Shown: positions 1 to 64,000 of the stretch, one piece after another
Numbering within the stretch: the first letter of the stretch is position 1
Layout of the letters: each line of letters opens with the position of its first letter
Assembly: GCF_011764445.1 (NCBI RefSeq)
Contig: NZ_BLPG01000001.1
Span: 2,666,001-2,730,000, forward strand
DNA: 64,000 nucleotides
DNA from: Phytohabitans rumicis
GTDB taxonomy: Bacteria > Actinomycetota > Actinomycetes > Mycobacteriales > Micromonosporaceae
Direction of reading: 5' to 3'
Made by a program: the position numbers and the translations under genes
The notes under the pieces: generated by a model
The model's input: the letters and a program-made list of their open reading frames with translations, nothing else
Databases searched by the model: none
Told to the model about the DNA's origin: nothing

Positions 1-309
1 GTGCGTGGTACGCTCGCGTCCGTGGGCAACAGGTTCAGCTTCACCGACGAGGGCCTGAGCAACCTGCGGCTCTACGAGGTGACTCCCGGCGACGTCTGGG
101 AGGCGCTGCACAGTTCCCGCCGGGTCATCCGGCACCTGGGCGACGACGTGATGGTCGTGTACGCGGCGACGCGGCGCGGCCGGCGGCTGGCGATCCTTCT
201 CGCCGAGGCCGACCGCACCGACAACGACTGGGACGTCCTGTCCGCACGCGACCTGACCGATGTCGAGTCCAAGCGGTACGACGAGGCTCTACAGGGGTGG
301 CGACCATGA
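1..309 (+). CDS. BrnT-like toxin candidate (RelE-type fold), possibly 5'-truncated
   Basis: A 102-residue protein whose second half (RRGRRLAILLAE, then DWDVLSARDLTD and a KRYDEA end) follows the BrnT pattern of a beta strand, an SAR motif and a terminal E/R-rich helix. BrnT toxins are RelE-fold ribonucleases neutralised by a DNA-binding BrnA partner. The stop overlaps the start of the next gene in an ATGA, so the two are coupled and the second looks like the antitoxin. The GTG at base 1 may be the true start, but the gene touches the window edge, so the N-terminus is unproven. The toxin role is inferred from motif and context only. Confidence 0.55.
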   Translation: MRGTLASVGNRFSFTDEGLSNLRLYEVTPGDVWEALHSSRRVIRHLGDDVMVVYAATRRGRRLAILLAEADRTDNDWDVLSARDLTDVESKRYDEALQGWRP

Positions 310-617
310 ACAGAAACGACGCGATCAAGCAGTTCCACGAGGGTGGGGAGCGGCTCGCGGAGCTGATCGGCGAGGGACAGCCGGTCGAGCTGCCCGCCCC
401 GGACACGGACGTGCCGATGGTCAGCCGCTCGGTGCGGTTGCCGGTTGAGACGTACGAGCGGGTGCGCGCCGCGGCCGAGGCACGCGGCATCGGGGTGACC
501 ACGCTGATGCGGCAGTGGATCGAAGCCGGCCTCGCCGACCTCGACGACTCGGCGACCGTGTCGCTCGCCGACGTGCGCCGGGCGATCGCGGCACTGGCTC
601 ACCCGACCGCCGCCTGA
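306..617 (+). CDS. Ribbon-helix-helix (CopG/BrnA-like) antitoxin candidate
   Basis: A 103-residue protein. The middle part SRSVRLPVETYERVRAAAE, followed by GIGVTTLMRQWIEAGL, is a classic ribbon-helix-helix pattern: one beta strand, then two helices with a hydrophobic dimer core. Such proteins bind operator DNA as dimers and often autoregulate a toxin operon. ATG 306 gives an ATGA overlap with the preceding toxin-like gene and is preferred to an in-frame GTG at 297. The N-terminal 40 residues (acidic, with an EGQPVELPAPDTD segment) could be the toxin-binding region. Family call fairly safe; antitoxin role inferred. Confidence 0.6.
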   Translation: MNRNDAIKQFHEGGERLAELIGEGQPVELPAPDTDVPMVSRSVRLPVETYERVRAAAEARGIGVTTLMRQWIEAGLADLDDSATVSLADVRRAIAALAHPTAA

Positions 618-624
618 AGCGCGT

Positions 625-1191
625 TTACTTCTTGGCGGCGGCCTTCATCTGCTGCTTGTACTCGCGCACCTTGACGAGCGAGTCGGCGTCGACGATGTCG
701 GCGACCGACTTGTACGTGCCGTCCGGCCCGTAGTCGCCGGCGGCCTGCTGCCAGCCCTCGGGGCGTACGCCGTATTGCTTGCCGAGCAGAGCGACGAAAA
801 TCTGTGCTTTTTGCTTGCCGAACCCGGGCACCTCACTGACCCGCTTCAGCAACTCCTTGCCCGTGCCCGCGTCTGACCACAGCGCGGCCGCGTCGCCGTC
901 GTACTTCTCGACGAGGAGGCGGCAGGCGTCCTGCACCCGGGCGGCCATCGCCTTGGGGAAGCGGTGCAGCGCCGGTGGCGTGGCGAAGATGGCGGTCAGC
1001 GCTTCCGGGTCGTACTCGGCGAGTTCCCGCGCCGTCGGCTCGTGTCCGAGGCGCCGCACCAGGTCGTACGGGGAACTGAACGCGCGTTCCAGTGGGATCT
1101 GCTGGTCGAGGATCATGCCGATGAACAGCGCTAGCGGGCTGCGCTGAAGCAGCTTGTTGGCCTCGGCGTCAATAGGCAGTAACAGTGTCAT
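625..1191 (-). CDS. HhH-GPD family base-excision repair protein
   Basis: About 188 residues. The N-terminal stretch with PLALFIGMILDQQIP and the VSEVPGFGKQKAQIF helix-hairpin-helix (GFGKQKA) mark the HhH-GPD superfamily of DNA glycosylases, specifically the short uncharacterised actinobacterial subfamily. The usual catalytic Lys/Asp arrangement of Nth or MutY is not evident and there is no FeS cluster cysteine set, so the substrate is unknown. An in-frame ATG at 1200 exists, but GGGCAGG lies directly against it and better spaced for ATG 1191. It is convergent with the toxin-antitoxin-like pair. Confidence 0.75.
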   Translation of the reverse strand: MTLLLPIDAEANKLLQRSPLALFIGMILDQQIPLERAFSSPYDLVRRLGHEPTARELAEYDPEALTAIFATPPALHRFPKAMAARVQDACRLLVEKYDGDAAALWSDAGTGKELLKRVSEVPGFGKQKAQIFVALLGKQYGVRPEGWQQAAGDYGPDGTYKSVADIVDADSLVKVREYKQQMKAAAKK

Positions 1192-1390
1192 ACACCCCAT
1201 CCTGCCCGATCAGTGCCTCCGGTGAAGCGACAGATGAGACCGCAAGCCGGGTCCACTTTGGAAGAGGTAATCTCACGCAGTCGACATTTGTGACAGGTCG
1301 TCCCACCGTGACTTGCGGGGCGCCGTCGATCGCGCGGGGGGCGCGGCGGTTCAGGCGTGGGAAGGACCCACTGGCACCAGGAGGCTTCCC

Positions 1391-1951
1391 GTGAGCAGAT
1401 ACGTCATCACCATCACCCCGGACAACGGCGGGGGGACCGGCGCCGACACCGCACACACCACCGTGCGCGTGGACACGTCGACCGGGCAGACCCGCATCAC
1501 CGAACTGACCGTCCGGGCCGCCAGCGGCGGCGGGCTGGCACCCGCCGATCTGCCCCCGGTGGACCTGGACCTGCTGGTCCGCGCCCTGACCGGCCCCATG
1601 CCGGCGCAGGCACTGCCGCCCACCGCGGCGGCGGCGGAACCGGAGGCGGCGGAGGAAGCCACCGTGGTCGCACCGGCCGCGCCCGCTCCTCGCCGCCGGG
1701 CCCGCAAGGCCGCGACGCGGGCACGGAAGGCGACCGCCGCCAAGAAGACGGCCGCGAAGAAGGCGACGGCACAAAAGGCCACCGGCACCCGGGCGTACCG
1801 GCGGATGCCCGAGCCCGAAGAGGTCATGGACGCCTACCGGCGTACCGGCTCGATCACCGCCGTGGCCGAACACTTCGACGTGCCGCGGCACACCGTCGCC
1901 GGCTGGGCCCGCCGCCTGCGCGGCCTCGGATACGCCATCGGCCGCCAGTAG
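1391..1951 (+). CDS. Histone H1-like / helix-turn-helix DNA-binding protein
   Basis: 186 residues from GTG 1391, which sits seven bases after AGGAGG. Three parts can be seen: an N-terminal beta-rich domain (residues 1-70), a Pro/Ala/Glu linker, and a basic tract around 100-137 with KKTAAKKATAQKA repeats like eukaryotic H1 tails and bacterial HupB/Hc1 tails. It ends in a compact helix-turn-helix (EEVMDAYRRTGSITAVAEHF then VPRHTVAGWARRLR). It is likely a nucleoid-associated or regulatory DNA-binding protein; the basic tail gives non-specific binding and the HTH may add specificity. No family name recognised. It is followed by a 74-bp gap and a lipoprotein gene. Confidence 0.7.
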   Translation: MSRYVITITPDNGGGTGADTAHTTVRVDTSTGQTRITELTVRAASGGGLAPADLPPVDLDLLVRALTGPMPAQALPPTAAAAEPEAAEEATVVAPAAPAPRRRARKAATRARKATAAKKTAAKKATAQKATGTRAYRRMPEPEEVMDAYRRTGSITAVAEHFDVPRHTVAGWARRLRGLGYAIGRQ

Positions 1952-2025
1952 GGCTTTCCCCGGCCTTTCGGTCGCATTTGATCCGATGGCGTAACAGCGC
2001 CGCCGACGAGAGGACAGCGAACATC

Positions 2026-3153
2026 GTGCGTACGGCGAAGTACGTTGCGACACTGGCCCTCGCGGCGGCGGCGCTCGTCGCCTGCTCCGAGGAGCCCGAA
2101 GAATCCGTGGCGCAGCCGGCACCCACGGTGCCCACGCCGACCGAGTCGCGCGGCGCCACCAGCACGCCCGGTGCCGCCCCTGACCTGAACGCTCCGCAGC
2201 AGGTCGCCAGCGGCCTCGACGTACCGTGGGGCCTGGCGTTCCTGCCCGACGGCGACGCGCTGGTGGCCGAGCGGGAGACCGCCCGAATCCTGCGGGTGTC
2301 GCCGGGCGGCGGCCGGGCGCGCCAGGTGTACGAGGTGCCGGGCGTGGACCCGGGTGGCGAGGGCGGCCTGCTCGGGCTCGCCGTCTCCCCGAACTACGCC
2401 ACCGATCAGTACGTCTACGCGTACTTCACCGCCGAATCCGACAACCGCGTCGTCCGGTTCAAGCTCGACGACCAGAGCCGGCCGGAGGTGATTTTCGACG
2501 GCATCAGCAAGGCGTCCAACCACAATGGAGGGCGGATCGCGTTCGGGCCGGACGGGATGCTGTACGCCGGCACGGGCGACGCCGCCGAGCGCGACTCGTC
2601 GCAGGATCCGGACGACCCCAACGGGAAAATCCTCCGGCTCACCCCGGACGGCGACCCGGCACCGGGAAACCCGCGACCCAACTCCCCCATCTACAGCCTC
2701 GGCCACCGCAACGTGCAAGGACTGGCGTGGGACGCGGACGGCCGGCTCTTCGCCACCGAGTTCGGCCAGAACCGGCTCGACGAGGTCAATCTGATCCAGC
2801 CGGGCCGCAACTACGGGTGGCCGGAGGTGGAGGGCGAGGGCGACACCGACGGCGGCCGATACACCAACCCGATCGTAACCTGGTCCACGGATGAGGCATC
2901 TCCGTCCGGCGCGGCCATCGCCGGCAACACGCTCTACGTCGCCGCCCTGCGCGGGGAACGCCTCTGGGCCGTGCCGCTGACCGCCGGCCGGGCCGGTGAG
3001 CCGCGTGCCTTCTTCGTCAACCGGTACGGCCGCCTGCGTACCGTCGCGGTGGCCCCGGACGGCGCGCTGTGGCTGGCGACGTCGAACCGCGACGGGCGCG
3101 GCGACGTCCGTGCGGGTGATGACCGGATCCTCCGCCACCCGGCGCAAGAATGA
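2026..3153 (+). CDS. PQQ-dependent sugar dehydrogenase-like lipoprotein
   Basis: 375 residues from GTG 2026. It begins with a lipoprotein signal peptide whose lipobox is LVAC, so the mature protein should be membrane-anchored outside the cell. The body is the six-bladed propeller of the soluble glucose dehydrogenase (GSDH) family: VPWGLAFLPDG, EGGLLGLAVSPNY, the HNGGRIAFGPDGMLY segment with the catalytic-type His, GDAAERDSSQDP, and LGHRNVQGLAWD. These enzymes oxidise aldoses or related polyols using PQQ; the real substrate cannot be told from sequence. It is 5 bp from the next gene and may be cotranscribed with it. Confidence 0.85.
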   Translation: MRTAKYVATLALAAAALVACSEEPEESVAQPAPTVPTPTESRGATSTPGAAPDLNAPQQVASGLDVPWGLAFLPDGDALVAERETARILRVSPGGGRARQVYEVPGVDPGGEGGLLGLAVSPNYATDQYVYAYFTAESDNRVVRFKLDDQSRPEVIFDGISKASNHNGGRIAFGPDGMLYAGTGDAAERDSSQDPDDPNGKILRLTPDGDPAPGNPRPNSPIYSLGHRNVQGLAWDADGRLFATEFGQNRLDEVNLIQPGRNYGWPEVEGEGDTDGGRYTNPIVTWSTDEASPSGAAIAGNTLYVAALRGERLWAVPLTAGRAGEPRAFFVNRYGRLRTVAVAPDGALWLATSNRDGRGDVRAGDDRILRHPAQE

Positions 3154-3157
3154 ACGG

Positions 3158-3571
3158 GTGACGACACCGCGACCCGCACTTGCCGAGCAGCTCGACCTGG
3201 CACCGCATCCGGAGGGCGGCTGGTTCCGGGAGACCTGGCGCAGCGGCCACACGTTCGACCCCGCGGGGTACGGCGGGCCGCGCCAGGCCGCGACCGCGAT
3301 CTACTTCCTGCTCAACCTGGGTGAGGAGTCCCGCTGGCACGTGGTGCGCTCGGACGAGCTGTGGCTGTGGCACGCGGGCGGGCCGCTGACCCTGCGAATG
3401 CGCGATCGGGAGCCGACCATTCTCGGCAACGACGTAGCCGCCGGGCAGCGCCCGCAGGTGCTGGTGCCCGGTGGTGTGTGGCAGTCCGCCGCGCCGGCCG
3501 GCGCCGAGCCGGTGCTGGTGAGTTGCGTGGTGGCGCCCGGGTTCGACTTCGCCGACTTCAGGATGGCGTGA
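3158..3571 (+). CDS. DUF985-type cupin protein
   Basis: 137 residues starting at GTG 3158, four bases after the dehydrogenase stop. It has the DUF985 cupin signature: LAPHPEGGWFRETWRS near the start, AIYFLLNLGEESRWHVVRSDELW carrying the first cupin motif, and a QVLVPGGVWQSA segment for the second. The fold is a small beta barrel; a sugar-binding or isomerase-like role has been suggested for the family but none is established. Its stop overlaps the next start by one base (TGATG), which implies translational coupling with the downstream methyltransferase. Confidence 0.85.
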   Translation: MTTPRPALAEQLDLAPHPEGGWFRETWRSGHTFDPAGYGGPRQAATAIYFLLNLGEESRWHVVRSDELWLWHAGGPLTLRMRDREPTILGNDVAAGQRPQVLVPGGVWQSAAPAGAEPVLVSCVVAPGFDFADFRMA

Positions 3572-5037
3572 TGCTGCTTTCGACCGCCCAGACAGAACAG
3601 CTCCGCGCGGCGCTGACTGACTACACAGCCAGCGGCATCGCCGAGCGGCTCGGCCCGGCGGCCACCGCCGCGGTCGCGCGCAACGACTTCCGGGCCGCCC
3701 TGCGCGCCACCGCCGACCGGGACCGGCTCGCCACGCTGATCCGGCTCTTCGTCTGCGCGCAGACCGAGCCGGCCGCCGCGGTCGAGGCCGCGCTCGCCCC
3801 GCTCCCGCTCGCCGCCGCGCTCGCCGCCGGACTCGTCGTGCCCGACGGGGACGGCCTGCGGCAGGGCCTGGATCTGGAGGCGTACGGCGACGCGTGGTGG
3901 GTGCTCGCCGACCTGCCCGTCGCGGCCCGCCCCGGCGTACCCCTCGCGCCCGACCATGTGCTCGGCGTCGGCGGCGCGTCCACGACGCTCGCCGGCGCCA
4001 CCGTGCGGCGGCCCGTCGGCACCGCGCTCGACCTGGGCACCGGCTGCGGCGTGCAGGCCCTGCACCTGTCCCAGCACGCCACCAGCGTGACCGCGACCGA
4101 CCTGAGCGAGCGGGCGCTGGCCTTCGCCGCCACCACCGCCGCCCTCAACGGCCTGGAGTGGGAGCTGCTGCGCGGGGACATGACCGCTCCGGTGGCCGGC
4201 CGCCGGTTCGACCTGGTCGTCAGCAACCCGCCGTTCGTGGTCGGGCCGGGCACGGCCACCCACGCGTACCGCGACTCCGGCCGGGCCAGCGACGGCATCA
4301 GCGCCGAACTAGCCGCCGCCGCGCCCGGCCTGCTGACCGAGGGCGGCGTCATGCAGTACCTCGCGAATTGGGTACATATCGCCGGCGAGGACTGGGCCGA
4401 CCGGGTGGCCGGCTGGGTCGCCGGCACCGGGCTGGACGCCTGGGTCATCCAGCGCGAGGTCGCCGACCCAGTGTCCTATGTGGACCTTTGGCTGAGCGAC
4501 GCGGGCGAGCCGCACGACCCGGCCCGCAAGGCGGCGTGGCTGGACTGGTTCGACGCGCACAAGGTCGAGGCCGTCGGCTTCGGCCTGGTCACCCTCCGCC
4601 GGGCCGGCGCGGACGACCCGGTGGTCCGGGTCGAAGACCTCCGCCAGCAGGTCGCGGGGCCGCTCGGCGCGCAGGTCGCGGCCTGGTTCGACCGCCAGGA
4701 CTTTCTCCGGGTACGCGATGCGGACGCGCTCCTCGCCGCGCGCTACCGAGCCGCCGAAGGGCTGCAACTGCGCCAGGAGGCGACCATGGGCGACGAGGGC
4801 TGGGCGGTCGACCGGCAGGTGCTCGCCATGCCGCAGGGGCTGCGCTGGACGGAGGAGATCGATCCGCTCGTACTCGCGCTGGTGGGCGGCTGCGAAGGGC
4901 AGGTGCCGCTGCGGGACCAGATCGCCGTACTCGCGGTGGCGCACGATGTCGCGGAGGCCGACCTGGCGGAAGCGGCCGTGCCGATCATCGCGCACCTGGT
5001 GGAGCGCGGAGTCATCGTTCCCGCGGACGGGGAGTAG
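3571..5037 (+). CDS. Class I SAM-dependent methyltransferase (small-domain type)
   Basis: 488 residues. The N-terminal helical domain (1-130) is followed by a Rossmann methyltransferase core: DLGTGCGVQALHLSQ is motif I and SNPPFVVGPG is the (N/D/S)PP(Y/F) motif typical of amino-group methylation of nucleic acid bases or glutamine side chains (PrmC, RsmC and HemK relatives). A long C-terminal domain after residue 330 is characteristic of a single-copy actinobacterial family. The exact substrate is unknown; rRNA or protein glutamine are the reasonable options. It starts one base inside the cupin stop and is three bases from dtd. Confidence 0.85.
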   Translation: MLLSTAQTEQLRAALTDYTASGIAERLGPAATAAVARNDFRAALRATADRDRLATLIRLFVCAQTEPAAAVEAALAPLPLAAALAAGLVVPDGDGLRQGLDLEAYGDAWWVLADLPVAARPGVPLAPDHVLGVGGASTTLAGATVRRPVGTALDLGTGCGVQALHLSQHATSVTATDLSERALAFAATTAALNGLEWELLRGDMTAPVAGRRFDLVVSNPPFVVGPGTATHAYRDSGRASDGISAELAAAAPGLLTEGGVMQYLANWVHIAGEDWADRVAGWVAGTGLDAWVIQREVADPVSYVDLWLSDAGEPHDPARKAAWLDWFDAHKVEAVGFGLVTLRRAGADDPVVRVEDLRQQVAGPLGAQVAAWFDRQDFLRVRDADALLAARYRAAEGLQLRQEATMGDEGWAVDRQVLAMPQGLRWTEEIDPLVLALVGGCEGQVPLRDQIAVLAVAHDVAEADLAEAAVPIIAHLVERGVIVPADGE

Positions 5038-5040
5038 CGG

Positions 5041-5463
5041 GTGCGGGCGGTGGTGCAGACGGTCAGCCGGGCGAGCGTGACGGTCGGCGGCGAGGTGGTC
5101 GGCGCGATCGAGGACGGCCTGCTGGTGCTGCTCGGGGTGACCCACTCGGACACGGCGGCGACCGCCGACACGATGGCGCGCAAGGTGTGGGAGCTGCGCA
5201 TCCTCGACGACGAGCGGTCCGCCTCCGACGTGGGCGCCCCGGTCCTGGTCGTCAGCCAGTTCACCTTGTACGGCGACACGCGCAAGGGCCGCCGCCCGTC
5301 CTGGACGGCGGCTGCCCGAGCCGAGGCGGCCGAACCGATGGTGGCGGCCTTCGTGGCGGCCCTGCGGACCCGTGGCGCCGTGGTCGAGGAGGGCCGCTTC
5401 CGGGCCCACATGGAGGTCTCCTCCGTCAACGTGGGCCCGCGGACGGTCCTCCTCGACCTCTAG
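5041..5463 (+). CDS. dtd: D-aminoacyl-tRNA deacylase
   Basis: 140 residues, the normal length for Dtd. It starts [15 protein letters not shown] and holds the [17 protein letters not shown] motif with the conserved SQFTL active-site strand. The C-terminal [11 protein letters not shown] carries the Gly-Pro pair needed for chiral proofreading. The enzyme is cytosolic and hydrolyses D-amino acids (and glycine) mischarged on tRNA. GTG start three bases after the methyltransferase stop, so it likely closes a four-gene run from the sugar dehydrogenase onward. Downstream gene is convergent. Confidence 0.95.
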
Positions 5464-5481
5464 TTAGAACTCGACCTCTAG

Positions 5482-6270
5482 CTAGAAGAAGAGACCTCGG
5501 CGCTGGGAGGACTGGCGGAGCCAGCCGTCGAGCTGGCCGGCCCAGTCGGCCTGCTCCGCGCTCGCGTAGTCGACCGTGAACCGCCCGAACGCGTCGCGCC
5601 CCTCGGTGAACACGCCACCCCGCTTGTCCACCTCCAGCACCACCTGGAGCTGGTGCGGCGTGGGGATGAAGGTCACCTCGAGCTGGTTGAACGCGCGGGC
5701 GTACTGCGGCGCGGGGTAGAACTCGATCTCCTGGTAGAACGGGAGCGTCTGCTGCACCCCGTGGATCCGGCCGCGCTCCACGTCGGCCTTGCTGAAGCGG
5801 AAGCCGAGCCGCAGCAGCGCGTCGAGGATGCGCTCCTGCGCGGGCAGCGGGTGCACCGCCACCGCGTCCAGGTCACCCTTGTCGACGGCGCGGGCCACCT
5901 CCAGCTCCGTACGCAGGCCCATGGTCATGCCGTGCAGGTGCTGGCCGTACAGCTCGGTGATCGGGGTCTCCCACGGCACCTCGAAGCGGAACGGGATGTC
6001 GTGCCGCCCGCCCGGGGCGAGCTGGAACGCGCCGGTCAGCCGCTTGGTGTGGAACTCCTGGATGGTGTTGTACTCGCTGTCACCACTCTCGACCTCGACC
6101 TTGGTCACCAATCCGACAGAGACGTAGTCGATGGCGACCGCGTGATCACCGCCGACAACGTGCACCTGCCCATCCAGGTATCCCCCTGGCCGGCAGTTCG
6201 GGTTGCTGAGCACCGTTTCAACCGACGGGCCCCCCACGCCCATTGCCTGCAACATCCGCTTGAAGACCAC
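5482..6270 (-). CDS. Spo0M/SpoOM family sporulation-control protein
   Basis: 262 residues from GTG 6270, which has GGAGG five bases upstream; an in-frame GTG at 6285 would put that ribosome site inside the gene, so 6270 is chosen. The start VVFKRMLQAMGVGGPSVET is the conserved opening of actinobacterial Spo0M proteins. The arrestin-like beta-sandwich follows, with VDYVSVGLVTKVE-type strands and a QLAPGGRHDIPFRFEVPWETPI core. In Bacillus Spo0M affects sporulation and cell-cycle protein interactions; in actinobacteria the role is not defined. Confidence 0.9.
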   Translation of the reverse strand: MVFKRMLQAMGVGGPSVETVLSNPNCRPGGYLDGQVHVVGGDHAVAIDYVSVGLVTKVEVESGDSEYNTIQEFHTKRLTGAFQLAPGGRHDIPFRFEVPWETPITELYGQHLHGMTMGLRTELEVARAVDKGDLDAVAVHPLPAQERILDALLRLGFRFSKADVERGRIHGVQQTLPFYQEIEFYPAPQYARAFNQLEVTFIPTPHQLQVVLEVDKRGGVFTEGRDAFGRFTVDYASAEQADWAGQLDGWLRQSSQRRGLFF

Positions 6271-6483
6271 GACGTCCTCCGTCACTTAGAGCCAACGTTC
6301 GCACAGTAGCGCTTGACGGCAAGCACTGACATTCGTTCGAAAGCGGACAAATCATCTACCGGATTCATGCCACCAGTCGTCCGCCTCACTCCCGCTTCAC
6401 GCCCCAACCGCCAAGCTTTTCTCACCAGCGCCACCCGGCTGCTGGGACGCGTGCCACTTGTCGACGCGGGGAGGCGACTGAAA

Positions 6484-7464
6484 GTGGTCTTGCACATGAA
6501 CGACAACGAGCTCAGCATCGACGCCGACCTTGACGCTACCGATGAGCGTGGAGTCTCGGCCGACCTGGTCCGGGCGTACCTGAACGGTATCGGCCGCACC
6601 AAGCTGCTCACCGCCGTTCAGGAGGTCGAGCTGGCCAAGAAGATCGAGGCCGGGCTCTTCGCCGAGGAGAAGCTCGCGGACGGGGACGCGCTCGCACCGC
6701 AACTGCGGGGCGATCTGGCGATCGTGGCGCTAGAGGGCCGCGCGGCCAAGGATCACCTGCTGGAGGCCAACCTCCGCCTGGTGGTCAGCATCGCCAAGCG
6801 GTACACCGGCCGCGGCATGGCCTTCCTCGACCTCATCCAGGAAGGCAACCTCGGCCTCATCCGCGCCGTCGAAAAATTCGACTACACCAAGGGCTACAAA
6901 TTCTCCACCTACGCCACCTGGTGGATCCGCCAAGCCATCACCCGCGCCATGGCCGACCAAGCCCGCACCATCCGCATCCCGGTCCACATGGTCGAGCAGG
7001 TCAACCGCATGGTGCGCGCCCGGCGCGACCTCAGCACCACGCTCGGCCGCGAGCCGACCATCGCCGAGGTGGCCGTCGCGATGGGCGTGCAGGAGTTCCA
7101 GGTGATCGAGCTGATCTCGTACGACCGCGAGCCGGTCAGCCTCGACCAGGCCGTGGGCGAAGACGGGGAGAGCGCGCTCGGCGACTTCGTGGCGGGCGTC
7201 GACCCGCGGCAGGAGCCAGCCGACAACGTCGCCCAGGGCGAGCTGCGCAGCGAGGTCGAGATCGTCCTGTCGACGCTGTCCCAGCGGGAGCAGGCGGTGA
7301 TCCGGCTGCGCTTCGGCCTCGACGACGGCCGCCAGCGCACGCTCGACGAGGTGGGCCGCGAGTTCGGCCTGTCCCGGGAGCGGATCCGCCAGATCGAAAA
7401 GGTCACCCTTCTAAAGCTCCGCCACCCGTCCCGCGCCAAGCGCCTAGAGGCATACGCCAGCTAG
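6484..7464 (+). CDS. Group 2 (SigB/HrdB-like) RNA polymerase sigma factor
   Basis: 326 residues from GTG 6484, chosen because GGGGAGG lies nine bases before it. The open frame extends back to about 6313 and another start there cannot be excluded. Regions follow the sigma-70 order: 1.2 ([16 protein letters not shown]), 2.1-2.4 ([52 protein letters not shown]), 3, and 4.2 ([20 protein letters not shown]). Region 1.1 is absent, as expected for a group 2, non-essential primary-like factor. No anti-sigma gene is adjacent. A perfect hairpin follows its stop. Confidence 0.9.
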
Positions 7465-7466
7465 CT

Positions 7467-7520
7467 GCAAGGAAGGGCACCTTGTTATCGCTTTTTGCAT
7501 AACAAGGTGCCCTTCCTTGC
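7467..7520. terminator. Perfect 22-bp hairpin between convergent genes
   Basis: Arms 7467-7488 and 7499-7520 are exact reverse complements (starting GCAAGGAAGGGCACC), with a 10-base loop containing TTTTT. It sits three bases after the sigma factor stop and four bases before the stop of the convergent methyltransferase, so it can end transcription from both sides. There is no clear poly-U tail, which is common for actinobacterial hairpin terminators. Confidence 0.8.
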
Positions 7521-7523
7521 ATC

Positions 7524-8318
7524 TCAGGGGCGGCAGAGCACCTCGCCGTGGAGGACCGCGAACCAGCCGTCCTCGTCAGCGCCCCACTCCCGCCAGGCCG
7601 CCGAGATCCGTTCCAGATCGGCCGCGCCGTACCCGGCGTCGAGCGCCTGGCCCGCGATCGCCGAGCCCACGATGCGGTCCGCCCACATGCCGCTCCACCA
7701 GCCCCGATCCTCCGGCGACGCGAAGCACCAGACCGACGCCGACCCGGTCACCTCGGTGAAGCCGGCCGCGCGGGCCCACGCCAGCAGCCGCCGCCCGGCG
7801 TCCGGCTCGCCGCCGTTGCGCCGGGCCACACGGCGGTAGAGGGCGAGCCATTCGTCCAGGACGGGCGCCTCCGGAAACCAGGTCATCGCCGCGTAGTCGG
7901 AGTCCCGCGCCGCGACCACGCCACCCGGCCGGCACACCCGCCGCATCTCCCGCAGCGCCCGCACCGGATCGCCGACGTGCTGCAACACCTGGTGCGCGTG
8001 CACGACGTCGAACGCCCCGTCGGCGTACCGCAGGTCGTGCACGTCGGCGACCGCGAAGTCGACGTTGTCCGTGCCCCGCTCGGCGGCCGCCTGGCGCGCC
8101 GCGGCCAGCGCGTCCTCGGAGGTGTCCACCGCGGTGACCCGACCGGGCGCGACGCGCTCGGCGAGGTCGAGGGTGATCGTGCCGGGACCGCACCCCACGT
8201 CGAGCACGGACAGGCCGGGCCCGAGGCGGTCGAGCAGGTACGCGGCCGAGTTCTCCGCCGTACGCCACCGGTGCGAGCGCAGCACCGACTCGTGATGCCC
8301 ATGCGTGTACGTCGCCAT
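7524..8318 (-). CDS. Class I SAM-dependent methyltransferase (UbiE/Methyltransf_11 type)
   Basis: 264 residues. ATG 8318 (MATYTHGHHESVLRSHRWRT) is preferred; the open frame upstream runs into a repeat element and is not protein-like. Motif I is LDVGCGPGTITLDLAE, the acidic loop is AVDTSEDAL, and motif post-I DVVHAHQVLQHV is typical of small-molecule methyltransferases such as UbiE and sterol/polyketide O- or C-methyltransferases. The C-terminal third (WWSGMWADRIVGSAIAGQAL) is common to a frequent actinobacterial family of unknown substrate. Monocistronic by context. Confidence 0.85.
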   Translation of the reverse strand: MATYTHGHHESVLRSHRWRTAENSAAYLLDRLGPGLSVLDVGCGPGTITLDLAERVAPGRVTAVDTSEDALAAARQAAAERGTDNVDFAVADVHDLRYADGAFDVVHAHQVLQHVGDPVRALREMRRVCRPGGVVAARDSDYAAMTWFPEAPVLDEWLALYRRVARRNGGEPDAGRRLLAWARAAGFTEVTGSASVWCFASPEDRGWWSGMWADRIVGSAIAGQALDAGYGAADLERISAAWREWGADEDGWFAVLHGEVLCRP

Positions 8319-8392
8319 GCCTGTCACGCTACCGCTAGCTGTCCACGATGTGGTCACTCTTTCCCGCATGTTGGTCCCGCCACATGCGCGGC

Positions 8393-8468
8393 GATCAAGG
8401 ATTTGCGCGTCGATCAAGGGCAAACGGCCGTGGTTTGGAGATCAAAGCACGACCATATGCCCTTGATC
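8393..8468. repeat. GATCAAGG palindromic repeat, copy 1
   Basis: One upstream 19-bp half-unit (GATCAAGG at 8393) is followed by a 57-bp hairpin: arm 8412-8432, 15-base loop 8433-8447 (GTTTGGAGATCAAAG), arm 8448-8468 with three mismatches. It lies just beyond the 5' end of the 7524-8318 gene and overlaps the last codons of the 8414-11041 gene, for which it may act as a terminator. Five more copies lie in the window. Confidence 0.85.
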
Positions 8469-11041
8469 GACGGGGAAGGCGGCGCGCGGCGCGCGGCGCG
8501 CGCGGCGCGCAGCGGGGCGGGGGCGGGGTTAGAGGCGGCGGGGGGCTTCGTTGGGGCGGGGGCGGGCGGGCCTAGGCGGAGCTCGGCGTGCAGGACGGAC
8601 AGGCCGTCGGGGCGGGCCAGGACGGGGTTGAGGCGCAGCTCGCGGACCTGGGGTTGCTCGTCGGCCAGGCGGCCGACGCGGATCAGCAGGTCGGCCAGGG
8701 CGTCCCGGTCCACCGTGGCGGAGCCCCGGTAGCCGCGCAGCAGCGGCGCCGCGCGCGGCTCGTCCACCAGCGCGGCGGCGTCCCGGTCGGTCAGCGGGGC
8801 GGCCCGCCAGGCCCGGTCGCCGAGCAGGTCGGTGGCGACGCCGCCCAGCCCGAAGCCCACCACCGGGCCGAACGCCGGGTCCTCCACCATCTCCACCACG
8901 CACGCCACGCCCGGCGGGACCATCGACTGCACCAGCATCCCGGCGCCGAACGCTTCGGCCATCTCCGCGTACGCCTGGGCGACCGCGGCGGGGCCCGCCA
9001 GGTCGAGGCGTACCGCGCCGAGGTCGAGCCGGTGCCGCAGCGCCTCGCCGGCCGCCTTGAGGGCCACCGGGTAGCCCAGCCGTTCCGCCGCCGCGACGGC
9101 CTCCTCGGCCGACTCCGCCGGCAACGACGGGACCACCTCGATCCCGTACGCGGCCAGCACGTCGTACGACTCCACGGTGGACACGGGTGGGACGGTGCCC
9201 AGCGGTTGGCGCAGCCAGTCGGCGTACCCGCTGACCCGGCTCAGCGCGCGCACCGCCTCCTCCACCGACGGGTACGCCGCCACGCCCGCGGGCAGCTTTT
9301 CCACAAGGGACACCGCCACGGTCGGCTTGTCTCCGGCCAGCGCCACGCTCGCGATCGCCGTCGCGAAGTCGGCGTCCTCATCGGACAGTTGGCCGGGCAG
9401 CGGCGGCGCGAGCACCGCGACGAGCGCATCGACGTCGCCATCGGTGGCCGCGTCGGCGAGCGCGTCGCCGAACTCGTGCGCCCCCGCCTGGGGCGGCACA
9501 TCCAGCGGGTACCGGGAAACGACCACCAGCCCGCCGTCCCGGCACGCGGCGGCGGCCAGCCGGGTCAGCGCCGACGAGTTGCCCACGATGCCGACCCGCC
9601 GCCCGGCCGGCAGCGGTTGGTTGGCCAGCAGCACGCCGGCGTCGAAGAGCTCGGCCACGGTGTCGACGCGGATGACGCCTGAGTGGGCGAACAGCGCGGT
9701 CACGGCGCCCCGGTCCGGGCCCACCTCGCCCGGCGGGCGGGCCGGCGAGGCGACCACGACGATCGGCTTGGTACGCCCGATCCGGCGTGCCAGCCGGGCG
9801 AACTTGCGCGGGTTCCCGAACGTCTCCAGGTACAGCAGGATCACGTCGGTGCCGGGGTCGTCCTCCCAGTACTGCAGCAGGTCGTTGCCGGACACGTCGG
9901 CCCGGTTGCCCGCCGACACGAAGCTGGACAGGCCCAGCCCGCGCCGATCCGCCTCGGCCAGCAGCGCGACGCCCAACGCGCCGGACTGGCTGAAGAAGCC
10001 GGCCCGCCCCGGCAACGGCAGCTTCGGGGCGAGGGTGGCGTTGAGGCGTACCCGGTCGTTGGTGTTGGCCACGCCCAGACAGTTGGGGCCGACGACGCGC
10101 ATGCCCGCGGCGTGCGCCGCGCGGGTCAGCTCCTCCTGCGCCGCCGCGCCGGAAGGCGTACCCGTCTCGGCGAAGCCGGCCGACACCACGACGAGGCCGT
10201 GGACGCCGGCGGCGGCCGCGTCGGCGACGACGCCGGGCACCCGGTCCGGTGGCACCGCGACCACCGCGAGATCCACGTCGGTGGCGTCGCCGGCCGACCG
10301 CAGCGCCGGCAGCCCGGCCACGGTGGCGGCGGTGGGATGCACCGGGTGGATCGCGCCGCTGAACCCGCCGTCGCGCAGGTGCCCCAGGATGGCCGCGCCG
10401 ATGCCGTGCCCGCTGGAACTGGCGCCGTAGACGGCGACGCCGCGCGGGCGCAGCAGCCGGGCGATCGACCGGGCCTCGGCGCGCTGCTCGCGGCTCCACT
10501 GCACTTCAAGTGACTGCTCAGTCAGGGCGATCGGGAACGTGAGGTGGACGACGCCGTCGGCGTACTCGCGTTGGATCTGGTAGCCGGCGTCCGCGAAGAC
10601 CCGCAGCATGGTCGAGTTCGCCGGCAGCACCTCGGCCACGAACCGGCTGATGCCCGCGTCGCGCGCAGCCGCCGCCAGGTGCTCCAGCAGCACCGACCCG
10701 ATCCCCCGCCCCTGGTGCGCGTCCTCCACCACGAACGCCACCTCGGCGTCCGGCGCGTCCGGCCCCAGCCGCTCGTAGCGCCCGACCGCCAGGATCCGGC
10801 CGCCGGACTCGATGATCAGGGCCTCGCGCGCGTCGTGGTCGACGTTGACGAAACGGTGCAGGTCGCGTTCGGGGATCCGCGGGTACGGCGAGAAGTAGCG
10901 CAGGTAGCGGGTGCGCTCGGAGAACCGCGAGTGCATCGCCACAATGGCTGGCGCGTCCTCCGGCCCGATCTGTCGCAGGTGGACGGTGGAGCCGTCACTC
11001 AGCAGTACGTCCGCAGCTCGGTCGCGCACAGGTGGTGTCAC
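8414..11041 (-). CDS. GNAT acetyltransferase / NDP-forming acyl-CoA synthetase fusion (Pat-type)
   Basis: 875 residues. An N-terminal GNAT domain (about 10-165: EVAFVVEDAHQGRGIGSVLLEHLA is the acetyl-CoA loop) is fused to a CoA-binding domain (GVAVYGASSSGHGIGAAILGHL), a succinyl-CoA-ligase-like flavodoxin domain (GRAGFFSQSGALGVALL) and an ATP-grasp domain (YPVALKAAGEALRHRLDLG). This is the actinobacterial arrangement of the Pat/PatZ lysine acetyltransferases, which acetylate acyl-CoA synthetases and other enzymes; the synthetase part often acts as a sensor. The last 40 residues are Pro/Ala/Arg-rich and the final 18 plus the stop codon are encoded by repeat copy 1, so the original C-terminus appears replaced. 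Confidence 0.9.
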   Translation of the reverse strand: MTPPVRDRAADVLLSDGSTVHLRQIGPEDAPAIVAMHSRFSERTRYLRYFSPYPRIPERDLHRFVNVDHDAREALIIESGGRILAVGRYERLGPDAPDAEVAFVVEDAHQGRGIGSVLLEHLAAAARDAGISRFVAEVLPANSTMLRVFADAGYQIQREYADGVVHLTFPIALTEQSLEVQWSREQRAEARSIARLLRPRGVAVYGASSSGHGIGAAILGHLRDGGFSGAIHPVHPTAATVAGLPALRSAGDATDVDLAVVAVPPDRVPGVVADAAAAGVHGLVVVSAGFAETGTPSGAAAQEELTRAAHAAGMRVVGPNCLGVANTNDRVRLNATLAPKLPLPGRAGFFSQSGALGVALLAEADRRGLGLSSFVSAGNRADVSGNDLLQYWEDDPGTDVILLYLETFGNPRKFARLARRIGRTKPIVVVASPARPPGEVGPDRGAVTALFAHSGVIRVDTVAELFDAGVLLANQPLPAGRRVGIVGNSSALTRLAAAACRDGGLVVVSRYPLDVPPQAGAHEFGDALADAATDGDVDALVAVLAPPLPGQLSDEDADFATAIASVALAGDKPTVAVSLVEKLPAGVAAYPSVEEAVRALSRVSGYADWLRQPLGTVPPVSTVESYDVLAAYGIEVVPSLPAESAEEAVAAAERLGYPVALKAAGEALRHRLDLGAVRLDLAGPAAVAQAYAEMAEAFGAGMLVQSMVPPGVACVVEMVEDPAFGPVVGFGLGGVATDLLGDRAWRAAPLTDRDAAALVDEPRAAPLLRGYRGSATVDRDALADLLIRVGRLADEQPQVRELRLNPVLARPDGLSVLHAELRLGPPAPAPTKPPAASNPAPAPLRAARAARRAPPSPSIKGIWSCFDLQTTAVCP

Positions 11042-11092
11042 ATTTCCATCATCGCCTTGACCGCCCCTCGACGGTCACTAAAACGTGTCCCT

Positions 11093-14000
11093 GTGCCGGT
11101 CGAGCTGATTGTCGCCATCATCGGTGCCGTAGCCACGCTCGTGGGCGTCGGCTTCGGCTTCTACCAGTGGCGACGAGGACAAGGGCTGGACCGTGAGCGA
11201 CTCCGCCTCGAGCAGGCCCTCATCCGGGAGCAGAAGATCTGGGAGGAGGCTTGGGAGGAGGAACGGACGGCGGAACAGGAGTCGGCCCGGCAAGTCGCGC
11301 AAGCCGAAAAGATCCGCGACGCGGTGGAAAGATACCGAACCCTGCTCGCCAACGAGTTGGCCCAGCTCAAGATCCTCGATATGACCAAGCCGCTCGATCT
11401 AGAGGCGCTGTACGTCCAGCTTCGAGTGCGCGAGGACCGCCCAGCACGTTTCGCCAGCCCGGAAGAGATGGAGCCGCTGTCCTACGGCACGCCCGAACAT
11501 CTCCTGCAACTCTCGGCCAAGCAGTCCCGCGAAGCAGAGTCATCGGCCATGCGACCCGAGGACGCGCTACGCCGATTCGGACGGTTCGTGGCGCTCGGTG
11601 ACCCCGGCGCGGGCAAGACGACGATGCTGCGTCACCTGGCGCTGCGTCTGGCGCGCGGCGAGATCACGGAGGACTTGACCCTGCCGATCTACGTCGAGTT
11701 GCGCGAGTTCGTTGACAGCGGCGTATCGGACATCCTCGAGTTCGCTGCCGACACGTGCCGGCGACGGTACGGCTTCGTCAACGCGGTCGAGCACTTCGCC
11801 GAGCGGTTGGATGCCGGCTTGGCGGCGCTCCTGCTCGACGGGTTGGACGAGGTCCTCGGTGGTGCCGCAGCCGAGGACGCGGCGCGGGCATACCGGCGGG
11901 TCGTTGACGAAGTGGACCGGCTCTCCACCCGCTATCCCAGGGCCACCATCGCGGTAACCTGCCGCCGGGCCGGCTGGCAGGGCGGCCTGCGGGCATTCCA
12001 CACGGTGGAGGTGCTCGACTTCGGTTGGCCGCAGATCGAGACATTCGTCCGCAACTGGTTCGGCAACGAACCTGCTCGCGCCGATGCGCTAGTCACCGCG
12101 CTACAGACCAACCTGCGGGTCCAGACGCTGGCCGCCAACCCACTGATCTTGTCGTTGGTGGCCATCGTTTATGACCGCGACCTCGAACTGCCGGAACGTC
12201 GCGCCCAGCTCTATAACCGCTGCGTCGAGGTACTGCTCAAGGAGTGGGATACGCATCGCGGAATCCGCCGGTTTACCCGCTTTACCACCGACCGTAAGCG
12301 AGACCTACTTGAGGAGGTGGGCTGGCACTTCCATCAGCAAGGGCTGCGGTACTACCCACACGATGAGCTCTTGCGGGTGATAGCCGAATTCTTGCCGACG
12401 ATAGACATCGAACCCGTGCACGCCCAGGCAATCTTGGACGAGATCGCCGCCCAATACGGCCTGCTCAAGGTCCAGGCCAACGGCTGGTACGGCTTCCTAC
12501 ATCTCACCTTGCAGGAGTACTTCGCCGCCGTCGCCGCCACCGAGCGGGGAGCGCAGGCAGTGGCGCTCGTCGTCCAGCACCGTCACGACCCGTGGTGGGA
12601 GGAGGTGCTTTTCCTGCTCGCAGGTCGGACCGTGGACGCATCGCCGCTACTCCTCGGGATCCTCGGACGGGATCCGCTGAGTGCCGATCCACCTGTGCCC
12701 GACGCGCCTCTCGCGCTCGATGACGACGTTCTGCACCACGACCTTCTCCTCGCGGCTCGATGCCTGGCAGGGGCGCCTCGTGTGCGAGTCCCTTGGCTCC
12801 GCTCCGCGATCATCGAGGTCACCTATGAACTCGTCCGCACAGCACCATCGCCATCGATGTCTGAGTCGTCCGCGAGGATCCTGGTAGCCGCTGGCGGTCG
12901 CGCGATCCACGACCGACTAATCGACGATCTAATCAACCGACAGCTCGGGAGTGGGCCGCGCACATCGATCGCCAGAGCCCTGGGCACGGGCGGCGATGCC
13001 TATGTCGCGGCCCGGCTAACCGCCATACTCAGCTCTCGCGCGCTGGATAGCCGGCTAGCCTCGGCCGTAGCCGATTCGCTGCGAGCTCTCAGGCATTCGC
13101 CGGCCATCCCAGCCCTGCGTGCCCGCCTGGACCGGGAGTTGGTCGCCGACAGCAACGGTGCGTTCCCACTCGCGGCAGCAGTCGCGGCGCTCGGCGGAGC
13201 GAGCGGCGCCGCGCACCTCCGTCACCTCATCGACACGGCCGGCACCCGTCAGACCGCCAACGTTCTGATGTGGGCCCTGCAGTACTCGCGCGATCCGGCC
13301 GTCGAGAGGTGGCTCATCGAACGAGTCCCGGACAGCTCCGACGTGGGCATCGCGTTCATCGTGCACAGCTATCTCGCACTCACCGGCGCGGCAGGCGCCC
13401 CTCGCCTCCTCACCGCCCTGCTGAGCCGGCCCGGGTCGTGGGGCCCGAGCGTGTCGATCATCGTTTCTGCCTTCCACGAGCACGCCTCGCCATCGTTGGC
13501 CGTACAGCTTGTCGGTGCGCTCACCGATCCAGACCGCGATGCCAGCGTGCGATGGGCGGTCTCTGCTTTGCTGGACGACCAGCCCGAGATCTGGCCACTG
13601 GTTGCCAAGTGGATGGTCCGGCAGGACGCCGACCAGTTGACGGTGTGGGCGAGCGCCGCGGTGATCGGTAGCCATGGGTACGGGGCAGCCCGACAGCCGC
13701 TGCGTGACGCACTCACCGCGCTGACTGGCGAGGAGTGGGTTTCTACCGAGGAGATCGCCGTTCGCAACCTCGCCCTCCCTCGGATCACCGAATGCCTGGT
13801 CGCGCTTGGGGACGGCCAGTGGGCGCAGGACCTTCTCCTGACCCGCATCAACGCAATGTGGCAGGATGCCGCCACGCCGAACACGGCTGTTTTCGGCGCG
13901 CTCCTGGCGGCGCTCGGTCATACGGATATCGGGCCGCTGGCCGAGTGGTCTACCGGATTCCTCGACCATTTCCCGGCGCTGAGCGGCTACCTCCTGTACA

Positions 14001-14293
14001 AAGGCGCCGACGTGCGCCGCACGCTGCTCCATCCGTCGATCGCCCCACGCCTACTCGCCCGGGCAGAGTCCGAACTGCTCACGGACGAGGAGAGACATGC
14101 CGCCCTCGAACTGGTCGCGGCCATCGCGCAGGATGTGACGGTAGTGCCTCAGCTGCTTTCGCTCTGCTCCGTGAACGACGATGAGCTCGTCCGGCACGCC
14201 CTGGACGCCCTGGAAAACATTGGCAGGCACAATCGAGTCCGGATTTTCGCTGATGGCCGGATCGCCCCCGTCCAACCGCGAACTACACCGTAG
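11093..14293 (+). CDS. Membrane-anchored NACHT-domain STAND NTPase with C-terminal HEAT-like repeats
   Basis: 1066 residues from GTG 11093. Residues 4-24 (LIVAIIGAVATLVGVGFGFY) form one transmembrane helix, followed by a charged coiled-coil-like stretch (about 30-85). The NACHT NTPase has Walker A GDPGAGKTT at 169-177 and Walker B LLLDGLDE ending at 253, then a TCRRAGW sensor and a winged-helix-like region. From about residue 600 to the end the protein is alpha-helical with repeated short helix pairs (AVADSLRALRHSPAIPALRARL and similar), read as HEAT-like repeats. STAND NTPases of this type (bNACHT, Avs relatives) are known antiphage sensors, but no separate effector domain or gene is seen. 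It is divergent from the Pat-like gene with 51 bp between. Codon use looks slightly less GC-biased than its neighbours, which would fit transfer. Confidence 0.85.
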   Translation: MPVELIVAIIGAVATLVGVGFGFYQWRRGQGLDRERLRLEQALIREQKIWEEAWEEERTAEQESARQVAQAEKIRDAVERYRTLLANELAQLKILDMTKPLDLEALYVQLRVREDRPARFASPEEMEPLSYGTPEHLLQLSAKQSREAESSAMRPEDALRRFGRFVALGDPGAGKTTMLRHLALRLARGEITEDLTLPIYVELREFVDSGVSDILEFAADTCRRRYGFVNAVEHFAERLDAGLAALLLDGLDEVLGGAAAEDAARAYRRVVDEVDRLSTRYPRATIAVTCRRAGWQGGLRAFHTVEVLDFGWPQIETFVRNWFGNEPARADALVTALQTNLRVQTLAANPLILSLVAIVYDRDLELPERRAQLYNRCVEVLLKEWDTHRGIRRFTRFTTDRKRDLLEEVGWHFHQQGLRYYPHDELLRVIAEFLPTIDIEPVHAQAILDEIAAQYGLLKVQANGWYGFLHLTLQEYFAAVAATERGAQAVALVVQHRHDPWWEEVLFLLAGRTVDASPLLLGILGRDPLSADPPVPDAPLALDDDVLHHDLLLAARCLAGAPRVRVPWLRSAIIEVTYELVRTAPSPSMSESSARILVAAGGRAIHDRLIDDLINRQLGSGPRTSIARALGTGGDAYVAARLTAILSSRALDSRLASAVADSLRALRHSPAIPALRARLDRELVADSNGAFPLAAAVAALGGASGAAHLRHLIDTAGTRQTANVLMWALQYSRDPAVERWLIERVPDSSDVGIAFIVHSYLALTGAAGAPRLLTALLSRPGSWGPSVSIIVSAFHEHASPSLAVQLVGALTDPDRDASVRWAVSALLDDQPEIWPLVAKWMVRQDADQLTVWASAAVIGSHGYGAARQPLRDALTALTGEEWVSTEEIAVRNLALPRITECLVALGDGQWAQDLLLTRINAMWQDAATPNTAVFGALLAALGHTDIGPLAEWSTGFLDHFPALSGYLLYKGADVRRTLLHPSIAPRLLARAESELLTDEERHAALELVAAIAQDVTVVPQLLSLCSVNDDELVRHALDALENIGRHNRVRIFADGRIAPVQPRTTP

Positions 14294-14297
14294 GTGG

Positions 14298-15491
14298 TCA
14301 ATCCCGCGGGTCGTGCGGGTCGAGGCCGAGGAGCGGAAAGACCGCCTTGCGGGTGGCCATGATGGCGCGGTCGACGGCGTCCGGCTCGCCCTCCGGCTGC
14401 CACGGCGCGAACGACACGTCCGCGTCGTCGGTCATCCGCAGCGGCACCTCATGGTCCGGCCGGCGGGAGCGGGCCAGCGCCCGCCAGTCCAGCGGCGTCA
14501 GCGTCGCCGGGGCGATCGGCTCGCCGGTGGCCGTGGCCAGCAGGTGGGTCCAGGTACGCGGGACGACCTCGACGAGCGCGTACCCGCCGCCGCCGGTGGC
14601 CACCCACCTGCCCTCGCACAGCTCGTCGGCGAGCGCCCGCAGGGCCAGGTGGGCGGCGCGCTGGCCGTCGACGGACAGCCGCAGGTCGGCGAGCGGGTCG
14701 AGGCGGTGGCTGTCGGCGCCGCACTGGGTGACGAGCAGCTGCGGCCGGAACGCGCGCAGCACCGACGGCACCACCGCGTGGAAGGCGCGCAGCCAGCCGG
14801 CGTCGCCGGTGCCCGGCGGGAAGGCGATGTTGACCGCGCTCCCCTCGGCCTTCTTGCCCCCGGTCTCCTCCGGAAAGCCGGTGCCCGGAAAGAGCGCGAG
14901 CGGCGTCTCGTGCAGGCTGACCGTGAGCACCCGCGGGTCGTCGTAGAAGATCGCCTGCACGCCGTCGCCGTGGTGCACGTCGATGTCGATGTACGCGATG
15001 CGCTCCGCGCCCAGGTCGAGCAGCCGGGCGATGGCGACCGCCGGGTCGTTGTAGACGCAGAAGCCGGCGGCCCGCGCGGGCATCGCGTGGTGCAGCCCGC
15101 CCGCCACGTTGACCGCCCGGGTGGCGTGCCCGTGCCAGACCGCCTCGGCGGCGGCGAGCGTCGCGCCGCACACCAGCGCGCCGGCGTCGTGCATCCGGTC
15201 GAACACCGGGTTGTCCGGCGTGTTCAGCCCCCACCCGGAGAAGAACGGGTCGTCGGGCGCGGCGCGTACGGCCTCCACGTAGTCGGGGCGGTGCACCCGG
15301 GTCAGGGCGGCGGCGTCGGCCGGCTTGGGGGCGACGAGCTCGACGCCCGAGCGGTCCAGGACGCCCAGCGAGCGGGCCAGGGCGATGGTCAGCTCCACCC
15401 GGACCGGGTCGAGCGGGTGGTCGCCCATGTCGTACCCGAGCAGGGCCTCGTCCCACACCACCAACGTGCCATCCGCTGCCATGCGCCTCAT
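14298..15491 (-). CDS. acuC: AcuC-type histone deacetylase family protein
   Basis: 397 residues. HDAC-fold motifs are intact: GGLHHAMPARAAGFCVYND, the IDIDVHHGDGVQAIFYDDP metal-binding loop, and GTGDAGWLRAF. AcuC enzymes are zinc-dependent deacetylases that reactivate acetylated acetyl-CoA synthetase. ATG 15491 overlaps the P450 stop as ATGA, so translation is coupled; a second ATG at 15482 is possible. Together with the Pat-like acetyltransferase a few kilobases away, it could form an acetylation/deacetylation pair, although the two genes are not in one operon. The next gene, the NACHT gene, is convergent and ends four bases away. Confidence 0.92.
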   Translation of the reverse strand: MRRMAADGTLVVWDEALLGYDMGDHPLDPVRVELTIALARSLGVLDRSGVELVAPKPADAAALTRVHRPDYVEAVRAAPDDPFFSGWGLNTPDNPVFDRMHDAGALVCGATLAAAEAVWHGHATRAVNVAGGLHHAMPARAAGFCVYNDPAVAIARLLDLGAERIAYIDIDVHHGDGVQAIFYDDPRVLTVSLHETPLALFPGTGFPEETGGKKAEGSAVNIAFPPGTGDAGWLRAFHAVVPSVLRAFRPQLLVTQCGADSHRLDPLADLRLSVDGQRAAHLALRALADELCEGRWVATGGGGYALVEVVPRTWTHLLATATGEPIAPATLTPLDWRALARSRRPDHEVPLRMTDDADVSFAPWQPEGEPDAVDRAIMATRKAVFPLLGLDPHDPRD

Positions 15492-16729
15492 ACTCGCACG
15501 CGCACGGTGAGGTGCACGCCGTACCGGGGGCGCAGCGTGATCAGCGGCCGGGGCACGACCGGCGGCGCGCCCGGGGCCGGCGCGAGCGCCCACCGCCGGC
15601 AGACCGCCTCGGTCACCAGCACCGCCTCCAACTCCGCGAAGCCGTTGCCGATGCACTGCCGGGGCCCGCTGCCGAACGGGAAGTACGTATATCTCGGCGG
15701 GGGCGGCCCGTCGAGCCAGCGCTCGGGGCGGAACCGGTCCGGCTCGGGCCACCAGCGCGGGTCGCGGTGCACCACCCACGGGCTCAGGATCAGCGTCGAC
15801 CCGGCCCGCAGCCGGCGCCCGCACACCTCGCGGTCGTCGACCAGCCGCCGCCAGATCGCCCACGCCGGCGGGTACAGCCGCATCGACTCGCGCACCACCG
15901 CCGTCGCGAACGCCCGGTCGCCGCCGGCCACCCGGTCCTGCGCCGCCGGATCCCCCGACAGCAGATGGAACGTCCAGGCCAGCGCGTTGGCGGTGGTCTC
16001 GTGCCCGGCGAGCAGCAGGGTGAGCGCCTCGTCCCGGATCTGCCGGTCCGGCATGCCGGTGGCCAGCAGCAGGCTGAGCAGGTCGGCGCTCCCCGGACGA
16101 ACTCGGCGGGCCTCGATCAGGTCGTACACGACCTTGTCCACGGCCGCGCTGTCGGCCCGCCACCGCCGGGTGGCCGGCAGCGGCAACCGGTCCAGCAGCC
16201 GCCCGCCGGGTAGGACCTCCCGGCGCAGGGCCCGCTGGTTGCGGCCGATCGCCCGCCCGAACGTGGTGATCACGTCGGCGCCCACCTCGACGTCGAAGAC
16301 TGTCCGGGCCACGATCGCCAGGGTCAGGTCGGTCATGTCCCGGTGCACGTCGCGGGCCTCACCGTCGCGCCACCGCCCGCACGCGTCGGCGGCGAGCGCG
16401 GTGAATTGGTCCGCGTACCCGGCGATCCGCTCGCCGTGGAAGAGCGGCTGGATCAGCCGGCGCTGCCGCCGGTGCAGGTCCGGCGGGCTGGTCAGCAGGC
16501 CGTGGCCGAGCACCCGGCGGAGCGGTTCGAGGCCGCGCCGGCCCACGCCCTTGGCGTACTCGCGCTGGGTGCGGGTCAGCGCCTCCTGGATCGCCTCCGG
16601 ATCGCTGACCAGGTAGACGCCCGGCACCGGCAGCCGCGCGAGCACGCCCTGCCGCCGGTGGGCCCGGGTGAGGACCGCGAGCGGGTTCAGGCCACCGGGC
16701 GGTCGGGGTCCGTGATCCACTCGCTCCAC
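15488..16729 (-). CDS. Cytochrome P450
   Basis: 413 residues from GTG 16729 (alternative GTG 16720). All hallmark motifs are present: the I-helix oxygen-binding LLLAGHETTANALAW, the K-helix ExxR in VVRESMRLYPP, and the haem loop FPFGSGPRQCIG with the cysteine ligand. The PERW-type meander (FRPERWLDG) is also intact. No N-terminal membrane anchor is visible, as expected for a soluble bacterial P450. Substrate unknown; no ferredoxin or biosynthetic gene is adjacent. It overlaps the sulfurtransferase gene by 43 bp and the AcuC gene by 4 bp. Confidence 0.92.
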   Translation of the reverse strand: MERVDHGPRPPGGLNPLAVLTRAHRRQGVLARLPVPGVYLVSDPEAIQEALTRTQREYAKGVGRRGLEPLRRVLGHGLLTSPPDLHRRQRRLIQPLFHGERIAGYADQFTALAADACGRWRDGEARDVHRDMTDLTLAIVARTVFDVEVGADVITTFGRAIGRNQRALRREVLPGGRLLDRLPLPATRRWRADSAAVDKVVYDLIEARRVRPGSADLLSLLLATGMPDRQIRDEALTLLLAGHETTANALAWTFHLLSGDPAAQDRVAGGDRAFATAVVRESMRLYPPAWAIWRRLVDDREVCGRRLRAGSTLILSPWVVHRDPRWWPEPDRFRPERWLDGPPPPRYTYFPFGSGPRQCIGNGFAELEAVLVTEAVCRRWALAPAPGAPPVVPRPLITLRPRYGVHLTVRVRV

Positions 16730-17520
16730 GACCCCACATAGAGCGCGGCGTCCGTCCGCCCTGCCAGGTGCAACGCGAGTACGGTGTGCGCCGCGGTCAC
16801 CCCGGATCCGCAGTACACGCCGACGCGTACCCCCTCGGCGACACCGGCCTCGGCGAACCGCGACTCCAGCGCCGCGGCGGCGCGCAACCGGCCGTCGGCC
16901 TCGACGTGCTCGGTGCTCGGCAGGTTGACCGCGCCCGGGATGTGCCCGGCGACCGGGTCGATGGGCTCGGTCTCGCCGCGGTAGCGCGGCGCCGCGCGCA
17001 CGTCGATGAGCACGCCCTCGGTGGCGAGGCGGCCGGCCGCCGTGGCGTCCAGGACCGGCAGGCCACCGGGGCGGACGGTGATGTCGCCCGGCTTGGTGTC
17101 CGGCACGTCGGCGGTCACCGGCTGCCCGGCCGCGACCCAGGCCGGGTAGCCGCCGTCGAGCACGCGGACCGCCCGGTGGCCCGCCCAGCGCAGCGTCCAC
17201 CACGCGCGGGCGGCGGCCAGGCCGTCGCCACCGTCGTACACGACGACCGGGTGCCCGTCGCGGACGCCGGCGGCCCGCAGCGCGCGTTCCAGATCGGCTG
17301 GATCGGGCAGCGGGTGCCGGCCGCCGCGGCCCGGCGCCCCGCAGAGGTCGGCATCGAGATCGATGAATGCGGCTCCGGGCAGGTGGCCCGCCGCGTAGTC
17401 CTCGCGGCCGGGCGGCCCGGCCAGCCGCCAGCGCACGTCCAGCACGGTGGGAGGCTCGGCGGACGCCAGCACCGTAGCCAGCGCGGCCGCGTCCACGATA
17501 GGGTTCTGGGGTAGGGTCAC
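16687..17520 (-). CDS. sseA: Thiosulfate/3-mercaptopyruvate sulfurtransferase (tandem rhodanese)
   Basis: 277 residues with two rhodanese domains. The N-terminal inactive domain has VLDVRWRLAGPPGREDY and AAGHLPGAAFIDLD. The C-terminal catalytic domain has GVLIDVRAAPRYRGE, AGHIPGAVNLP and the active-site loop CGSGVTA with the persulfide-forming cysteine. It moves sulfur from thiosulfate or 3-mercaptopyruvate to cyanide or thiol acceptors. GTG start at 17520. First gene of an overlapping three-gene operon with the P450 and acuC; divergent from the IdeR-like gene, 57 bp away. Confidence 0.93.
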   Translation of the reverse strand: MTLPQNPIVDAAALATVLASAEPPTVLDVRWRLAGPPGREDYAAGHLPGAAFIDLDADLCGAPGRGGRHPLPDPADLERALRAAGVRDGHPVVVYDGGDGLAAARAWWTLRWAGHRAVRVLDGGYPAWVAAGQPVTADVPDTKPGDITVRPGGLPVLDATAAGRLATEGVLIDVRAAPRYRGETEPIDPVAGHIPGAVNLPSTEHVEADGRLRAAAALESRFAEAGVAEGVRVGVYCGSGVTAAHTVLALHLAGRTDAALYVGSWSEWITDPDRPVA

Positions 17521-17577
17521 GCGGTCAAGTCAACCACCGCCTTGACGGGTAGCATGGTGGGTCGGGAGGGCTGTGCC

Positions 17578-18261
17578 GTGAACGACCTGGTCGATACCAC
17601 CGAGATGTACCTAAAGACCATCCTCGAGCTAGAAGAGGAAGGCGTGCCGCCGCTGCGTGCCCGGATTGCCGAGCGGCTGCACCAGAGCGGCCCCACCGTC
17701 AGCCAGACCGTCGCCCGCATGGAGCGCGACGGCCTGCTCACCGTCGAAGGTGACCGGCACCTGCACCTCACCGATTCCGGCCGCGCCCACGCCGTGTCGG
17801 TCATGCGCAAGCACCGCCTCGCCGAGCTGCTCCTCGTCAACGTCATCGGGATGCCCTACGAGGAGGCCCACGAAGAGGCTTGCCGGTGGGAGCACGTGAT
17901 GAGCGACACCGTTGAGAAGCGCGTCTACGAGCTGCTCAACCGGCCCACCCGCTCGCCGTACGGCAACCCGATCCCCGGCCTCGACGCGCTCGGCAACGGC
18001 GGGTCCGCGGCCGCCAACGGCGAAGACGGCGAGCGCAACCTGGCGTTTCCCGGCCTGGCCGGCCAGGTCGTGGTCCGGCGGATCTGCGAGAGCGTGCAGA
18101 CCGACGCCGACGTGCTGCGCCAGCTCCACGCCGCCGGGGTCGACCCGGGCGTGACCGTCACCGTGGCCCAGGAGCGCGACGGGGTGACCATCGACCGCTC
18201 CGGCGACAAGGTCCGGCTGCCACGCGAGGTGGCATCGCGCGTCTTCGTGGCCGCCCGCTAA
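17578..18261 (+). CDS. ideR: Iron-dependent DtxR/IdeR family repressor
   Basis: 227 residues from GTG 17578, preceded by GGGAGGG. It carries the winged HTH (IAERLHQSGPTVSQTVARMERDGLL), the dimerisation/metal domain and a C-terminal SH3-like domain. Metal ligands fall at the canonical DtxR numbers: M10, C102, E105, H106 for the primary site and H79, E83, H98 for the ancillary site. With Fe(II) bound, such proteins repress siderophore and iron-uptake genes and activate storage genes. No operon partner. The gene symbol reflects the full two-site ligand set; a manganese-type homologue is less likely. Confidence 0.9.
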   Translation: MNDLVDTTEMYLKTILELEEEGVPPLRARIAERLHQSGPTVSQTVARMERDGLLTVEGDRHLHLTDSGRAHAVSVMRKHRLAELLLVNVIGMPYEEAHEEACRWEHVMSDTVEKRVYELLNRPTRSPYGNPIPGLDALGNGGSAAANGEDGERNLAFPGLAGQVVVRRICESVQTDADVLRQLHAAGVDPGVTVTVAQERDGVTIDRSGDKVRLPREVASRVFVAAR

Positions 18262-18312
18262 AGCACCCCACGAAAACGCTCCGCTGCGCTCCACGTTTCC
18301 GCGGGGGCCCCG

Positions 18313-18870
18313 CTAGACCTCTTCTTTGTCCACCTTTTTCGCCAGGTTGACCAGTTTGGGCCCCAGCGCGCTCGCCGCGGACTTGGGCTGGCCGGTCGCG
18401 AACGTGTAGCGCATGATGATCATCCGGGCATCGTCGGTCAGCCAGGCCACCTCGACGCTCGGCCCGACGCCGCCGCCGGCCGCGCGGACCTCGCGGTACG
18501 CCGCCTTGCCCAGCCCTGTGAGCTCGTCGGCACCGTCCGGCGTGACCTCGTCTTCGAAGATGTCGGCGTCGGCCTGGGTGGTGGTCACCGAGAGCACCAG
18601 GTCGGGGCGGGCCGCGCCGCCGCTCTGCACGACGCAGGTGTAGGTGTCCTTGACCCGCCGCGCGGCCGCCACGTCGAACCGGGTGCCCAGCAGCTGCTCG
18701 ATCACGTCGTAGTCGAGCAGTTGGCACGCCCCACCAGCGGCGGCGGCCGGCAGCGCGACGGTCTCCGGGGCGGGCGGCGGGAGCGGGGTGTCCGCCGCCG
18801 CCTCTTTCCCGCAACCGGCCACGAGCAGCAGCAGGGCGGCAGCGCCGAGCCGTCGCATATCTGTCCGCAC
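18313..18870 (-). CDS. Secreted lipoprotein, DUF3558-like
   Basis: 185 residues from GTG 18870 (GGAAGG eight bases before; ATG 18858 also possible). A signal peptide ends in the lipobox LVAGC. The mature part has a proline-rich linker, then CQLLDYDVIEQLLGTRFD and a second cysteine in TYTCVV, the pattern of the DUF3558 group of actinobacterial lipoproteins, with an alpha/beta domain of unknown role. The short palindrome GCGGGGGCCCCGC just after the stop may end transcription. It is convergent with the IdeR gene. Confidence 0.75.
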   Translation of the reverse strand: MRTDMRRLGAAALLLLVAGCGKEAAADTPLPPPAPETVALPAAAAGGACQLLDYDVIEQLLGTRFDVAAARRVKDTYTCVVQSGGAARPDLVLSVTTTQADADIFEDEVTPDGADELTGLGKAAYREVRAAGGGVGPSVEVAWLTDDARMIIMRYTFATGQPKSAASALGPKLVNLAKKVDKEEV

Positions 18871-18913
18871 GACCTATTCCTTCCGGGGAAGTCCGTCGGA
18901 CAGGCTACGGCGT

Positions 18914-20113
18914 CTACCGGCCCCGCGAAACCCCTTCGACCCGCGACACGATGTGTTTAGCGATCTCCAGCGAGCTTGTCGCGGCCGGCGAAGGCGCGTT
19001 GAGCACGTGCACCTGCCGATCCCGGGCCACGATCAGAAAATCATCGACGAGCGCGCCGTCGGGCGCGATCGCCTGCGCGCGTACGCCTGCGGCGGTGCGC
19101 ACGAGGTCCGCCTCGGTCACCTCGGGCACCAGCCGGGCCAGGCTGTGCGCGAACCGCTTCGGCGACAGCGACCGGCGCACCTCGGTCAGGCCGTAACCCA
19201 GATGCTTGCGGGCCAGCCGCCACAGTCCGGAGTAGACGGCGTAGTCGGCGATGTCCCGCGGGCTGACCCGACCCCACGTGTACCCCTCGCGGGCCAAGGC
19301 GAGCACCGCGTTCGGTCCAGCGTGGACACTGCCGTCGATCATGCGGGTCAGGTGGACGCCCAGGAACGGGAACTGCGGGTCCGGCACCGGGTAGATCAGT
19401 CCGCGTACCAGGTCCCGCCGGTCCTCGCGCAGCTCGTAATACTCGCCACGGAAGGGGATGATCCGGGCCGGCGGGTCCACGCCGGCAAGCCTGGCCACCC
19501 GGTCCGCGTGCAGGCCGGCACAGTTGATCAGTACGTCGGCGAGCACGTCACCCGCCGTGGTCTCGACGACCTGCTCACCACCCCGCAAGGCGAACCCGGT
19601 CACCCGGGCGCCGAACCGCACCTCCGCGCCCGCCTTCTCGGCGAGGGCGGCCAGCGTCGTACACACCGCGGTGAAGTCGACGATGCCGGTGGACGCCACG
19701 TGCAGCGCCTCCACACAGCTCAGGTGCGGCTCGTACTCGGCGGCCTCGGCGGGGCCGATCAGCCGTACCGGCAGGCCGTTGGCGACGGCCCGCTCATGCA
19801 GGGCGTGCAGCCGGGGCAACTCGCTCTGCTCGGTCGCCACGATCAGCTTGCCGCACACCTGGACCGGGATGCCATGCTCGGCGCAGAAGTCCACCATGGA
19901 CTTGCTGCCGGCCCGGCACAGGGTGGCCTTCAGGCTGCCGGGCTTGTAGTAGACGCCCGCGTGGATCACCCCGGAGTTGTGCCCGGTCTGGTGCACCGCG
20001 ACCCGGGGCTCCTTCTCCAGCACGGTCACCTGGGCGTCCGGATAGTCCTGGGTGATCCGGTACGCGGTCGCGAGCCCCACAATCCCAGCCCCGACCACCA
20101 CAAACCTCGCCAT
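18914..20113 (-). CDS. lhgO: L-2-hydroxyglutarate oxidase
   Basis: 399 residues from ATG 20113. The FAD-binding Rossmann motif is at the extreme N-terminus (VVVGAGIVGLATAY) followed by LEKEPRVAVHQTGHNSGVIHAGVYY, the diagnostic LhgO stretch. A DAO-fold substrate domain follows with IIPFRGEYYELR and DPQFPFLGVHLT. The enzyme oxidises L-2-hydroxyglutarate to 2-oxoglutarate, a metabolite repair or lysine-catabolism step, and is membrane-associated in E. coli. The open frame extends 90 bases upstream but without a plausible start. No operon partner. Confidence 0.93.
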   Translation of the reverse strand: MARFVVVGAGIVGLATAYRITQDYPDAQVTVLEKEPRVAVHQTGHNSGVIHAGVYYKPGSLKATLCRAGSKSMVDFCAEHGIPVQVCGKLIVATEQSELPRLHALHERAVANGLPVRLIGPAEAAEYEPHLSCVEALHVASTGIVDFTAVCTTLAALAEKAGAEVRFGARVTGFALRGGEQVVETTAGDVLADVLINCAGLHADRVARLAGVDPPARIIPFRGEYYELREDRRDLVRGLIYPVPDPQFPFLGVHLTRMIDGSVHAGPNAVLALAREGYTWGRVSPRDIADYAVYSGLWRLARKHLGYGLTEVRRSLSPKRFAHSLARLVPEVTEADLVRTAAGVRAQAIAPDGALVDDFLIVARDRQVHVLNAPSPAATSSLEIAKHIVSRVEGVSRGR

Positions 20114-20395
20114 GGCCGGGACCCTACCTGTCGTGACCTGCCGCCACGCCAGCGGCGACACATTCCCGACCCGAGGGGCCTCCAAGATCCGCCCGAACGG
20201 CACCGTCCGACCCTGAGTGGGGCGCCCTCAAGGCCGGTAGTTAAGGGAATCAGGTCCATGTCGAGCGCTGATGTGACGCGGTCATCGCCCTCGACGTTGG
20301 CGGACCGAGATCCAGCGGCCGGTTATGTCGGATACATCCGGGTGCAGGCCCGGCCCACCCCTTAGCCAAGTCGAAGCTGGCAGTAGATCTAGACG

Positions 20396-21911
20396 CAATG
20401 CCGCTCAGTTAAGGGTCTGGCCGGGCGTTGTTGATGGGGCCGGGGTAGACGGGCAGCGAGGCTCCGGTAGACATGGCTGTCCTCACAAGACGGTCATGAT
20501 CTGTAGGGAGCCTCGCTGTCCACGTATTTTGTCACCCGCCGGATGATCAAGGTCGCTGCGGGTGTGTTCGCCCCAGGGCACGTTGGGGAGTTGACGCAGC
20601 ATGTGCCGTTCGAGATGGTCGATGCCGCGTTGGCCGAGGCCGGTCTGGGTAAGTCCCGTGTGCGTGAGGTACCAGCCCGGGTTGTGGTCTACCTGCTGTT
20701 AGCCGGCGCGTTGTTCGCCGAGGTGGGCTACCGGCAGGTCTGGGACAAGCTGGTAGCGGCCCTGGACGGTGTGCCGGTGGCGAACCCGACCTCGGGTGTG
20801 CTGGCCCAGGCCCGCCAACGCATGGGACCGGCTCCTTTGCGGGCCTTGTTCGACCTGGTGCGGGGACCGGGTCCGGCGCCGCGTACCCGTGGGCGGTGGT
20901 GGCGAGGGCTGCTGGTCTGCGCTATAGACGGGACCAGCGCGGCTGTCCCGGCCAGCGCGGCGAATCTGGCCGAGTACACCCCGCATCGCTGCAACCATGG
21001 CGGGTCGGGCTATCCGAAGCTGCGGCTGCTGGTGTTGGTGTGCTGCGGAACCCGGACCGTCATCGACGCGATCTTCGGGCCCACCGGGGTGGGGGAGATG
21101 CCCTACGCCAAACGGTTGGTGGCCAGCCTGCGTCCGTCGATGGTCGTGCTGTTGGACCGGGCCTTTGGGGCGGCGGACCTGATCGAGGCGATCGCGCAGG
21201 CCAGGGCATACCTGGTGGTGCGGGTCAAGGACAACCGGAAACTGCCGGTGATACAGCGGCTGCCGGACGGCTCATACCTATCGGTGATCGGCCAACTGCG
21301 GGTCCGCGTGGTGGAGTGTCAAATCCACGTGCAGACCACGGCCGGGCGTGCCACGACCATGTACCGCCTCGTCACCACGCTGATTGAGCACCACCACTAT
21401 CCGGCGTTCGACCTGGTCCGGCTCTACCACGAACGGTGGGAGGTCGAAACAGCGTTCCTGGAACTGAAATCGACGATCCTGGGCGGGCGGGTACTACGAG
21501 CCAGGACCCCGGCCGGGGTCCGCCAGGAGGTCTACGCCCTGCTGGTGACCTACCAGGCCATCCGCCTGGCCATGGCCGACGCCACCGACACCCAGCCCGA
21601 CCTTGACCCCGACCGGGCCTGCTTCACTACCGCCTTGAGCGCGGCGCGTGACCTGGTCGTGCAGGCGGCGAACGCCATCACCGGCGCGGTGATCGACCTG
21701 GTCGGCGCGATCGGCCGGCGAGTCCTAGCCAACCTCATGCCCGAGCGTCGGACCAGGCGCGCCCCGCGGATCGTCAAACGAGCGATCTCCAAGTACAACG
21801 CCAAAGGCCCCAACATCGACCGGAAGACCTACCAGGCCACGATCAGCATCGACATCCTCGTGCCCCAGAGCCCTTGACGACGCCACACCACGCCTTAACT
21901 GAGCGGCATTG
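20396..21911 (+). mobile_element. Complete IS4-family insertion sequence
   Basis: Terminal inverted repeats CAATGCCGCTCAGTTAAGG (20396-20414) and its exact reverse complement (21893-21911) bound a 1516-bp element with one transposase. A 10-bp target duplication GATCTAGACG flanks it at 20386-20395 and 21912-21921, in the 10-13 bp range known for the IS4 family. An internal 12-bp inverted repeat (20454-20465 and 20507-20518) lies just before the transposase start and may block translation of read-through transcripts. Both ends and the gene are intact, so it looks recent and possibly active. Confidence 0.95.
20543..21877 (+). CDS. IS4-family DDE transposase
   Basis: 444 residues. An IS4-type N-terminal domain (VAAGVFAPGHVGELTQ, FEMVDAALAEAG) precedes the catalytic DDE core: first Asp in CAIDGTSAAVP, second in VVLLDRAFGAADL, and the Y-(2)-R-(3)-E-(6)-K signature read directly as YHERWEVETAFLELK. 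All catalytic residues are present. The start could be a little upstream of ATG 20543. The protein cuts and pastes the element that contains it. Confidence 0.95.
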   Translation: MIKVAAGVFAPGHVGELTQHVPFEMVDAALAEAGLGKSRVREVPARVVVYLLLAGALFAEVGYRQVWDKLVAALDGVPVANPTSGVLAQARQRMGPAPLRALFDLVRGPGPAPRTRGRWWRGLLVCAIDGTSAAVPASAANLAEYTPHRCNHGGSGYPKLRLLVLVCCGTRTVIDAIFGPTGVGEMPYAKRLVASLRPSMVVLLDRAFGAADLIEAIAQARAYLVVRVKDNRKLPVIQRLPDGSYLSVIGQLRVRVVECQIHVQTTAGRATTMYRLVTTLIEHHHYPAFDLVRLYHERWEVETAFLELKSTILGGRVLRARTPAGVRQEVYALLVTYQAIRLAMADATDTQPDLDPDRACFTTALSAARDLVVQAANAITGAVIDLVGAIGRRVLANLMPERRTRRAPRIVKRAISKYNAKGPNIDRKTYQATISIDILVPQSP

Positions 21912-22114
21912 GATCTAGACGAGTTAGGGCTCAATGTCAGCCATAACTCGTCTAGATCTACCCCGCTCGCCCGGATGGTGACCCGACTCCTGCGCTGGGC
22001 AAGCGATCAGCCGCGCGGCTTGACAGCGCCCAGGAATCCTTAACTACCCGGCCTTGAGGGCGCCCCCACGGCCGGGTGCGGTGATCATTCAGGGCAAATG
22101 GGCTCTCCGACTCG

Positions 22115-22195
22115 ACTTGGTGGGGTACACCGGGATCTTGGGTCCGGTTATGTCGGACACATCCGGACGCAAGATCCCGCCCTGACCCACCAAGT
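22115..22195. repeat. Three-tier palindromic element
   Basis: Three nested arm pairs can be read: ACTTGGTGGG with CCCACCAAGT, CGGGATCTTG with CAAGATCCCG, and GTCCGG with CCGGAC, around a TTATGTCGGACACAT loop. The right half of a related, degraded copy lies at about 20319-20366 in direct orientation (GGTTATGTCGGATACATCCG). It is between the IS nest and the stop of a minus-strand gene, so it could serve as a terminator, but the divergent second copy suggests a dispersed repeat. The stretch 22065-22237 holds no gene. Confidence 0.6.
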
Positions 22196-22237
22196 CCACT
22201 GCTAGCGCCCTGGTTGGGCAGCGCGCGTGGGCGGTGG

Positions 22238-22468
22238 TCAGGTGTTGACGTAGGGGCAGTGGCGGCAGCCGCGGGCGCAACACGTGCCGCGGTTCGCCAG
22301 GAAGGCCGCCGTGAGGACGAACAGGCCCGTCTGCGGGTCCAGGTAGCCGGGCTCGTCGGAGGCCAGGGCGGCGTCGTGGGCGGCGATGATCTCTTTCCGG
22401 TACGGGTGGTCCGGCGCCAGCCGGGACGGGTGCGGCTCGCGCAGCGGGCGGGGCGCGCGCTCGTCCAT
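22238..22468 (-). CDS. DUF5522 family small cysteine-rich protein
   Basis: 76 residues. The C-terminal half (GLFVLTAAFLANRGTCCARGCRHCPYV) holds a CC-x3-C-x2-C set typical of the small DUF5522 family, likely a metal-binding site. The N-terminus HPSRLAPDHPYRKEIIAAHDAALA is also conserved in such proteins. Function unknown. It starts ten bases after the stop of the transporter gene upstream on the same strand, so the two are probably cotranscribed. Confidence 0.8.
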   Translation of the reverse strand: MDERAPRPLREPHPSRLAPDHPYRKEIIAAHDAALASDEPGYLDPQTGLFVLTAAFLANRGTCCARGCRHCPYVNT

Positions 22469-22478
22469 CCACGTCAGG

Positions 22479-23363
22479 CTACCGGTGCTCGGTGGTCGCC
22501 AGGGCGGCCACCGCGCCGAGCAGCACCAGCGTGCCGACGAGGGCCGCCGTGCTGAGCCGCTCGCCGAAGAGGCCGACCGCGATCGCCGTCGCCGCCACCG
22601 GTTCCAGCAGCGCCACCACCGAGGCGGTCGTGGCGCGTACCAGCCCCAGGCCGGCGAAGAACAGGCCGTACGCCAGGGCGGTCGGCACCGCGCCCAGGTA
22701 CAGCAGCCAGCCGACCGTGCCGGCCAGCCCCTGACCCGCCGGCATCAGTCCCTCCACGAGCGCCAGCGGCAACAGGCACATCCCGCCGATCACGAACCCG
22801 ACCAGCGCCGTGTCGTACGGGTCGCCGGACGTACCCGTGGCCCTGGTCAGGAGGGTGACCGCCGCGTAGCCGGCGGCGGACAGCAGCGCCAGCCCGATGC
22901 CCAGGGCCGGTCGCGGCCCGGCCGCGCCTGAGCCACCGGTCAGCAGGACGAGGCCGGCGATGGCGAGCCCGACGGCGGTCGTGCCGGCGCGCCCCAGCCG
23001 CTCGCCCAGCACGAACCGGGCACCGAACGCGATGAGCACCGGCCCGGCGCCCAGCGTGACCACGGTGCCGACGGCGAGGCCGACGTACGCGATCGCGGCG
23101 TAGAACGCGCACTGGTAGACGGCGAGGCCGACGCCGGTGGCGATCAGGGTCAGGTTGGGGCGGACGGCGAACCGGCGGCGGCGGCGCACCGCCAGCACCG
23201 CCGCGAGAATCGTGACGCCGATGACGAAACGCCACCAGGAGACCGCGATGGGACCGAGGCCGCTGGTGCGGTACAGCAGGGTCGCCGCGCCGGCGCCACT
23301 GCCCCACGCCGTCGCTGCGATGGAAATGAAAAGGAAACCACGTGCGGGCACGCTGAACTCCAC
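22479..23363 (-). CDS. EamA/DMT-family membrane transporter
   Basis: About 294 residues from GTG 23363; the start is uncertain because no strong ribosome site is seen and the frame stays open to 23402. Ten hydrophobic segments in two EamA repeats can be read, the first with AVSWWRFVIGVTIL and the second with ALLEPVAATAIAVGLFGE, the typical end motif. Such permeases export amino acids or other small metabolites. Two hairpins lie upstream in its leader (23409-23434 and 23449-23471). Confidence 0.85.
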   Translation of the reverse strand: MEFSVPARGFLFISIAATAWGSGAGAATLLYRTSGLGPIAVSWWRFVIGVTILAAVLAVRRRRRFAVRPNLTLIATGVGLAVYQCAFYAAIAYVGLAVGTVVTLGAGPVLIAFGARFVLGERLGRAGTTAVGLAIAGLVLLTGGSGAAGPRPALGIGLALLSAAGYAAVTLLTRATGTSGDPYDTALVGFVIGGMCLLPLALVEGLMPAGQGLAGTVGWLLYLGAVPTALAYGLFFAGLGLVRATTASVVALLEPVAATAIAVGLFGERLSTAALVGTLVLLGAVAALATTEHR

Positions 23364-23539
23364 TGTGGATGATTGACGGGGGCCGCGGAGAGCGGGCGAC
23401 AACCATCCACCGCGGGACCAGAAGTGGTCCGCGGTCTGGGTTCAGTAGGGGCCGCCCGCTAGCGGGCGGGTGGAGCTAAGCGCACGGATGCCACCCTACC
23501 TGCCACTGGATGTCAGGTACGGCCGCCAGGATCGGAGGC

Positions 23540-23998
23540 ATGAATGACTTCGACTTCTTCGTCGGCACGTGGGACGTGGCGAACCGGTATTTGACCAAGC
23601 GCCTGGCCGGCGGCGACGACTGGGAGGAATTTCCCGGTCGGTCCGTCGCGCAGAGCTTCTTCGGCGGCGCCGGCAGCTTCGACGAGATCGAGTTCCCGAC
23701 CAAGGGCCGGCGCGGCGCCTCGTTCCGGCTCTATGACCCGGCGACCGAGCTGTGGTCGATCTACTGGGCGAGCAGCCTCACCGGGCACCTGGACCCACCG
23801 GTGGTGGGCCGGTTCGTCGACGGGGTGGGCGAGTTTCAGGGCGACGACGTGTGGGAGGGGCAGCCGGTCCGGATGCGCTTCATCTGGTCGCGCATCACGC
23901 CGACGTCGGCGCGGTGGGAGCAGGCGTTCTCCCCCTCCTCCGCTGGTGAGCCGGAGTGGGAGACGAACTGGTACATGGACTTCACCCGGGTCGCCTGA
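23540..23998 (+). CDS. Conserved hypothetical protein, lipocalin-like (DUF1579-type)
   Basis: 152 residues from ATG 23540, preceded by GGAGG. The opening [18 protein letters not shown] and the pattern of beta strands ([53 protein letters not shown]) suggest a small lipocalin-like barrel as in DUF1579 proteins. No signal peptide or catalytic motif can be seen. Function unknown. A frameshifted DUF1905 gene follows 56 bases later on the same strand. Confidence 0.75.
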
Positions 23999-24054
23999 GC
24001 GATGTCGAAATCGCCCCGCCCGCCTCTACGTACCCTGTGAGAGGGGTGATTTCC

Positions 24055-24323
24055 ATGGACAAGGTGTTTACCGCGACGCTGCTGAAGAGCCCGAACAAGG
24101 GCGGCTGGACGTACGTCGTCTGGCCCGAGTCGGCGGAGTTCTTCGGCACGCGGGGGCTCGTCAAGATCCGGGGACGATCGACGGTCACCCGTTCCGGAGC
24201 TCGTTCATGGCGCTGGGCGACGGCACGCACAAGCTGCCGGTCAAGGCGGACGTCCGCAAGGCGATCGGCAAGCAGGAAGGCGACGAGGTAACCATCCACC
24301 TCCAGGAACGCCTCAAGGAGTAG
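24055..24323 (+). pseudogene. DUF1905 protein, one frameshift
   Basis: The first part reads [20 protein letters not shown] to GLVKIRG in one frame, and the second [20 protein letters not shown] to the stop in the next. Together they make one complete DUF1905 domain of about 90 residues, a small beta-barrel. The shift falls at CGGGGA (24169-24174), where one more G restores the frame. The protein is otherwise intact, so a sequencing deletion is as likely as a real mutation. Function of the family is unknown. Confidence 0.8.
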
Positions 24324-24369
24324 CGCGTCGGGCGTCTGGTCGCGACCAGACGCCCGACGTCTCACAGCC

Positions 24370-27208
24370 TCAGCTGCAGCCGCTCGTGGAGCCGCAGCCC
24401 TCGCACACGTAGCAACTGCCGGCCGGGCGCATCTTCGTGCCGCAGGTGAAGCACAGCGGCGCGTCCGCGGCCTTGCCGATCACCGCCTCCAGCAGCTCCG
24501 TCGAGGAGCCGACGTGGGGTGCCGGCTTGGCCGCCACCGGCTCGTCCGGCGAGGACACGGCCGGCGCGACGATCGGCGCCGACACCGGGGCCGACGCGGC
24601 CATGCCGGCCATGTCGATCTGGCCCTCGGCCTCGGCCGCCACCTGGGCGGCGCGCTCCTTGGCGGTGAAGATGCCCAGCTCGGCCCGGCGCTCGTACGAC
24701 AGGAAGTCCAGGGCCAGCCGCCGGAAGATGTAGTCCATCACCGAGGAGGCCATGCGGATGTCGGGATCGTCGGTCATGCCCGCCGGCTCGAACCGCATGT
24801 TGGTGAACTTGCTGACGTACGTCTCCAGGGGCACGCCGTACTGCAGGCCGATGGAGATGGCCACCGAGAAGGCGTCCATCACACCGGCCAGCGTGGAGCC
24901 CTGCTTGGACATCTTGAGGAAGACCTCGCCCAGCCCGTCGTCCGGGTACGACGACGCGGTGAGGTAGCCCTCGGCACCGGCGACCGAGAAGGAGACCGTC
25001 TCCGAGGGGCGCTTCTTCGGCAGCCGCTTGCGGATCGGCCGGTACTCGACCACCGGCTCCGGGTCACCACGGCCGGCACCGAAGCCGAGGCCGGCTTGGC
25101 GACCGACAGCGGCTGGCCCACCTTGCAGTTGTCGCGGTAGATGGCCAGCGCCTTCAGGCCCAGCTTCCAACCCTCGTAGTAGATCTTCTCGACGTCTTCG
25201 ACGGTGGCGGACTCGGGCATGTTGACCGTCTTGGAGATGGCGCCGGAGATGAACGGCTGCACCGCCGCCATCATCCGCACATGGCCCATCGGCGCGATCG
25301 ACCGGTCGCCCATGGCGCAGTCGAAGACCGCGTAGTGCTCGGTCTTGAGACCGGGCGCGTCGACCACGTGGCCGTGCTCGGAGATGTGCTCGATGATCGC
25401 CTCGACCTGCTCCTCGGGTAGCCGAGTGAGCGCAGCGCCCGCGGCACCGTCTGGTTGACGATCTGCATCGAGCCGCCGCCGACCAGCTTCTTGAACTTGA
25501 CCAGCGCCAGGTCGGGCTCGACCCCGGTCGTGTCGCAGTCCATCATCAGGCCGATCGTGCCGGTCGGGGCCAGCACCGACGCCTGCGAGTTGCGCCAGCC
25601 GCTCTTCTCGCCGAGCTTGTTGCCCTGCTGCCACTGCTTGGTGGCCTCGCGGACGATCGCGGTGGCCACCGAGCCGGTCGGCTTGATCGCGTCGTTGGCC
25701 GCGGCGTGCTTGCGCATGACCCGCTTGTGCGGCTCGGCGTTGCGGGCGTATCCGTCGTACGGCCCGACGACGCCGGCCAGTTCGGCCGAGCGGCGGTAGG
25801 CGGTGCCGTTCATCAGGGAGGTGATCGCGGCGGCGACCGAGCGGCCACCCTCCGAGTCGTACGGCAGGCCGGACGCCATCAGCAGGGCGCCGAGGTTGGC
25901 GTATCCGATGCCGAGCTGCCGGTAGGCCCGCGTGGTCTCGCCGATCTTCTCCGTCGGGAAGTCGGCGAAGCAGATCGAGATGTCCATCGCGGTGATGACG
26001 AACTCGACCGACTTGACGAACCGCTCCACCTCGAAGCCGCCGTCGGCCCGCAGGAACTTCATCAGGTTGAGCGAGGCCAGGTTGCACGAGGAGTTGTCCA
26101 GGTGCAGGTACTCCGAACACGGGTTGGACGCGGTGATCCGCCCGGTCTCGGGGCAGGTGTGCCAGTCGTTGATCGTGTCGTCGTACTGCAGGCCGGGGTC
26201 GGCGCACTCCCAGGCCGCCTGGGCGATGGAGGCGAAGAGCTTCTTCGCGTCGATCGTCTCGATGACCGACCCGTCGAGCCGCGCCCGCAGGTCGAAGCCC
26301 TTGCCCTCCTCGACGGCCCGCATGAACTCGTCGGACACCCGCACGGAGTTGTTGGCGTTCTGGTACTGGACGCTGACGATGTCCTTACCGCCCAGGTCCA
26401 TGTCGAAGCCCGCGTCGCGCAGCGCCCGGATCTTGTCTTCCTCGCGCGCCTTGGTGACCACGAACTCCTCGATGTCAGGGTGGTCGACATCCAGGATGAC
26501 CATCTTCGCCGCGCGCCGGGTGGCGCCGCCGGACTTGATCGTGCCGGCGCTCGCGTCGGCGCCACGCATGAAGCTCACCGGGCCGGACGCGGTGCCGCCG
26601 CTTGATAGCAGCTCCCGGGACGACCGGATCCGGGACAGGTTGACGCCGGAGCCGGACCCGCCCTTGAAGATCAGGCCCTCCTCCTTGTACCAGTCGAGGA
26701 TCGAGTCCATCGAGTCGTCGACCGCCAGGATGAAACACGCGCTGACCTGCTGCGGCGACGCGGTGCCCACGTTGAACCACACCGGCGAGTTGAAGCTGAA
26801 CACCTGGTGCAGCAGCATCCAGGTCAGCTCGTGCTCGAAGACCTCGGCGTCGGCCGGCGAGGCGAAGTAACCGTGCTGCTCCCCCGCCGCCCGGTAGGTC
26901 TTCACCACCCGGTCGATGAGCTGCTTGAGCGACCACTCCCGCTGTGGCGTGCCGACCGCACCCCGGAAGTACTTGGTCGTCACGATGTTGGCCGCGTTGA
27001 CGCTCCAGGAGTCGGGGAACTCGACGCCCCGCTGCTCGAAGTTGATCGAGCCATCGCGCCAGTTGGTCATCACGACGTCACGGCGCTCCCAGGCCACCTC
27101 GTCGTAGGGGTGGACACCCTCGGTGGTCCACACCCGCTCGACCTTCAGCCCCCCGACCGTGCCGCGCGCCGTACGCCCCTTACCTGTTGTCACGCCTTCC
27201 CCCGACAT
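24370..27208 (-). pseudogene. nrdJ: Adenosylcobalamin-dependent ribonucleotide reductase, two frameshifts
   Basis: Reading the minus strand, three consecutive frames give one full-length class II reductase of about 945 residues. The N-terminal part has TKYFRGAVGTPQREWSLKQL and the active-site region SNPCSEYLHLDNSSCNLASL. The middle has EEQVEAIIEHISEHGHVVDA and the C-terminal part ends in zinc-type cysteines (CFTCGTKMRPAGSCYVCEGCG). Shifts lie near 25415-25417 and 25070-25075, each mended by one added base in a short G/C run. The enzyme makes deoxynucleotides and is normally essential when it is the main reductase, so sequencing error is favoured. ATG 27208 chosen. nrdR lies 46 bases upstream in the same direction. 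No B12 riboswitch seen. Confidence 0.9.
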
Positions 27209-27254
27209 CACACATGCCCCTCGGACGGAACCTGAGAACCTAAATCAAAAAGAA

Positions 27255-27737
27255 CTACGGAGTACGCCCGGCGGCGGCGCTTTCGCGCGCCTCCGCGGCG
27301 GCGCGCAGCGTCGCGATCTCCCGCTCGAAGTCACCCAACGACTCGAACGAGCGGTAGACGCTCGCGAACCGCAGGTAGGCGACCTCGTCCAGCTCGCGCA
27401 GCGGCCCCAGGATGGCCAGCCCCACCTCGTGGCTCGGGATCTCCGCCGCACCCTTGGCCCGGACGGTCTCCTCGACCTTTTGCGCGAGGAGCGCGATCGC
27501 GTCCTCGTCGACCGGCCGGCCTTGGCACGCCTTGCGCACGCCCCCGATGATCTTCGTCCGGCTGAACGGCTCGGTCACCCCGCTGCGCTTGACCACGGCC
27601 AGGACCGCCTCCTCGACCGTGGTGAACCGCTTGCCGCACTCGGGACAGGCCCGGCGACGGCGGATCAGCTGGCCGTCATCGGCCTCTCGCGAGTCGACGA
27701 CCCGGGAGTCGGCGTGCCGACAATACGGACACCGCAT
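27255..27737 (-). CDS. nrdR: Transcriptional repressor NrdR
   Basis: 160 residues from ATG 27737 with GGGAGG seven bases before. The zinc ribbon ([15 protein letters not shown], then [10 protein letters not shown]) and the ATP-cone ([29 protein letters not shown]) are complete. NrdR senses ATP/dATP and represses ribonucleotide reductase genes; it is cotranscribed here with nrdJ. A sequence resembling an NrdR box lies about 165 bases upstream (27903-27918). The acidic C-terminal tail is normal. Confidence 0.95.
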
Positions 27738-27878
27738 CGACACACCTCCCTTCAGCAACCTGAAGGCTATGCCCACCCCCGACAGTTTTCGGGCACGCCG
27801 ATACGCAGCGGACGGCCACTGCCTGTGGACACCGCTGTGCATACCGTGTGGGAAAGCTGTGGGAAGCGAAACCCAACC

Positions 27879-27887
27879 TGTGGACAA
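27879..27887 (-). promoter_or_regulatory. DnaA box upstream of nrdR-nrdJ
   Basis: TTGTCCACA on the minus strand is an exact match to the Streptomyces-type DnaA box. A one-mismatch copy lies at 27824-27832. Both are between the MITE and nrdR, about 90-150 bases before the nrdR start, so DnaA could tie reductase expression to replication. Two chance 9-mers near each other are possible, but recA shows the same arrangement. Confidence 0.5.
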
Positions 27888-27995
27888 CTTACAGCCTTGT
27901 AACTACTACATCTAGGGGTCGACGTTATGCCAGCCGGCGGCCCAACGCAAGTTAAACGGCCGATCCTGCCGGTGGTGTCGGGCGTCTCACCGTAA

Positions 27996-28159
27996 GGGTC
28001 TGTGTCGAAGTGGGGGCCGGAGCGAGGCGAGGCCCAGGCGGCGGTCCGGTGGTGCCGGGCGGAAGGTCACATACCGGTGTTGTATGCGGCCTTCCGCCCG
28101 GTGCCGCCGGTCGTCGTCTGGGTCCGCCGCAGCCCGGTCATCCACTTCGACACAGGCCC
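27996..28159. mobile_element. 164-bp MITE with TAA target duplication
   Basis: The ends GGGTCTGTGTCGAAGTGG (left) and, inverted, GGGCCTGTGTCGAAGTGG (right) are 17/18 identical, and the similarity continues inward as imperfect arms of about 75-80 bases. TAA flanks both sides (27993-27995, 28160-28162), as expected for IS5-family (TNA) targets. No gene inside. It sits between the LysM gene and nrdR; its last base and the duplication form the LysM stop codon. Confidence 0.75.
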
Positions 28160-28471
28160 TAACGAGGTAGGGCCAACTCCTGGCCGACCCGGACGGTGTA
28201 GCCGTCGAGGTTGTTGAGGCGGCGGATCTCCTCGATCACCGCGACCCGGTCACCGCGCAACCGGTGCCGGTCGACGATCGACCACAGCGTGTCCCCCGCT
28301 GCACGACCGTCGTGGCCGGCGCGCCGGGCGGATCGGCGGCGCGGGACGCCGTCGCCGCGAGGGCGGTGACACCGGCGGCGAGCGCCAGAAAGAAGATCAG
28401 CACCACGACCCGCCCCGGCGGGTCAGGCGTAGTCTCGGCTTGGCATTGACCCGTCGGTCACCCACGGACAT
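28159..28471 (-). pseudogene. LysM-domain membrane protein (YneA-like position), two frameshifts
   Basis: Combining three frames on the minus strand gives a protein of about 105 residues: MSVGDRRVNAKPRLRLTRRG, a transmembrane helix VVVLIFFLALAAGVTAL, a Pro/Ala linker, then a LysM domain (GDTLWSIVDRHRLRGDRVAV to NLDGYTVRVGQELALPR). The shifts lie near 28412-28418 and 28292-28296, each repaired by one G/C. A small LysM protein divergent from lexA is conserved in actinobacteria and resembles YneA/DivS-type SOS division inhibitors by position. LysM binds peptidoglycan. It shares the SOS box with lexA. The TAG stop uses MITE sequence. Confidence 0.7.
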
Positions 28472-28556
28472 CGGTAGGAGCCGGGGTCGCACCCGGCGGT
28501 GCTCGACCCGAATTCCGCTTAGGCTCTCCAACGCGTTCATCGCGGCCCCTCACAGG

Positions 28557-28572
28557 TCGAACAGAAGTTCGA
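28557..28572. promoter_or_regulatory. SOS box (LexA operator)
   Basis: TCGAAC-AGAA-GTTCGA is a perfect match to the actinobacterial LexA operator TCGAAC-N4-GTTCGA. It lies between the lexA start (28770) and the divergent LysM gene start (28471), so it should autoregulate lexA and control the LysM gene. The stretch 28573-28769 is the lexA leader with no gene. Confidence 0.92.
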
Positions 28573-28769
28573 TCGAACGGACGTACGATGGTTTACCAGA
28601 ACACACGTGCGGATGTCGAGCCTCAAAGCGCGACACGCCGGGGTTAGGTCGTACAGATGTTTGAAACTGGCTAATCTTGCCGATACGGTGAGTCAACCGA
28701 TCCGGGACCCTGCGGCACCATCCACAAGCGAGGGTCACCGGCGCCATCGCCGACCAGGAGGACAGACCC

Positions 28770-29576
28770 GTGTCGACCGACGACGGAGGCAGCCGCCAGA
28801 CGCCGCCTCAGCTCAAGAGCGCCAAGGCCACCGGCTCCACGGCGACGAGCGGCCGGCGGCGCGGGGCGACCCGGTCACGCGCTGAGGGCGGGCCCCAGCT
28901 GCGCGCCGTCACACCGGTGGTCAGCTCGTTCCCCGACCTGGTCACCGCCGACCTCACCGCCCGACAGCGGCGCATCCTGGAGTTCATCCGGGACTGGGTG
29001 GAGCGCTACGGCTACCCGCCCAGCGTCCGCGAGATCGGCGAGGCGGTCGGCCTGGTGTCCCCGTCGAGCGTCGCCTACCAGCTCAAGGAGCTGGAGCGAA
29101 AGGGCTTCCTGCGGCGCGACCCCAACCGGCCGCGCGCCGTCGACGTACGGCCGCCGAGCGACCTGATGGACGACGAGACGGCCCGCGCCGCCCGGCCGGC
29201 CCCGGCGTACGTGCCGATGCTGGGCCGGATCGCCGCCGGTGGCCCGATCCTGGCCGAGCAGGCGGTCGAAGACGTGTTCCCGCTGCCGCGCGAGCTGGTC
29301 GGCGAGGGCGAGGTCTTCATGCTCCAGGTCAAGGGCGACTCGATGCTCGACGCGGCCATCTGCGACGGCGACTGGGTCGTGGTACGCCAGCAGCCGACGG
29401 CCAACGCCGGTGAGATCGTCGCCGCCATGATCGAGGGCGAGGCGACCGTGAAGACGTACCGGCGGCGGGACGGGCACGTGTGGCTGATGCCGCAGAACCC
29501 GGCCTTCGACCCGATCCCGGGCGACGACGCCACCATCCTCGGCCGGGTGGTCGCCGTGCTCCGCCGGGTCAAGTGA
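28770..29576 (+). CDS. lexA: LexA repressor
   Basis: 268 residues from GTG 28770 with AGGAGG nine bases earlier. The N-terminal 50 residues are a basic, disordered extension, longer than in E. coli but common in this group. The winged HTH is [20 protein letters not shown] and [20 protein letters not shown]. Self-cleavage occurs at A156-G157; the Ser/Lys dyad is S191 (KGDSM) and K228 (ATVKTY). Under DNA damage RecA triggers cleavage and derepresses the SOS genes. It faces a SOS box 200 bases upstream and is convergent with the next gene. Confidence 0.97.
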
Positions 29577-29580
29577 GTAG

Positions 29581-31089
29581 TTAGTACTCGTCCGGGTAGA
29601 CGCCGCTCGGACCCGCCTGCGGGCGGCCGTACACCCCACCGGAGTACGTGCCGCCGGCGGGCGGGGCCTCGGGCGGTGGCGGCTGGTGATACTGGCCGCC
29701 GCCGTACACGTTGCCACTGTTGCCCCCGTTGACGCCGCCGCCGTAGACGTTGCCGGCCGGCGGTCGGGCGGGCGCGCCGTACGCCTGCCCCGCCGGCTGG
29801 TAGTCGTTGGGTGCCGGCTGCTCCGACCGGTACCCGTCGTCGAAGCCGCCCGGCCGGCGATCCCAACTCGCGTCGTCGTACCCCCCGTAGCGATCCTCGA
29901 CCGCGACCGCCGCGACGGCCGCGCCCGGGACGGGCTGGCGGCCGACCGTGGGGCTCGGGGTGTCGTCCTGGCCGGCCTTCGCGCCGACCGGGGCGGCCGG
30001 CGGCCGGCGGCGGGCCCGCAGGATGCCGAAGACGCCCGCGCCGACCAGCAGCGCGCCGAGGAGGCCGACCCCGCCGATCAGATAAGTGATCTGCTGCAGC
30101 GTGATGTCGTCGAGCCAGGACCGGTCGCTCCCGCCGCCGTTGGCGCCGCCGCCGATCGACGCGGCCTTGGTCGCCTGGGGCGCGGCCACGGACGGCGTGT
30201 AGCGCAGCAGGTCGTTCTTGATGTCCTCGTCGAGCGTGCCGAGATCCGACACGGTCAGGAACGACTTTCCGTCCGCGCTGTACGCGATGGCCTCGCCGAA
30301 CTGGTCGGTCTCCAGCGGGGTGATCCGGGGCTTGCCGGTCGTGATCGCCTTGACGATGTCGCCGCCGGTCACGTCGAACTCGAAGGCGTCGGCGTAGGTG
30401 CGCAGCACGACCTTGGTGCCGTCGGGCGACCGCGCCGCGCCCGTGACCAGCAGCCGGCCGGGGGCGCCGAAGACGTTCTCCGTCTCGGTCTTGGGCAGCG
30501 TGACCTCGCCCACCTTGGCGAGGGCGACCGGCGTCTCGTTGTTTTTCTTCAGCGCCGCGGCCGGGCTGTAGAGCTCAGCCTTCCCTGCCGTCTTGGTGAT
30601 GATCACCGGGACGTTGTTGGCCCCGATGAGCAGCGCCTCCGCGTCGTGCGCCTTGCCGTCGGGGTACGCGACCCGGTGGATGACCGGCTCCGAGCCCCCG
30701 CCGACCGGCATGGACCACAGCGCCACGTTGGTGCGGCGCGGGTTGCTGTCCGGGTTGTCGCCGACGTCGGCGATCCAGAGCGTCTTGGCGTCCGGGGAGA
30801 TCGCCAGGTCTTCGGTGTCGCGCGGACCGTTGCCGCTGTACGGCACGTTCTTCGAGATGCCGCACTTGCTGGTGAGGTAGAAGACACGCTTGCGACTGGA
30901 CGAGTCGGTGCTGTCGTTGATGGTGATGTAGCCGGTCTTGGTGGCGATCAGGCCGGACAGCTCGTCGAGCCGCTCGTCCTGGATCGTGCAGACCTTCTTT
31001 CCCGCCGCCATCGCGGGCACCGCGCCGACGGCGACGCTCGCGCCGACCACTCCCAGCGCGACCACCACCGAGGACACCACACGACGCAT
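29581..31089 (-). CDS. Secreted beta-propeller-like membrane-anchored protein
   Basis: 502 residues from ATG 31089. A signal peptide ends near AMAAGKK. The outside domain (about 35-320) reads like a beta-propeller: RDTEDLAISPDAKTLWIADV and QFGEAIAYSADGKSFLTVSDL are blade-type repeats. One transmembrane helix (ITYLIGGVGLLGALLVGAGVFG) follows, then a Gly/Tyr/Pro-rich cytoplasmic tail with YGG and NVYGGG repeats. Function unknown. No neighbour in the same operon is clear. Cell-surface sensing or envelope role can only be guessed. Confidence 0.75.
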   Translation of the reverse strand: MRRVVSSVVVALGVVGASVAVGAVPAMAAGKKVCTIQDERLDELSGLIATKTGYITINDSTDSSSRKRVFYLTSKCGISKNVPYSGNGPRDTEDLAISPDAKTLWIADVGDNPDSNPRRTNVALWSMPVGGGSEPVIHRVAYPDGKAHDAEALLIGANNVPVIITKTAGKAELYSPAAALKKNNETPVALAKVGEVTLPKTETENVFGAPGRLLVTGAARSPDGTKVVLRTYADAFEFDVTGGDIVKAITTGKPRITPLETDQFGEAIAYSADGKSFLTVSDLGTLDEDIKNDLLRYTPSVAAPQATKAASIGGGANGGGSDRSWLDDITLQQITYLIGGVGLLGALLVGAGVFGILRARRRPPAAPVGAKAGQDDTPSPTVGRQPVPGAAVAAVAVEDRYGGYDDASWDRRPGGFDDGYRSEQPAPNDYQPAGQAYGAPARPPAGNVYGGGVNGGNSGNVYGGGQYHQPPPPEAPPAGGTYSGGVYGRPQAGPSGVYPDEY

Positions 31090-31139
31090 CCGTTCAGTGT
31101 CGCATGTCGTCCGCAACCCGTGGGTAACCCCGGATCGTC

Positions 31140-32549
31140 TCACGCTGGGTCAGCGAACGGTGCCAATTCCGCAGCCAGCGCCTCGTCCACGCGCACGTGG
31201 ATCCGCGTGCCCTGCTCGGTGTGCGTCGTGGCGAGCACCTCGCCCCGGCTGTGCACCCTGGCGACCAGGTCGCCCCGGTCGTACGGCACCGTGGCCAGCA
31301 CCTCCACCGCCGGCCGCGGCAGCCGGGCCTCGATGGCGGCGCGCAGCTCCTCGATGCCGCGCCCGGTGCGGGCGGACACGAACACCGCGTCCGGCCAGGT
31401 CCGCTTCAGCCGCAGCAGGGTCTCCTCGTCGGCGGCGTCGACCTTGTTGACGGCCAGCAGCTCGGGCAGCGTGTCGGCGCCCACCTCGGCGAGCACCTCG
31501 CGGACCGCGCGTACCTGCCCCTCCGGGTCGGCGTGGGCGCCGTCGACCACGTGGACGACCAGGTCGGCGTCGGCCACCTCCTCCAGCGTGGAGCGGAACG
31601 CCTCCACGATCTGGTGCGGCAGGTGCCGGACGAACCCGACCGTGTCGGACAGCGTGTAGACCCGGCCGTCGCCGGTCTCCGCGCGGCGGGTGGTCGGGTC
31701 GAGCGTGGCGAAGAGCGCGTCCTCGACCAGTACGCCGGCGCCGGTCAGCCGGTTGAGCAGGCTGGACTTGCCGGCGTTGGTGTACCCAGCGATGGCGACC
31801 GCGGGCACCAGGTTGCGCGTGCGGCTGGCGCGCATCGTCTGGCGTACCGTGCGCATGCCCTTGATCTCGCGACGCAGCCGCGCGATGCGGGTGCGGATCC
31901 GGCGGCGGTCCGTTTCCAGCTTGGTCTCACCGGGACCGCGCAGACCCACGCCGCCCCCGGCGCCGCCGCCGCGCCCGCTGCCGCCGGTCTGCCGGGACAG
32001 CGCCTCACCCCAGCCGCGCAGCCGCGGCAGCAGGTATTCGAGCTGCGCCAGCTCGACCTGGGCCTTGCCCTCTTTGCTCTTGGCGTGCTGGGCGAAGATG
32101 TCGAGGATCAGCGCGGTGCGGTCGATGACCTTGACCTTGGTGCGCTGCTCCAGGTTACGCAGCTGGGACGGGGACAGCTCCCCGTCGCAGATCACCGTGT
32201 CGGCACCGCTGGACTCGACCACCGAGCCCAGCTCCTCGACCTTGCCGCGGCCGACGTACGTGGCCGGGTCCGGGCGGTTGCGCCGCTGGATGACGCCTTC
32301 GAGCACCTGCGAACCGGCGGTCTCGGCGAGGGCGGCCAGCTCGGCGAGCGAGTTCTCCGCGTCGGTGGCGGTGCCCTCGGTCCAGACCCCGACGAGGACC
32401 ACCCGCTCCAGCCGGAGCTGCCGGTACTCGACCTCGGTGACGTCGGTGAGCTCGGTGGACAGGCCCGCGACGCGGCGCAGCGCATGGCGGTCCTCCAGCT
32501 CCAGCGCACCCGTCGTGGCGTCGTCGTCCAACAGAACGAGGTCCTGCAA
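31140..32549 (-). CDS. hflX: GTPase HflX
   Basis: 469 residues starting at TTG 32549 with GGGAG upstream. The N-terminal HflX domain (ATYVGRGKVEEL, VICDGELSPSQLRNLE) leads to the glycine-rich GGSGRGGGAGGGVGLRGPGE linker and a GTPase domain with G1 GYTNAGKSSLLNRLT, G3 DTVGF and G4 NKVD. HflX splits stalled 70S ribosomes and handles heat stress. In actinobacteria it follows dapF and miaA, as here, though 2.7 kb with other genes lies between them. Confidence 0.95.
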   Translation of the reverse strand: MQDLVLLDDDATTGALELEDRHALRRVAGLSTELTDVTEVEYRQLRLERVVLVGVWTEGTATDAENSLAELAALAETAGSQVLEGVIQRRNRPDPATYVGRGKVEELGSVVESSGADTVICDGELSPSQLRNLEQRTKVKVIDRTALILDIFAQHAKSKEGKAQVELAQLEYLLPRLRGWGEALSRQTGGSGRGGGAGGGVGLRGPGETKLETDRRRIRTRIARLRREIKGMRTVRQTMRASRTRNLVPAVAIAGYTNAGKSSLLNRLTGAGVLVEDALFATLDPTTRRAETGDGRVYTLSDTVGFVRHLPHQIVEAFRSTLEEVADADLVVHVVDGAHADPEGQVRAVREVLAEVGADTLPELLAVNKVDAADEETLLRLKRTWPDAVFVSARTGRGIEELRAAIEARLPRPAVEVLATVPYDRGDLVARVHSRGEVLATTHTEQGTRIHVRVDEALAAELAPFADPA

Positions 32550-32647
32550 GCTGATCTCCCACCGTGTCCCATAAATCCCGACCCGACAATGGTGGCACGC
32601 CGTCCCCCGTATCGCACCTGGTTAAGGAGCGCGGTAAGAATGGCATC

Positions 32648-34037
32648 GTGCCGACCACCCGCCTGCCCAGTGCCGGATTCTCGATCACCGTCCGGGTCAG
32701 TGTCACCGCCGACGCCTCCGCGATCGGCCGCCTGACCACCTGCGTCGGCGAAGCCGGCGCCATCGTCACCGCGCTCGACGTCGTCGACTCCGACCACGTA
32801 CGGGTGACCGTGGACATCACCTGTGACACCGCCGACTCCACCCACGCCGACCAGGTGGTCAAGGCGCTCGAGGTGCTGCCCGGCGTGGACGTACACAAGG
32901 TGTCCGACCGCACGTTCCTGCTGCACCTCGGCGGCAAGATCGAGGTCACCCCAAGGTCGCGCTGCGCAACCGCGACGAGCTGTCCCGGGCGTACACCCCC
33001 GGGGTGGCCCGGGTGTGCCTCGCGATCGCGGAGAACCCCGAAGACGCCCGCCGGCTCACCATCAAGCGCAACACGGTGGCCGTCGTCACGGACGGCTCCG
33101 CCGTGCTGGGCCTGGGCAACATCGGCCCGGCCGCCTCGCTGCCCGTGATGGAGGGCAAGGCGGCGCTGTTCAAGCGCTTCGGCGGGGTCGACGCGTGGCC
33201 GGTCGTGCTGGACACCCAGGACACCGACGAGATCGTGCGGATCGTCCAGGCGATCGCGCCCGCGTACGGCGGGATCAACCTGGAAGACATCGCCGCGCCG
33301 CGCTGCTTCGAGATCGAGGCGCGGCTGCGCGAGCTGCTCGACATCCCGGTCTTCCACGACGACCAGCACGGCACCGCGATCTGCGTGCTCGCCGCGCTGA
33401 CGAACGCGCTGCGCGTCGTGGGCAAGCGCCTCGCGGATGTCCGGGTGGTCGTCTCCGGAGCCGGCGCCGCGGGTACGGCGATCATGAAGCTGCTGCTCCG
33501 CCAGGGGTCGGCGACATCATCGCGTACGACCGCCGGGGCGCCCTGCACCGCGGGCTGGCCGACATGAACCCGTCCTGGCAGTGGCTGGCCGAGCACACCA
33601 ACAAGGATGGGTACGCCGGCGACCTGCCCGGTGCGGTCCGGGGCGCGGACGTCTTCATCGGAGTGAGCGCCCCCAACCTGCTCACCGGCGACGACGTGGC
33701 CGCGATGGCCAAGGACTCGATCGTGTTCGCGCTGGCCAACCCGGACCCCGAGGTCGACCCGCGGGAGGCCCGCAAGCACGCCGCGATCGTGGCGACCGGC
33801 CGCTCCGACCAGCCCAACCAGATCAACAACGTGCTGGCCTTCCCCGGCGTGTTCCGCGGCATGCTGGACGCCCACGCGGAGGAGTTCACCGAGGAGATGG
33901 CCCTCGCGGCCGCGCGGGCCATCGCGGACGTGGTCGGATCGGAAAAGATCAACCCCACGGTCATCGTCCCCAGCGTCTTCGACCCGCGCGTGGCTCCCGC
34001 GGTAGCGGCGGCAGTCCGCGCCGCCTCCGGCCGCTAA
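32648..34037 (+). pseudogene. NAD-dependent malic enzyme with N-terminal ACT domain, two frameshifts
   Basis: Read across three frames, this is a complete malic enzyme of about 462 residues. Residues 1-100 are an ACT-type regulatory domain (FSITVRVSVTADASAIGRLT). The catalytic part has KVALRNRDELSRAYTPGVAR, VVTDGSAVLGLGNIGP, the metal-binding VFHDDQHGTAICVLAALTNA, the NAD motif VVSGAGAAGTAIMKLL and ALANPDPEVDP. It decarboxylates malate to pyruvate. Shifts lie at CCCC 32949-32952 and GGGG 33504-33507; one base restores each. All catalytic residues remain, so sequencing deletion is favoured. GTG 32648 is the chosen start. Confidence 0.88.
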
Positions 34038-34118
34038 CCCACCCACGCCGCACTGGCTGCCGCCCACGCCGCGCTGCTCGCGCTGCTGCGCTTCGCGCTG
34101 CGCCGCCCGCGTCGCGCC

Positions 34119-34251
34119 GATCAAGGCCCTGCGCGCCGATCAAGGACTTGTGCGTCGATCAAGGACTTGTGCGTCGATCAAGGGCATATGGCCGTGCTTC
34201 GATCTCAAAACCACGGCCGTTTGCCCTTGATCGACGCGGAATTCCTTGATC
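34119..34251. repeat. GATCAAGG palindromic repeat, copy 2 (inverted orientation)
   Basis: Three upstream units at 34119, 34138 and 34157 precede the hairpin, each exactly 19 bp apart. The hairpin has arms 34176-34196 and 34212-34232 and a 15-base loop (34197-34211). A fourth, inverted unit (CCTTGATC 34244-34251) follows at the same spacing. The loop CTTCGATCTCAAAAC is close to the reverse complement of the other loops, so this copy is inserted the other way round. It lies 3' of malic enzyme. Confidence 0.88.
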
Positions 34252-34407
34252 GACGTCGGGAGAGCCCGCCGCCCCTGCCCCGGTGAGGGCCGCGGCACCG
34301 CGCCGCCAGTACCCGCCCGCGCCGCGCCGCGAGAAACCCCGCCGCCCCGCGCCGCCGTTCCGGCGGCGCGGGGCGGCACCGGGGAACGGCGCCCGCTCGT
34401 CCGCGTC

Positions 34408-34502
34408 GATCAAGGCCCTCTGCGTCGATCAAGGGCATACGGCCGTGGTTTGGAGATCAAAGCACGACCGTATGCCCTTGATCGACGGGCAAGTCCTTGA
34501 TC
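34408..34502. repeat. GATCAAGG palindromic repeat, copy 3
   Basis: One upstream unit (34408), hairpin arms 34427-34447 and 34463-34483 with loop 34448-34462 identical to copy 1, and one downstream inverted unit (34495-34502), all on the 19-bp spacing. Together with copy 2 it fills the gap between convergent genes. The stretch 34252-34407 is GC-rich and holds no gene. Confidence 0.88.
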
Positions 34503-34612
34503 GACGCGGCAAGGGCCTGCCGCACGACGCGGCAAGGGCCTGCCGCACGACGCGGCGCACGACGCGGCAGGGGCCCGACGCGCGGCGGTGCAAGGGCCTG
34601 CCGCGCGACGGC
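34503..34612. repeat. 23-bp tandem repeat and degenerate copies
   Basis: Two exact 23-base units (34503-34525 and 34526-34548; GACGCGGCAAGGGCCTGCCG and CAC) are followed by shortened variants to 34612. Each unit holds its own small palindrome (GGCAAGGGCCTGCC). It fills the space between repeat copy 3 and the stop of the lipoprotein gene. No coding frame is plausible. Confidence 0.7.
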
Positions 34613-34620
34613 GTGGGGGG

Positions 34621-35133
34621 TTAGCAGGTCGAGGAGGACTTGCGCTTGGCGATCGCGGCGTCGGCGCCCGAGGCGTACTCGACCAACGTTTCGCCAGCGG
34701 GTTCGTACTGCCACTTCTTGCCGGTCAGCCGCAGCGCGCTGTGGCCCACCTTGTCGCCCTGGCGCCAGGTCAGCTCCACCAGTTCCATGCTCACCGGCTT
34801 CACTTCCTGCAGGTCGATCTTCACGCCCTTCTGCGCCGCCGGGCAGGTCTTGTTGACCTTCTCGAAGTCCTTCTGCGGTACTTCTTTCTTGGCCGCGTCG
34901 GTCCACAGGCCCCAGGCGCCGGCCCAGTCACCGTCGGCGAGCAGCTTGAACTGGCTGTTGGCGGTGTCGAGCGCCTCCGCCACGTTCGGGCCGTTCGACA
35001 CGGGGGTGCCGGGCACCGCCGACTGCGCCACCATCGGGTTGGTGGCGGTGGGTCCTTCGCCGGGCGCTGTGCCGCATCCGGTGGCGAAAGCCAGCACAGC
35101 CGCGCCGATCAGCACGCCGCGAGTCCAGCGCAT
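34621..35133 (-). CDS. Lipoprotein of unknown function
   Basis: 170 residues from ATG 35133 with GGAGG seven bases before. Signal peptide with lipobox FATGC. The mature domain is helical then beta-rich (FKLLADGDWAGAWGLWTDAA, MELVELTWRQGDKVGHSALRL) and resembles a small NTF2-like fold, as in other uptake-associated lipoproteins; the assignment is tentative. It ends with a Lys/Ser-rich tail and a terminal cysteine. Dapf lies upstream in the same direction, 102 bases away. Function unknown. Confidence 0.7.
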   Translation of the reverse strand: MRWTRGVLIGAAVLAFATGCGTAPGEGPTATNPMVAQSAVPGTPVSNGPNVAEALDTANSQFKLLADGDWAGAWGLWTDAAKKEVPQKDFEKVNKTCPAAQKGVKIDLQEVKPVSMELVELTWRQGDKVGHSALRLTGKKWQYEPAGETLVEYASGADAAIAKRKSSSTC

Positions 35134-35235
35134 GGGAAAACCTCCGAGGTATCGATTATTGTCGTTGGGAGCGTTCCCAAGGACGCAGTCTGACACCTCG
35201 ACTCGCATCGATCAACCCCCACGCCGGCGACGCGC

Positions 35236-36003
35236 TCACCCGGCGATGGTGGTCTCCCCCGCCGCGACGAGGACCGCCGGGCCCTCCAGCCACACGGTGT
35301 CGGGAGGGAAGTGGACCTGCACGCGGCCACCCGGAACGTCGACGGTGACGGAGGAGGCCGCGCCGCGGGCCACCGTGGCCACCGCTACCGCGCCGGTGCC
35401 GCAGGACAGGGTCTCGGCGGAGCCGCGCTCGTAGACGCGCATGCGTACGTGGGCGGGCGCCACCGGCTCGTAGAACTCCACGTTCACCCCGGCCGGGTAG
35501 AAGTCGTGGTCGTACGCCGGCGGCCGGTCGAGGTCCAGCGACGAAAGCGACACCCCATCCGGCAACGGGCAGACCAGGTGCGGGTTGCCGCAGTCGACGG
35601 CGGTCCCCTCGTACACGCGGCCGGTCACCGTGGCGGTGCTTTCGCCGTACACCTTGGGCAGGCCCATGTCGACGGAGATGGTCTGCTCGCCGATGACCGC
35701 GCGCACGACGCCGGCCCTGGTCTCGATCGGCACCGTGCCGGCCGCGAGGCCGGCGGACTCGAGGTAGCGCGCGAACACCCGGGCCCCGTTGCCGCACATC
35801 TCGGCGAGCGACCCGTCGGAGTTCCAGTAGTCCATGAACCAGTCCACGCCCGGCAGCGACGAGCGCGCCACCCGCAGGACGCCGTCGCCCCCGATGCCGA
35901 ACCGCCGGTCGCACAGCGCCGCCACCAGCGACGGCGTGAGCTCCGGCGCGTCCGGCAGGATCACGAAGTCGTTGCCGGTGCCATGGCCCTTGAGGAAACG
36001 CAC
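35236..36003 (-). CDS. dapF: Diaminopimelate epimerase
   Basis: 255 residues from GTG 36003. Both catalytic cysteines are present: the first in EMCGNGARVFARYL, the second in ETLSCGTGAVAVA. The opening FLKGHGTGNDFVILPD is typical. It converts LL- to meso-diaminopimelate for lysine and peptidoglycan synthesis in the cytosol. It follows miaA by seven bases on the same strand, a standard actinobacterial order. Confidence 0.97.
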   Translation of the reverse strand: MRFLKGHGTGNDFVILPDAPELTPSLVAALCDRRFGIGGDGVLRVARSSLPGVDWFMDYWNSDGSLAEMCGNGARVFARYLESAGLAAGTVPIETRAGVVRAVIGEQTISVDMGLPKVYGESTATVTGRVYEGTAVDCGNPHLVCPLPDGVSLSSLDLDRPPAYDHDFYPAGVNVEFYEPVAPAHVRMRVYERGSAETLSCGTGAVAVATVARGAASSVTVDVPGGRVQVHFPPDTVWLEGPAVLVAAGETTIAG

Positions 36004-36010
36004 AGCGCCA

Positions 36011-36898
36011 TCATCCCGCAAGCGCGAGTGCGGCCGCCACGAGATCCGGGCGGGTCGCGTCGAGCCACCCGATCCGCGGGTCGCGGCGGAACCAGGTGCG
36101 CTGCCGGCGCACGAACCGCCGGGTGGCGCGCACGGTCTCGTCCCGCGCCTCGTCCCGCGTGGCGGCGCCGTCCAGGTACGCCAGCACCTGCTGGTAGCCG
36201 AGCGCCCGGCTGGCGGTGCGCCCGTCCCGCAGGCCCTGCTCGGCAAGCGCCGCGGTCTCCTCGACCAGCCCGTCCGCGAACATCTGGTCCACCCGCGTCT
36301 CCACCCGGACCGCCACGTCGGGCCGGTCGACGCCGATCTGGATGGCGTCGTAGTAGGGCTTGGGATCGGGCAGCGACGCGGTGAACGGCGCCCCGGTCAG
36401 CTCGATCACCTCCAGCGCCCGGACGATCCGCCGGCCGTTGCTGGGCAGGATCTTGGTGGCCGCGGCCGGGTCGGCGGCGCGCAGGCGCTCGTACAGACTC
36501 GCCGGACCGTTCGCCGACAGGTCGTCTTCGAGGCGCGCGCGAACCGCCGCGTCGGTGCCCGGGAACTCGAACTCCTCCAGCACCGCCCGCACGTACAGCC
36601 CGGAGCCGCCGACCACGATCGGCACCCGGCCGCGCGCCCGGATGCCGTCCACCGCCGCGCGGGCCAGCCGCTGGTACGCCGCGACGCTCGCCGGCTCGGT
36701 CACCGCCCAGATGTCGAGCACATGGTGCGGCACGTCCTCGCGTTCGGCCGGGGTGAGCTTGGCGGTGCCGATGTCCATGCCCCGGTAGAGCTGCATCGAG
36801 TCGGCGTTGACCACCTCGCCGCCGAGCGCGTGGGCGAGCGCGATGCTCAGCGCCGACTTACCGGCCGCGGTCGGCCCCACCACGGCGATGACGCTCAC
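36011..36898 (-). CDS. miaA: tRNA dimethylallyltransferase
   Basis: 295 residues from GTG 36898, which overlaps the previous stop as GTGA. P-loop VGPTAAGKSALS is at the N-terminus, followed by NADSMQLYRGMDIGTAK, HHVLDIWAVTEP and VGGSGLYVRAVLE, and a C-terminal RRFVRRQRTWFRRDPRI. MiaA adds the isopentenyl group to A37 of tRNAs reading UNN codons; miaB, which methylthiolates the same base, lies 7 kb away in the same direction. The gene is coupled to the LigB-like gene before it and precedes dapF. Confidence 0.97.
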   Translation of the reverse strand: MSVIAVVGPTAAGKSALSIALAHALGGEVVNADSMQLYRGMDIGTAKLTPAEREDVPHHVLDIWAVTEPASVAAYQRLARAAVDGIRARGRVPIVVGGSGLYVRAVLEEFEFPGTDAAVRARLEDDLSANGPASLYERLRAADPAAATKILPSNGRRIVRALEVIELTGAPFTASLPDPKPYYDAIQIGVDRPDVAVRVETRVDQMFADGLVEETAALAEQGLRDGRTASRALGYQQVLAYLDGAATRDEARDETVRATRRFVRRQRTWFRRDPRIGWLDATRPDLVAAALALAG

Positions 36899-37584
36899 AC
36901 CCGCTCCCAGGTCGCCACGAAGTACGCCACGCCGTAGGGCGCGTCGTCGTACTCCAGGGTGGCCCGCCACCGCCCGCCGGCGGCGGCCGCGGCCAGCACC
37001 TGCCATGGCGCCCGCCCGGCGACCATCAGCTCCGCGGACAGCACCGGGTCCAGCCCGAGCAGGGCGTCCAGGTCCGCCGTCGCCAAGGCCCGCGCGACCA
37101 TTTCGTCGTACGGCTTGGCGCGCGGGTCGTCGTACCCGGGGGCCTGGATGCCCCGGCACGCCGACCCGTCCCCCATCACGAGCAGCGCCCATGGATCGCC
37201 GTCATCCCCGAGGCGGCGGCCGAACCTCACGCATCCATCGGCCGGTTCGTCCGCGGCGACGGTGGCCATCCGGTAGGTGTGGTTCTGACCCAGTGCCCGA
37301 TTGACCAACCAGGCACCAACCGAAAGGCTGAGGGGCAGCGGAGTGCGCGGATCGCCGTCGGGCAGCCCCCACGGCGAAAAGGACCCCCGGGTCGGAGATA
37401 CATAGTCTATTGTCGATGAATCGCTACCCAGGACCAGCAGCGACCGGGCGCCGGACGAGGCGATCCGGCGTATCGCCACGTCGCATGCGGCGCGCAACCC
37501 CGCCAATTCGGGGGCCGCGCCGCTGGCGATCTCTGGGACGATCATGGGCGGATAGGGACAGACCGCAGCGGCGACCAGGGGCAC
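36895..37584 (-). CDS. Class III extradiol dioxygenase LigB-like protein
   Basis: 229 residues from GTG 37584. The sequence VPLVAAAVCPYPPMIVPEI, VLGSDSSTIDYVSP, and WALLVMGDGSACRG with a later ELMVAGRAPWQVL follow the LigB-like domain found next to miaA in actinobacteria. The usual two His and Glu iron ligands are not all recognisable (PYPP in place of a typical PHPP), so it may not be an active dioxygenase. Function unknown. Its stop overlaps the miaA start by four bases. Confidence 0.75.
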   Translation of the reverse strand: MPLVAAAVCPYPPMIVPEIASGAAPELAGLRAACDVAIRRIASSGARSLLVLGSDSSTIDYVSPTRGSFSPWGLPDGDPRTPLPLSLSVGAWLVNRALGQNHTYRMATVAADEPADGCVRFGRRLGDDGDPWALLVMGDGSACRGIQAPGYDDPRAKPYDEMVARALATADLDALLGLDPVLSAELMVAGRAPWQVLAAAAAGGRWRATLEYDDAPYGVAYFVATWERV

Positions 37585-37790
37585 GTCAATACGGTAGCTG
37601 TCAGGCAACTGTGTCAGGCGCAAGGCGACCAAGGACACCGTATGGTCACGGTCAACCGCAAGCGCTCGACGGGGACCGGGTTGGACCTGTGACAATGCCG
37701 GGAGATACTCCGCTGCAAACATACTGCGCTGTGGCGGTGGCCGCCGGGTAACCCCCACCCGACGGTGCCGGGAAGAACGAGGATGGGCAC

Positions 37791-38999
37791 ATGAGCGACT
37801 GGACCGCCTTCGGTCGAGTGGACGCCGACGGCACGGTGTATGTCAAGACCGCAGAAGGCGAGCGCGTGGTCGGGTCCTGGCAAGCAGGGCCACCGGAGGA
37901 GGGTTTGGCCCATTTCGCACGCCGGTTCGCCGACAAGGTCACCGAGGTCAATCTGGTCGAGGCCCGCCTGAATTCCGGCGCCGCGGACGCGGCCCATTCC
38001 CTGGCGAGCGTGCGGCGCCTGCGGGCCGAGCTCGCCGAGGCGCACGTGGTCGGTGACATCGACGGGCTGTGCGCCCGGCTGGACAAGCTCTCCAGCCTCG
38101 CCGAGCAGAAGGCCGGCGAGGCGCGCGCCGCTCGCGAGGCGGCTCGTGCCGAGGCGCTGACCCGCAAGACCACCCTGGTCGAGGAGGCCGAAAAGCTGGC
38201 CGCCGAGTCGACCGGCTGGAAGACGGCCGGGGACCGGCTCAAGGAGATCCTCGACGAGTGGAAGACCATCCGCGGCGTCGACAAGAAGACCGACGGCGAG
38301 CTGTGGAAGCGGTTCGCCGCGGCCCGTGACTCGTTCACCCGCCGGCGGGGCGCCCACTTCGCGACCCTCGACGCCCAGCGCAAGCAGGCCCAGGGCGCCA
38401 AGGAGTCGCTCGTGGTCGAGGCCGAGACGCTCACCGAGTCCACCGACTGGGCGTCCACGGCCGCCCGGCTCAAGGACCTCATGGCCCAGTGGAAGGCCGC
38501 CCCCCGCGCCTCGAAGGAGGCCGAGCAGCGGCTCTGGGAGCGGTTCCGGGCGGCCCAGGACGCGTTCTTCACGCGGCGCAGCGAGGTCTTCTCGGCCCGC
38601 GACGCCGAGCAGCGCGGCAACCTCGACCGCAAGCACGCGCTGCTTTCCGAGGCCGAGGCGATCGACGTCGACGCCGACCCGCGCGCCGCGCAGGCCAAGC
38701 TGCGCGAGATCCAGGGCCAGTGGCACGACGCCGGCCGGGTGCCGCGCGAGTCGGCCACCGGTCTGGACCGCCGGCTCCGCACGGTCGAGGAGCGGGTACG
38801 TCAGGCGATGGAGTCGGCGTGGCGGCGCACCGAGCCGTCGGCCAACCCGCTGCTGGCGCAGATGCGCGAGCAGGTGGCCGAGGCCGAGGCGCGGCTCAAC
38901 CGGGCGCGCGCGGCGGGCGACGCCAAGCGGATCCGCGAGGCCGAGCAGGCCCTCGCGTCGAAGCGGCAGTTCCTCCAGCTGGCCGAGCAGACGTCATAG
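37791..38999 (+). CDS. DUF349 coiled-coil protein
   Basis: 402 residues. A short N-terminal beta domain (DWTAFGRVDADGTVYVKTAEG) is followed by several DUF349 repeats of helical pairs: LKEILDEWKTI, LKDLMAQWKAAPR, LREIQGQWHDAGRVPR, each with the conserved W and RxxE/LWxRF motif. The protein should be mainly coiled-coil and cytoplasmic. Family function is not established; such proteins are linked to miaA/miaB regions in actinobacteria. It starts divergently from the LigB-like gene and is followed by a hairpin. Confidence 0.85.
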   Translation: MSDWTAFGRVDADGTVYVKTAEGERVVGSWQAGPPEEGLAHFARRFADKVTEVNLVEARLNSGAADAAHSLASVRRLRAELAEAHVVGDIDGLCARLDKLSSLAEQKAGEARAAREAARAEALTRKTTLVEEAEKLAAESTGWKTAGDRLKEILDEWKTIRGVDKKTDGELWKRFAAARDSFTRRRGAHFATLDAQRKQAQGAKESLVVEAETLTESTDWASTAARLKDLMAQWKAAPRASKEAEQRLWERFRAAQDAFFTRRSEVFSARDAEQRGNLDRKHALLSEAEAIDVDADPRAAQAKLREIQGQWHDAGRVPRESATGLDRRLRTVEERVRQAMESAWRRTEPSANPLLAQMREQVAEAEARLNRARAAGDAKRIREAEQALASKRQFLQLAEQTS

Positions 39000-39004
39000 T
39001 TTTT

Positions 39005-39058
39005 GTGATCAGGGCGTCCTTCAAGTCGTCATAGCGACTTGAGGGACGCCTTGATCAC
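39005..39058. terminator. Hairpin between convergent genes
   Basis: Arms 39005-39028 and 39035-39058 are 24 bases with two mismatches and a six-base loop. It lies five bases after the DUF349 stop. The right arm and loop overlap the last codons of the convergent TetR gene, so its C-terminal residues are encoded in the hairpin. Confidence 0.8.
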
Positions 39059-39620
39059 GAAGGACGCGCGGCAGGCCGAGCACCGCCGCGGCGGCGTCCA
39101 GCAGGGTGCCGCGGATCACGGCGGGCGACACGTCGGCCAGGATGGGCAGCGGGTTGAGGGCGGCGCCGAGCGCCTCGGCGGCCGCCACCGCACGGATCCG
39201 CTCGACGTCGGTCGGGTCCGGGCCGGCCAGCCACGTGTGCAACCGGCTGGCCAGCTCGATCACCTCGGCCCAGATCGGCTGGATCGTGGCGAGCACCGCG
39301 GGGACGTCGCGCATGAAGAGGGCGCACGCGCTGCGGTGCCGCAGCATGACGTCGAGGAACTGGCCGAGCACCACGCGGACCGTGTCCGGGTTGTGCGGCT
39401 GGCTCTCCGCGTACTCCACCGCCCAGCGCCAGTCGTCGACGAGCGGCTGCACCAGCGCGAGCAGGAGCGCCTGCTTCGACGGGTAGTGGTAGTAGAGCGA
39501 TGCCTTGGTCATCCCGACCCGGTCGGCGATCTCGCGCAGGCTGGTCTGCTCGTACCCCTGCGCGGTGAACAACTCCATCGCCACGGCACGGATCCGGGCC
39601 TTGGTGTCTTCAGCGACCAC
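39021..39620 (-). CDS. TetR family transcriptional regulator
   Basis: 199 residues from GTG 39620 with GAGGAGG nine bases before. N-terminal HTH: MELFTAQGYEQTSLREIADRVG then MTKASLYYHYPSKQALL, canonical for TetR. The ligand domain is helical and unassigned. It is divergent from an MMPL-family transporter, and a strong palindrome at 39746-39781 in the shared region is the likely operator, so it probably represses the exporter and itself. The last 13 residues run through the terminator hairpin and are likely of little structural value. Confidence 0.9.
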   Translation of the reverse strand: MVAEDTKARIRAVAMELFTAQGYEQTSLREIADRVGMTKASLYYHYPSKQALLLALVQPLVDDWRWAVEYAESQPHNPDTVRVVLGQFLDVMLRHRSACALFMRDVPAVLATIQPIWAEVIELASRLHTWLAGPDPTDVERIRAVAAAEALGAALNPLPILADVSPAVIRGTLLDAAAAVLGLPRVLRDQGVPQVAMTT

Positions 39621-39745
39621 GGTCGTGCACCTCCTCAGCGGGCCGATCGTATCTACCTATACCCCCGCACGCACTCTCAGCACCCTCTCAGCACACCTCC
39701 GGCATCATCCTGTGAATCGACTTGCCATACGCTGAGATCCTATCT

Positions 39746-39781
39746 ACCGTGCGGCAGGTAGGCATCTACTTGCCGGACGGT
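39746..39781. promoter_or_regulatory. Likely TetR operator palindrome
   Basis: Arms 39746-39761 (ACCGTGCGGCAGGTAG) and 39766-39781 are inverted repeats of 16 bases with two mismatches and a 4-base centre. It is 30 bases upstream of the MMPL start and in the shared TetR/MMPL promoter region. Half-site pieces (TATCTACCTATAC-type) also occur near 39651. Binding is inferred. Confidence 0.7.
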
Positions 39782-39811
39782 AAGGACCGACGGTCGACTT
39801 GAGGGGGAGTC

Positions 39812-41980
39812 ATGTTCGAACGGTTGGGGCGCTTCGTCGTCTACAACCCGTGGAAGGTCATCCTGGGGTGGGTGATCGCCGCGGCCGCCATCGTCGTCTT
39901 CGCGCCCACGCTGTCCGACGTCACCAGCTCGGACCAGGCGAACTTCCTGCCCAACAGCTACGAGTCGGTCAAGGCGCAGGAGCTGGCCGAGTCCGCGTTC
40001 GGGGAGTCCAGCGACTCGACCGCCACGATCGTCGTACGGCGTACCGACGGCCAGCCGCTGACCGACGCGGACTCCTCGATGGTCGGCACGCTGGCCCAGA
40101 AGGTCCAGTCCGCCAACATCGAGCGGGTCACCGGCGTGGTCACCGGGCCGCAGGCGGTCTCGCCCAACAAGCAGGTGCAGCTCGTCAGCGCCGGCCTGGA
40201 AGGGCTCCCCGACGACCAGAAGGTGATGGACGCGGTCCAGTCGATCCGCGACATCGCCAAGTCCGAGGTCACCGGGTCGCCGCTGACCCTCGCCGTCACC
40301 GGCGACGTGGCGATGCAGCTGGACAACCAGGACGCCTTCGAGAACGCGTTCGTGATCGTCGGTATCGCCACGGTCGCGCTGATCATCATCCTGCTGCTGG
40401 TGATCTACCGCAGCCCGATCGCGGCTCTGCTGCCGATCGTCACGGTCGGCGTCGTGAGCGCCATCGCGCCCGGCCTGATCGCCCTGGTGGCGAAGGCGAC
40501 CGACCTGCAGGTCGACCAGTCACTGCAGATCATCCTGACCATCGTCCTGTACGGCGTCGGCACCGACTACATCCTGTTCCTGCTCTTCCGGTACCGGGAG
40601 CGGCTGCGCGCCGGCGACGACCGCAAGGAGGGCCTGGTCAAGTCCGTCGCGCGGGTCGGCGAGGTCATCGCCTCGGCCGCGGGCGCCATCGTGATCGCGT
40701 TCATGGCGCTGCTGCTGGCCGTGTTCGGCGCGTTCACCAGTCTCGGGCCGTCGCTGTCGATCGCGGTGGCGCTGATGGCGATCGCGGCGGTGACGCTGGT
40801 CCCCGCGGTCGTCTCGCTGTTCGGCCCGAAGGTCTTCTGGCCGTCCAAGTCCTGGCAGCGCGCCCCGCGCGGGAGCGTGATGCAGGCCGTCGGCAGGTTC
40901 GTCGGCCGGCGGCCGGCCGTGGTGGCGCTCGCGTCCGGCGGCCTGATGGTGGCCCTGGCGCTGGGCTCGCTCGCCATGCAGACCGACTACGACCAGACCG
41001 CGCAGCTCCCCGAGGACACCGAGTCCTCGCAGGGCTTCCGCGACCTGCAGGCCGGCTTCCCGCCTGGTGCGCTCAACCCCACCACCGTGTACGTCCGCAG
41101 CGACAGCGGGCAGCGGCTCGACCAGGCCGCCCTGGACCAGTACGCGAACAAGCTCAAGGAGGTGCCCGGCGTCGGCCAGGTCATGGCCGGTCCGGCCGGG
41201 TTGGCCACGCTGAGCCAGGACGGGACGGCGGCCCAGATCAGCCTGCTGCTGGCCGACAGCCCGTACTCGCAGGAGGCCCTCGACCTGGCCGGTGACGAGC
41301 TGCGCGACGTGGCGCACGCCAACACCCCGTCCGGGACCACCGCGTACGTGGGCGGCGCGACCTCGGTCTTCGCCGACATCCGGGACGCCAACGGCCGGGA
41401 CCTGCGGGTCATCTTCCCGGTGGCGGGCGCGCTCATCGCGTTGATCCTGGCGCTGCTGCTGCGGGCCGTCGTGGCGCCGCTCTACCTGATGCTCGCGGTG
41501 GTGCTGGGCTTCTTCACCACGCTCGGCACGACGGTCCTGGTCTTCCAGGGCATCGGCGACCGGGCCGGGCTGTCGTTCATGCTGCCCACGATCCTGTACC
41601 TCTTCGTGGTGGCGATCGGCACCGACTACAACATCCTGATGATCGCCCGGCTCCGCGAGGAGGCGCGGCTCGGCAACGACCCGCGTACGGCGGCCGACCT
41701 GGCCGTCGAGCACGGCGGCCCGTCCGTCGCCGCGGCCGGTCTGATCCTGGCCGGCACGTTCGCCTCGATGATGCTGGGCGGCATCGCGTTCCTCACCGAG
41801 ATGGGCTTCGCGGTCGCCATCGGCATCGCCATCTCGGCGTTCGTGATGTCGATGTTCCTGGTGCCGAGCCTCACCGCGCTGCTGGGCCGCAAGGCATGGT
41901 GGCCCGGACACGGCGACGCACCCAGCGGCACCGCCGAGCCGGCCGAGGAACGCGAACCCGTGGCCGCAGCTACCCATTAG
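39812..41980 (+). CDS. MMPL/RND-family membrane transporter
   Basis: 722 residues. Twelve transmembrane segments are arranged in two halves, each with a large extracellular loop after the first helix. The proton-relay motif GTDYILFLLFRYRE in the first half and GTDYNILMIARLREE in the second mark the MMPL family. The opening MFERLGRFVVYNPWKVIL is typical. Such transporters export lipids, siderophores or drugs; the substrate is unknown. Divergent TetR gene and operator suggest ligand-induced expression. Followed by a perfect terminator. Confidence 0.9.
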   Translation: MFERLGRFVVYNPWKVILGWVIAAAAIVVFAPTLSDVTSSDQANFLPNSYESVKAQELAESAFGESSDSTATIVVRRTDGQPLTDADSSMVGTLAQKVQSANIERVTGVVTGPQAVSPNKQVQLVSAGLEGLPDDQKVMDAVQSIRDIAKSEVTGSPLTLAVTGDVAMQLDNQDAFENAFVIVGIATVALIIILLLVIYRSPIAALLPIVTVGVVSAIAPGLIALVAKATDLQVDQSLQIILTIVLYGVGTDYILFLLFRYRERLRAGDDRKEGLVKSVARVGEVIASAAGAIVIAFMALLLAVFGAFTSLGPSLSIAVALMAIAAVTLVPAVVSLFGPKVFWPSKSWQRAPRGSVMQAVGRFVGRRPAVVALASGGLMVALALGSLAMQTDYDQTAQLPEDTESSQGFRDLQAGFPPGALNPTTVYVRSDSGQRLDQAALDQYANKLKEVPGVGQVMAGPAGLATLSQDGTAAQISLLLADSPYSQEALDLAGDELRDVAHANTPSGTTAYVGGATSVFADIRDANGRDLRVIFPVAGALIALILALLLRAVVAPLYLMLAVVLGFFTTLGTTVLVFQGIGDRAGLSFMLPTILYLFVVAIGTDYNILMIARLREEARLGNDPRTAADLAVEHGGPSVAAAGLILAGTFASMMLGGIAFLTEMGFAVAIGIAISAFVMSMFLVPSLTALLGRKAWWPGHGDAPSGTAEPAEEREPVAAATH

Positions 41981-41997
41981 ACGTTCCTCACCCAAAG

Positions 41998-42037
41998 AAC
42001 GAAGAGGGGCTCCCCGGCGGGGGAGCCCCTCTTCGTT
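41998..42037. terminator. Perfect 18-bp terminator hairpin
   Basis: Arms 41998-42015 (AACGAAGAGGGGCTCCCC) and 42020-42037 are exact complements with a GGCG loop and a short TTTG tail. It lies 17 bases after the MMPL stop and before the cellulase gene. Confidence 0.9.
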
Positions 42038-42131
42038 TGACTCATACATTTACAAGCGTCACAATGATCCGCGGAGCCAGGGCAACGTTCTTTCCTCGAC
42101 GCTGCTTTCCTATGAACGGAGAACCCTGGCA

Positions 42132-43742
42132 ATGTCACGCAGAGCGCTTGCTAGCGCCCTTGCCGTCGCCACCACCGCCGCCGCCGGCTTCCTCGTCGCC
42201 ATCGCCATGGCACCGGCCGCGCTCGCGGCGGGCACCGGCACCGGATACCTGCGCACCAGCGGCAATAAGATCATCGACAGCACCGGCGCGACGGTACGGC
42301 TGACCGGCATCAACTGGTTCGGCATGGAGACCGACAACAAGACCTTCCACGGCCTCTGGTCGAACAACCCGTGGCGCAACCAGCTCGACAAGATGGCCAG
42401 CCTGGGCTACAACACGCTGCGCATCCCGTTCTCGAACGACGCCCTCAAGCCGGGCGCCACCGCCACGGGCATCAACGACTTCGTCAACCCGGACCTGGTC
42501 GGCAACACCCCGCTGCAGATCCTCGACAAGGTCATCAACTACGCCGGCACCAAGGGTATGCGGGTCATCCTGGACCGGCACCGCCCGACCGCAGCCGGCC
42601 AGTCCGCGCTCTGGTACACGCCGACCGTCTCCGAGGCCACCTGGATCGCGGACTGGCGGATGCTCGCCCAGCGGTACGCCGGCAACACCACCGTCATCGG
42701 TGCCGACCTGCACAACGAGCCGCACGCCGAGGGCACCAACCCGAACGCGACCGGCGCGTGCTGGGGCTGCGGCGTGGAGAGCCGCGACTGGCGCCTCGCC
42801 GCCGAGCGGGCGGGCAACGCGATCCTCGCCGTACAGTCCAACTGGCTGATCTTCGTGGAGGGCGTGAGCTGCCCGAGCGGTGGCCTGTCGAACGTCTGGG
42901 ACGGCGACCCGAGCAACGACGAGAGCTGCGGCTGGTGGGGCGGCAACCTGTCCAAGGCCGGCGCGTTCCCGGTCCGGCTCAACGTCGCGAACCGGCTGGT
43001 CTACTCACCCCACGAGTACGCCATCTCGGTGTACCACCAGGACTGGTTCGACGAGCCCAACTACCCGGCCAACATGCCGGCGCTGTGGGACGGCTTCTGG
43101 GGCTACCTCTACAAGCAGAACGTCGCCCCGATCATGATGGGCGAGTTCGGCAGCACCCTGGCCGACCCGAAGGACAAGGTCTGGCTCCAGGAGCTGATGA
43201 AGTACACCGGCACCGGGGTCAACGGCATGTCGTTCACGTACTGGTCGTGGAACCCGAACTCCGGTGACACGGGCGGCATCGCGCTGGACGACTGGACCAA
43301 CATCAACACCGAGAAGCAGGCGATCCTGCAGCCGTACCTGATCGCGCCCGTGGGCGGCAACCCGACGACCGGCCCGACGTCCGCCGGCCCGACGTCGAGC
43401 GGTCCGACCACCAACCCGACCACCTCGGCTCCCGGTGCCTGCACCGCGACGTACACGCAGACGAACGCGTGGCAGGGCGGCTTCCAGGGCAACCTGACGG
43501 TGCGCAACACCGGCGGCGCGCTCAACCCGTGGAGCGTCACCTGGACCTGGCCGTCCGGCGTGACGCTGGGCAGCGGCTGGAACGCCACCGTGACGCAGAG
43601 CGGCACGACCGTGACGGCCGCCGCGCCGACGTGGGCACCGTCGCTCGCCGCCGGCGCGTCGGTGACGATCGGCTTCACCGCGAACGGCACGGCGTCCGCA
43701 CCGGCGAGCGTCCGCCTGAACGGCGCCGCCTGCACCAGCTAG
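42132..43742 (+). CDS. Secreted GH5 cellulase with C-terminal CBM2
   Basis: 536 residues. A Sec signal peptide with a twin-arginine start (MSRRALA) ends near ALAAG. The GH5 barrel (about 36-365) has proton donor E196 in ADLHNEPH and nucleophile E338 in MMGEFGS, with LGYNTLRIPF and RLVYSPHEYA motifs. A Pro/Thr/Ser linker (GPTSAGPTSSGPTTNPTTS) leads to a CBM2 (about 433-536) with its terminal disulfide cysteines and surface tryptophans. It is an extracellular endoglucanase or related beta-1,4-glucanase. No CebR-type box is seen upstream. Confidence 0.93.
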   Translation: MSRRALASALAVATTAAAGFLVAIAMAPAALAAGTGTGYLRTSGNKIIDSTGATVRLTGINWFGMETDNKTFHGLWSNNPWRNQLDKMASLGYNTLRIPFSNDALKPGATATGINDFVNPDLVGNTPLQILDKVINYAGTKGMRVILDRHRPTAAGQSALWYTPTVSEATWIADWRMLAQRYAGNTTVIGADLHNEPHAEGTNPNATGACWGCGVESRDWRLAAERAGNAILAVQSNWLIFVEGVSCPSGGLSNVWDGDPSNDESCGWWGGNLSKAGAFPVRLNVANRLVYSPHEYAISVYHQDWFDEPNYPANMPALWDGFWGYLYKQNVAPIMMGEFGSTLADPKDKVWLQELMKYTGTGVNGMSFTYWSWNPNSGDTGGIALDDWTNINTEKQAILQPYLIAPVGGNPTTGPTSAGPTSSGPTTNPTTSAPGACTATYTQTNAWQGGFQGNLTVRNTGGALNPWSVTWTWPSGVTLGSGWNATVTQSGTTVTAAAPTWAPSLAAGASVTIGFTANGTASAPASVRLNGAACTS

Positions 43743-43747
43743 CGATC

Positions 43748-45280
43748 TCAGTCGTGGGCGCAGGCTGTCGCGGGAGCGGCGGCCTGCGCCGGCGGCGCAC
43801 CCACCGTCGGCAGTCCCAAAAGGACTCCAGGGGTACGGGGTGCCCGCCCGCTCTCCCACGCGTCGCCGGCCCGGGTGCGGCGGTGACTCAGCGGTGCACC
43901 GTCGGCGTTGAGGTGATGCGGCGCCGCGTACGTAACCACAGTGGACACGACATCGCCGGGCCGGATCTGCGCCGCCCCACCGGTCGCGCCGTGCTGGCCG
44001 TTCGCTCCGGCTGGCGCCGTCGCGAAATGAACGAGCCGGCCGTCGCGGGCCCGCCCGGACATCCGCCCGGTGCGGCTGTCCTTGCGGCCCTCCCCCACGG
44101 CCACCAGCAGCTCGACCGTCTCACCCACGAGCGCCTTGTTTTCCGCCCAGGTGACGTCTTCGACGACCGCCATCAGCCGCTCGTACCGCTCCTGCACCAC
44201 CTGCTTCGGCAGCTGGTCGGGCATCGACGCGGCCGGCGTACCCGGGCGCTTGGAGTACTGGAACGTGAACGCGCTGGCGAAGCGGGCCGCCCGCACCACG
44301 TCGAGCGTGCGCTGGAAGTCCTCTTCGGTCTCGCCGGGGAAGCCCACGATGATGTCGGTGGTGATGGCCGCGTCCGGCATGGCGGCGCGGACGTTCTCGA
44401 TGATGCCGAGGTACTTGTCCGCCCGGTACGAGCGGCGCATCGCCTTGAGCACCGCGTCGGAGCCGGACTGCAGCGGCATGTGCAACTGGTGGCACACGTT
44501 CGGCGTATCGGCCATGGCCGCGATCACGTCGTCGGTGAAGTCCTTCGGGTGCGGGCTGGTGAAGCGCACCCGCTCCAGGCCGTCCACCCCGCCGCACGCC
44601 CGCAGCAGCTTGCCGAACGCGAGGCGGTCGCCGAACTCCACGCCGTACGAGTTGACGTTCTGGCCGAGCAGCGTCACCTCGAGCACGCCCTCGGCGACCA
44701 GCGCCTCGACCTCCGCGAGAACCTCGCCCGGCCGCCGGTCCTTCTCCTTGCCGCGCAGCGCGGGCACGATGCAGAAGGTGCAGGTGTTGTTGCACCCGAC
44801 CGAGATCGAGACCCAGCCCGCGTACGTCGACTCGCGGCGCGCCGGCAGCGTCGAGGGGAAGACCTCCAGCGACTCCAGGATCTCCACCTCGGCCTCGGCG
44901 TTGTGCCGGGCGCGCTCCAGCAGCGCCGGCAGCGAGCCGATGTTGTGGGTGCCGAAGACCACGTCGACCCAGGGCGCCTTGGCGACGATCTCGCCGCGGT
45001 CCTTCTGCGCGAGGCAGCCGCCGACCGCGATCTGCATCCCGGGGTGCTGGTCCTTCACGGGACGCAGGTGACCGAGGTTGCCGTAGAGCCGGTTGTCGGC
45101 GTTCTCCCGTACCGCGCAGGTGTTGAACACCACGACGTCCGGATTGTCCGACTCGGCGGCGCGCACGTAGCCGGCCTGTTCCATCAGGCCGGATATCCGC
45201 TCGGAGTCGTGGACGTTCATCTGGCAGCCGTACGTCCGCACCTGGTAGGTACGCGGGCTGCCCTCAGTTGCGGTACTCAT
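43748..45280 (-). CDS. miaB: tRNA-2-methylthio-N6-dimethylallyladenosine synthase
   Basis: 510 residues from ATG 45280. The UPF0004 domain ([18 protein letters not shown] with the first FeS cysteine, [12 protein letters not shown]), radical [18 protein letters not shown] and a TRAM domain ([22 protein letters not shown]) are all present. It methylthiolates i6A37, the product of MiaA. The tail after the TRAM domain is Ala/Pro-rich and longer than usual. It is convergent with the cellulase and divergent from a small DUF2277 gene. Confidence 0.97.
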
Positions 45281-45316
45281 GACAGTGACCAGAGTATCGG
45301 GCGAGGGAGGACTGCC

Positions 45317-45601
45317 ATGTGCCGGAGCATCGTCACGCTGCGGGAGCCGTACACGGAAGATGTGACCGACGCGGATATCGAGGCGGCCGCGCTGCAGTAC
45401 ATCCGCAAGGTCTCGGGATTCCGTACCCCCGCCGCTCATAACGCCGAGGCGTTTCACGCCGCGGTCGCCGCGGTGGCCGACGCCACGCGGACGCTGCTCG
45501 CCGACCTCGTGGTGCGCCCCAGCCCGACCGCCCTCACGCCGGCCGAGCGGACCGAGGCGAAGCGTCAGGCCAGGGCCAGGTCGGCCAGCGCCACCACCTG
45601 A
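45317..45601 (+). CDS. DUF2277 family protein
   Basis: 94 residues with GAGGGAGG before ATG 45317. The opening [20 protein letters not shown] and [14 protein letters not shown] are the DUF2277 signature, a small alpha-helical protein common in actinobacteria. Role unknown. Its 3' end overlaps the convergent next gene by 37 bases. It is divergent from miaB, 36 bases away. Confidence 0.85.
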
Positions 45602-46062
45602 TCGGGCAGCCAGCGCGACTGGCGGCACTCGACCGACTCGCGGCAGCGCTGCGTCGCGATCGTGCACGGGCGCGCGTTGGAGTGGGCCGAACCGTCTTCG
45701 GTGTCGGCGACGTCGACGTGCGCCGGGCGCAGCGTGCCGTCCGGCAGGGCGAGCAGGTGGCGGCCCGGGTTGAGGGTGTCGTCCGGCACCAGGCAGCGGT
45801 GGCCGATGAGCCGGGCCACGGCCGCCACGACCACCGCCTCGGCGAAGTCGTCCAGCACCCCGTAGCACTCCACCATCGTCGGAAAATCGCCTGAAGTGTG
45901 CCAGACATCGCAAAGTATGACATCACGCGGCAACCGGCGCGGATCGGCGGCACCGAGCGGAACGACCGGGCGTGCCAATACCTCCCCCAGCGACATGCAG
46001 AACGTCACCGGAGGTATCTCGGCGTCCACCGACCAACTCCACATACGGGCCGAGGGGTTCAT
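45565..46062 (-). CDS. Conserved hypothetical protein
   Basis: 165 residues from ATG 46062. It has no signal peptide or membrane helix. Segments such as [40 protein letters not shown] and [20 protein letters not shown] suggest a globular alpha/beta protein with a His/Cys-containing C-terminal part. I do not recognise the family. The frame is chosen because the other long frames here read as low-complexity shadow. It overlaps DUF2277 tail to tail. Confidence 0.5.
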
Positions 46063-46201
46063 ACGACGATGGTGGCGGTCCAGCACGGCACGCGTGGCCG
46101 CTGTTACTCCTCCGTGACCATCTAAGTGGCATTCCGACACTTCGACCCGCTTAAAGTGACTGCACCGAGGGCAATCGAGACCTACAGGACGGTGGACGAA
46201 G

Positions 46202-46948
46202 GTGACAGCGGGCGAACCGCTCATCGTGCTCGAGGCGGTCAACAAATGGTTCGGTCCGTTGCATGTGCTGCAGGACGTCAGCCTGTCGGTGGATCGGGGC
46301 GAGGTCGTCGTGGTGATCGGGCCCTCGGGCTCGGGCAAGTCCACGCTATGCCGCGCGATCAACCGCCTGGAACCGATCAACTCGGGCAGCATCGTGTTCG
46401 ACGGAAAGCCGCTCCCCGCTGAAGGCCGGGCCCTGGCCCGGCTGCGCAGCGAGGTGGGCATGGTGTTCCAGTCGTTCAATCTGTTCGCGCACAAGACGAT
46501 CCTGCAAAACGTCACGCTCGGGCCGATCAAGGTACGCAAGGAAAAGGCGGCCGTGGTGCGCGAGCGCGCCATGTCGCTGCTCGACCGGGTGGGCATCGCC
46601 AGCCAGGCCGAAAAGTACCCGGCCCAGCTGTCCGGCGGCCAGCAGCAGCGGGCCGCCATCGCCCGTGCGTTGGCGATGCAGCCCAAGGCCATGCTCTTCG
46701 ACGAGCCGACGAGCGCACTCGACCCGGAGATGGTCGGTGAGGTGCTCGACGTGATGACGTCGCTGGCCCGCGAGGGCATGACGATGGTGGTTGTCACGCA
46801 CGAGATGGGCTTCGCGCGGCACGCCGCCAACCGGGTCGTCTTCATGGCCGACGGCCAGCTCGTGGAGCAGGCACCGCCCGACGAGTTCTTCGGCAGCCCG
46901 AAGAGCGAGCGGGCCAAGGACTTCCTCTCGAAGATCCTGACGCACTAA
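46202..46948 (+). CDS. gluA: Glutamate-type ABC transporter ATP-binding protein
   Basis: 248 residues from GTG 46202. Walker [12 protein letters not shown], signature [14 protein letters not shown], Walker [15 protein letters not shown] and the H-loop [10 protein letters not shown] are intact. It matches the polar amino acid subfamily of ABC ATPases (GlnQ/GluA). It opens a four-gene operon with a binding lipoprotein and two permeases and drives uptake of glutamate, glutamine or similar. The specificity is inferred from operon order, not proven. Confidence 0.93.
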
Positions 46949-47020
46949 GCGTCCACTGTGGAGCGCACCGATCGGGTGCTCCCTCGTATCGGGGGCTCCC
47001 TCGTAAGGAGGAGAATGACA

Positions 47021-47887
47021 ATGCGTATTTCGCGGATGACGGCGATCGCCGCGGCTGCGGTGCTTTCGCTGGGCGTCGCGGCTTGCGGTGGCGACGACGG
47101 TGACGACACCGGCACCGGCGGCACCACGGCCAGCGGCATCATCGGCAAGGCGCAGGGCCAGAAGAAGCTCGTCATCGGCGTCAAGGGCGACCAGCCCGGC
47201 CTCGGGCTGCAGACCGGCACCACGTACGAGGGATTCGACATCGAGATCGGCAAGATCCTTGCCAAGGGGCTCGGCGTGCCGGAGTCCGGCATCGAGTGGA
47301 AGACCACCGTGTCGGCCAACCGGGAGCCGTTCATCCAGCAGGGCACCGTCGACCTGGTCGTCGCGACGTACACGATCAACGACGAGCGCAAGACCAAGGT
47401 GAACTTCGGCGGCCCGTACTACATCGCCGGCCAGGACCTGCTGGTGCCGACCGACTCGACCATCACCGGCCCGGAGTCGCTCGACGGCAAGAAGGTCTGC
47501 TCGGTGTCCGGGTCGACGCCGGCCAAGCGGATCCAGACCGAGTACCCGAAGGCGCAACTCCAGCAGTTCGACGCGTACTCGAAGTGCGTGACCGCGCTCG
47601 CGGGTGGCCAGGTCGACGCGGTGACCACCGACGACATCATCCTCGCCGGTTACGCGTCGCAGGCTGAGTACGCCGGCAAGTTCAAGGTCGTCGGCAAGAC
47701 CTTCTCCACCGAGCCGTACGGCATCGGCCTGAAGAAGGACGACAGCGATGGCTGCAAGAAGATCAACGAGATCCTCACCGCGGCCGCCGCGGACGGCTCG
47801 TACAAGGCCGCCTGGGATTCCACCCTCGGCAAGAGCGGTAAGGCCGCTCCCACGCTGGACACCAGCAAGCTGACCAACTGCAGCTGA
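47021..47887 (+). CDS. gluB: Glutamate-binding lipoprotein
   Basis: 288 residues from ATG 47021 (an ATG at 47015 is only three bases from GGAGG). Lipobox GVAAC. The SBP_bac_3 fold reads as KKLVIGVKGDQPGLGLQ, YEGFDIEIGKILAKGLGV, VDLVVATYTINDERK, and GQDLLVPTDSTITGPESLDG. A cluster 3 polar amino acid binding protein, it delivers ligand to the GluCD permease. Confidence 0.93.
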   Translation: MRISRMTAIAAAAVLSLGVAACGGDDGDDTGTGGTTASGIIGKAQGQKKLVIGVKGDQPGLGLQTGTTYEGFDIEIGKILAKGLGVPESGIEWKTTVSANREPFIQQGTVDLVVATYTINDERKTKVNFGGPYYIAGQDLLVPTDSTITGPESLDGKKVCSVSGSTPAKRIQTEYPKAQLQQFDAYSKCVTALAGGQVDAVTTDDIILAGYASQAEYAGKFKVVGKTFSTEPYGIGLKKDDSDGCKKINEILTAAAADGSYKAAWDSTLGKSGKAAPTLDTSKLTNCS

Positions 47888-47953
47888 GCACGGAGCGAGG
47901 TGGGGCCGGCCGCGCGTCGGCCCCACCCGCTTGCTGGCGACAGGAGTGACTCC

Positions 47954-48628
47954 ATGCACGTCTTCCAGGACGAGGCCAACCTCGACCTCTACCTGACCGG
48001 GTTCCTCTGGATCCTCAAGCTGACCGCCGCGTCCGCGGTGATCGCGCTCGTGCTGGGCGTACTGCTTGCGGCGATGCGGGTGTCGCCGATCCCGGTGCTG
48101 CGCGGCTTCGGCACGGCGTGGGTCAACATCTTCCGCAACACGCCGCTTACTCTGATCATCTTCTTCTGCTACTTCGGTCTCTTCTCGACGCTCGGCCTGA
48201 GCCTCTCGGACGACCTGAACCTCAACAACTACTGGCTCTCCGTCGTCGGACTGTCCGTGTACACCGCGGCGTTCGTCTGCGAGGCGCTTCGCTCCGGCAT
48301 CAACACCGTGCCGCCCGGCCAGGCCGAAGCGGCGCGAGCGGTCGGGCTGACCTTCATCCAGATCCTGCGGATCATCATCCTGCCCCAGGCCGGCCGTGCG
48401 GTCATCGGCCCGCTGGGCAGCGTCTTCATCGCCCTCGCGAAGAACAGCACCATCGCCGGGACCATCGGCGTCATGGAGTCCTCCAACGCGATGAAGGAAC
48501 TGATCAACGCCAACGGCGACGCGGTCATCGAAATCTTCCTCGTCTTCGCCGGAACGTTCGTCCTCTTCCTCGTGCCGACGGGTTACTTCTTCGGCTGGTT
48601 GGCCAATCGACTCGCGGTGAGGCGGTAA
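47954..48628 (+). CDS. gluC: Glutamate-type ABC permease, subunit 1
   Basis: 224 residues from ATG 47954 with AGGAG before it. Five transmembrane segments and the EAA loop (EAARAVGLTFIQILRIIILPQA) define a HisMQ-type permease. It ends right at the next start: stop 48626-48628, ATG 48629. It pairs with the following permease. Confidence 0.93.
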   Translation: MHVFQDEANLDLYLTGFLWILKLTAASAVIALVLGVLLAAMRVSPIPVLRGFGTAWVNIFRNTPLTLIIFFCYFGLFSTLGLSLSDDLNLNNYWLSVVGLSVYTAAFVCEALRSGINTVPPGQAEAARAVGLTFIQILRIIILPQAGRAVIGPLGSVFIALAKNSTIAGTIGVMESSNAMKELINANGDAVIEIFLVFAGTFVLFLVPTGYFFGWLANRLAVRR

Positions 48629-49501
48629 ATGAGCGACACCACGGTCCTCTACGACCACCCGGGCCCGCGGGCGCGGCTGCGCAACCGCCTCCTGACCGCC
48701 GTCTTCGGCGTGGCCCTCCTCGCGCTGTTGTGGTGGATCTACCTCAAGTTCGACGAGAAGGGCCAGTTCGAGTCGCGGCTCTGGAAGCCCTTCACCGAAC
48801 AGAACATCTGGGTCAACTTCATCTGGAAAGGTCTGCAGGCGACGCTGACCGCCGCGGTCACGGGCATGGTGCTGTCGCTCGCCTTCGGCATCATCTTCGC
48901 CGTCGGCCGGCTCTCCGAGCACCGGTGGATCAGCATCCCGGCCGGCATGGTCGTGGAGTTCTTCCGCGCCGTACCGCTGCTGCTGATGATCTTCTTCATC
49001 TTCTACGGCGTGCCGTTCCTCATCGAGGGCCCGGTGCCGGCGTTCTGGGCCGTGGTGATCGGCCTGACGCTCTACAACGGATCGGTGCTGGCCGAGGCGT
49101 TCCGCGCGGGCATCCGCGCCGTGCCGGGCGGGCAATCCGAGGCGGCGTACGCGGTCGGCATGCGCAAGAGCCAGGTCATGCAGAACATCCTCGTGCCACA
49201 GGCCGCCCGAGCGATGCTCCCGGTCATCGTGAGCCAGCTCGTCGTCCTGCTCAAGGACACCGCCCTCGGCTACATCGTGGCGTACCCCGAGCTGCTCCAG
49301 AAGGGCGTCAACGAGGTGGGGGCCCTCAAGGTCAACATCGTGCCGGCAGCCATCGTGGTGGCCATCATCTACATCATCATCAACTGGCTGCTGACCACCC
49401 TGGCCCAATGGCTCGAACGACGTACCAAGCGCCGCGGCAAGGCTCCCCGAGCGATCGAGGAGGCCGCCAAGGCCGCCACGGCGGTAGAGCCCCAGGGCTA
49501 G
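48629..49501 (+). CDS. gluD: Glutamate-type ABC permease, subunit 2
   Basis: 290 residues starting directly after the GluC stop. An N-terminal cytoplasmic piece and one extra helix (FGVALLALLWWIYLKF) precede the HisMQ core with AAYAVGMRKSQVMQNILVPQA as the EAA loop. The C-terminal tail is Lys/Ala-rich. Last gene of the operon; two palindromic repeats follow. Confidence 0.93.
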   Translation: MSDTTVLYDHPGPRARLRNRLLTAVFGVALLALLWWIYLKFDEKGQFESRLWKPFTEQNIWVNFIWKGLQATLTAAVTGMVLSLAFGIIFAVGRLSEHRWISIPAGMVVEFFRAVPLLLMIFFIFYGVPFLIEGPVPAFWAVVIGLTLYNGSVLAEAFRAGIRAVPGGQSEAAYAVGMRKSQVMQNILVPQAARAMLPVIVSQLVVLLKDTALGYIVAYPELLQKGVNEVGALKVNIVPAAIVVAIIYIIINWLLTTLAQWLERRTKRRGKAPRAIEEAAKAATAVEPQG

Positions 49502-49524
49502 CCGCTGTCCGCGCAGCCCCCGCC

Positions 49525-49638
49525 GTTCAAGGCCCGCCGCGTCGATCAAGGACTTTGACGCCGATCAAGGGCAAACGGCCGTGGATCGGAGATCAAAGCA
49601 CGGCCGTTTGCCCTTGATCGGCGTCAAAGTCCTTGATC
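49525..49638. repeat. GATCAAGG palindromic repeat, copy 4
   Basis: Units at 49525 (GTTCAAGG, one mismatch) and 49544, then hairpin arms 49563-49583 and 49599-49619, which are perfect over 21 bases, with loop GATCGGAGATCAAAG, then an inverted unit at 49631-49638, all on the 19-bp spacing. It is 23 bases beyond the gluD stop. Confidence 0.9.
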
Positions 49639-49850
49639 GCCGTACGGATGGAGAGCCGGGCGACGAGCCGCCCCCCTCTCGCCCACGACCGGCATCAAAG
49701 TCGACGACAAGGGCACCCTTCTCACGCGACAACACCCAACCGGGGCACCCCACTGGGGTGGGCGCCGCCCGCGAACGCCACACATGCGCTGCACGAACGC
49801 CGCCACGGGCGACCCCGAGGGCCCTCGCACACCCCTCCGCGACCTTCGTC

Positions 49851-49945
49851 GATCAAGGAAAAGCCCGTCGATCAAGGGCAAACGGTCGTGGATCGGAGAT
49901 CAAAGCACGGCCGTTTGCCCTTGATCGACGCGGCGGGCCTTGATC
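49851..49945. repeat. GATCAAGG palindromic repeat, copy 5
   Basis: Unit at 49851, hairpin arms 49870-49890 and 49906-49926 with one mismatch, the same loop as copy 4, and inverted unit 49938-49945. A degraded unit (CCTTGATG) follows at 49974. The stretch 49639-49850 between copies 4 and 5 holds no gene. Confidence 0.9.
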
Positions 49946-50015
49946 GACGCGGGCCAGCGCAGCACGCGGCGGGCCTTGATGGACGCGGTGGGCCGGCGCA
50001 GCGCGGGGCGGGGAG

Positions 50016-50079
50016 AGTGCACGGCGGGGAGAGTGCACGGCGGGGAGAGTGCACGGCGGGGAGAGTGCGCGGGGCGGGG
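50016..50079. repeat. 16-bp tandem repeat
   Basis: Three exact units AGTGCACGGCGGGGAG (50016-50031, 50032-50047, 50048-50063) plus a partial fourth lie between copy 5 and the rny stop at 50091. Slippage-prone; no coding meaning is apparent. Confidence 0.8.
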
Positions 50080-50090
50080 AGTGGGCCGTG

Positions 50091-51869
50091 TTAGCGGGCG
50101 ATCTCGGTTACCCGGGACTCGCGGACCACCGTCACCCGGATCTGGCCGGGGTACGTCAGTTCCTCCTCGATCTGCTTGGCCACGTCCCGGGCCAGCACCG
50201 CCGCGCCGATGTCGTCGACGTCGTCCGGCTTGACCATCACCCGGATCTCGCGCCCGGCCTGCATCGCGAAGACCTTCTCCACGCCCGACTTTCCGCCGGC
50301 GATCTCCTCGATCCGCTCCAGCCGGTTGACGTACGCCTCCAGGCTCTCCCGCCGCGCCCCCGGCCGCCCGCCGGAGCAGGCGTCGGACGCCTGCGTGAGA
50401 ACCGCTTCGATGGTTTGCGGCGTGACCTCGTTGTGGTGCGCTTCGATCGCGTGGACCACCTCTTCGGACTCGCCGAACTTGCGGGCCAGGTCGGCGCCGA
50501 TCAGCGCGTGGCTGCCCTCCACCTCGTGGGTGAGCGCCTTGCCGATGTCGTGCAGGAACGCGCACCGCTTGATGATCTGGGCGTCCAGCCGCAGCTCGGC
50601 GGCCATGATGCCGGCGATGTGGGCGGTCTCGACGAGGTGCTTGAGCACGTTCTGCCCGTACGAGGTCCGGTAGCGCAGCCGCCCCAGCAGCGTCATCAGC
50701 TCGGGGTGCATGTCCGTGATCCCGACCTCCACCAGCGCGTCCTCCGCCGCGCGCTCGCATAGCCGTTCCACCTCGTGCTTGGCGGTCTCGAAGACCTCCT
50801 CGATGCGGTGCGGGTGGATCCGCCCGTCGAGCACCAGCTTTTCCAGGGTGAGCCGGCCGATTTCCCGGCGTACCGGGTCGAAGCAGGACAGCAGCACCGC
50901 CTCGGGCGTGTCATCGATGATCAGGTTCACGCCGGTCACCGACTCGAACGCGCGGATGTTGCGCCCCTCGCGCCCGATGATCCGGCCCTTCATCTCGTCG
51001 CCGGGCAGGTGCAGGACGCTGACCACGCTCTCCGCGGTCTGCTCGCTGGCCACCCGCTGGATCGCGTCCACCACGATGTGCCGGGCGCGCTGCTCGGCGG
51101 TGTTGCGGGCGTCGCTCTCGATGTCCCGGACGAGCAGCGCCGCCTCCCGCTTGGCCTGGCCCTCGATGGCCTCGACCAGCTCGGCGCGCGCCGCGTCCAC
51201 GGTCAGCCCGGCGATCCGTTCCAGCTCGCGCCGGCGTACCACCTCGGCCTCGGCCAGCGTCGACTCGCGCGCGAGGAGCGCCGCCTCCCGGTCGGTGAGC
51301 TCGGCCTCCGCCGCCGCGGTCCGGCGGTCGCGCTCGGCCAGCCGGTCGGCCTCCTCTCTGTGCAGCCGCTCCCGGTCGTCGATCCGCGAGGTCCGGCGTT
51401 CCAGCTCGGCGGCCTGCTCCTTGGCGGCCTCGGTCAGCATGGCGATCTCCCGCTCGCCGCTGCGCCGCGCCGCCGTCCGCACCTGCTCGGCGTCCGTTTC
51501 GGCCTGCCGGTGGGCCCGTTCGAGGATGGTGTCCGCTTCGGCCCGCGCCGTGTCGAGCACGCGGCGGGCCTCCGCCCGGGCCGCGCGCGCCTCGGCCTTG
51601 GCCTCCGCGGCGTCCGTGCGGGCGGTGGTCGCGGCCGTCTTGGCCTGCTCCACCGCCGACGACGCCTCGCCCGCCGCGCTGCGCAGCGCGGCCAGGGACT
51701 GCTCCTGCCGGTCCAGCTCCGCCGTGTACGCCGGGTCGTCGACCCGCGCCGTCGCCGGCTGGAACGCGGTGAGTCCGCGCAACGCCCGCGCCCCAAAAAC
51801 AAGACCGCCGAGCACGAGTACGGCCAGCGCCAGCACCGCGATCAGCAGTACTGCCTCTACCCCGCCCAT
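50091..51869 (-). CDS. rny: Ribonuclease Y
   Basis: 592 residues. One N-terminal transmembrane helix (VLLIAVLALAVLVLGGLVFGA) anchors it at the membrane; a long coiled coil (about 50-260, Ala/Glu/Arg-rich) follows. The KH domain is GRIIGREGRNIRAFESVTGV and the HD domain holds AFLHDIGKALTHEVEGSHA and HHNEVTPQT. It starts endonucleolytic mRNA decay. In this group it often lies near recA-recX, as here; 453 bp separate it from the next gene. Confidence 0.95.
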   Translation of the reverse strand: MGGVEAVLLIAVLALAVLVLGGLVFGARALRGLTAFQPATARVDDPAYTAELDRQEQSLAALRSAAGEASSAVEQAKTAATTARTDAAEAKAEARAARAEARRVLDTARAEADTILERAHRQAETDAEQVRTAARRSGEREIAMLTEAAKEQAAELERRTSRIDDRERLHREEADRLAERDRRTAAAEAELTDREAALLARESTLAEAEVVRRRELERIAGLTVDAARAELVEAIEGQAKREAALLVRDIESDARNTAEQRARHIVVDAIQRVASEQTAESVVSVLHLPGDEMKGRIIGREGRNIRAFESVTGVNLIIDDTPEAVLLSCFDPVRREIGRLTLEKLVLDGRIHPHRIEEVFETAKHEVERLCERAAEDALVEVGITDMHPELMTLLGRLRYRTSYGQNVLKHLVETAHIAGIMAAELRLDAQIIKRCAFLHDIGKALTHEVEGSHALIGADLARKFGESEEVVHAIEAHHNEVTPQTIEAVLTQASDACSGGRPGARRESLEAYVNRLERIEEIAGGKSGVEKVFAMQAGREIRVMVKPDDVDDIGAAVLARDVAKQIEEELTYPGQIRVTVVRESRVTEIAR

Positions 51870-52295
51870 GCCGCCTCCCTTCGCCGCCGTGACGCCGGAG
51901 AGTTGTGCCCTCCTGTTGACGCGCCATACGGCTGTCGAACGCCCGACCGAGGCAGCGGGCCGCGGATACGGACCACCGGCGACGCCCCTCGGGGCCTCGC
52001 CACTGGCCAGTTATGTCACGCCGTCGCCGACGCGGCCCGGTCGACGACGGATCTAAAGTGATGCCGTACTGTTACGCGATCTATGTTGTGCGATTAGCCT
52101 GCGATTGGTCGGGCCTTCTCGTCTGTAACGCGAGGCTAGGTCGCGAGTGGCGGTTCGGTCAAGGACCCATGATCCGACCGAAGCCGGGACGTACGGCATT
52201 GGACCGCTCACGCGCAGGTCATGACCGGTACGGGCAATCCGGGACGAGTCACGAACGCGGCACATTTTTCGGCCCACGCCGAGCAGCAAATGGCC
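51870..52295. other. Gap without a supported gene
   Basis: About 430 bases between the rny start and the BKACE gene. It should hold the rny promoter. One open frame on the minus strand (52053-52301, 82 codons) is Arg-rich, lacks a ribosome site and is not supported. AT-richer stretch 52055-52110 may contain a promoter. No repeat copy is present. Confidence 0.5.
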
Positions 52296-52323
52296 GATCA
52301 AGGCCCACCCGAAGGGCTTGATC
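52296..52323. terminator. Short hairpin at the BKACE gene end
   Basis: GATCAAGGCCC (52296-52306) pairs with GGGCTTGATC (52314-52323), with one bulged G. It directly touches the stop codon of the minus-strand gene. It shares the GATCAAGG word with the repeat family but lacks the loop and the 19-bp units. Confidence 0.6.
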
Positions 52324-53030
52324 TAAGTCACCCCAAAGGTTACCGCCGCTTCCACCAGAGTGATGTTGCCGGCTGCCATCGTGCCATCCGGCATCGTCCG
52401 GGTGTCCTCCAGCCCTGTGCGGGTGTCGAGCCCGAGCCGCACCGCCTCCCGGATGACCGCCCAGACCGCCGGGCCCTCCGCGTGCAGCAGCACCGGCGGC
52501 ACCCCGGTGGACGGAAGCGCGGCCAGCATCGCCGCCGCGTTCGCCAGGGCCGCGTCCTCGTCCGGCTCCATGCACTCCAGCAGGAGCCGGACGCACGGGA
52601 CGCGCCAGCCCCGGTATGCCTCGACCGCCGCCGGGGTCCACAGCCCCGCCTCGACGCCGATCCCGCGGGCGTGCAGGGCGGCCGCGACCCGCTCGGCCCC
52701 CTCTTCATGGGCGTTGACCGAGGCGAAGTCCGGCACATTCATCCAACTCAGTACGGCCGCCACGCGCGCGTCGGGATCCGGCTCGATCCAGGCGCCGGTG
52801 CTCACCCCGACCGGGAGCGCCGGACACGCTCGCCGCAGCGCCGTGACGGCTGCCCCGGTGGCCTCCGCGGCCAGCGACTCCCGGCCGTCCACGTCACGCG
52901 GGTGGATGTGCACGGCGCCGGCCAGCACGCTCTCGCAGCGCACCGCGTCGGCGGCCAGCTCCGCCGGGGTGATCGGCACCGCGGGATGCTCGTCGCGCCG
53001 CACTCCCCCGTTGAGGGCGACAATGAACAC
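52323..53030 (-). CDS. BKACE/DUF849 beta-keto acid cleavage-like protein
   Basis: 235 residues from GTG 53030, six bases after the recX stop. The zinc-site motif VHIHPRDVDGRESL and a TIM-barrel layout (GVSTGAWIEPDPD, FASVNAHEEGAERVAAAL, LLHAEGPAVWAVIREA) mark the BKACE family, which condenses a beta-keto acid with acetyl-CoA. It is shorter than the usual 270-310 residues, and substrate residues cannot be judged. Likely cotranscribed with recA-recX. Confidence 0.8.
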   Translation of the reverse strand: MFIVALNGGVRRDEHPAVPITPAELAADAVRCESVLAGAVHIHPRDVDGRESLAAEATGAAVTALRRACPALPVGVSTGAWIEPDPDARVAAVLSWMNVPDFASVNAHEEGAERVAAALHARGIGVEAGLWTPAAVEAYRGWRVPCVRLLLECMEPDEDAALANAAAMLAALPSTGVPPVLLHAEGPAVWAVIREAVRLGLDTRTGLEDTRTMPDGTMAAGNITLVEAAVTFGVT

Positions 53031-53036
53031 TGTCCA

Positions 53037-53642
53037 CTACTCCCCGATGAACGCGTCCTCGTCGATGTCGTCGGGGAGGTCGGCCATGGCGTCCTTGACC
53101 GCCCGGATCGCCACCCCGGGCGGGTAGCCCTTGCGGGCCAGCATGCCCACCAGCCGCCGGAAGACCGCGTCGGGCGCCCCCGTGGCGGTACGCAGCTTGC
53201 GGTCGACCAGCGCCCGCGCGGTGGCCGCCTCGGTGTCCGGGTCGAGATCCTCCAGGGCGGCTCCGGCGGTCTCCGCGTCGACGCCGTGCTGGCGCAGCTC
53301 GCTGGCCAGCGCCCGGCGCGCCAACCCGCGCCCGTGGTGGCGGCTGGACACCCAGGCCCGCGCGAACGCGGCGTCGTCGATCAGGCCGACCTCGTCGTAC
53401 CGGTCGAGCACCTCGCCGGCCACCTCCGCCGAGATCCCCCGCTTGGCGAGCGCGGCGGCCAGCTCGGCCCGGGTACGCGGACGCACCGCGAGCTGCTTGA
53501 GGCAGATCTCCCGGGCCTGCTCGGCCTCGTCTCGCTCCTCGGGCTGGGCCGCTGGACGCGCCTGGGCCGGGGTCGCGCGCGCCCGAGGTGGGGCGGCATC
53601 CCAACCCCGCCCCGAGCGCGCTCCCCGCCGTCGTCCGGCCAT
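53037..53642 (-). CDS. recX: Regulatory protein RecX
   Basis: 201 residues. The N-terminal 40 residues are Arg/Pro/Ala-rich; the RecX helical repeats follow (CLKQLAVRPRTRAELAAALAKRG, VLDRYDEVGLIDDAAFARAWV, LARRALASELRQHGVD). RecX binds RecA filaments and limits their growth. It starts 11 bases after the recA stop, on the same strand. Confidence 0.95.
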   Translation of the reverse strand: MAGRRRGARSGRGWDAAPPRARATPAQARPAAQPEERDEAEQAREICLKQLAVRPRTRAELAAALAKRGISAEVAGEVLDRYDEVGLIDDAAFARAWVSSRHHGRGLARRALASELRQHGVDAETAGAALEDLDPDTEAATARALVDRKLRTATGAPDAVFRRLVGMLARKGYPPGVAIRAVKDAMADLPDDIDEDAFIGE

Positions 53643-53653
53643 CGTGACCGTCG

Positions 53654-54700
<1,047 letters not shown>

Positions 54701-54812
54701 TGCCGCCACCCCTACATTCGCCGTCTTAGCGGGCGTCTTCGCCGAAGAGCTTCTCGTCACGCGGACACGCTAGGCGCTGGGTCTGACAGAAAACAGCCGA
54801 CGGGCCGTGACC

Positions 54813-54840
54813 TGTGGACAAGCGCCCCAGCTGTGGACAA
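54813..54840 (-). promoter_or_regulatory. Two DnaA boxes upstream of recA
   Basis: TTGTCCACA occurs exactly, on the minus strand, at 54813-54821 and 54832-54840, 19 bases apart. They lie 110-140 bases upstream of the recA start and next to the SOS box. Confidence 0.55.
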
Positions 54841-54843
54841 TAG

Positions 54844-54859
54844 CCGAACACCTGTACGA
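54844..54859 (-). promoter_or_regulatory. SOS box of recA
   Basis: Read on the minus strand: TCGTAC-AGGT-GTTCGG, matching 10 of 12 positions of TCGAAC-N4-GTTCGA. Location between DUF3046 and recA fits LexA control of recA. Confidence 0.8.
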
Positions 54860-54886
54860 CGCAAGCAACGACCCGCCGAAGAGACA

Positions 54887-55087
54887 TCAATGCAGCTGGC
54901 GGGGCACCCGCTCGGGGTACGCGGCGACCACGGCCCGCCAAACCACCACGGTGGGGGTGCCGGCGTCGAGGGCCTGCCGGATGGTGCGGCCGTCGAGCTG
55001 GGGCAACACCTGGTCGGAGGCGAGGCTCGCCGCGTACCCGGGCCCGAATGCCTGCTCCAAGCGCGCCCAGAAGTCCGTCAACCGCAC
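54887..55087 (-). CDS. DUF3046 family protein
   Basis: 66 residues: MRLTDFWARLEQAFGPGYA, then LDGRTIRQALDAGTPTVVVWRAV. This small helical family is regularly found directly upstream of recA in actinobacteria. Function unknown. Confidence 0.9.
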   Translation of the reverse strand: MRLTDFWARLEQAFGPGYAASLASDQVLPQLDGRTIRQALDAGTPTVVVWRAVVAAYPERVPRQLH

Positions 55088-55101
55088 CCGGCAAAACTAG
55101 C

Positions 55102-55913
55102 TCACCATGTATAAGAGCCCACCCGCGGCTGGAACGTCTCGCCGTTCCAGCGCATGACCACCTCGCGCGGGTTGTCCGGCTGCCCGTCCGGGATCGCCGA
55201 CGGCGGGATCTCGGGCTGCGCGTCGAGGTCGTCGAGCGTCACGGCGAGGGTGTCGCCGGTCACGCCGAAGCTGTCCAGGATCGGCCGCGGCGAGTCGAAC
55301 CGGCGGTTGTCCGAGACGGGCACGTCGAGCACCTGGTAGCCGTCGTCGACGCGCTTGAACACGTACAGGTTGACGGTCCGCCGCCCGCCCTCGGGCGCGC
55401 AGGCGATGGTGGTGATGATCTCGTTCACCCCGTCGCCGTCGAGGTCGCCCATGGCCGCGGAGAGGCTGTGGTCCGGCATGGTGGGGTGGCCGCCGATCTG
55501 GTACGTCGTGGTGCCCACGGTCGCGGTCGCGGGGTTCATGCCGTCGCTGTGGAAGACCACCTCGCCGCCCGGACACGCGGGCGCCCCGGCCGTGCCAGGC
55601 TGCGCGATGGTCGGCAACCGGGTGCGGAACGTCTCCAGGTCGATGCGCCCCGGCAGGCCCGGTTGCGTGGTCGCCGGCGGTTGGCCGCCGGGGGCATCGG
55701 CGCACGCTCCTTGCCGTCGCCGCCGCCGAACAACACGACGGGTGCGGCCGCGATCGCGATCACGCCGGCACCGAGCGCGGCGACCGCCACGACGGTGCGC
55801 CGGCCCGAGCGGTGCCGGGCCGCCCCGGTGATCTGCTCGACGGGCGGTGCGGTGAACCCCGCGGGCGCCGTCGTCCGAAACTCGGTCATCAGCGACTCGA
55901 TCCGGTCGGTCAT
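55102..55913 (-). pseudogene. Single-pass membrane protein with FG-GAP-like domain, one frameshift
   Basis: Starts at ATG 55913, overlapping the sigma factor stop as ATGA. The first frame reads MTDRIESLMTEFRTTAPAGF and a transmembrane helix (VVAVAALGAGVIAIAAAPVVLF), the second frame a domain with the FG-GAP/VCBS-like AAMGDLDGDGVNEIITTIAC and PGTAGAPACPGGEVVF. The shift is at GGGGG 55690-55694; one more base joins the frames into about 270 residues. By position it could act as a regulator of the sigma factor, but it lacks a recognisable anti-sigma domain. Likely sequencing deletion. Confidence 0.7.
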
Positions 55914-56407
55914 GCTGCACCACTTTCTACGGAGGATTGATGAGCCGGCCCGAGGTGCGCCGCCAACTCCTGGCGCCCGCGGTGCAGCCACGACAGGACC
56001 GTGCCCTTCGGCACGTCGAGCTGTGCGGCGACCTCGGCCACGGGCAGGTCGGCGATGTAGTGCAGGACCAGCGCCCGCCGGTGTCTGTCGGGGATCCGCT
56101 GCAGCCCGGCCACGAGCGCGACGTGATCCGGGCGTACAGGCTCCGCGTCGGCCCGCCCGAGCAGGCGCAACCGCACGCGCGCCGCCATCAGCAGGTGGCG
56201 CCACCGGCTGGCCGCCAGGTTCCAGGCGACCTTGCGCACCCAGGCGATCGGGTCCTCGTACCCGCTCACCGCGTCCCAGCGCTGCCAGGCCCGCAGGAAC
56301 GCCTCTTGAACCACGTCCTCGGCCTCCGCCGCGTCGCCGAGGTAGGCGTACAGCTGCGCCGCGAGCGGACCGTACCGGCTCCGGTAGAAGGCTTCGAAGT
56401 CATTCAC
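55910..56407 (-). CDS. ECF sigma factor, SigE-like family
   Basis: 165 residues. Region 2 (FYRSRYGPLAAQLYAYLGD, EAEDVVQEAFLRAWQRWD) and region 4 (LVLHYIADLPVAEVAAQLDVPKGTVLSWLHRGR) are canonical for an ECF factor of the SigE-family group common in Micromonosporaceae. No zinc-binding anti-sigma gene is next to it; the coupled membrane protein downstream is the only candidate partner. Confidence 0.92.
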   Translation of the reverse strand: MNDFEAFYRSRYGPLAAQLYAYLGDAAEAEDVVQEAFLRAWQRWDAVSGYEDPIAWVRKVAWNLAASRWRHLLMAARVRLRLLGRADAEPVRPDHVALVAGLQRIPDRHRRALVLHYIADLPVAEVAAQLDVPKGTVLSWLHRGRQELAAHLGPAHQSSVESGAA

Positions 56408-56434
56408 AACCAGATAGACGCCCGAGGCGCCCGT

Positions 56435-57667
56435 TCAATTGCGGGCCGGCGCGGGCCGCAGCGCGAGGGCGGTCAGCGGCACGGTCGCGATCGCCGCGAG
56501 CAGGGTCAGCGCGGCGTACCCGCTCAGCTCCACCACGAGCCCGCTGAGCGCACCCGCCGACGCCCCCGCCAGCCCCGTCACCAGGTCGGACAGGCCCTGC
56601 GCGGCCGGGCGCACCTCGATCGGCACCGACTCGGACAGCAGCGTCGAGCCGGCCACCATCGTGCAGGACCAACCAAGTCCAACGAGGACGAGACCGGCCG
56701 AAAGCCGTACCGTGTCGTGCCCCGCCGTCCCGGCCACCGCGCACGCGACGAGCAGCACCGCGACGCCGCAGAGGATGACCGGCCGGCGGCCGAGCCGGTC
56801 GGTGAGCAGCCCGACCACCGGCGACAGCGCGTACATCCCGGCGATGTGCAGGCTCAGCACGATGCCGACCACGCGCAGCACGTCCGCTTCGCCGTGCGAC
56901 TCCCCGATGTGCACCGGCGTCATCGTCATGACCCCGACCATGACCAGGTGACCGACGGCAACGGCCGCCACGCCGAGCCGGGCCGCGGGCCGCTCGGCCA
57001 CCGCCCGCAGCGCAAGCCCAAAAGAGCCGCGCGCAGGTGCCCGCACGGCCTCCGCGGCGCGCCGCGCGGCCAGCAGTGGGTCGGGCCGCAACAGCAGCAC
57101 GAGTACGCCGGCCGCCAGACCGAATGCGACGGCGCTGAACACGAACGGCCCCGCCAGCGCCGGCACGGCCAGCCCGTGCACGGCGTCATCGGCGAGCGAG
57201 GCGAAGTTGGGCGCGGCCACCGCGCCGATGGTGGTCGCCCAGACGACCAGCGACAGGTCCCGGCCCCGCGAGGACGGCGACGCCAGGTCCACGGCCGCGT
57301 ACCGGGCCTGCAGGTTGGCCGCGGTCCCGCCGCCGAAGAGCAGCATGCCCACGAAGAGCAGCGGCACCCACCGGGTCACCGCGGCGGTCACGACCAGCGC
57401 GCCGCCCACGGCCCCGACGGTGTACGCGGTGGCCAGGCCCCAGCGCCGGCCGCGGGCGTTGGTGATCCGGGTGACCGGCACCGCCAGCAACGCCGCCCCG
57501 ACGACGGCGGCGCTCGCGGCGAGGCCGGAGATACCGGTGCCGCCGAGCCGGGCGGCGAGCAGCGCGCCGACGGAGAAGCCGATGGCGACACCCATCCCGC
57601 CGATGATCTGCGTGCAGAAGAGCACCCGTAAGGTGCGCCGCTGGACGTCCTCCAAAACCAGGGTCAC
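56435..57667 (-). CDS. MFS transporter
   Basis: 410 residues with 12 hydrophobic segments. The A-motif-like stretch after TM2 (VPVTRITNARGRRWGLATAY) and LLTDRLGRRPVILCG after TM8 are typical of MFS drug-type exporters. GTG 57667 overlaps the acyl-CoA dehydrogenase stop as GTGA, so it is translationally coupled. Substrate unknown. Confidence 0.88.
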   Translation of the reverse strand: MTLVLEDVQRRTLRVLFCTQIIGGMGVAIGFSVGALLAARLGGTGISGLAASAAVVGAALLAVPVTRITNARGRRWGLATAYTVGAVGGALVVTAAVTRWVPLLFVGMLLFGGGTAANLQARYAAVDLASPSSRGRDLSLVVWATTIGAVAAPNFASLADDAVHGLAVPALAGPFVFSAVAFGLAAGVLVLLLRPDPLLAARRAAEAVRAPARGSFGLALRAVAERPAARLGVAAVAVGHLVMVGVMTMTPVHIGESHGEADVLRVVGIVLSLHIAGMYALSPVVGLLTDRLGRRPVILCGVAVLLVACAVAGTAGHDTVRLSAGLVLVGLGWSCTMVAGSTLLSESVPIEVRPAAQGLSDLVTGLAGASAGALSGLVVELSGYAALTLLAAIATVPLTALALRPAPARN

Positions 57668-58806
57668 AGCCCGAGACTACGGCCGATGATCTCTTTCATG
57701 ATCTCGGTGGTGCCGCCGTAGATGGTCTGCACCCGGCTGTTCAGCCACGCCTTGGCCACCGGGTACTCCAGCATGTAGCCGTACCCGCCATGCAGCTGGA
57801 CGCACCGGTCGGCCACCTTGTTCTGCAGCTCGGTGGTCCACCACTTGGCCTTCGCGGCGTCCACCACGGTCAGCCGGCCCTCGTTGAACTCCCGGATGCA
57901 GTGGTTGAGGAACGTCCGCGCGATCGTCACCTCGGTGTCCAGCTCGGCCAGCAGGAACCGGTTGTGCTGGAACCTCCCGATCGGCCGCCCGAACGCCTCG
58001 CGGGTCCCCGCGTACTCCAGGGTGATGGCCAGCAGCCGCTCGCAGGCGGCGACGGCGGCCACCGCGATGCTGAGCCGCTCCCGGGGCAGGTTGCCCATCA
58101 GGTGGTAGAAGCCGTGGTTCTCGGTGCCGATGAGGTTGTCGGTGGGCACCCGGCAGTCGTCGAAGAAGAGCTCGGCGGTGTCGTTCGCTTTCTGGCCCAC
58201 CTTCTCCAGCCGGCGGCCGCGGCTGAAGCCGGGCGTGCCGCGCTCGACCGCGATCAGGCTCACGCCGTGGGCACCCTCGTCGGGCGCGGTCTTGGCGACG
58301 ATCACGACCAGGTCGGCCATGTCGCCGTTGGTGATGAACGTCTTCTGTCCATTGAGGACGTACGAGGAGCCGTCGCGCACCGCCGACGTACGCACGCCGG
58401 CGAGGTCGGAACCCGCGCCCGGCTCGCTCATCGCGATGGCGGTGACGATGTCGCCGGAGCAGAACCCGGGCAGCCACCGCTTGCGCTGCTCCTCGGTGCT
58501 CAGGTCGGTCAGGTACGGCGCCACGACGTCGTTGTGCAGCCCGAACCCGAGCCCGGAGCAGCCCGAGCCGACGATCTCCTCGACCAGCACCGCGTTGAAG
58601 CGGAAGTCGCGCTGACCGCCGCCGCCGTACTCCTCGGCGACGTCCATGCCGAGCAGCCCGGTGGCGCCCGCCTTGCGCCAGACCTCGCGGTCCACGATGC
58701 CGGCGTCTTCCCACGCGGCGTGGTGTGGCACCGCCTCCCGGGCCAGGAACTCCCGGCACAGCGCGCGGAACTCCTCGTGGATCGGGTCGTACAGCTGCTG
58801 CTCCAT
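57664..58806 (-). CDS. Acyl-CoA dehydrogenase
   Basis: 380 residues from ATG 58806. FAD/substrate motifs: AIAMSEPGAGSDLAGVRTSA, FITNGDMADLVVIVA, QLHGGYGYMLEYPV and the C-terminal IYGGTTEIMKEIIGRSL. The YGGT variant (not YEGT) means the catalytic Glu is elsewhere, as in long-chain and isovaleryl enzymes. It oxidises acyl-CoA in fatty or branched acid breakdown. Coupled to the MFS gene. Confidence 0.93.
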   Translation of the reverse strand: MEQQLYDPIHEEFRALCREFLAREAVPHHAAWEDAGIVDREVWRKAGATGLLGMDVAEEYGGGGQRDFRFNAVLVEEIVGSGCSGLGFGLHNDVVAPYLTDLSTEEQRKRWLPGFCSGDIVTAIAMSEPGAGSDLAGVRTSAVRDGSSYVLNGQKTFITNGDMADLVVIVAKTAPDEGAHGVSLIAVERGTPGFSRGRRLEKVGQKANDTAELFFDDCRVPTDNLIGTENHGFYHLMGNLPRERLSIAVAAVAACERLLAITLEYAGTREAFGRPIGRFQHNRFLLAELDTEVTIARTFLNHCIREFNEGRLTVVDAAKAKWWTTELQNKVADRCVQLHGGYGYMLEYPVAKAWLNSRVQTIYGGTTEIMKEIIGRSLGL

Positions 58807-58811
58807 GCCTC

Positions 58812-59450
58812 TCAGTTCAGCACGCGAGCCGCCACGGTCAAGTCCGCGACCAAACCGTTGTACGCGATCTCCTGGTTGTCGGCGCGCAGCACCGCCGACG
58901 GGTGGATGGTGGCGACCAGCTTGGCCGGCGCAGCGAAGTCCTGCGGGCGCTGGGCCGAGTCGGGCCAGGGCAGCACCCGGCCGCGCGACTGGGTGACCCG
59001 GAACGACGGCCCGAGCAGCGCCTTGGCCGCGGTCGCGCCGAGCACCACCACGACCTGCGGCCGCAGCAGCGAAAACTCGGCGACCAGCCAGGGCCGGCAC
59101 GCCTCGATGTGGGTGCGGTCGGGCGTCTGGTGGATGCGCCGCCTGCCCCGCAGCTCGAACCGGAAGTGCTTGACAGAGTTCGTGATGTACAGCTGGCGCG
59201 GGTCCATGCCGGCGGCGTCGACCGCGCGCCGCAGCAGGTGCCCGGCCGGCCCGACGAACGGCAGGCCCTTCTGGTCCTCCACGTCACCCGGCTGCTCGCC
59301 GACGAACACCACCCGGGCGTGCGTGTCACCCCGCCCGAAGACCGTCTGCGTGGCGCCCTCGTGCAGCTCGCAGCCCTTGCACGACGCCGCGGCGGCCTTC
59401 AGCTCGTCGAGCGTCCGCGCGCCGTCGGGGACGAAATCCTGGGCAGTCAC
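58812..59450 (-). CDS. UdgX-type uracil-DNA glycosylase
   Basis: 212 residues. It shows the family 4-like GEQPGDVEDQKGLPFVGPAG and IHPSAVLRA motifs, plus the RGRRRIHQTP loop matching the KRRIH loop that distinguishes UdgX. In UdgX the His of that loop forms a covalent bond with the abasic sugar. It removes uracil from DNA and stays bound. GTG start overlaps the MocR gene stop as GTGA; five bases from the acyl-CoA dehydrogenase start. Confidence 0.9.
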   Translation of the reverse strand: MTAQDFVPDGARTLDELKAAAASCKGCELHEGATQTVFGRGDTHARVVFVGEQPGDVEDQKGLPFVGPAGHLLRRAVDAAGMDPRQLYITNSVKHFRFELRGRRRIHQTPDRTHIEACRPWLVAEFSLLRPQVVVVLGATAAKALLGPSFRVTQSRGRVLPWPDSAQRPQDFAAPAKLVATIHPSAVLRADNQEIAYNGLVADLTVAARVLN

Positions 59451-60796
59451 CTGAATGTTCTACCCCATTCCGGCGCGGAAGATGCGGCGGCCGCGACCGC
59501 GTCGGCCACCGCCGCGATGTCCGCCTCGGACAGCGGGCTCACCGTGATCCGGATGCCCTGCGCGGTGCGCTGCCGGTACAGGGCGCCGGGCGCCACCGCG
59601 TACCCGCTGTCGCGCAGTGCCGTGACAGCGCGCGTCTCGTCGGGGACCTCGACCCAGACGTTGATGCCGGTCCGCGCGTGCGCGACCAGGCCGTGGGCGG
59701 TGAGCGCCGCGTGCAGCGCGTCCCGCCGCCGGTCGTAGCTCGCGCCGGCCGCGGCCACCCCGGCCGCGACGGACCGGTCGGTCCACACCCGCATCACCAG
59801 CCGCTGCAGCAGCGTGGAGACCCAGCCGGCGCCGATCCGCATCCGGCCGGCCACGCGCGCGACCGTGGCCTCGTCGCCCGCGAGCGCGGCGACGCGCAGG
59901 TCCGGGCCGTAAGGCTTCGAGGCCGACCGCACGAACGCCCAGGTCCGCGTCGCCCCAGCCAGCGGACACAGGGGTACGTCGGCCAGCTCGGCCGCGTGGT
60001 CGTCCTCGATGAGCAGCACGTCCGGGTGCCCGCCCAGCACCTCGCGCAGGGCGGCCGCCCGGGGCACGGTGACCGCGGCGCCGGTCGGGTTCTGCGCGCG
60101 GGTGGTGACCACGACGGCCCGGGCGCCCGCGGCGAGCGCGGTCCGCAGGCCGGCGGGCGTGGGCCCATCCCCATCCACGGGTACGGGTACGGCGCGCAGC
60201 CCGAGCGCGGCGACCAGGTCGAGGAGGTTGGCCCAGCCGGGATCCTCGACCGCGACCGGGTCGCCGGGGCGCAGGTGCGCCGCCAGCAGCCGGTCGATGC
60301 CGTCGAGCGCCCCGCTGGTGACCGTGACGGCCGGCGCGTCCACCCCGTCAGCCGTCAGGCGGGACCGGACCAGCTCCGCCAGGTCGGGCAGGACGCCGGC
60401 GTCGCCGTACCCGATGGGGGTCTGCGATTGGGTGGCGATGGCCGCGAGGTGCGGACCGAGCGGCGGCAGCAGCCTGGCGTCGGGCTCTCCGGAGGAGAGG
60501 TCGAGCACGCCGGCCGGGACCGCCGGGCGGAGCATGCCGCGGCTGGAAACGACCGGCGGGCGCGGGCGGACCCGCGTGCCGTTGCGGCCCGCGGTCTCGA
60601 TCACCCCGCGCTGCCGCAGCGTCTGGTACGCCTTCGCGACCGTCCCCGGGCTGACGCCGAGCAGGTCGGCGAGCGCCCGGACGGCCGGCAGCGGGGCCCC
60701 GGCCGGCAGCCCGCCGGTGCGCACGCCCGACTCCACGCTGGCCGAAATCTCGGCGGACGTGCTCCCGGCGATCTGATAATGTACCGACACAGTCAC
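59447..60796 (-). CDS. MocR-family (GntR-aminotransferase) regulator
   Basis: 449 residues. GntR-type winged HTH at the N-terminus (PAVRALADLLGVSPGTVAKAYQTLRQRGVIE), then an AAT-I fold with VTSGALDGIDRLL, LIEDDHAAEL and the PLP lysine in FVRSASKPYGPDLR. MocR/PdxR proteins sense PLP or amino compounds and often control the divergent gene; here that gene is a flavin/PLP-oxidase-like fusion. GTG start lies 29 bp from it. Confidence 0.92.
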   Translation of the reverse strand: MTVSVHYQIAGSTSAEISASVESGVRTGGLPAGAPLPAVRALADLLGVSPGTVAKAYQTLRQRGVIETAGRNGTRVRPRPPVVSSRGMLRPAVPAGVLDLSSGEPDARLLPPLGPHLAAIATQSQTPIGYGDAGVLPDLAELVRSRLTADGVDAPAVTVTSGALDGIDRLLAAHLRPGDPVAVEDPGWANLLDLVAALGLRAVPVPVDGDGPTPAGLRTALAAGARAVVVTTRAQNPTGAAVTVPRAAALREVLGGHPDVLLIEDDHAAELADVPLCPLAGATRTWAFVRSASKPYGPDLRVAALAGDEATVARVAGRMRIGAGWVSTLLQRLVMRVWTDRSVAAGVAAAGASYDRRRDALHAALTAHGLVAHARTGINVWVEVPDETRAVTALRDSGYAVAPGALYRQRTAQGIRITVSPLSEADIAAVADAVAAAASSAPEWGRTFR

Positions 60797-60825
60797 AGTT
60801 TTGTACTATAACAAAGGGGGCGCGG
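60797..60825. promoter_or_regulatory. Shared MocR/fusion-gene promoter
   Basis: Only 29 bases separate the two divergent starts. The centre reads TTTTGTACTATAACAAAG: a TTGT-ACTATA-ACAA palindrome. TATAGT on the minus strand and TACTAT on the plus strand are overlapping -10-like hexamers; the MocR transcript would be nearly leaderless. The palindrome is a possible MocR site. Confidence 0.5.
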
Positions 60826-62061
60826 GTGTACGAGCAGACGCACCGCACGACCGCCAACCGCGACCGTGGCCGGGTCGCCTACGAGCGCGCCACCGCGCAC
60901 GCGATCATCGACGAGGCGTACCACTGCGCGATGGGATTCACCGTGGACGGTGAGCCGCGGGTGCTGCCGACGCTGCACGTGCGCGTGGGCGAGACGGTGT
61001 ACCTGCACGGCTCCACCGGCAGCCGCCCCCTGCTCGCCGCCCGCGGCGAGGACGGCCTGCGCGTCTGCCTGACCGTGACCCACCTCGACGGCCTGGTGTA
61101 CGCCCGCTCCCAGATGCACCACAGCGCCAACTACCGCTCCGTCGTCGCGCACGGCACCGCCCGGCTCGTCACCACCGAGGCGGAGAAGCGGCTCGCCATG
61201 ACCGCCCTGATCGAAAAGGTCGGCCGCGGCCGGGCCGCGCAGACCCGCCCGCCGAACCGCAAGGAGCTCGCCGAGACCGCCGTGCTGGCGCTGACGCTGC
61301 GCGAGGTCTCGGTCAAGGCGCGGGTGGGCGGCGTGATCGACGACGAAGAGGACCTCGCGCTGCCGTACTGGGCGGGCGTGCTGCCGCTGCGCCTCACCCC
61401 CGGCCTGCCCGAGCCCGACGCCGGCGTGACCGTGCCGGTCCCGGGCTACCTGCGCGCGCCCCGCTCCCCCTGGCTCACTCCGGCCCCCATGCGCGGCGAC
61501 CACGTCCTGCTGGAGCCCCTGGATCTGTCCCATGTGGACGATCTGTTCGCCGCGACCCGCGACGCCATGGTGTGGACCCACCTGACCAGCCCGCAGCCGC
61601 GCGACCTCGCCGAGATGCGGGCGTTCGTGGCCGGCGTGCTCCAGACTCCCGAGCGGGTGGCCTGGGTGCAGCGCGACGCCCGCTCCCTCGAGGTTGCCGG
61701 CGTGACGCAGTACGTCTATCCCGACGAGGCCGGTCGCACCCTGGAGATCGGCGGCACCTTCCTCGGCCGGCGGTGGTGGCGCACCGGCGTCAACACCGAG
61801 GCCAAGCTGCTGCTGCTCACCCGGGCGTTCGAGGAGCTGGGCGCCGTGCGGGTCACCTGGCAGACCGACATCCGCAACGAGCGCTCGCAGGCGGCCATCG
61901 CCCGGCTCGGCGCGGTCCGCGAGGGCGTCCTGCGGTCCAACCGGCGCCGCGGCGACGGCTCCTGGCGCGACTCCGTCCTCTACTCGGTGACCGCCACGGA
62001 ATGGCCCCAGGTCGGTGCCACCCTGCGGAAAAAGCTTCGCGCTCCAGCGGTCGTGGGGTGA
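60826..62061 (+). CDS. NimA-like flavin-binding domain / GNAT acetyltransferase fusion
   Basis: 411 residues. Residues 1-200 form a pyridoxamine 5'-phosphate oxidase-like split barrel of the nitroimidazole-resistance type (HAIIDEAYHCAMGFTVDGEP, PLLAARGEDGLRVCLTVTHL, YRSVVAHGTARLV). From about 215 a GNAT domain follows (VLLEPLDLSHVDDL, GGTFLGRRWWRTGVNTEAKLL, NERSQAAIARLGAVREGV) like RimJ/RimL N-acetyltransferases. The combination suggests a detoxification enzyme. It is divergent from the MocR gene. GTG start with GGGGG before it. Confidence 0.88.
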   Translation: MYEQTHRTTANRDRGRVAYERATAHAIIDEAYHCAMGFTVDGEPRVLPTLHVRVGETVYLHGSTGSRPLLAARGEDGLRVCLTVTHLDGLVYARSQMHHSANYRSVVAHGTARLVTTEAEKRLAMTALIEKVGRGRAAQTRPPNRKELAETAVLALTLREVSVKARVGGVIDDEEDLALPYWAGVLPLRLTPGLPEPDAGVTVPVPGYLRAPRSPWLTPAPMRGDHVLLEPLDLSHVDDLFAATRDAMVWTHLTSPQPRDLAEMRAFVAGVLQTPERVAWVQRDARSLEVAGVTQYVYPDEAGRTLEIGGTFLGRRWWRTGVNTEAKLLLLTRAFEELGAVRVTWQTDIRNERSQAAIARLGAVREGVLRSNRRRGDGSWRDSVLYSVTATEWPQVGATLRKKLRAPAVVG

Positions 62062-62068
62062 GGATGGC

Positions 62069-62706
62069 GTGGTGCTGGGGATCACCGACATCTGGACGTA
62101 CGTACTGGGCACCATCGCGATCATCCTGCTGCCCGGGCCCAACTCGCTCTTCGTGCTCTCCACGGCGGCCCGGCGCGGCGTGCCGTCCGGCTACCGGGCC
62201 GCGGCGGGCGTCTTCCTCGGCGACACGGTGCTCATGGTGCTCTCGGCGGGCGGGGTCGCCTCGCTCCTGAAGGCGTACCCGCCGCTCTTCCTCGTGATCA
62301 AGTACGCGGGCGCGGCGTACCTGGGCTACGTGGGCCTGTCGATGCTGTGGCGCGCCTGGCGCCGCCCTCGCCAGCCGCAGCGGCACCCGCCCCGCCTCCC
62401 GTCCCGCACGCGTTCCGGCGGGCCGCCGTGATCAGCCTGCTCAACCCGAAGGCGATCCTGTTCTTCATCTCCTTCTTCATCCAGTTCGTCGACCCGCAGT
62501 ACGCGTACCCGGCCCTGTCGTTCCTGCTACTGGGCCTGATCGCGCAGGTGGTGAGCGTCCTCTACCTGACGCTGCTGATCTTCATGGGCACCTACCTGGC
62601 CACCCAGTTCCGCCGTCGCCGCCGGCTGGCCGCGGGTGCCACCAGCGCGGTGGGCGCCTTGTTCGTCGGCTTCGGCATCAAGCTAGCCACCGCCACCTCC
62701 GCCTAA
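62069..62706 (+). pseudogene. LysE/RhtB-family amino acid exporter, one frameshift
   Basis: From GTG 62069, the first frame has TDIWTYVLGTIAIILLPGPN and LKAYPPLFLVIKYAGAAYLG; the second frame from about 62347 has FRRAAVISLLNPKAILFFIS and LLGLIAQVVSVLYLTLL. Together they make a full LeuE-like exporter of about 212 residues with six helices. The shift lies between 62350 and 62430 in a Pro/Ala/Arg-rich loop and needs one added base. Eight bases downstream of the fusion gene. Likely sequencing deletion. Confidence 0.82.
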
Positions 62707-62723
62707 CGCCTTCCTTCCCCCGC

Positions 62724-62789
62724 CGCGGTGATCATGAAGTTAGCGTTGGAGAGAGCGCTCTCCGCGACGCTAGCTTCATGATCACCGCG
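62724..62789. terminator. Long hairpin after the LysE gene
   Basis: Arms of about 30 bases (starting CGCGGTGATCATGAAG at 62724, ending at 62789) pair with a few mismatches, centred on GAGCGCTC. It follows the LysE stop by 17 bases. No poly-U tail. Confidence 0.75.
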
Positions 62790-62835
62790 CGGGGTGGGCC
62801 TCGCGGCTCGCGGCTCGCGCCCCGCGGCTCGCGTC

Positions 62836-62951
62836 GATCAAGGATCTGCGCGTCGATCAAGGGCAAATGGTCGTGGAAAAGAGATCCAAGCGCGGCCATA
62901 TGCCCTTGATCGACGGGAAAGTCCTTGATCGACGCGGGACGGGCCTTGATC
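62836..62951. repeat. GATCAAGG palindromic repeat, copy 6
   Basis: Unit at 62836, hairpin arms 62855-62875 and 62891-62911 with a diverged loop GAAAAGAGATCCAAG, inverted units at 62923 (19-bp spacing) and 62944 (21-bp). The most diverged copy. Downstream 62952-63048 holds no gene. Confidence 0.85.
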
Positions 62952-63048
62952 GACGCGGGAAGAGCCTTTGATCGGGCCCGAACACGGGCGCATGGCACCA
63001 GCGCTGCGCCGATCCACAGTGGACCAATCAGGGGTTTCGATCGGCTTA

Positions 63049-63116
63049 CCGAAATGTTTCCGTAGCGGACTTGACACACCCGTGGGTAACCGTGAACATG
63101 CCTGTTAACGTGAACA
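63049..63116. promoter_or_regulatory. Promoter region and LacI-type operators of the LacI gene
   Basis: Two imperfect palindromes: CCGAAATGTTTCCG (63049-63062), with a GAAA-TG-TTTC core typical of LacI-family sites, and TGTTAACGTGAACA (63103-63116). TTGACA (63071-63076) lies between them as a -35 candidate; the -10 is not clear. They are 24-91 bases before the LacI start, so autoregulation is likely. Confidence 0.5.
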
Positions 63117-63139
63117 CCCACAGAACAGGCCCTAGACAT

Positions 63140-64000
63140 ATGCCCGAGCGACGCTCCGACAACGGCAAGCCGTCCACGTCTCGCGGCGTACGGCGAGCGG
63201 TCGGGATGGTCGATGTCGCCCGCCTCGCCGGAGTGTCTCACATGACGGTGTCCCGGGTCATCAACGATCAACCGACCGTCAGCCAGGTGACCCGCCAGCG
63301 GGTGCTCGCCGCGATGAACGAGCTGGGCTACCGGCCCAACATCGCGGCCCGCGCGCTGGTGACCGGCCGGACCCGCACGCTCGGCGTGATCTCCATTGAC
63401 ACCACGCTCTACGGGCCCGCGTCGATGCTGCTCGCCATCGAGCGCGCCGCCCGCGACATCGGGTACGCCATCAGCATCGCCAGCCTGCCCAGCGTCGACC
63501 GGCGGTCGTTCGGCGACGCGTTCGAGGCGCTGATGGCGCAGGCGGTCGAGGGGATCATCGCGATCACCCCGCATGTGGCGACCACGGCGGCCCTGCGGCA
63601 CGTGCCCAAGGACGTGCCCGTCGTGGCGGTCGAGGGTGGCAAAGGCCCGCTGCCGACGGTGGCCGTCGACCAGCAGCACGGCGCCCGCCTGGCCACCGCT
63701 CATCTGCTGTCGCTCGGCCACCGCACCGTGGCGCACATCGCCGGACCCATCGACTGGCACGAGGCCCAGGAGCGCGAGCGCGGCTGGCGCGACGTGCTCC
63801 TCGCCGAGGAACGGGAGGTGCCTGACGTCGTACGAGGAGACTGGAGCCCGCGTTCCGGGTACGTGGCCGCGCGCAGCCTGCTCGACCGGCCGGACCTGAC
63901 CGCCGTCTTTGTCGCCAACGACCAGATGGCGATCGGCGCGCTCCGGGCGTTCGGCGAGGCCGGCGTCGACGTGCCCCGCCAGGTCAGCGTGGTGGGCTTC
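63140..64000 (+). CDS. LacI-family transcriptional regulator (3'-truncated by window)
   Basis: 287 residues are visible from ATG 63140. The N-terminal HTH is MVDVARLAGVSHMTVSRVIN with the hinge NELGYRPNIAARAL, then the periplasmic-binding-protein-like core (TRTLGVISIDTTLYGP, AVEGIIAITPH, GHRTVAHIAGPIDWHEAQER, TAVFVANDQMAIGALRA). Such regulators respond to sugars. The regulated genes would lie beyond the window. A 20-residue basic extension precedes the HTH. Confidence 0.93.
   Translation, partial: MPERRSDNGKPSTSRGVRRAVGMVDVARLAGVSHMTVSRVINDQPTVSQVTRQRVLAAMNELGYRPNIAARALVTGRTRTLGVISIDTTLYGPASMLLAIERAARDIGYAISIASLPSVDRRSFGDAFEALMAQAVEGIIAITPHVATTAALRHVPKDVPVVAVEGGKGPLPTVAVDQQHGARLATAHLLSLGHRTVAHIAGPIDWHEAQERERGWRDVLLAEEREVPDVVRGDWSPRSGYVAARSLLDRPDLTAVFVANDQMAIGALRAFGEAGVDVPRQVSVVGF

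What the first reader, a model, noticed from the sequence alone, without database searches (positions are those of the whole stretch)
8393..62951. Family of six long palindromes built on a 19-bp GATCAAGG unit
Copies at 8393, 34119, 34408, 49525, 49851 and 62836 share a plan: one to three GATCAAGG units spaced exactly 19 bp, a hairpin with 21-bp arms (GATCAAGGGCAAACGGCCGT and G in the best copy) and a conserved 15-base loop, then inverted units on the same 19-bp spacing. All are intergenic at 3' ends of genes and two pairs sit in one gap. GATC occurs about eight times per copy. No transposase is nearby. It looks like a dispersed REP/MITE-like family; the strict 19-bp phase on both sides of the hairpin is unusual and I cannot match it to a named family.
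Basis: partly seen in the sequence, partly recalled or inferred. Interest (0 to 1): 0.75.

Follow-up and report, generated by a model that had tools for sequence, protein, structure and literature searches.

The report
Dispersed palindrome family at gene ends
The six palindromes are copies of one short, one-way DNA element that is scattered hundreds of times through this actinobacterium's genome, mostly near the tail ends of genes; it behaves like the known bacterial REP repeats, but the copying enzyme usually linked to those was not found, and its two arms vary independently instead of matching each other.

Summary
All six copies share a 57-bp core (GATCAAGG-N41-CCTTGATC); the 10.7-Mb genome holds 558 exact cores against 0 for the reversed pattern. 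The element is directional, about 84 bp: one 19-bp outer unit lies exactly 19 bp before the core in 129 of 132 sampled copies, a mirrored one after it in 54. Copies are threefold enriched between convergent genes (49 of 96; 16.6 expected). Opposite-orientation neighbours within 2 kb are 20 RF, 0 FR. Genus-mate G004 has 398 cores with other arms, mostly at other sites. Four further genus-mates show no such core by exact pattern. Related palindromes occur elsewhere in the family. No Y1/RAYT transposase in six genomes. Against a simple hairpin, arms do not covary. Flanks switch from C-rich to G-rich (31 of 31 single copies; 146 of 316 random positions) and carry excess short repeats. Best reading: a REPIN-like, lineage-amplified extragenic element, used or tolerated as a bidirectional 3'-end terminator or insulator; mobiliser unknown. 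New variant of a known kind.

The parts
8393..8472 (+). copy 1, orientation F (loop GAGATC on + strand): outer unit 8393-8411, core 8412-8468, GACG tail
34119..34255 (-). copy 2, orientation R: core 34176-34232, own outer unit to 34251, three extra 19-bp units on the left (34119, 34138, 34157)
34408..34506 (+). copy 3, orientation F: outer unit 34408, core 34427-34483, inverted outer unit to 34502; forms an R..F pair with copy 2 in one convergent gap
49525..49642 (+). copy 4, orientation F: degenerate unit 49525, outer unit 49544, core 49563-49619, inverted outer unit to 49638
49851..49949 (+). copy 5, orientation F: outer unit 49851, core 49870-49926, inverted outer unit to 49945
62836..62955 (+). 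copy 6, orientation F: outer unit 62836, core 62855-62911, inverted units ending 62930 and 62951
8482..8514 (.). G/C-rich tandem repeat flanking copy 1
34502..34611 (.). 23-bp and 12-bp tandem repeats flanking copy 3
49919..50083 (.). 19-, 36- and 16-bp tandem repeats at and after the right end of copy 5
62800..62833 (.). 7-bp tandem repeat flanking copy 6

Best explanation
These are copies of a non-autonomous, REPIN-like extragenic palindromic element of Micromonosporaceae. SHOWN: the repeated unit is directional (one 19-bp outer unit, a 57-bp core, CG(T)C before and GACG after). Two species of the genus hold hundreds of copies each, with species-specific arms and mostly at different sites. 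Copies lie mainly in gaps that hold a gene's 3' end, above all between convergent genes. INFERRED: the element spreads by a trans-acting enzyme that is not a Y1 transposase and that reads the near-invariant positions of the whole footprint. Where it lands in a 3' gap, its long hairpin, with a C-rich approach on the transcribed strand from each side, acts as (or is tolerated as) a bidirectional transcription terminator or insulator. Flanking repeats grow by slippage at the stalled hairpin. Which of spreading and terminating came first is not known.
For: 558 exact cores, 0 for the control pattern. In 132 sampled copies 41 of 57 positions are at least 97% conserved; 21 of those were used to find or orient copies, so 20 of the other 36 are conserved without being selected for (positions read). 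Outer unit on the fixed side in 129 of 132, not used for finding. Convergent gaps hold 49 of 96 intergenic copies against 16.6 expected by gap length, p about 4e-14; 37 of 197 convergent gaps are occupied against 39 of 975 others, p about 2e-11. G004 has 398 cores; its 16 oriented cores carry GCACG where G000 has GGYCG. Of 143 conserved gene adjacencies 6 are occupied in G004, 6 in G000 and 2 in both, those two in opposite orientation. In 3 of the 8 unshared gaps the empty partner is short: 1 bp against 157, 94 against 289, 31 against 412. Hairpins fold at -45 to -52 kcal/mol. C-left/G-right skew: 59 of 60 scored copies, 31 of 31 against 146 of 316 random positions.
Against: No mobilising enzyme was identified; Y1_Tnp was not found and no other transposase family was searched genome-wide. 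No target-site duplication could be read. In 5 of the 8 unshared gaps the empty partner is itself long (325 to 1748 bp), so insertion is not shown there. Arms do not covary: 19.235 Watson-Crick pairs of 22 against 19.190 with arms shuffled, 581 of 2000 shuffles as high, unexpected if pairing itself is selected. No T-run follows the hairpin. Orientation relative to the gene is biased in convergent gaps (38 against 11) but not in tandem gaps (21 against 17). One 400-kb region has no copy, and a 20-kb piece of it is poorly conserved, so recent unrestrained mobility is unlikely. In relatives' regions, 10 of 14 hairpins of other kinds also show the skew direction. No RNA data were available.
Confidence: 0.55

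Rival explanations
1. The element is the binding site of a sequence-specific DNA-binding protein (nucleoid, domain-boundary or replication-related). Selection acts on the invariant bases of each half-site in double-stranded DNA, not on a hairpin.
For: Arms vary at the same mirrored positions with mirrored alphabets, yet independently; position 12/46 is almost only A or T, which fits degenerate contacts. Polarity and the 19-bp phase are fixed on one side. In genome G234 of another genus (g4) arms are kept while loops vary widely.
Against: No candidate protein. The strong 3'-end bias is not needed for a chromosome-organising site. No core in three, and one unrelated match in one, of six genus genomes. 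No strand bias by side of dnaA in one allele subset of 59 copies (14 to 13 and 12 to 16, counted by eye, dnaA at 4.435 Mb; 4 copies on contig C2 left out).
Confidence: 0.2
2. They are ordinary bidirectional terminators that arose in place and were made alike by gene conversion; nothing moves.
For: 3'-end and convergent bias. At the gap of copies 2 and 3, relatives carry other inverted repeats: G002 and G001, G003 and more weakly G005 (by eye). Near-complete lack of association between arms fits frequent conversion.
Against: Occupied sites are mostly not shared between G000 and G004, and three short empty sites exist. A fixed polarity and outer unit are not needed for a terminator. Arms do not covary.
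Confidence: 0.15
3. R..F pairs are the two ends of a longer inverted-repeat mobile unit (MITE or transposon-like), and singles are solo ends.
For: Within 2 kb in G000: 20 RF, 0 FR, 3 FF, 4 RR; in G004 2 RF, 0 FR, 2 RR. RF pairs also occur in tandem (5) and divergent (1) gaps. Inner DNA often holds other palindromes.
Against: Inner lengths run from 129 to 552 bp in the 13 close RF pairs printed, and by eye they share no single inner sequence. Longer RF pairs enclose ORFs that were not scanned against family libraries. Many copies are single.
Confidence: 0.08

Closest known systems
REPINs / GTAG-REPs with RAYT transposases (Bertels and Rainey 2011, PMC3116915; abstract and section list seen only)
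   Same: Many extragenic copies, inverted half-units forming one hairpin, species-specific amplification.
   Different: No Y1/RAYT match in six genus genomes; no GTAG tag in the consensus flanks; core stem about 21 bp plus a one-sided 19-bp outer unit.
CGTC-tagged REPs (Di Nocera et al. 2013, PMC3733652; abstract, passages and section 15 read)
   Same: CGTC directly before the palindrome; no dedicated transposase known; mostly between convergent and same-strand genes; opposite-orientation dimers predominate.
   Different: The paper describes stems of 8-9 bp, loops of 4-5, an unpaired tag and a CCA-like tail; here the stem is about 21 bp and CGTC pairs with GACG. The word actinobacteria does not occur in the paper's main text.
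Intrinsic bidirectional terminators
   Same: Strong hairpin on both strands, near 3' ends, enriched between convergent genes.
   Different: No T-run; one standard sequence in hundreds of copies; arms do not covary; fixed polarity.

Membership tests
REP/REPIN with RAYT | Y1 (IS200/IS605-like) transposase in the genome | tested here: not met
   0 of 6 genus genomes match PF01797; the control search rings in 5 of 14
REP/REPIN with RAYT | GTAG tag at one end | tested here: not met
   consensus flanks of 101 copies read CG(T)C / GACG, no GTAG
REP/REPIN with RAYT | high-copy, extragenic, inverted half-units forming a hairpin | tested here: met
   558 copies; 96 of 103 sampled copies in gaps; folds of three copies
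CGTC-REP | unpaired CGTC tag at one end | tested here: not met
   CGTC at -3..0 (98/100/73/98%) faces GACG at +1..+4 (100/82/97/99%) and extends the stem
CGTC-REP | stem 8-9 bp, loop 4-5, CCA-like tail | tested here: not met
   stem about 21 bp, loop about 15 nt, no CCA tail in the consensus
CGTC-REP | bias to 3' ends, opposite-orientation dimers, no dedicated transposase | tested here: inconclusive
   context and RF pairs met; for transposases only Y1 was searched
MITE | target-site duplication | tested here: inconclusive
   three short empty sites found, but junctions too diverged to read
MITE | related autonomous transposon with the same ends | not tested
   only Y1 was searched genome-wide
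intrinsic terminator | hairpin at 3' ends | tested here: met
   87 of 96 intergenic copies lie in convergent or tandem gaps; folds
intrinsic terminator | T-run after the hairpin | tested here: not met
   consensus after the core starts GACGGGGAAGGCC, no T-run
intrinsic terminator | stem pairing kept by covariation | tested here: not met
   observed pairing equals arms shuffled between copies
intrinsic terminator | RNA 3' ends map to it | not testable with these tools
   no RNA data

The most novel reading that the evidence does not exclude
A class of directional extragenic DNA elements in Micromonosporaceae that spreads and is kept uniform by an unknown, non-RAYT machinery acting on double-stranded half-sites. 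Its two arms reassort freely among copies. It leaves an origin-like C-to-G skew switch and slippage repeats around its insertions, and so shapes many 3' intergenic regions of some species.
Probability: 0.2. Interest if true: 0.8.

Novelty: new variant of a known kind. Interest (0 to 1): 0.55.

Why it matters
REP-like repeats are a long-standing puzzle: how they spread, and whether hosts use them. Here is a family of more than 500 copies in a genus where the usual transposase was not detected. It has relatives in which the exact core was not found, some readable empty sites, and a measurable flanking signature. That makes the questions of an alternative mobiliser and of terminator use directly testable. 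The lack of arm covariation argues against the default view that such palindromes are kept for their RNA hairpin.

Tried and rejected
Chance or low complexity: rejected (control pattern 0). Known RNA family: no Rfam match at gathering threshold (weaker matches not searched). RAYT-mobilised REP: no Y1_Tnp. Plasmid- or phage-borne repeat: no match with one copy as query. A tag of replication direction: no strand bias in one allele subset of 59 copies (55 on contig C1 counted by eye, 4 on C2 left out). Skew caused by gene direction: rejected, since it is similar in convergent, tandem and divergent gaps and absent in control gaps; it is symmetric under reversal, so it carries no orientation information. 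Skew as a property of any hairpin: in copy-free gaps of G000 other hairpins show it in 14 of 22, in relatives' regions in 10 of 14, so a weaker general tendency is not excluded. One shared cargo inside RF pairs: none seen by eye; intervening ORFs were not scanned. Literature: searches listed no paper; others listed 8, 1, 15, 15 and 8 papers, and no listed title or abstract start describes this repeat; only two papers were opened.

Rows dropped: two copies whose loop orientation could not be told; 1 of 30 loci; copies with short flanks (60 of 69 scored). Seven of 103 sampled copies were not inside a called gap and were left out of the context counts. Copies were found with at most one mismatch in each GATCAAGG end and a GATC motif in the loop, so strongly decayed copies are not counted.
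Full report
WHAT IS THERE. The window holds 31 GATCAAGG against 1.02 expected. Most cluster into six palindromes, each with a core GATCAAGG-N41-CCTTGATC of exactly 57 bp and outer GATCAAGG units on a 19-bp phase. Three of the six, folded on both strands, give -45.2 to -51.8 kcal/mol, z -6.3 to -9.6. Rfam has no match at gathering threshold. The window lies at C1:2666001-2730000 of a 10.7-Mb genome, G000, which holds 558 exact cores and none of the reversed control pattern. Allowing 28-58 bases between the ends gives 595, so most have the one spacing.

WHOSE GENOME. The named relatives found with a malic-enzyme-like protein of the window are mainly Micromonospora, Actinoplanes and other Micromonosporaceae (63 loci). 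The genus was not established by any search.

ANATOMY. I fetched 1.6 Mb of G000 beside the window (1.664 Mb in all) and added 29 of 30 loci. This gave 132 oriented cores, F if GAGATC of the loop reads on the + strand, R if not. In element orientation an exact GATCAAGG lies 19 bp upstream of the core in 129 of 132; an exact inverted one ends 19 bp downstream in 54 (56 with one mismatch). So the element has a polarity: CG(T)C, outer unit of 19 bp, core of 57 bp, GACG (consensus from 101 copies). Forty-one of 57 core positions are at least 97% conserved; 21 of these were part of the finding or orienting rule, so the fair figure is 20 of the other 36 (read). The remaining arm positions 11, 12, 14, 17 and 20 vary with the same alphabets as their mirror positions 47, 46, 44, 41 and 38.

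ARMS DO NOT COVARY. Copies have on average 19.235 Watson-Crick pairs of 22. Shuffling right arms among copies gives 19.190 (sd 0.074), and 581 of 2000 shuffles are as high; with G-U allowed, 237 of 1000 are as high. Of 25 left-right pairs of variable positions one reaches p 0.01; neighbouring loop positions do associate, 9 of 15. In an earlier set of 101 copies 10 of 120 position pairs had z above 4, none of them a mirrored arm pair. There are 121 distinct cores among 132. The hairpin still forms, since most pairs are invariant, but pairing as such leaves no visible mark of selection. This is the main result against the plain terminator view and favours recognition of each half by a protein, or free reassortment of halves among copies.

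WHERE IT SITS. With my own codon-usage gene caller (not a published tool), 96 of 103 G000 copies from the fetched regions lie in gaps: 49 convergent, 38 tandem, 9 divergent, against 16.6, 50.1 and 29.3 expected by gap length. Occupied gaps: 37 of 197 convergent, 31 of 732 tandem, 8 of 243 divergent. Neighbours closer than 2 kb are 20 RF, 0 FR, 3 FF and 4 RR, RF also in tandem (5) and divergent (1) gaps; in G004, 2 RF, 0 FR, 2 RR. In convergent gaps orientation follows the nearer gene (38 against 11); in tandem gaps it does not (21 against 17). RF gaps often enclose other palindromes. One 400-kb region (7.0-7.4 Mb) has no copy and few hairpins of any kind (8 in 114 kb of gaps, against 129 in 135 kb and 42 in 65 kb in the other two regions). 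One 20-kb piece of it is poorly conserved in the genus, whereas the window is largely syntenic in five genus-mates (for G004 only a part was at hand).

FLANKS. Sequence left of a copy is C-rich and right of it G-rich for about 150 bp. Right skew exceeds left in 59 of 60 scored copies and in 31 of 31 single-copy gaps, against 146 of 316 random positions in copy-free gaps. It holds for 15 of 15 copies read (of 40 matched) in genome G234 of another genus. Other hairpins in copy-free gaps of G000 show it in 14 of 22, and hairpins in relatives' regions in 10 of 14, so it is strongest around this family but a weaker general tendency is not excluded. The pattern is symmetric under reversal, so it carries no orientation information. 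Short repeats are in excess: more than 15% repeated 6-mers in 37 of 103 flank windows against 4 of 389 controls; part of this is composition (GC 0.75 against 0.67), but the excess over each window's own shuffle is 0.072 against 0.007. In the window, 11 of 20 tandem-repeat rows lie at or beside copies 1, 2, 3, 5 and 6, and 9 elsewhere. I read this as slippage around a stalling hairpin plus, possibly, a C-rich approach for Rho on transcripts from both sides; both are inference.

HISTORY. In the genus, G004 has 398 cores; G001, G003 and G005 have none and G002 one unrelated match by the exact pattern. The 16 oriented G004 cores carry GCACG where G000 has GGYCG, mirrored in both arms. A protein tree of seven genes places G004 outside G000 plus the other four (support 83) and unites the four (100). 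Inference: the family predates the genus's split and was lost or replaced in the four; horizontal gain is not excluded. G003 has its own palindrome family: 103 matches of one pattern, none in the other five genomes. Between 280 kb of G004 and 400 kb of G000, 143 gene adjacencies are conserved; 6 are occupied in G004, 6 in G000, 2 in both, these two in opposite orientation. Of the 8 unshared gaps, 3 have a short empty partner: 1 bp in G004 against 157 in G000, 94 in G000 against 289 in G004, 31 in G000 against 412 in G004; in these the extra DNA follows the stop codon. In the other 5 the empty partner is 325 to 1748 bp long, so nothing can be said. In the family, 9 of 250 genomes match the 57-bp pattern, in number only G000, G004, G032 (22) and G041 (39, other inner sequence). 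With looser spacing 51 of 397 genomes of the order match; those with ten or more matches are all of family f1. In genus g4 the arm is GATCAAGGAGTTNGCGTC with a mostly free loop; 3 of 15 copies read keep GAGATC in the loop, and none of the 15 shows the -19 outer unit in the printed flanks. I take g4 to be Micromonospora: 1 of 63 named loci, from Micromonospora yasonensis, holds this form.

WHAT MOVES IT. No Y1_Tnp match in any of six genus genomes, while the control search rings in 5 of 14. Other transposases were not searched. Target duplications could not be read.

COMPARISON. REPINs (PMC3116915, abstract and section list seen) share organisation but are tied to RAYTs. CGTC-REPs (PMC3733652, abstract, passages and section 15 seen) share CGTC, lack of a dedicated transposase, 3'-end bias and opposite-orientation dimers, but have 8-9 bp stems and an unpaired tag, neither met here. 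I therefore do not file it as a member of either; it works like them.

VERDICT. A real, lineage-amplified, REPIN-like element with unusual polarity, free arms and flank signature. New variant of a known kind.

Noticed in passing
window 62724-62789; also G000 C1 2540302 and 2308188: A second palindrome family, TGATCATGAAGTTAGCG..., lies just before copy 6; its cluster has 13 members in the two hairpin-rich regions.
   Followed up: partly
G000 C1 4123284, 4417659, 2580894: Palindromes of the kind GTGAGTAGGG(C)GCCCC, several nested inside RF pairs.
   Followed up: partly
G003 genome, e.g. C8:60542: A palindrome with loop TTCTAG and variable arms: 103 matches in G003, 0 in five genus-mates.
   Followed up: partly
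window 50091-51869: A 592-aa protein with RNase Y N-terminal and HD domains lies beside copies 4 and 5.
   Followed up: no
G001:C1:9297711-9299485: The orthologue of that protein matches as two overlapping pieces in G001.
   Followed up: no
window 8414-8530: The ORF 8414-11029 (-) takes its stop codon from copy 1, though by eye relatives stop near 8530; the element may have extended the reading frame, or the call is spurious.
   Followed up: partly
G000 C1 7000001-7400000: A 400-kb stretch with no copies and very few intergenic hairpins.
   Followed up: partly
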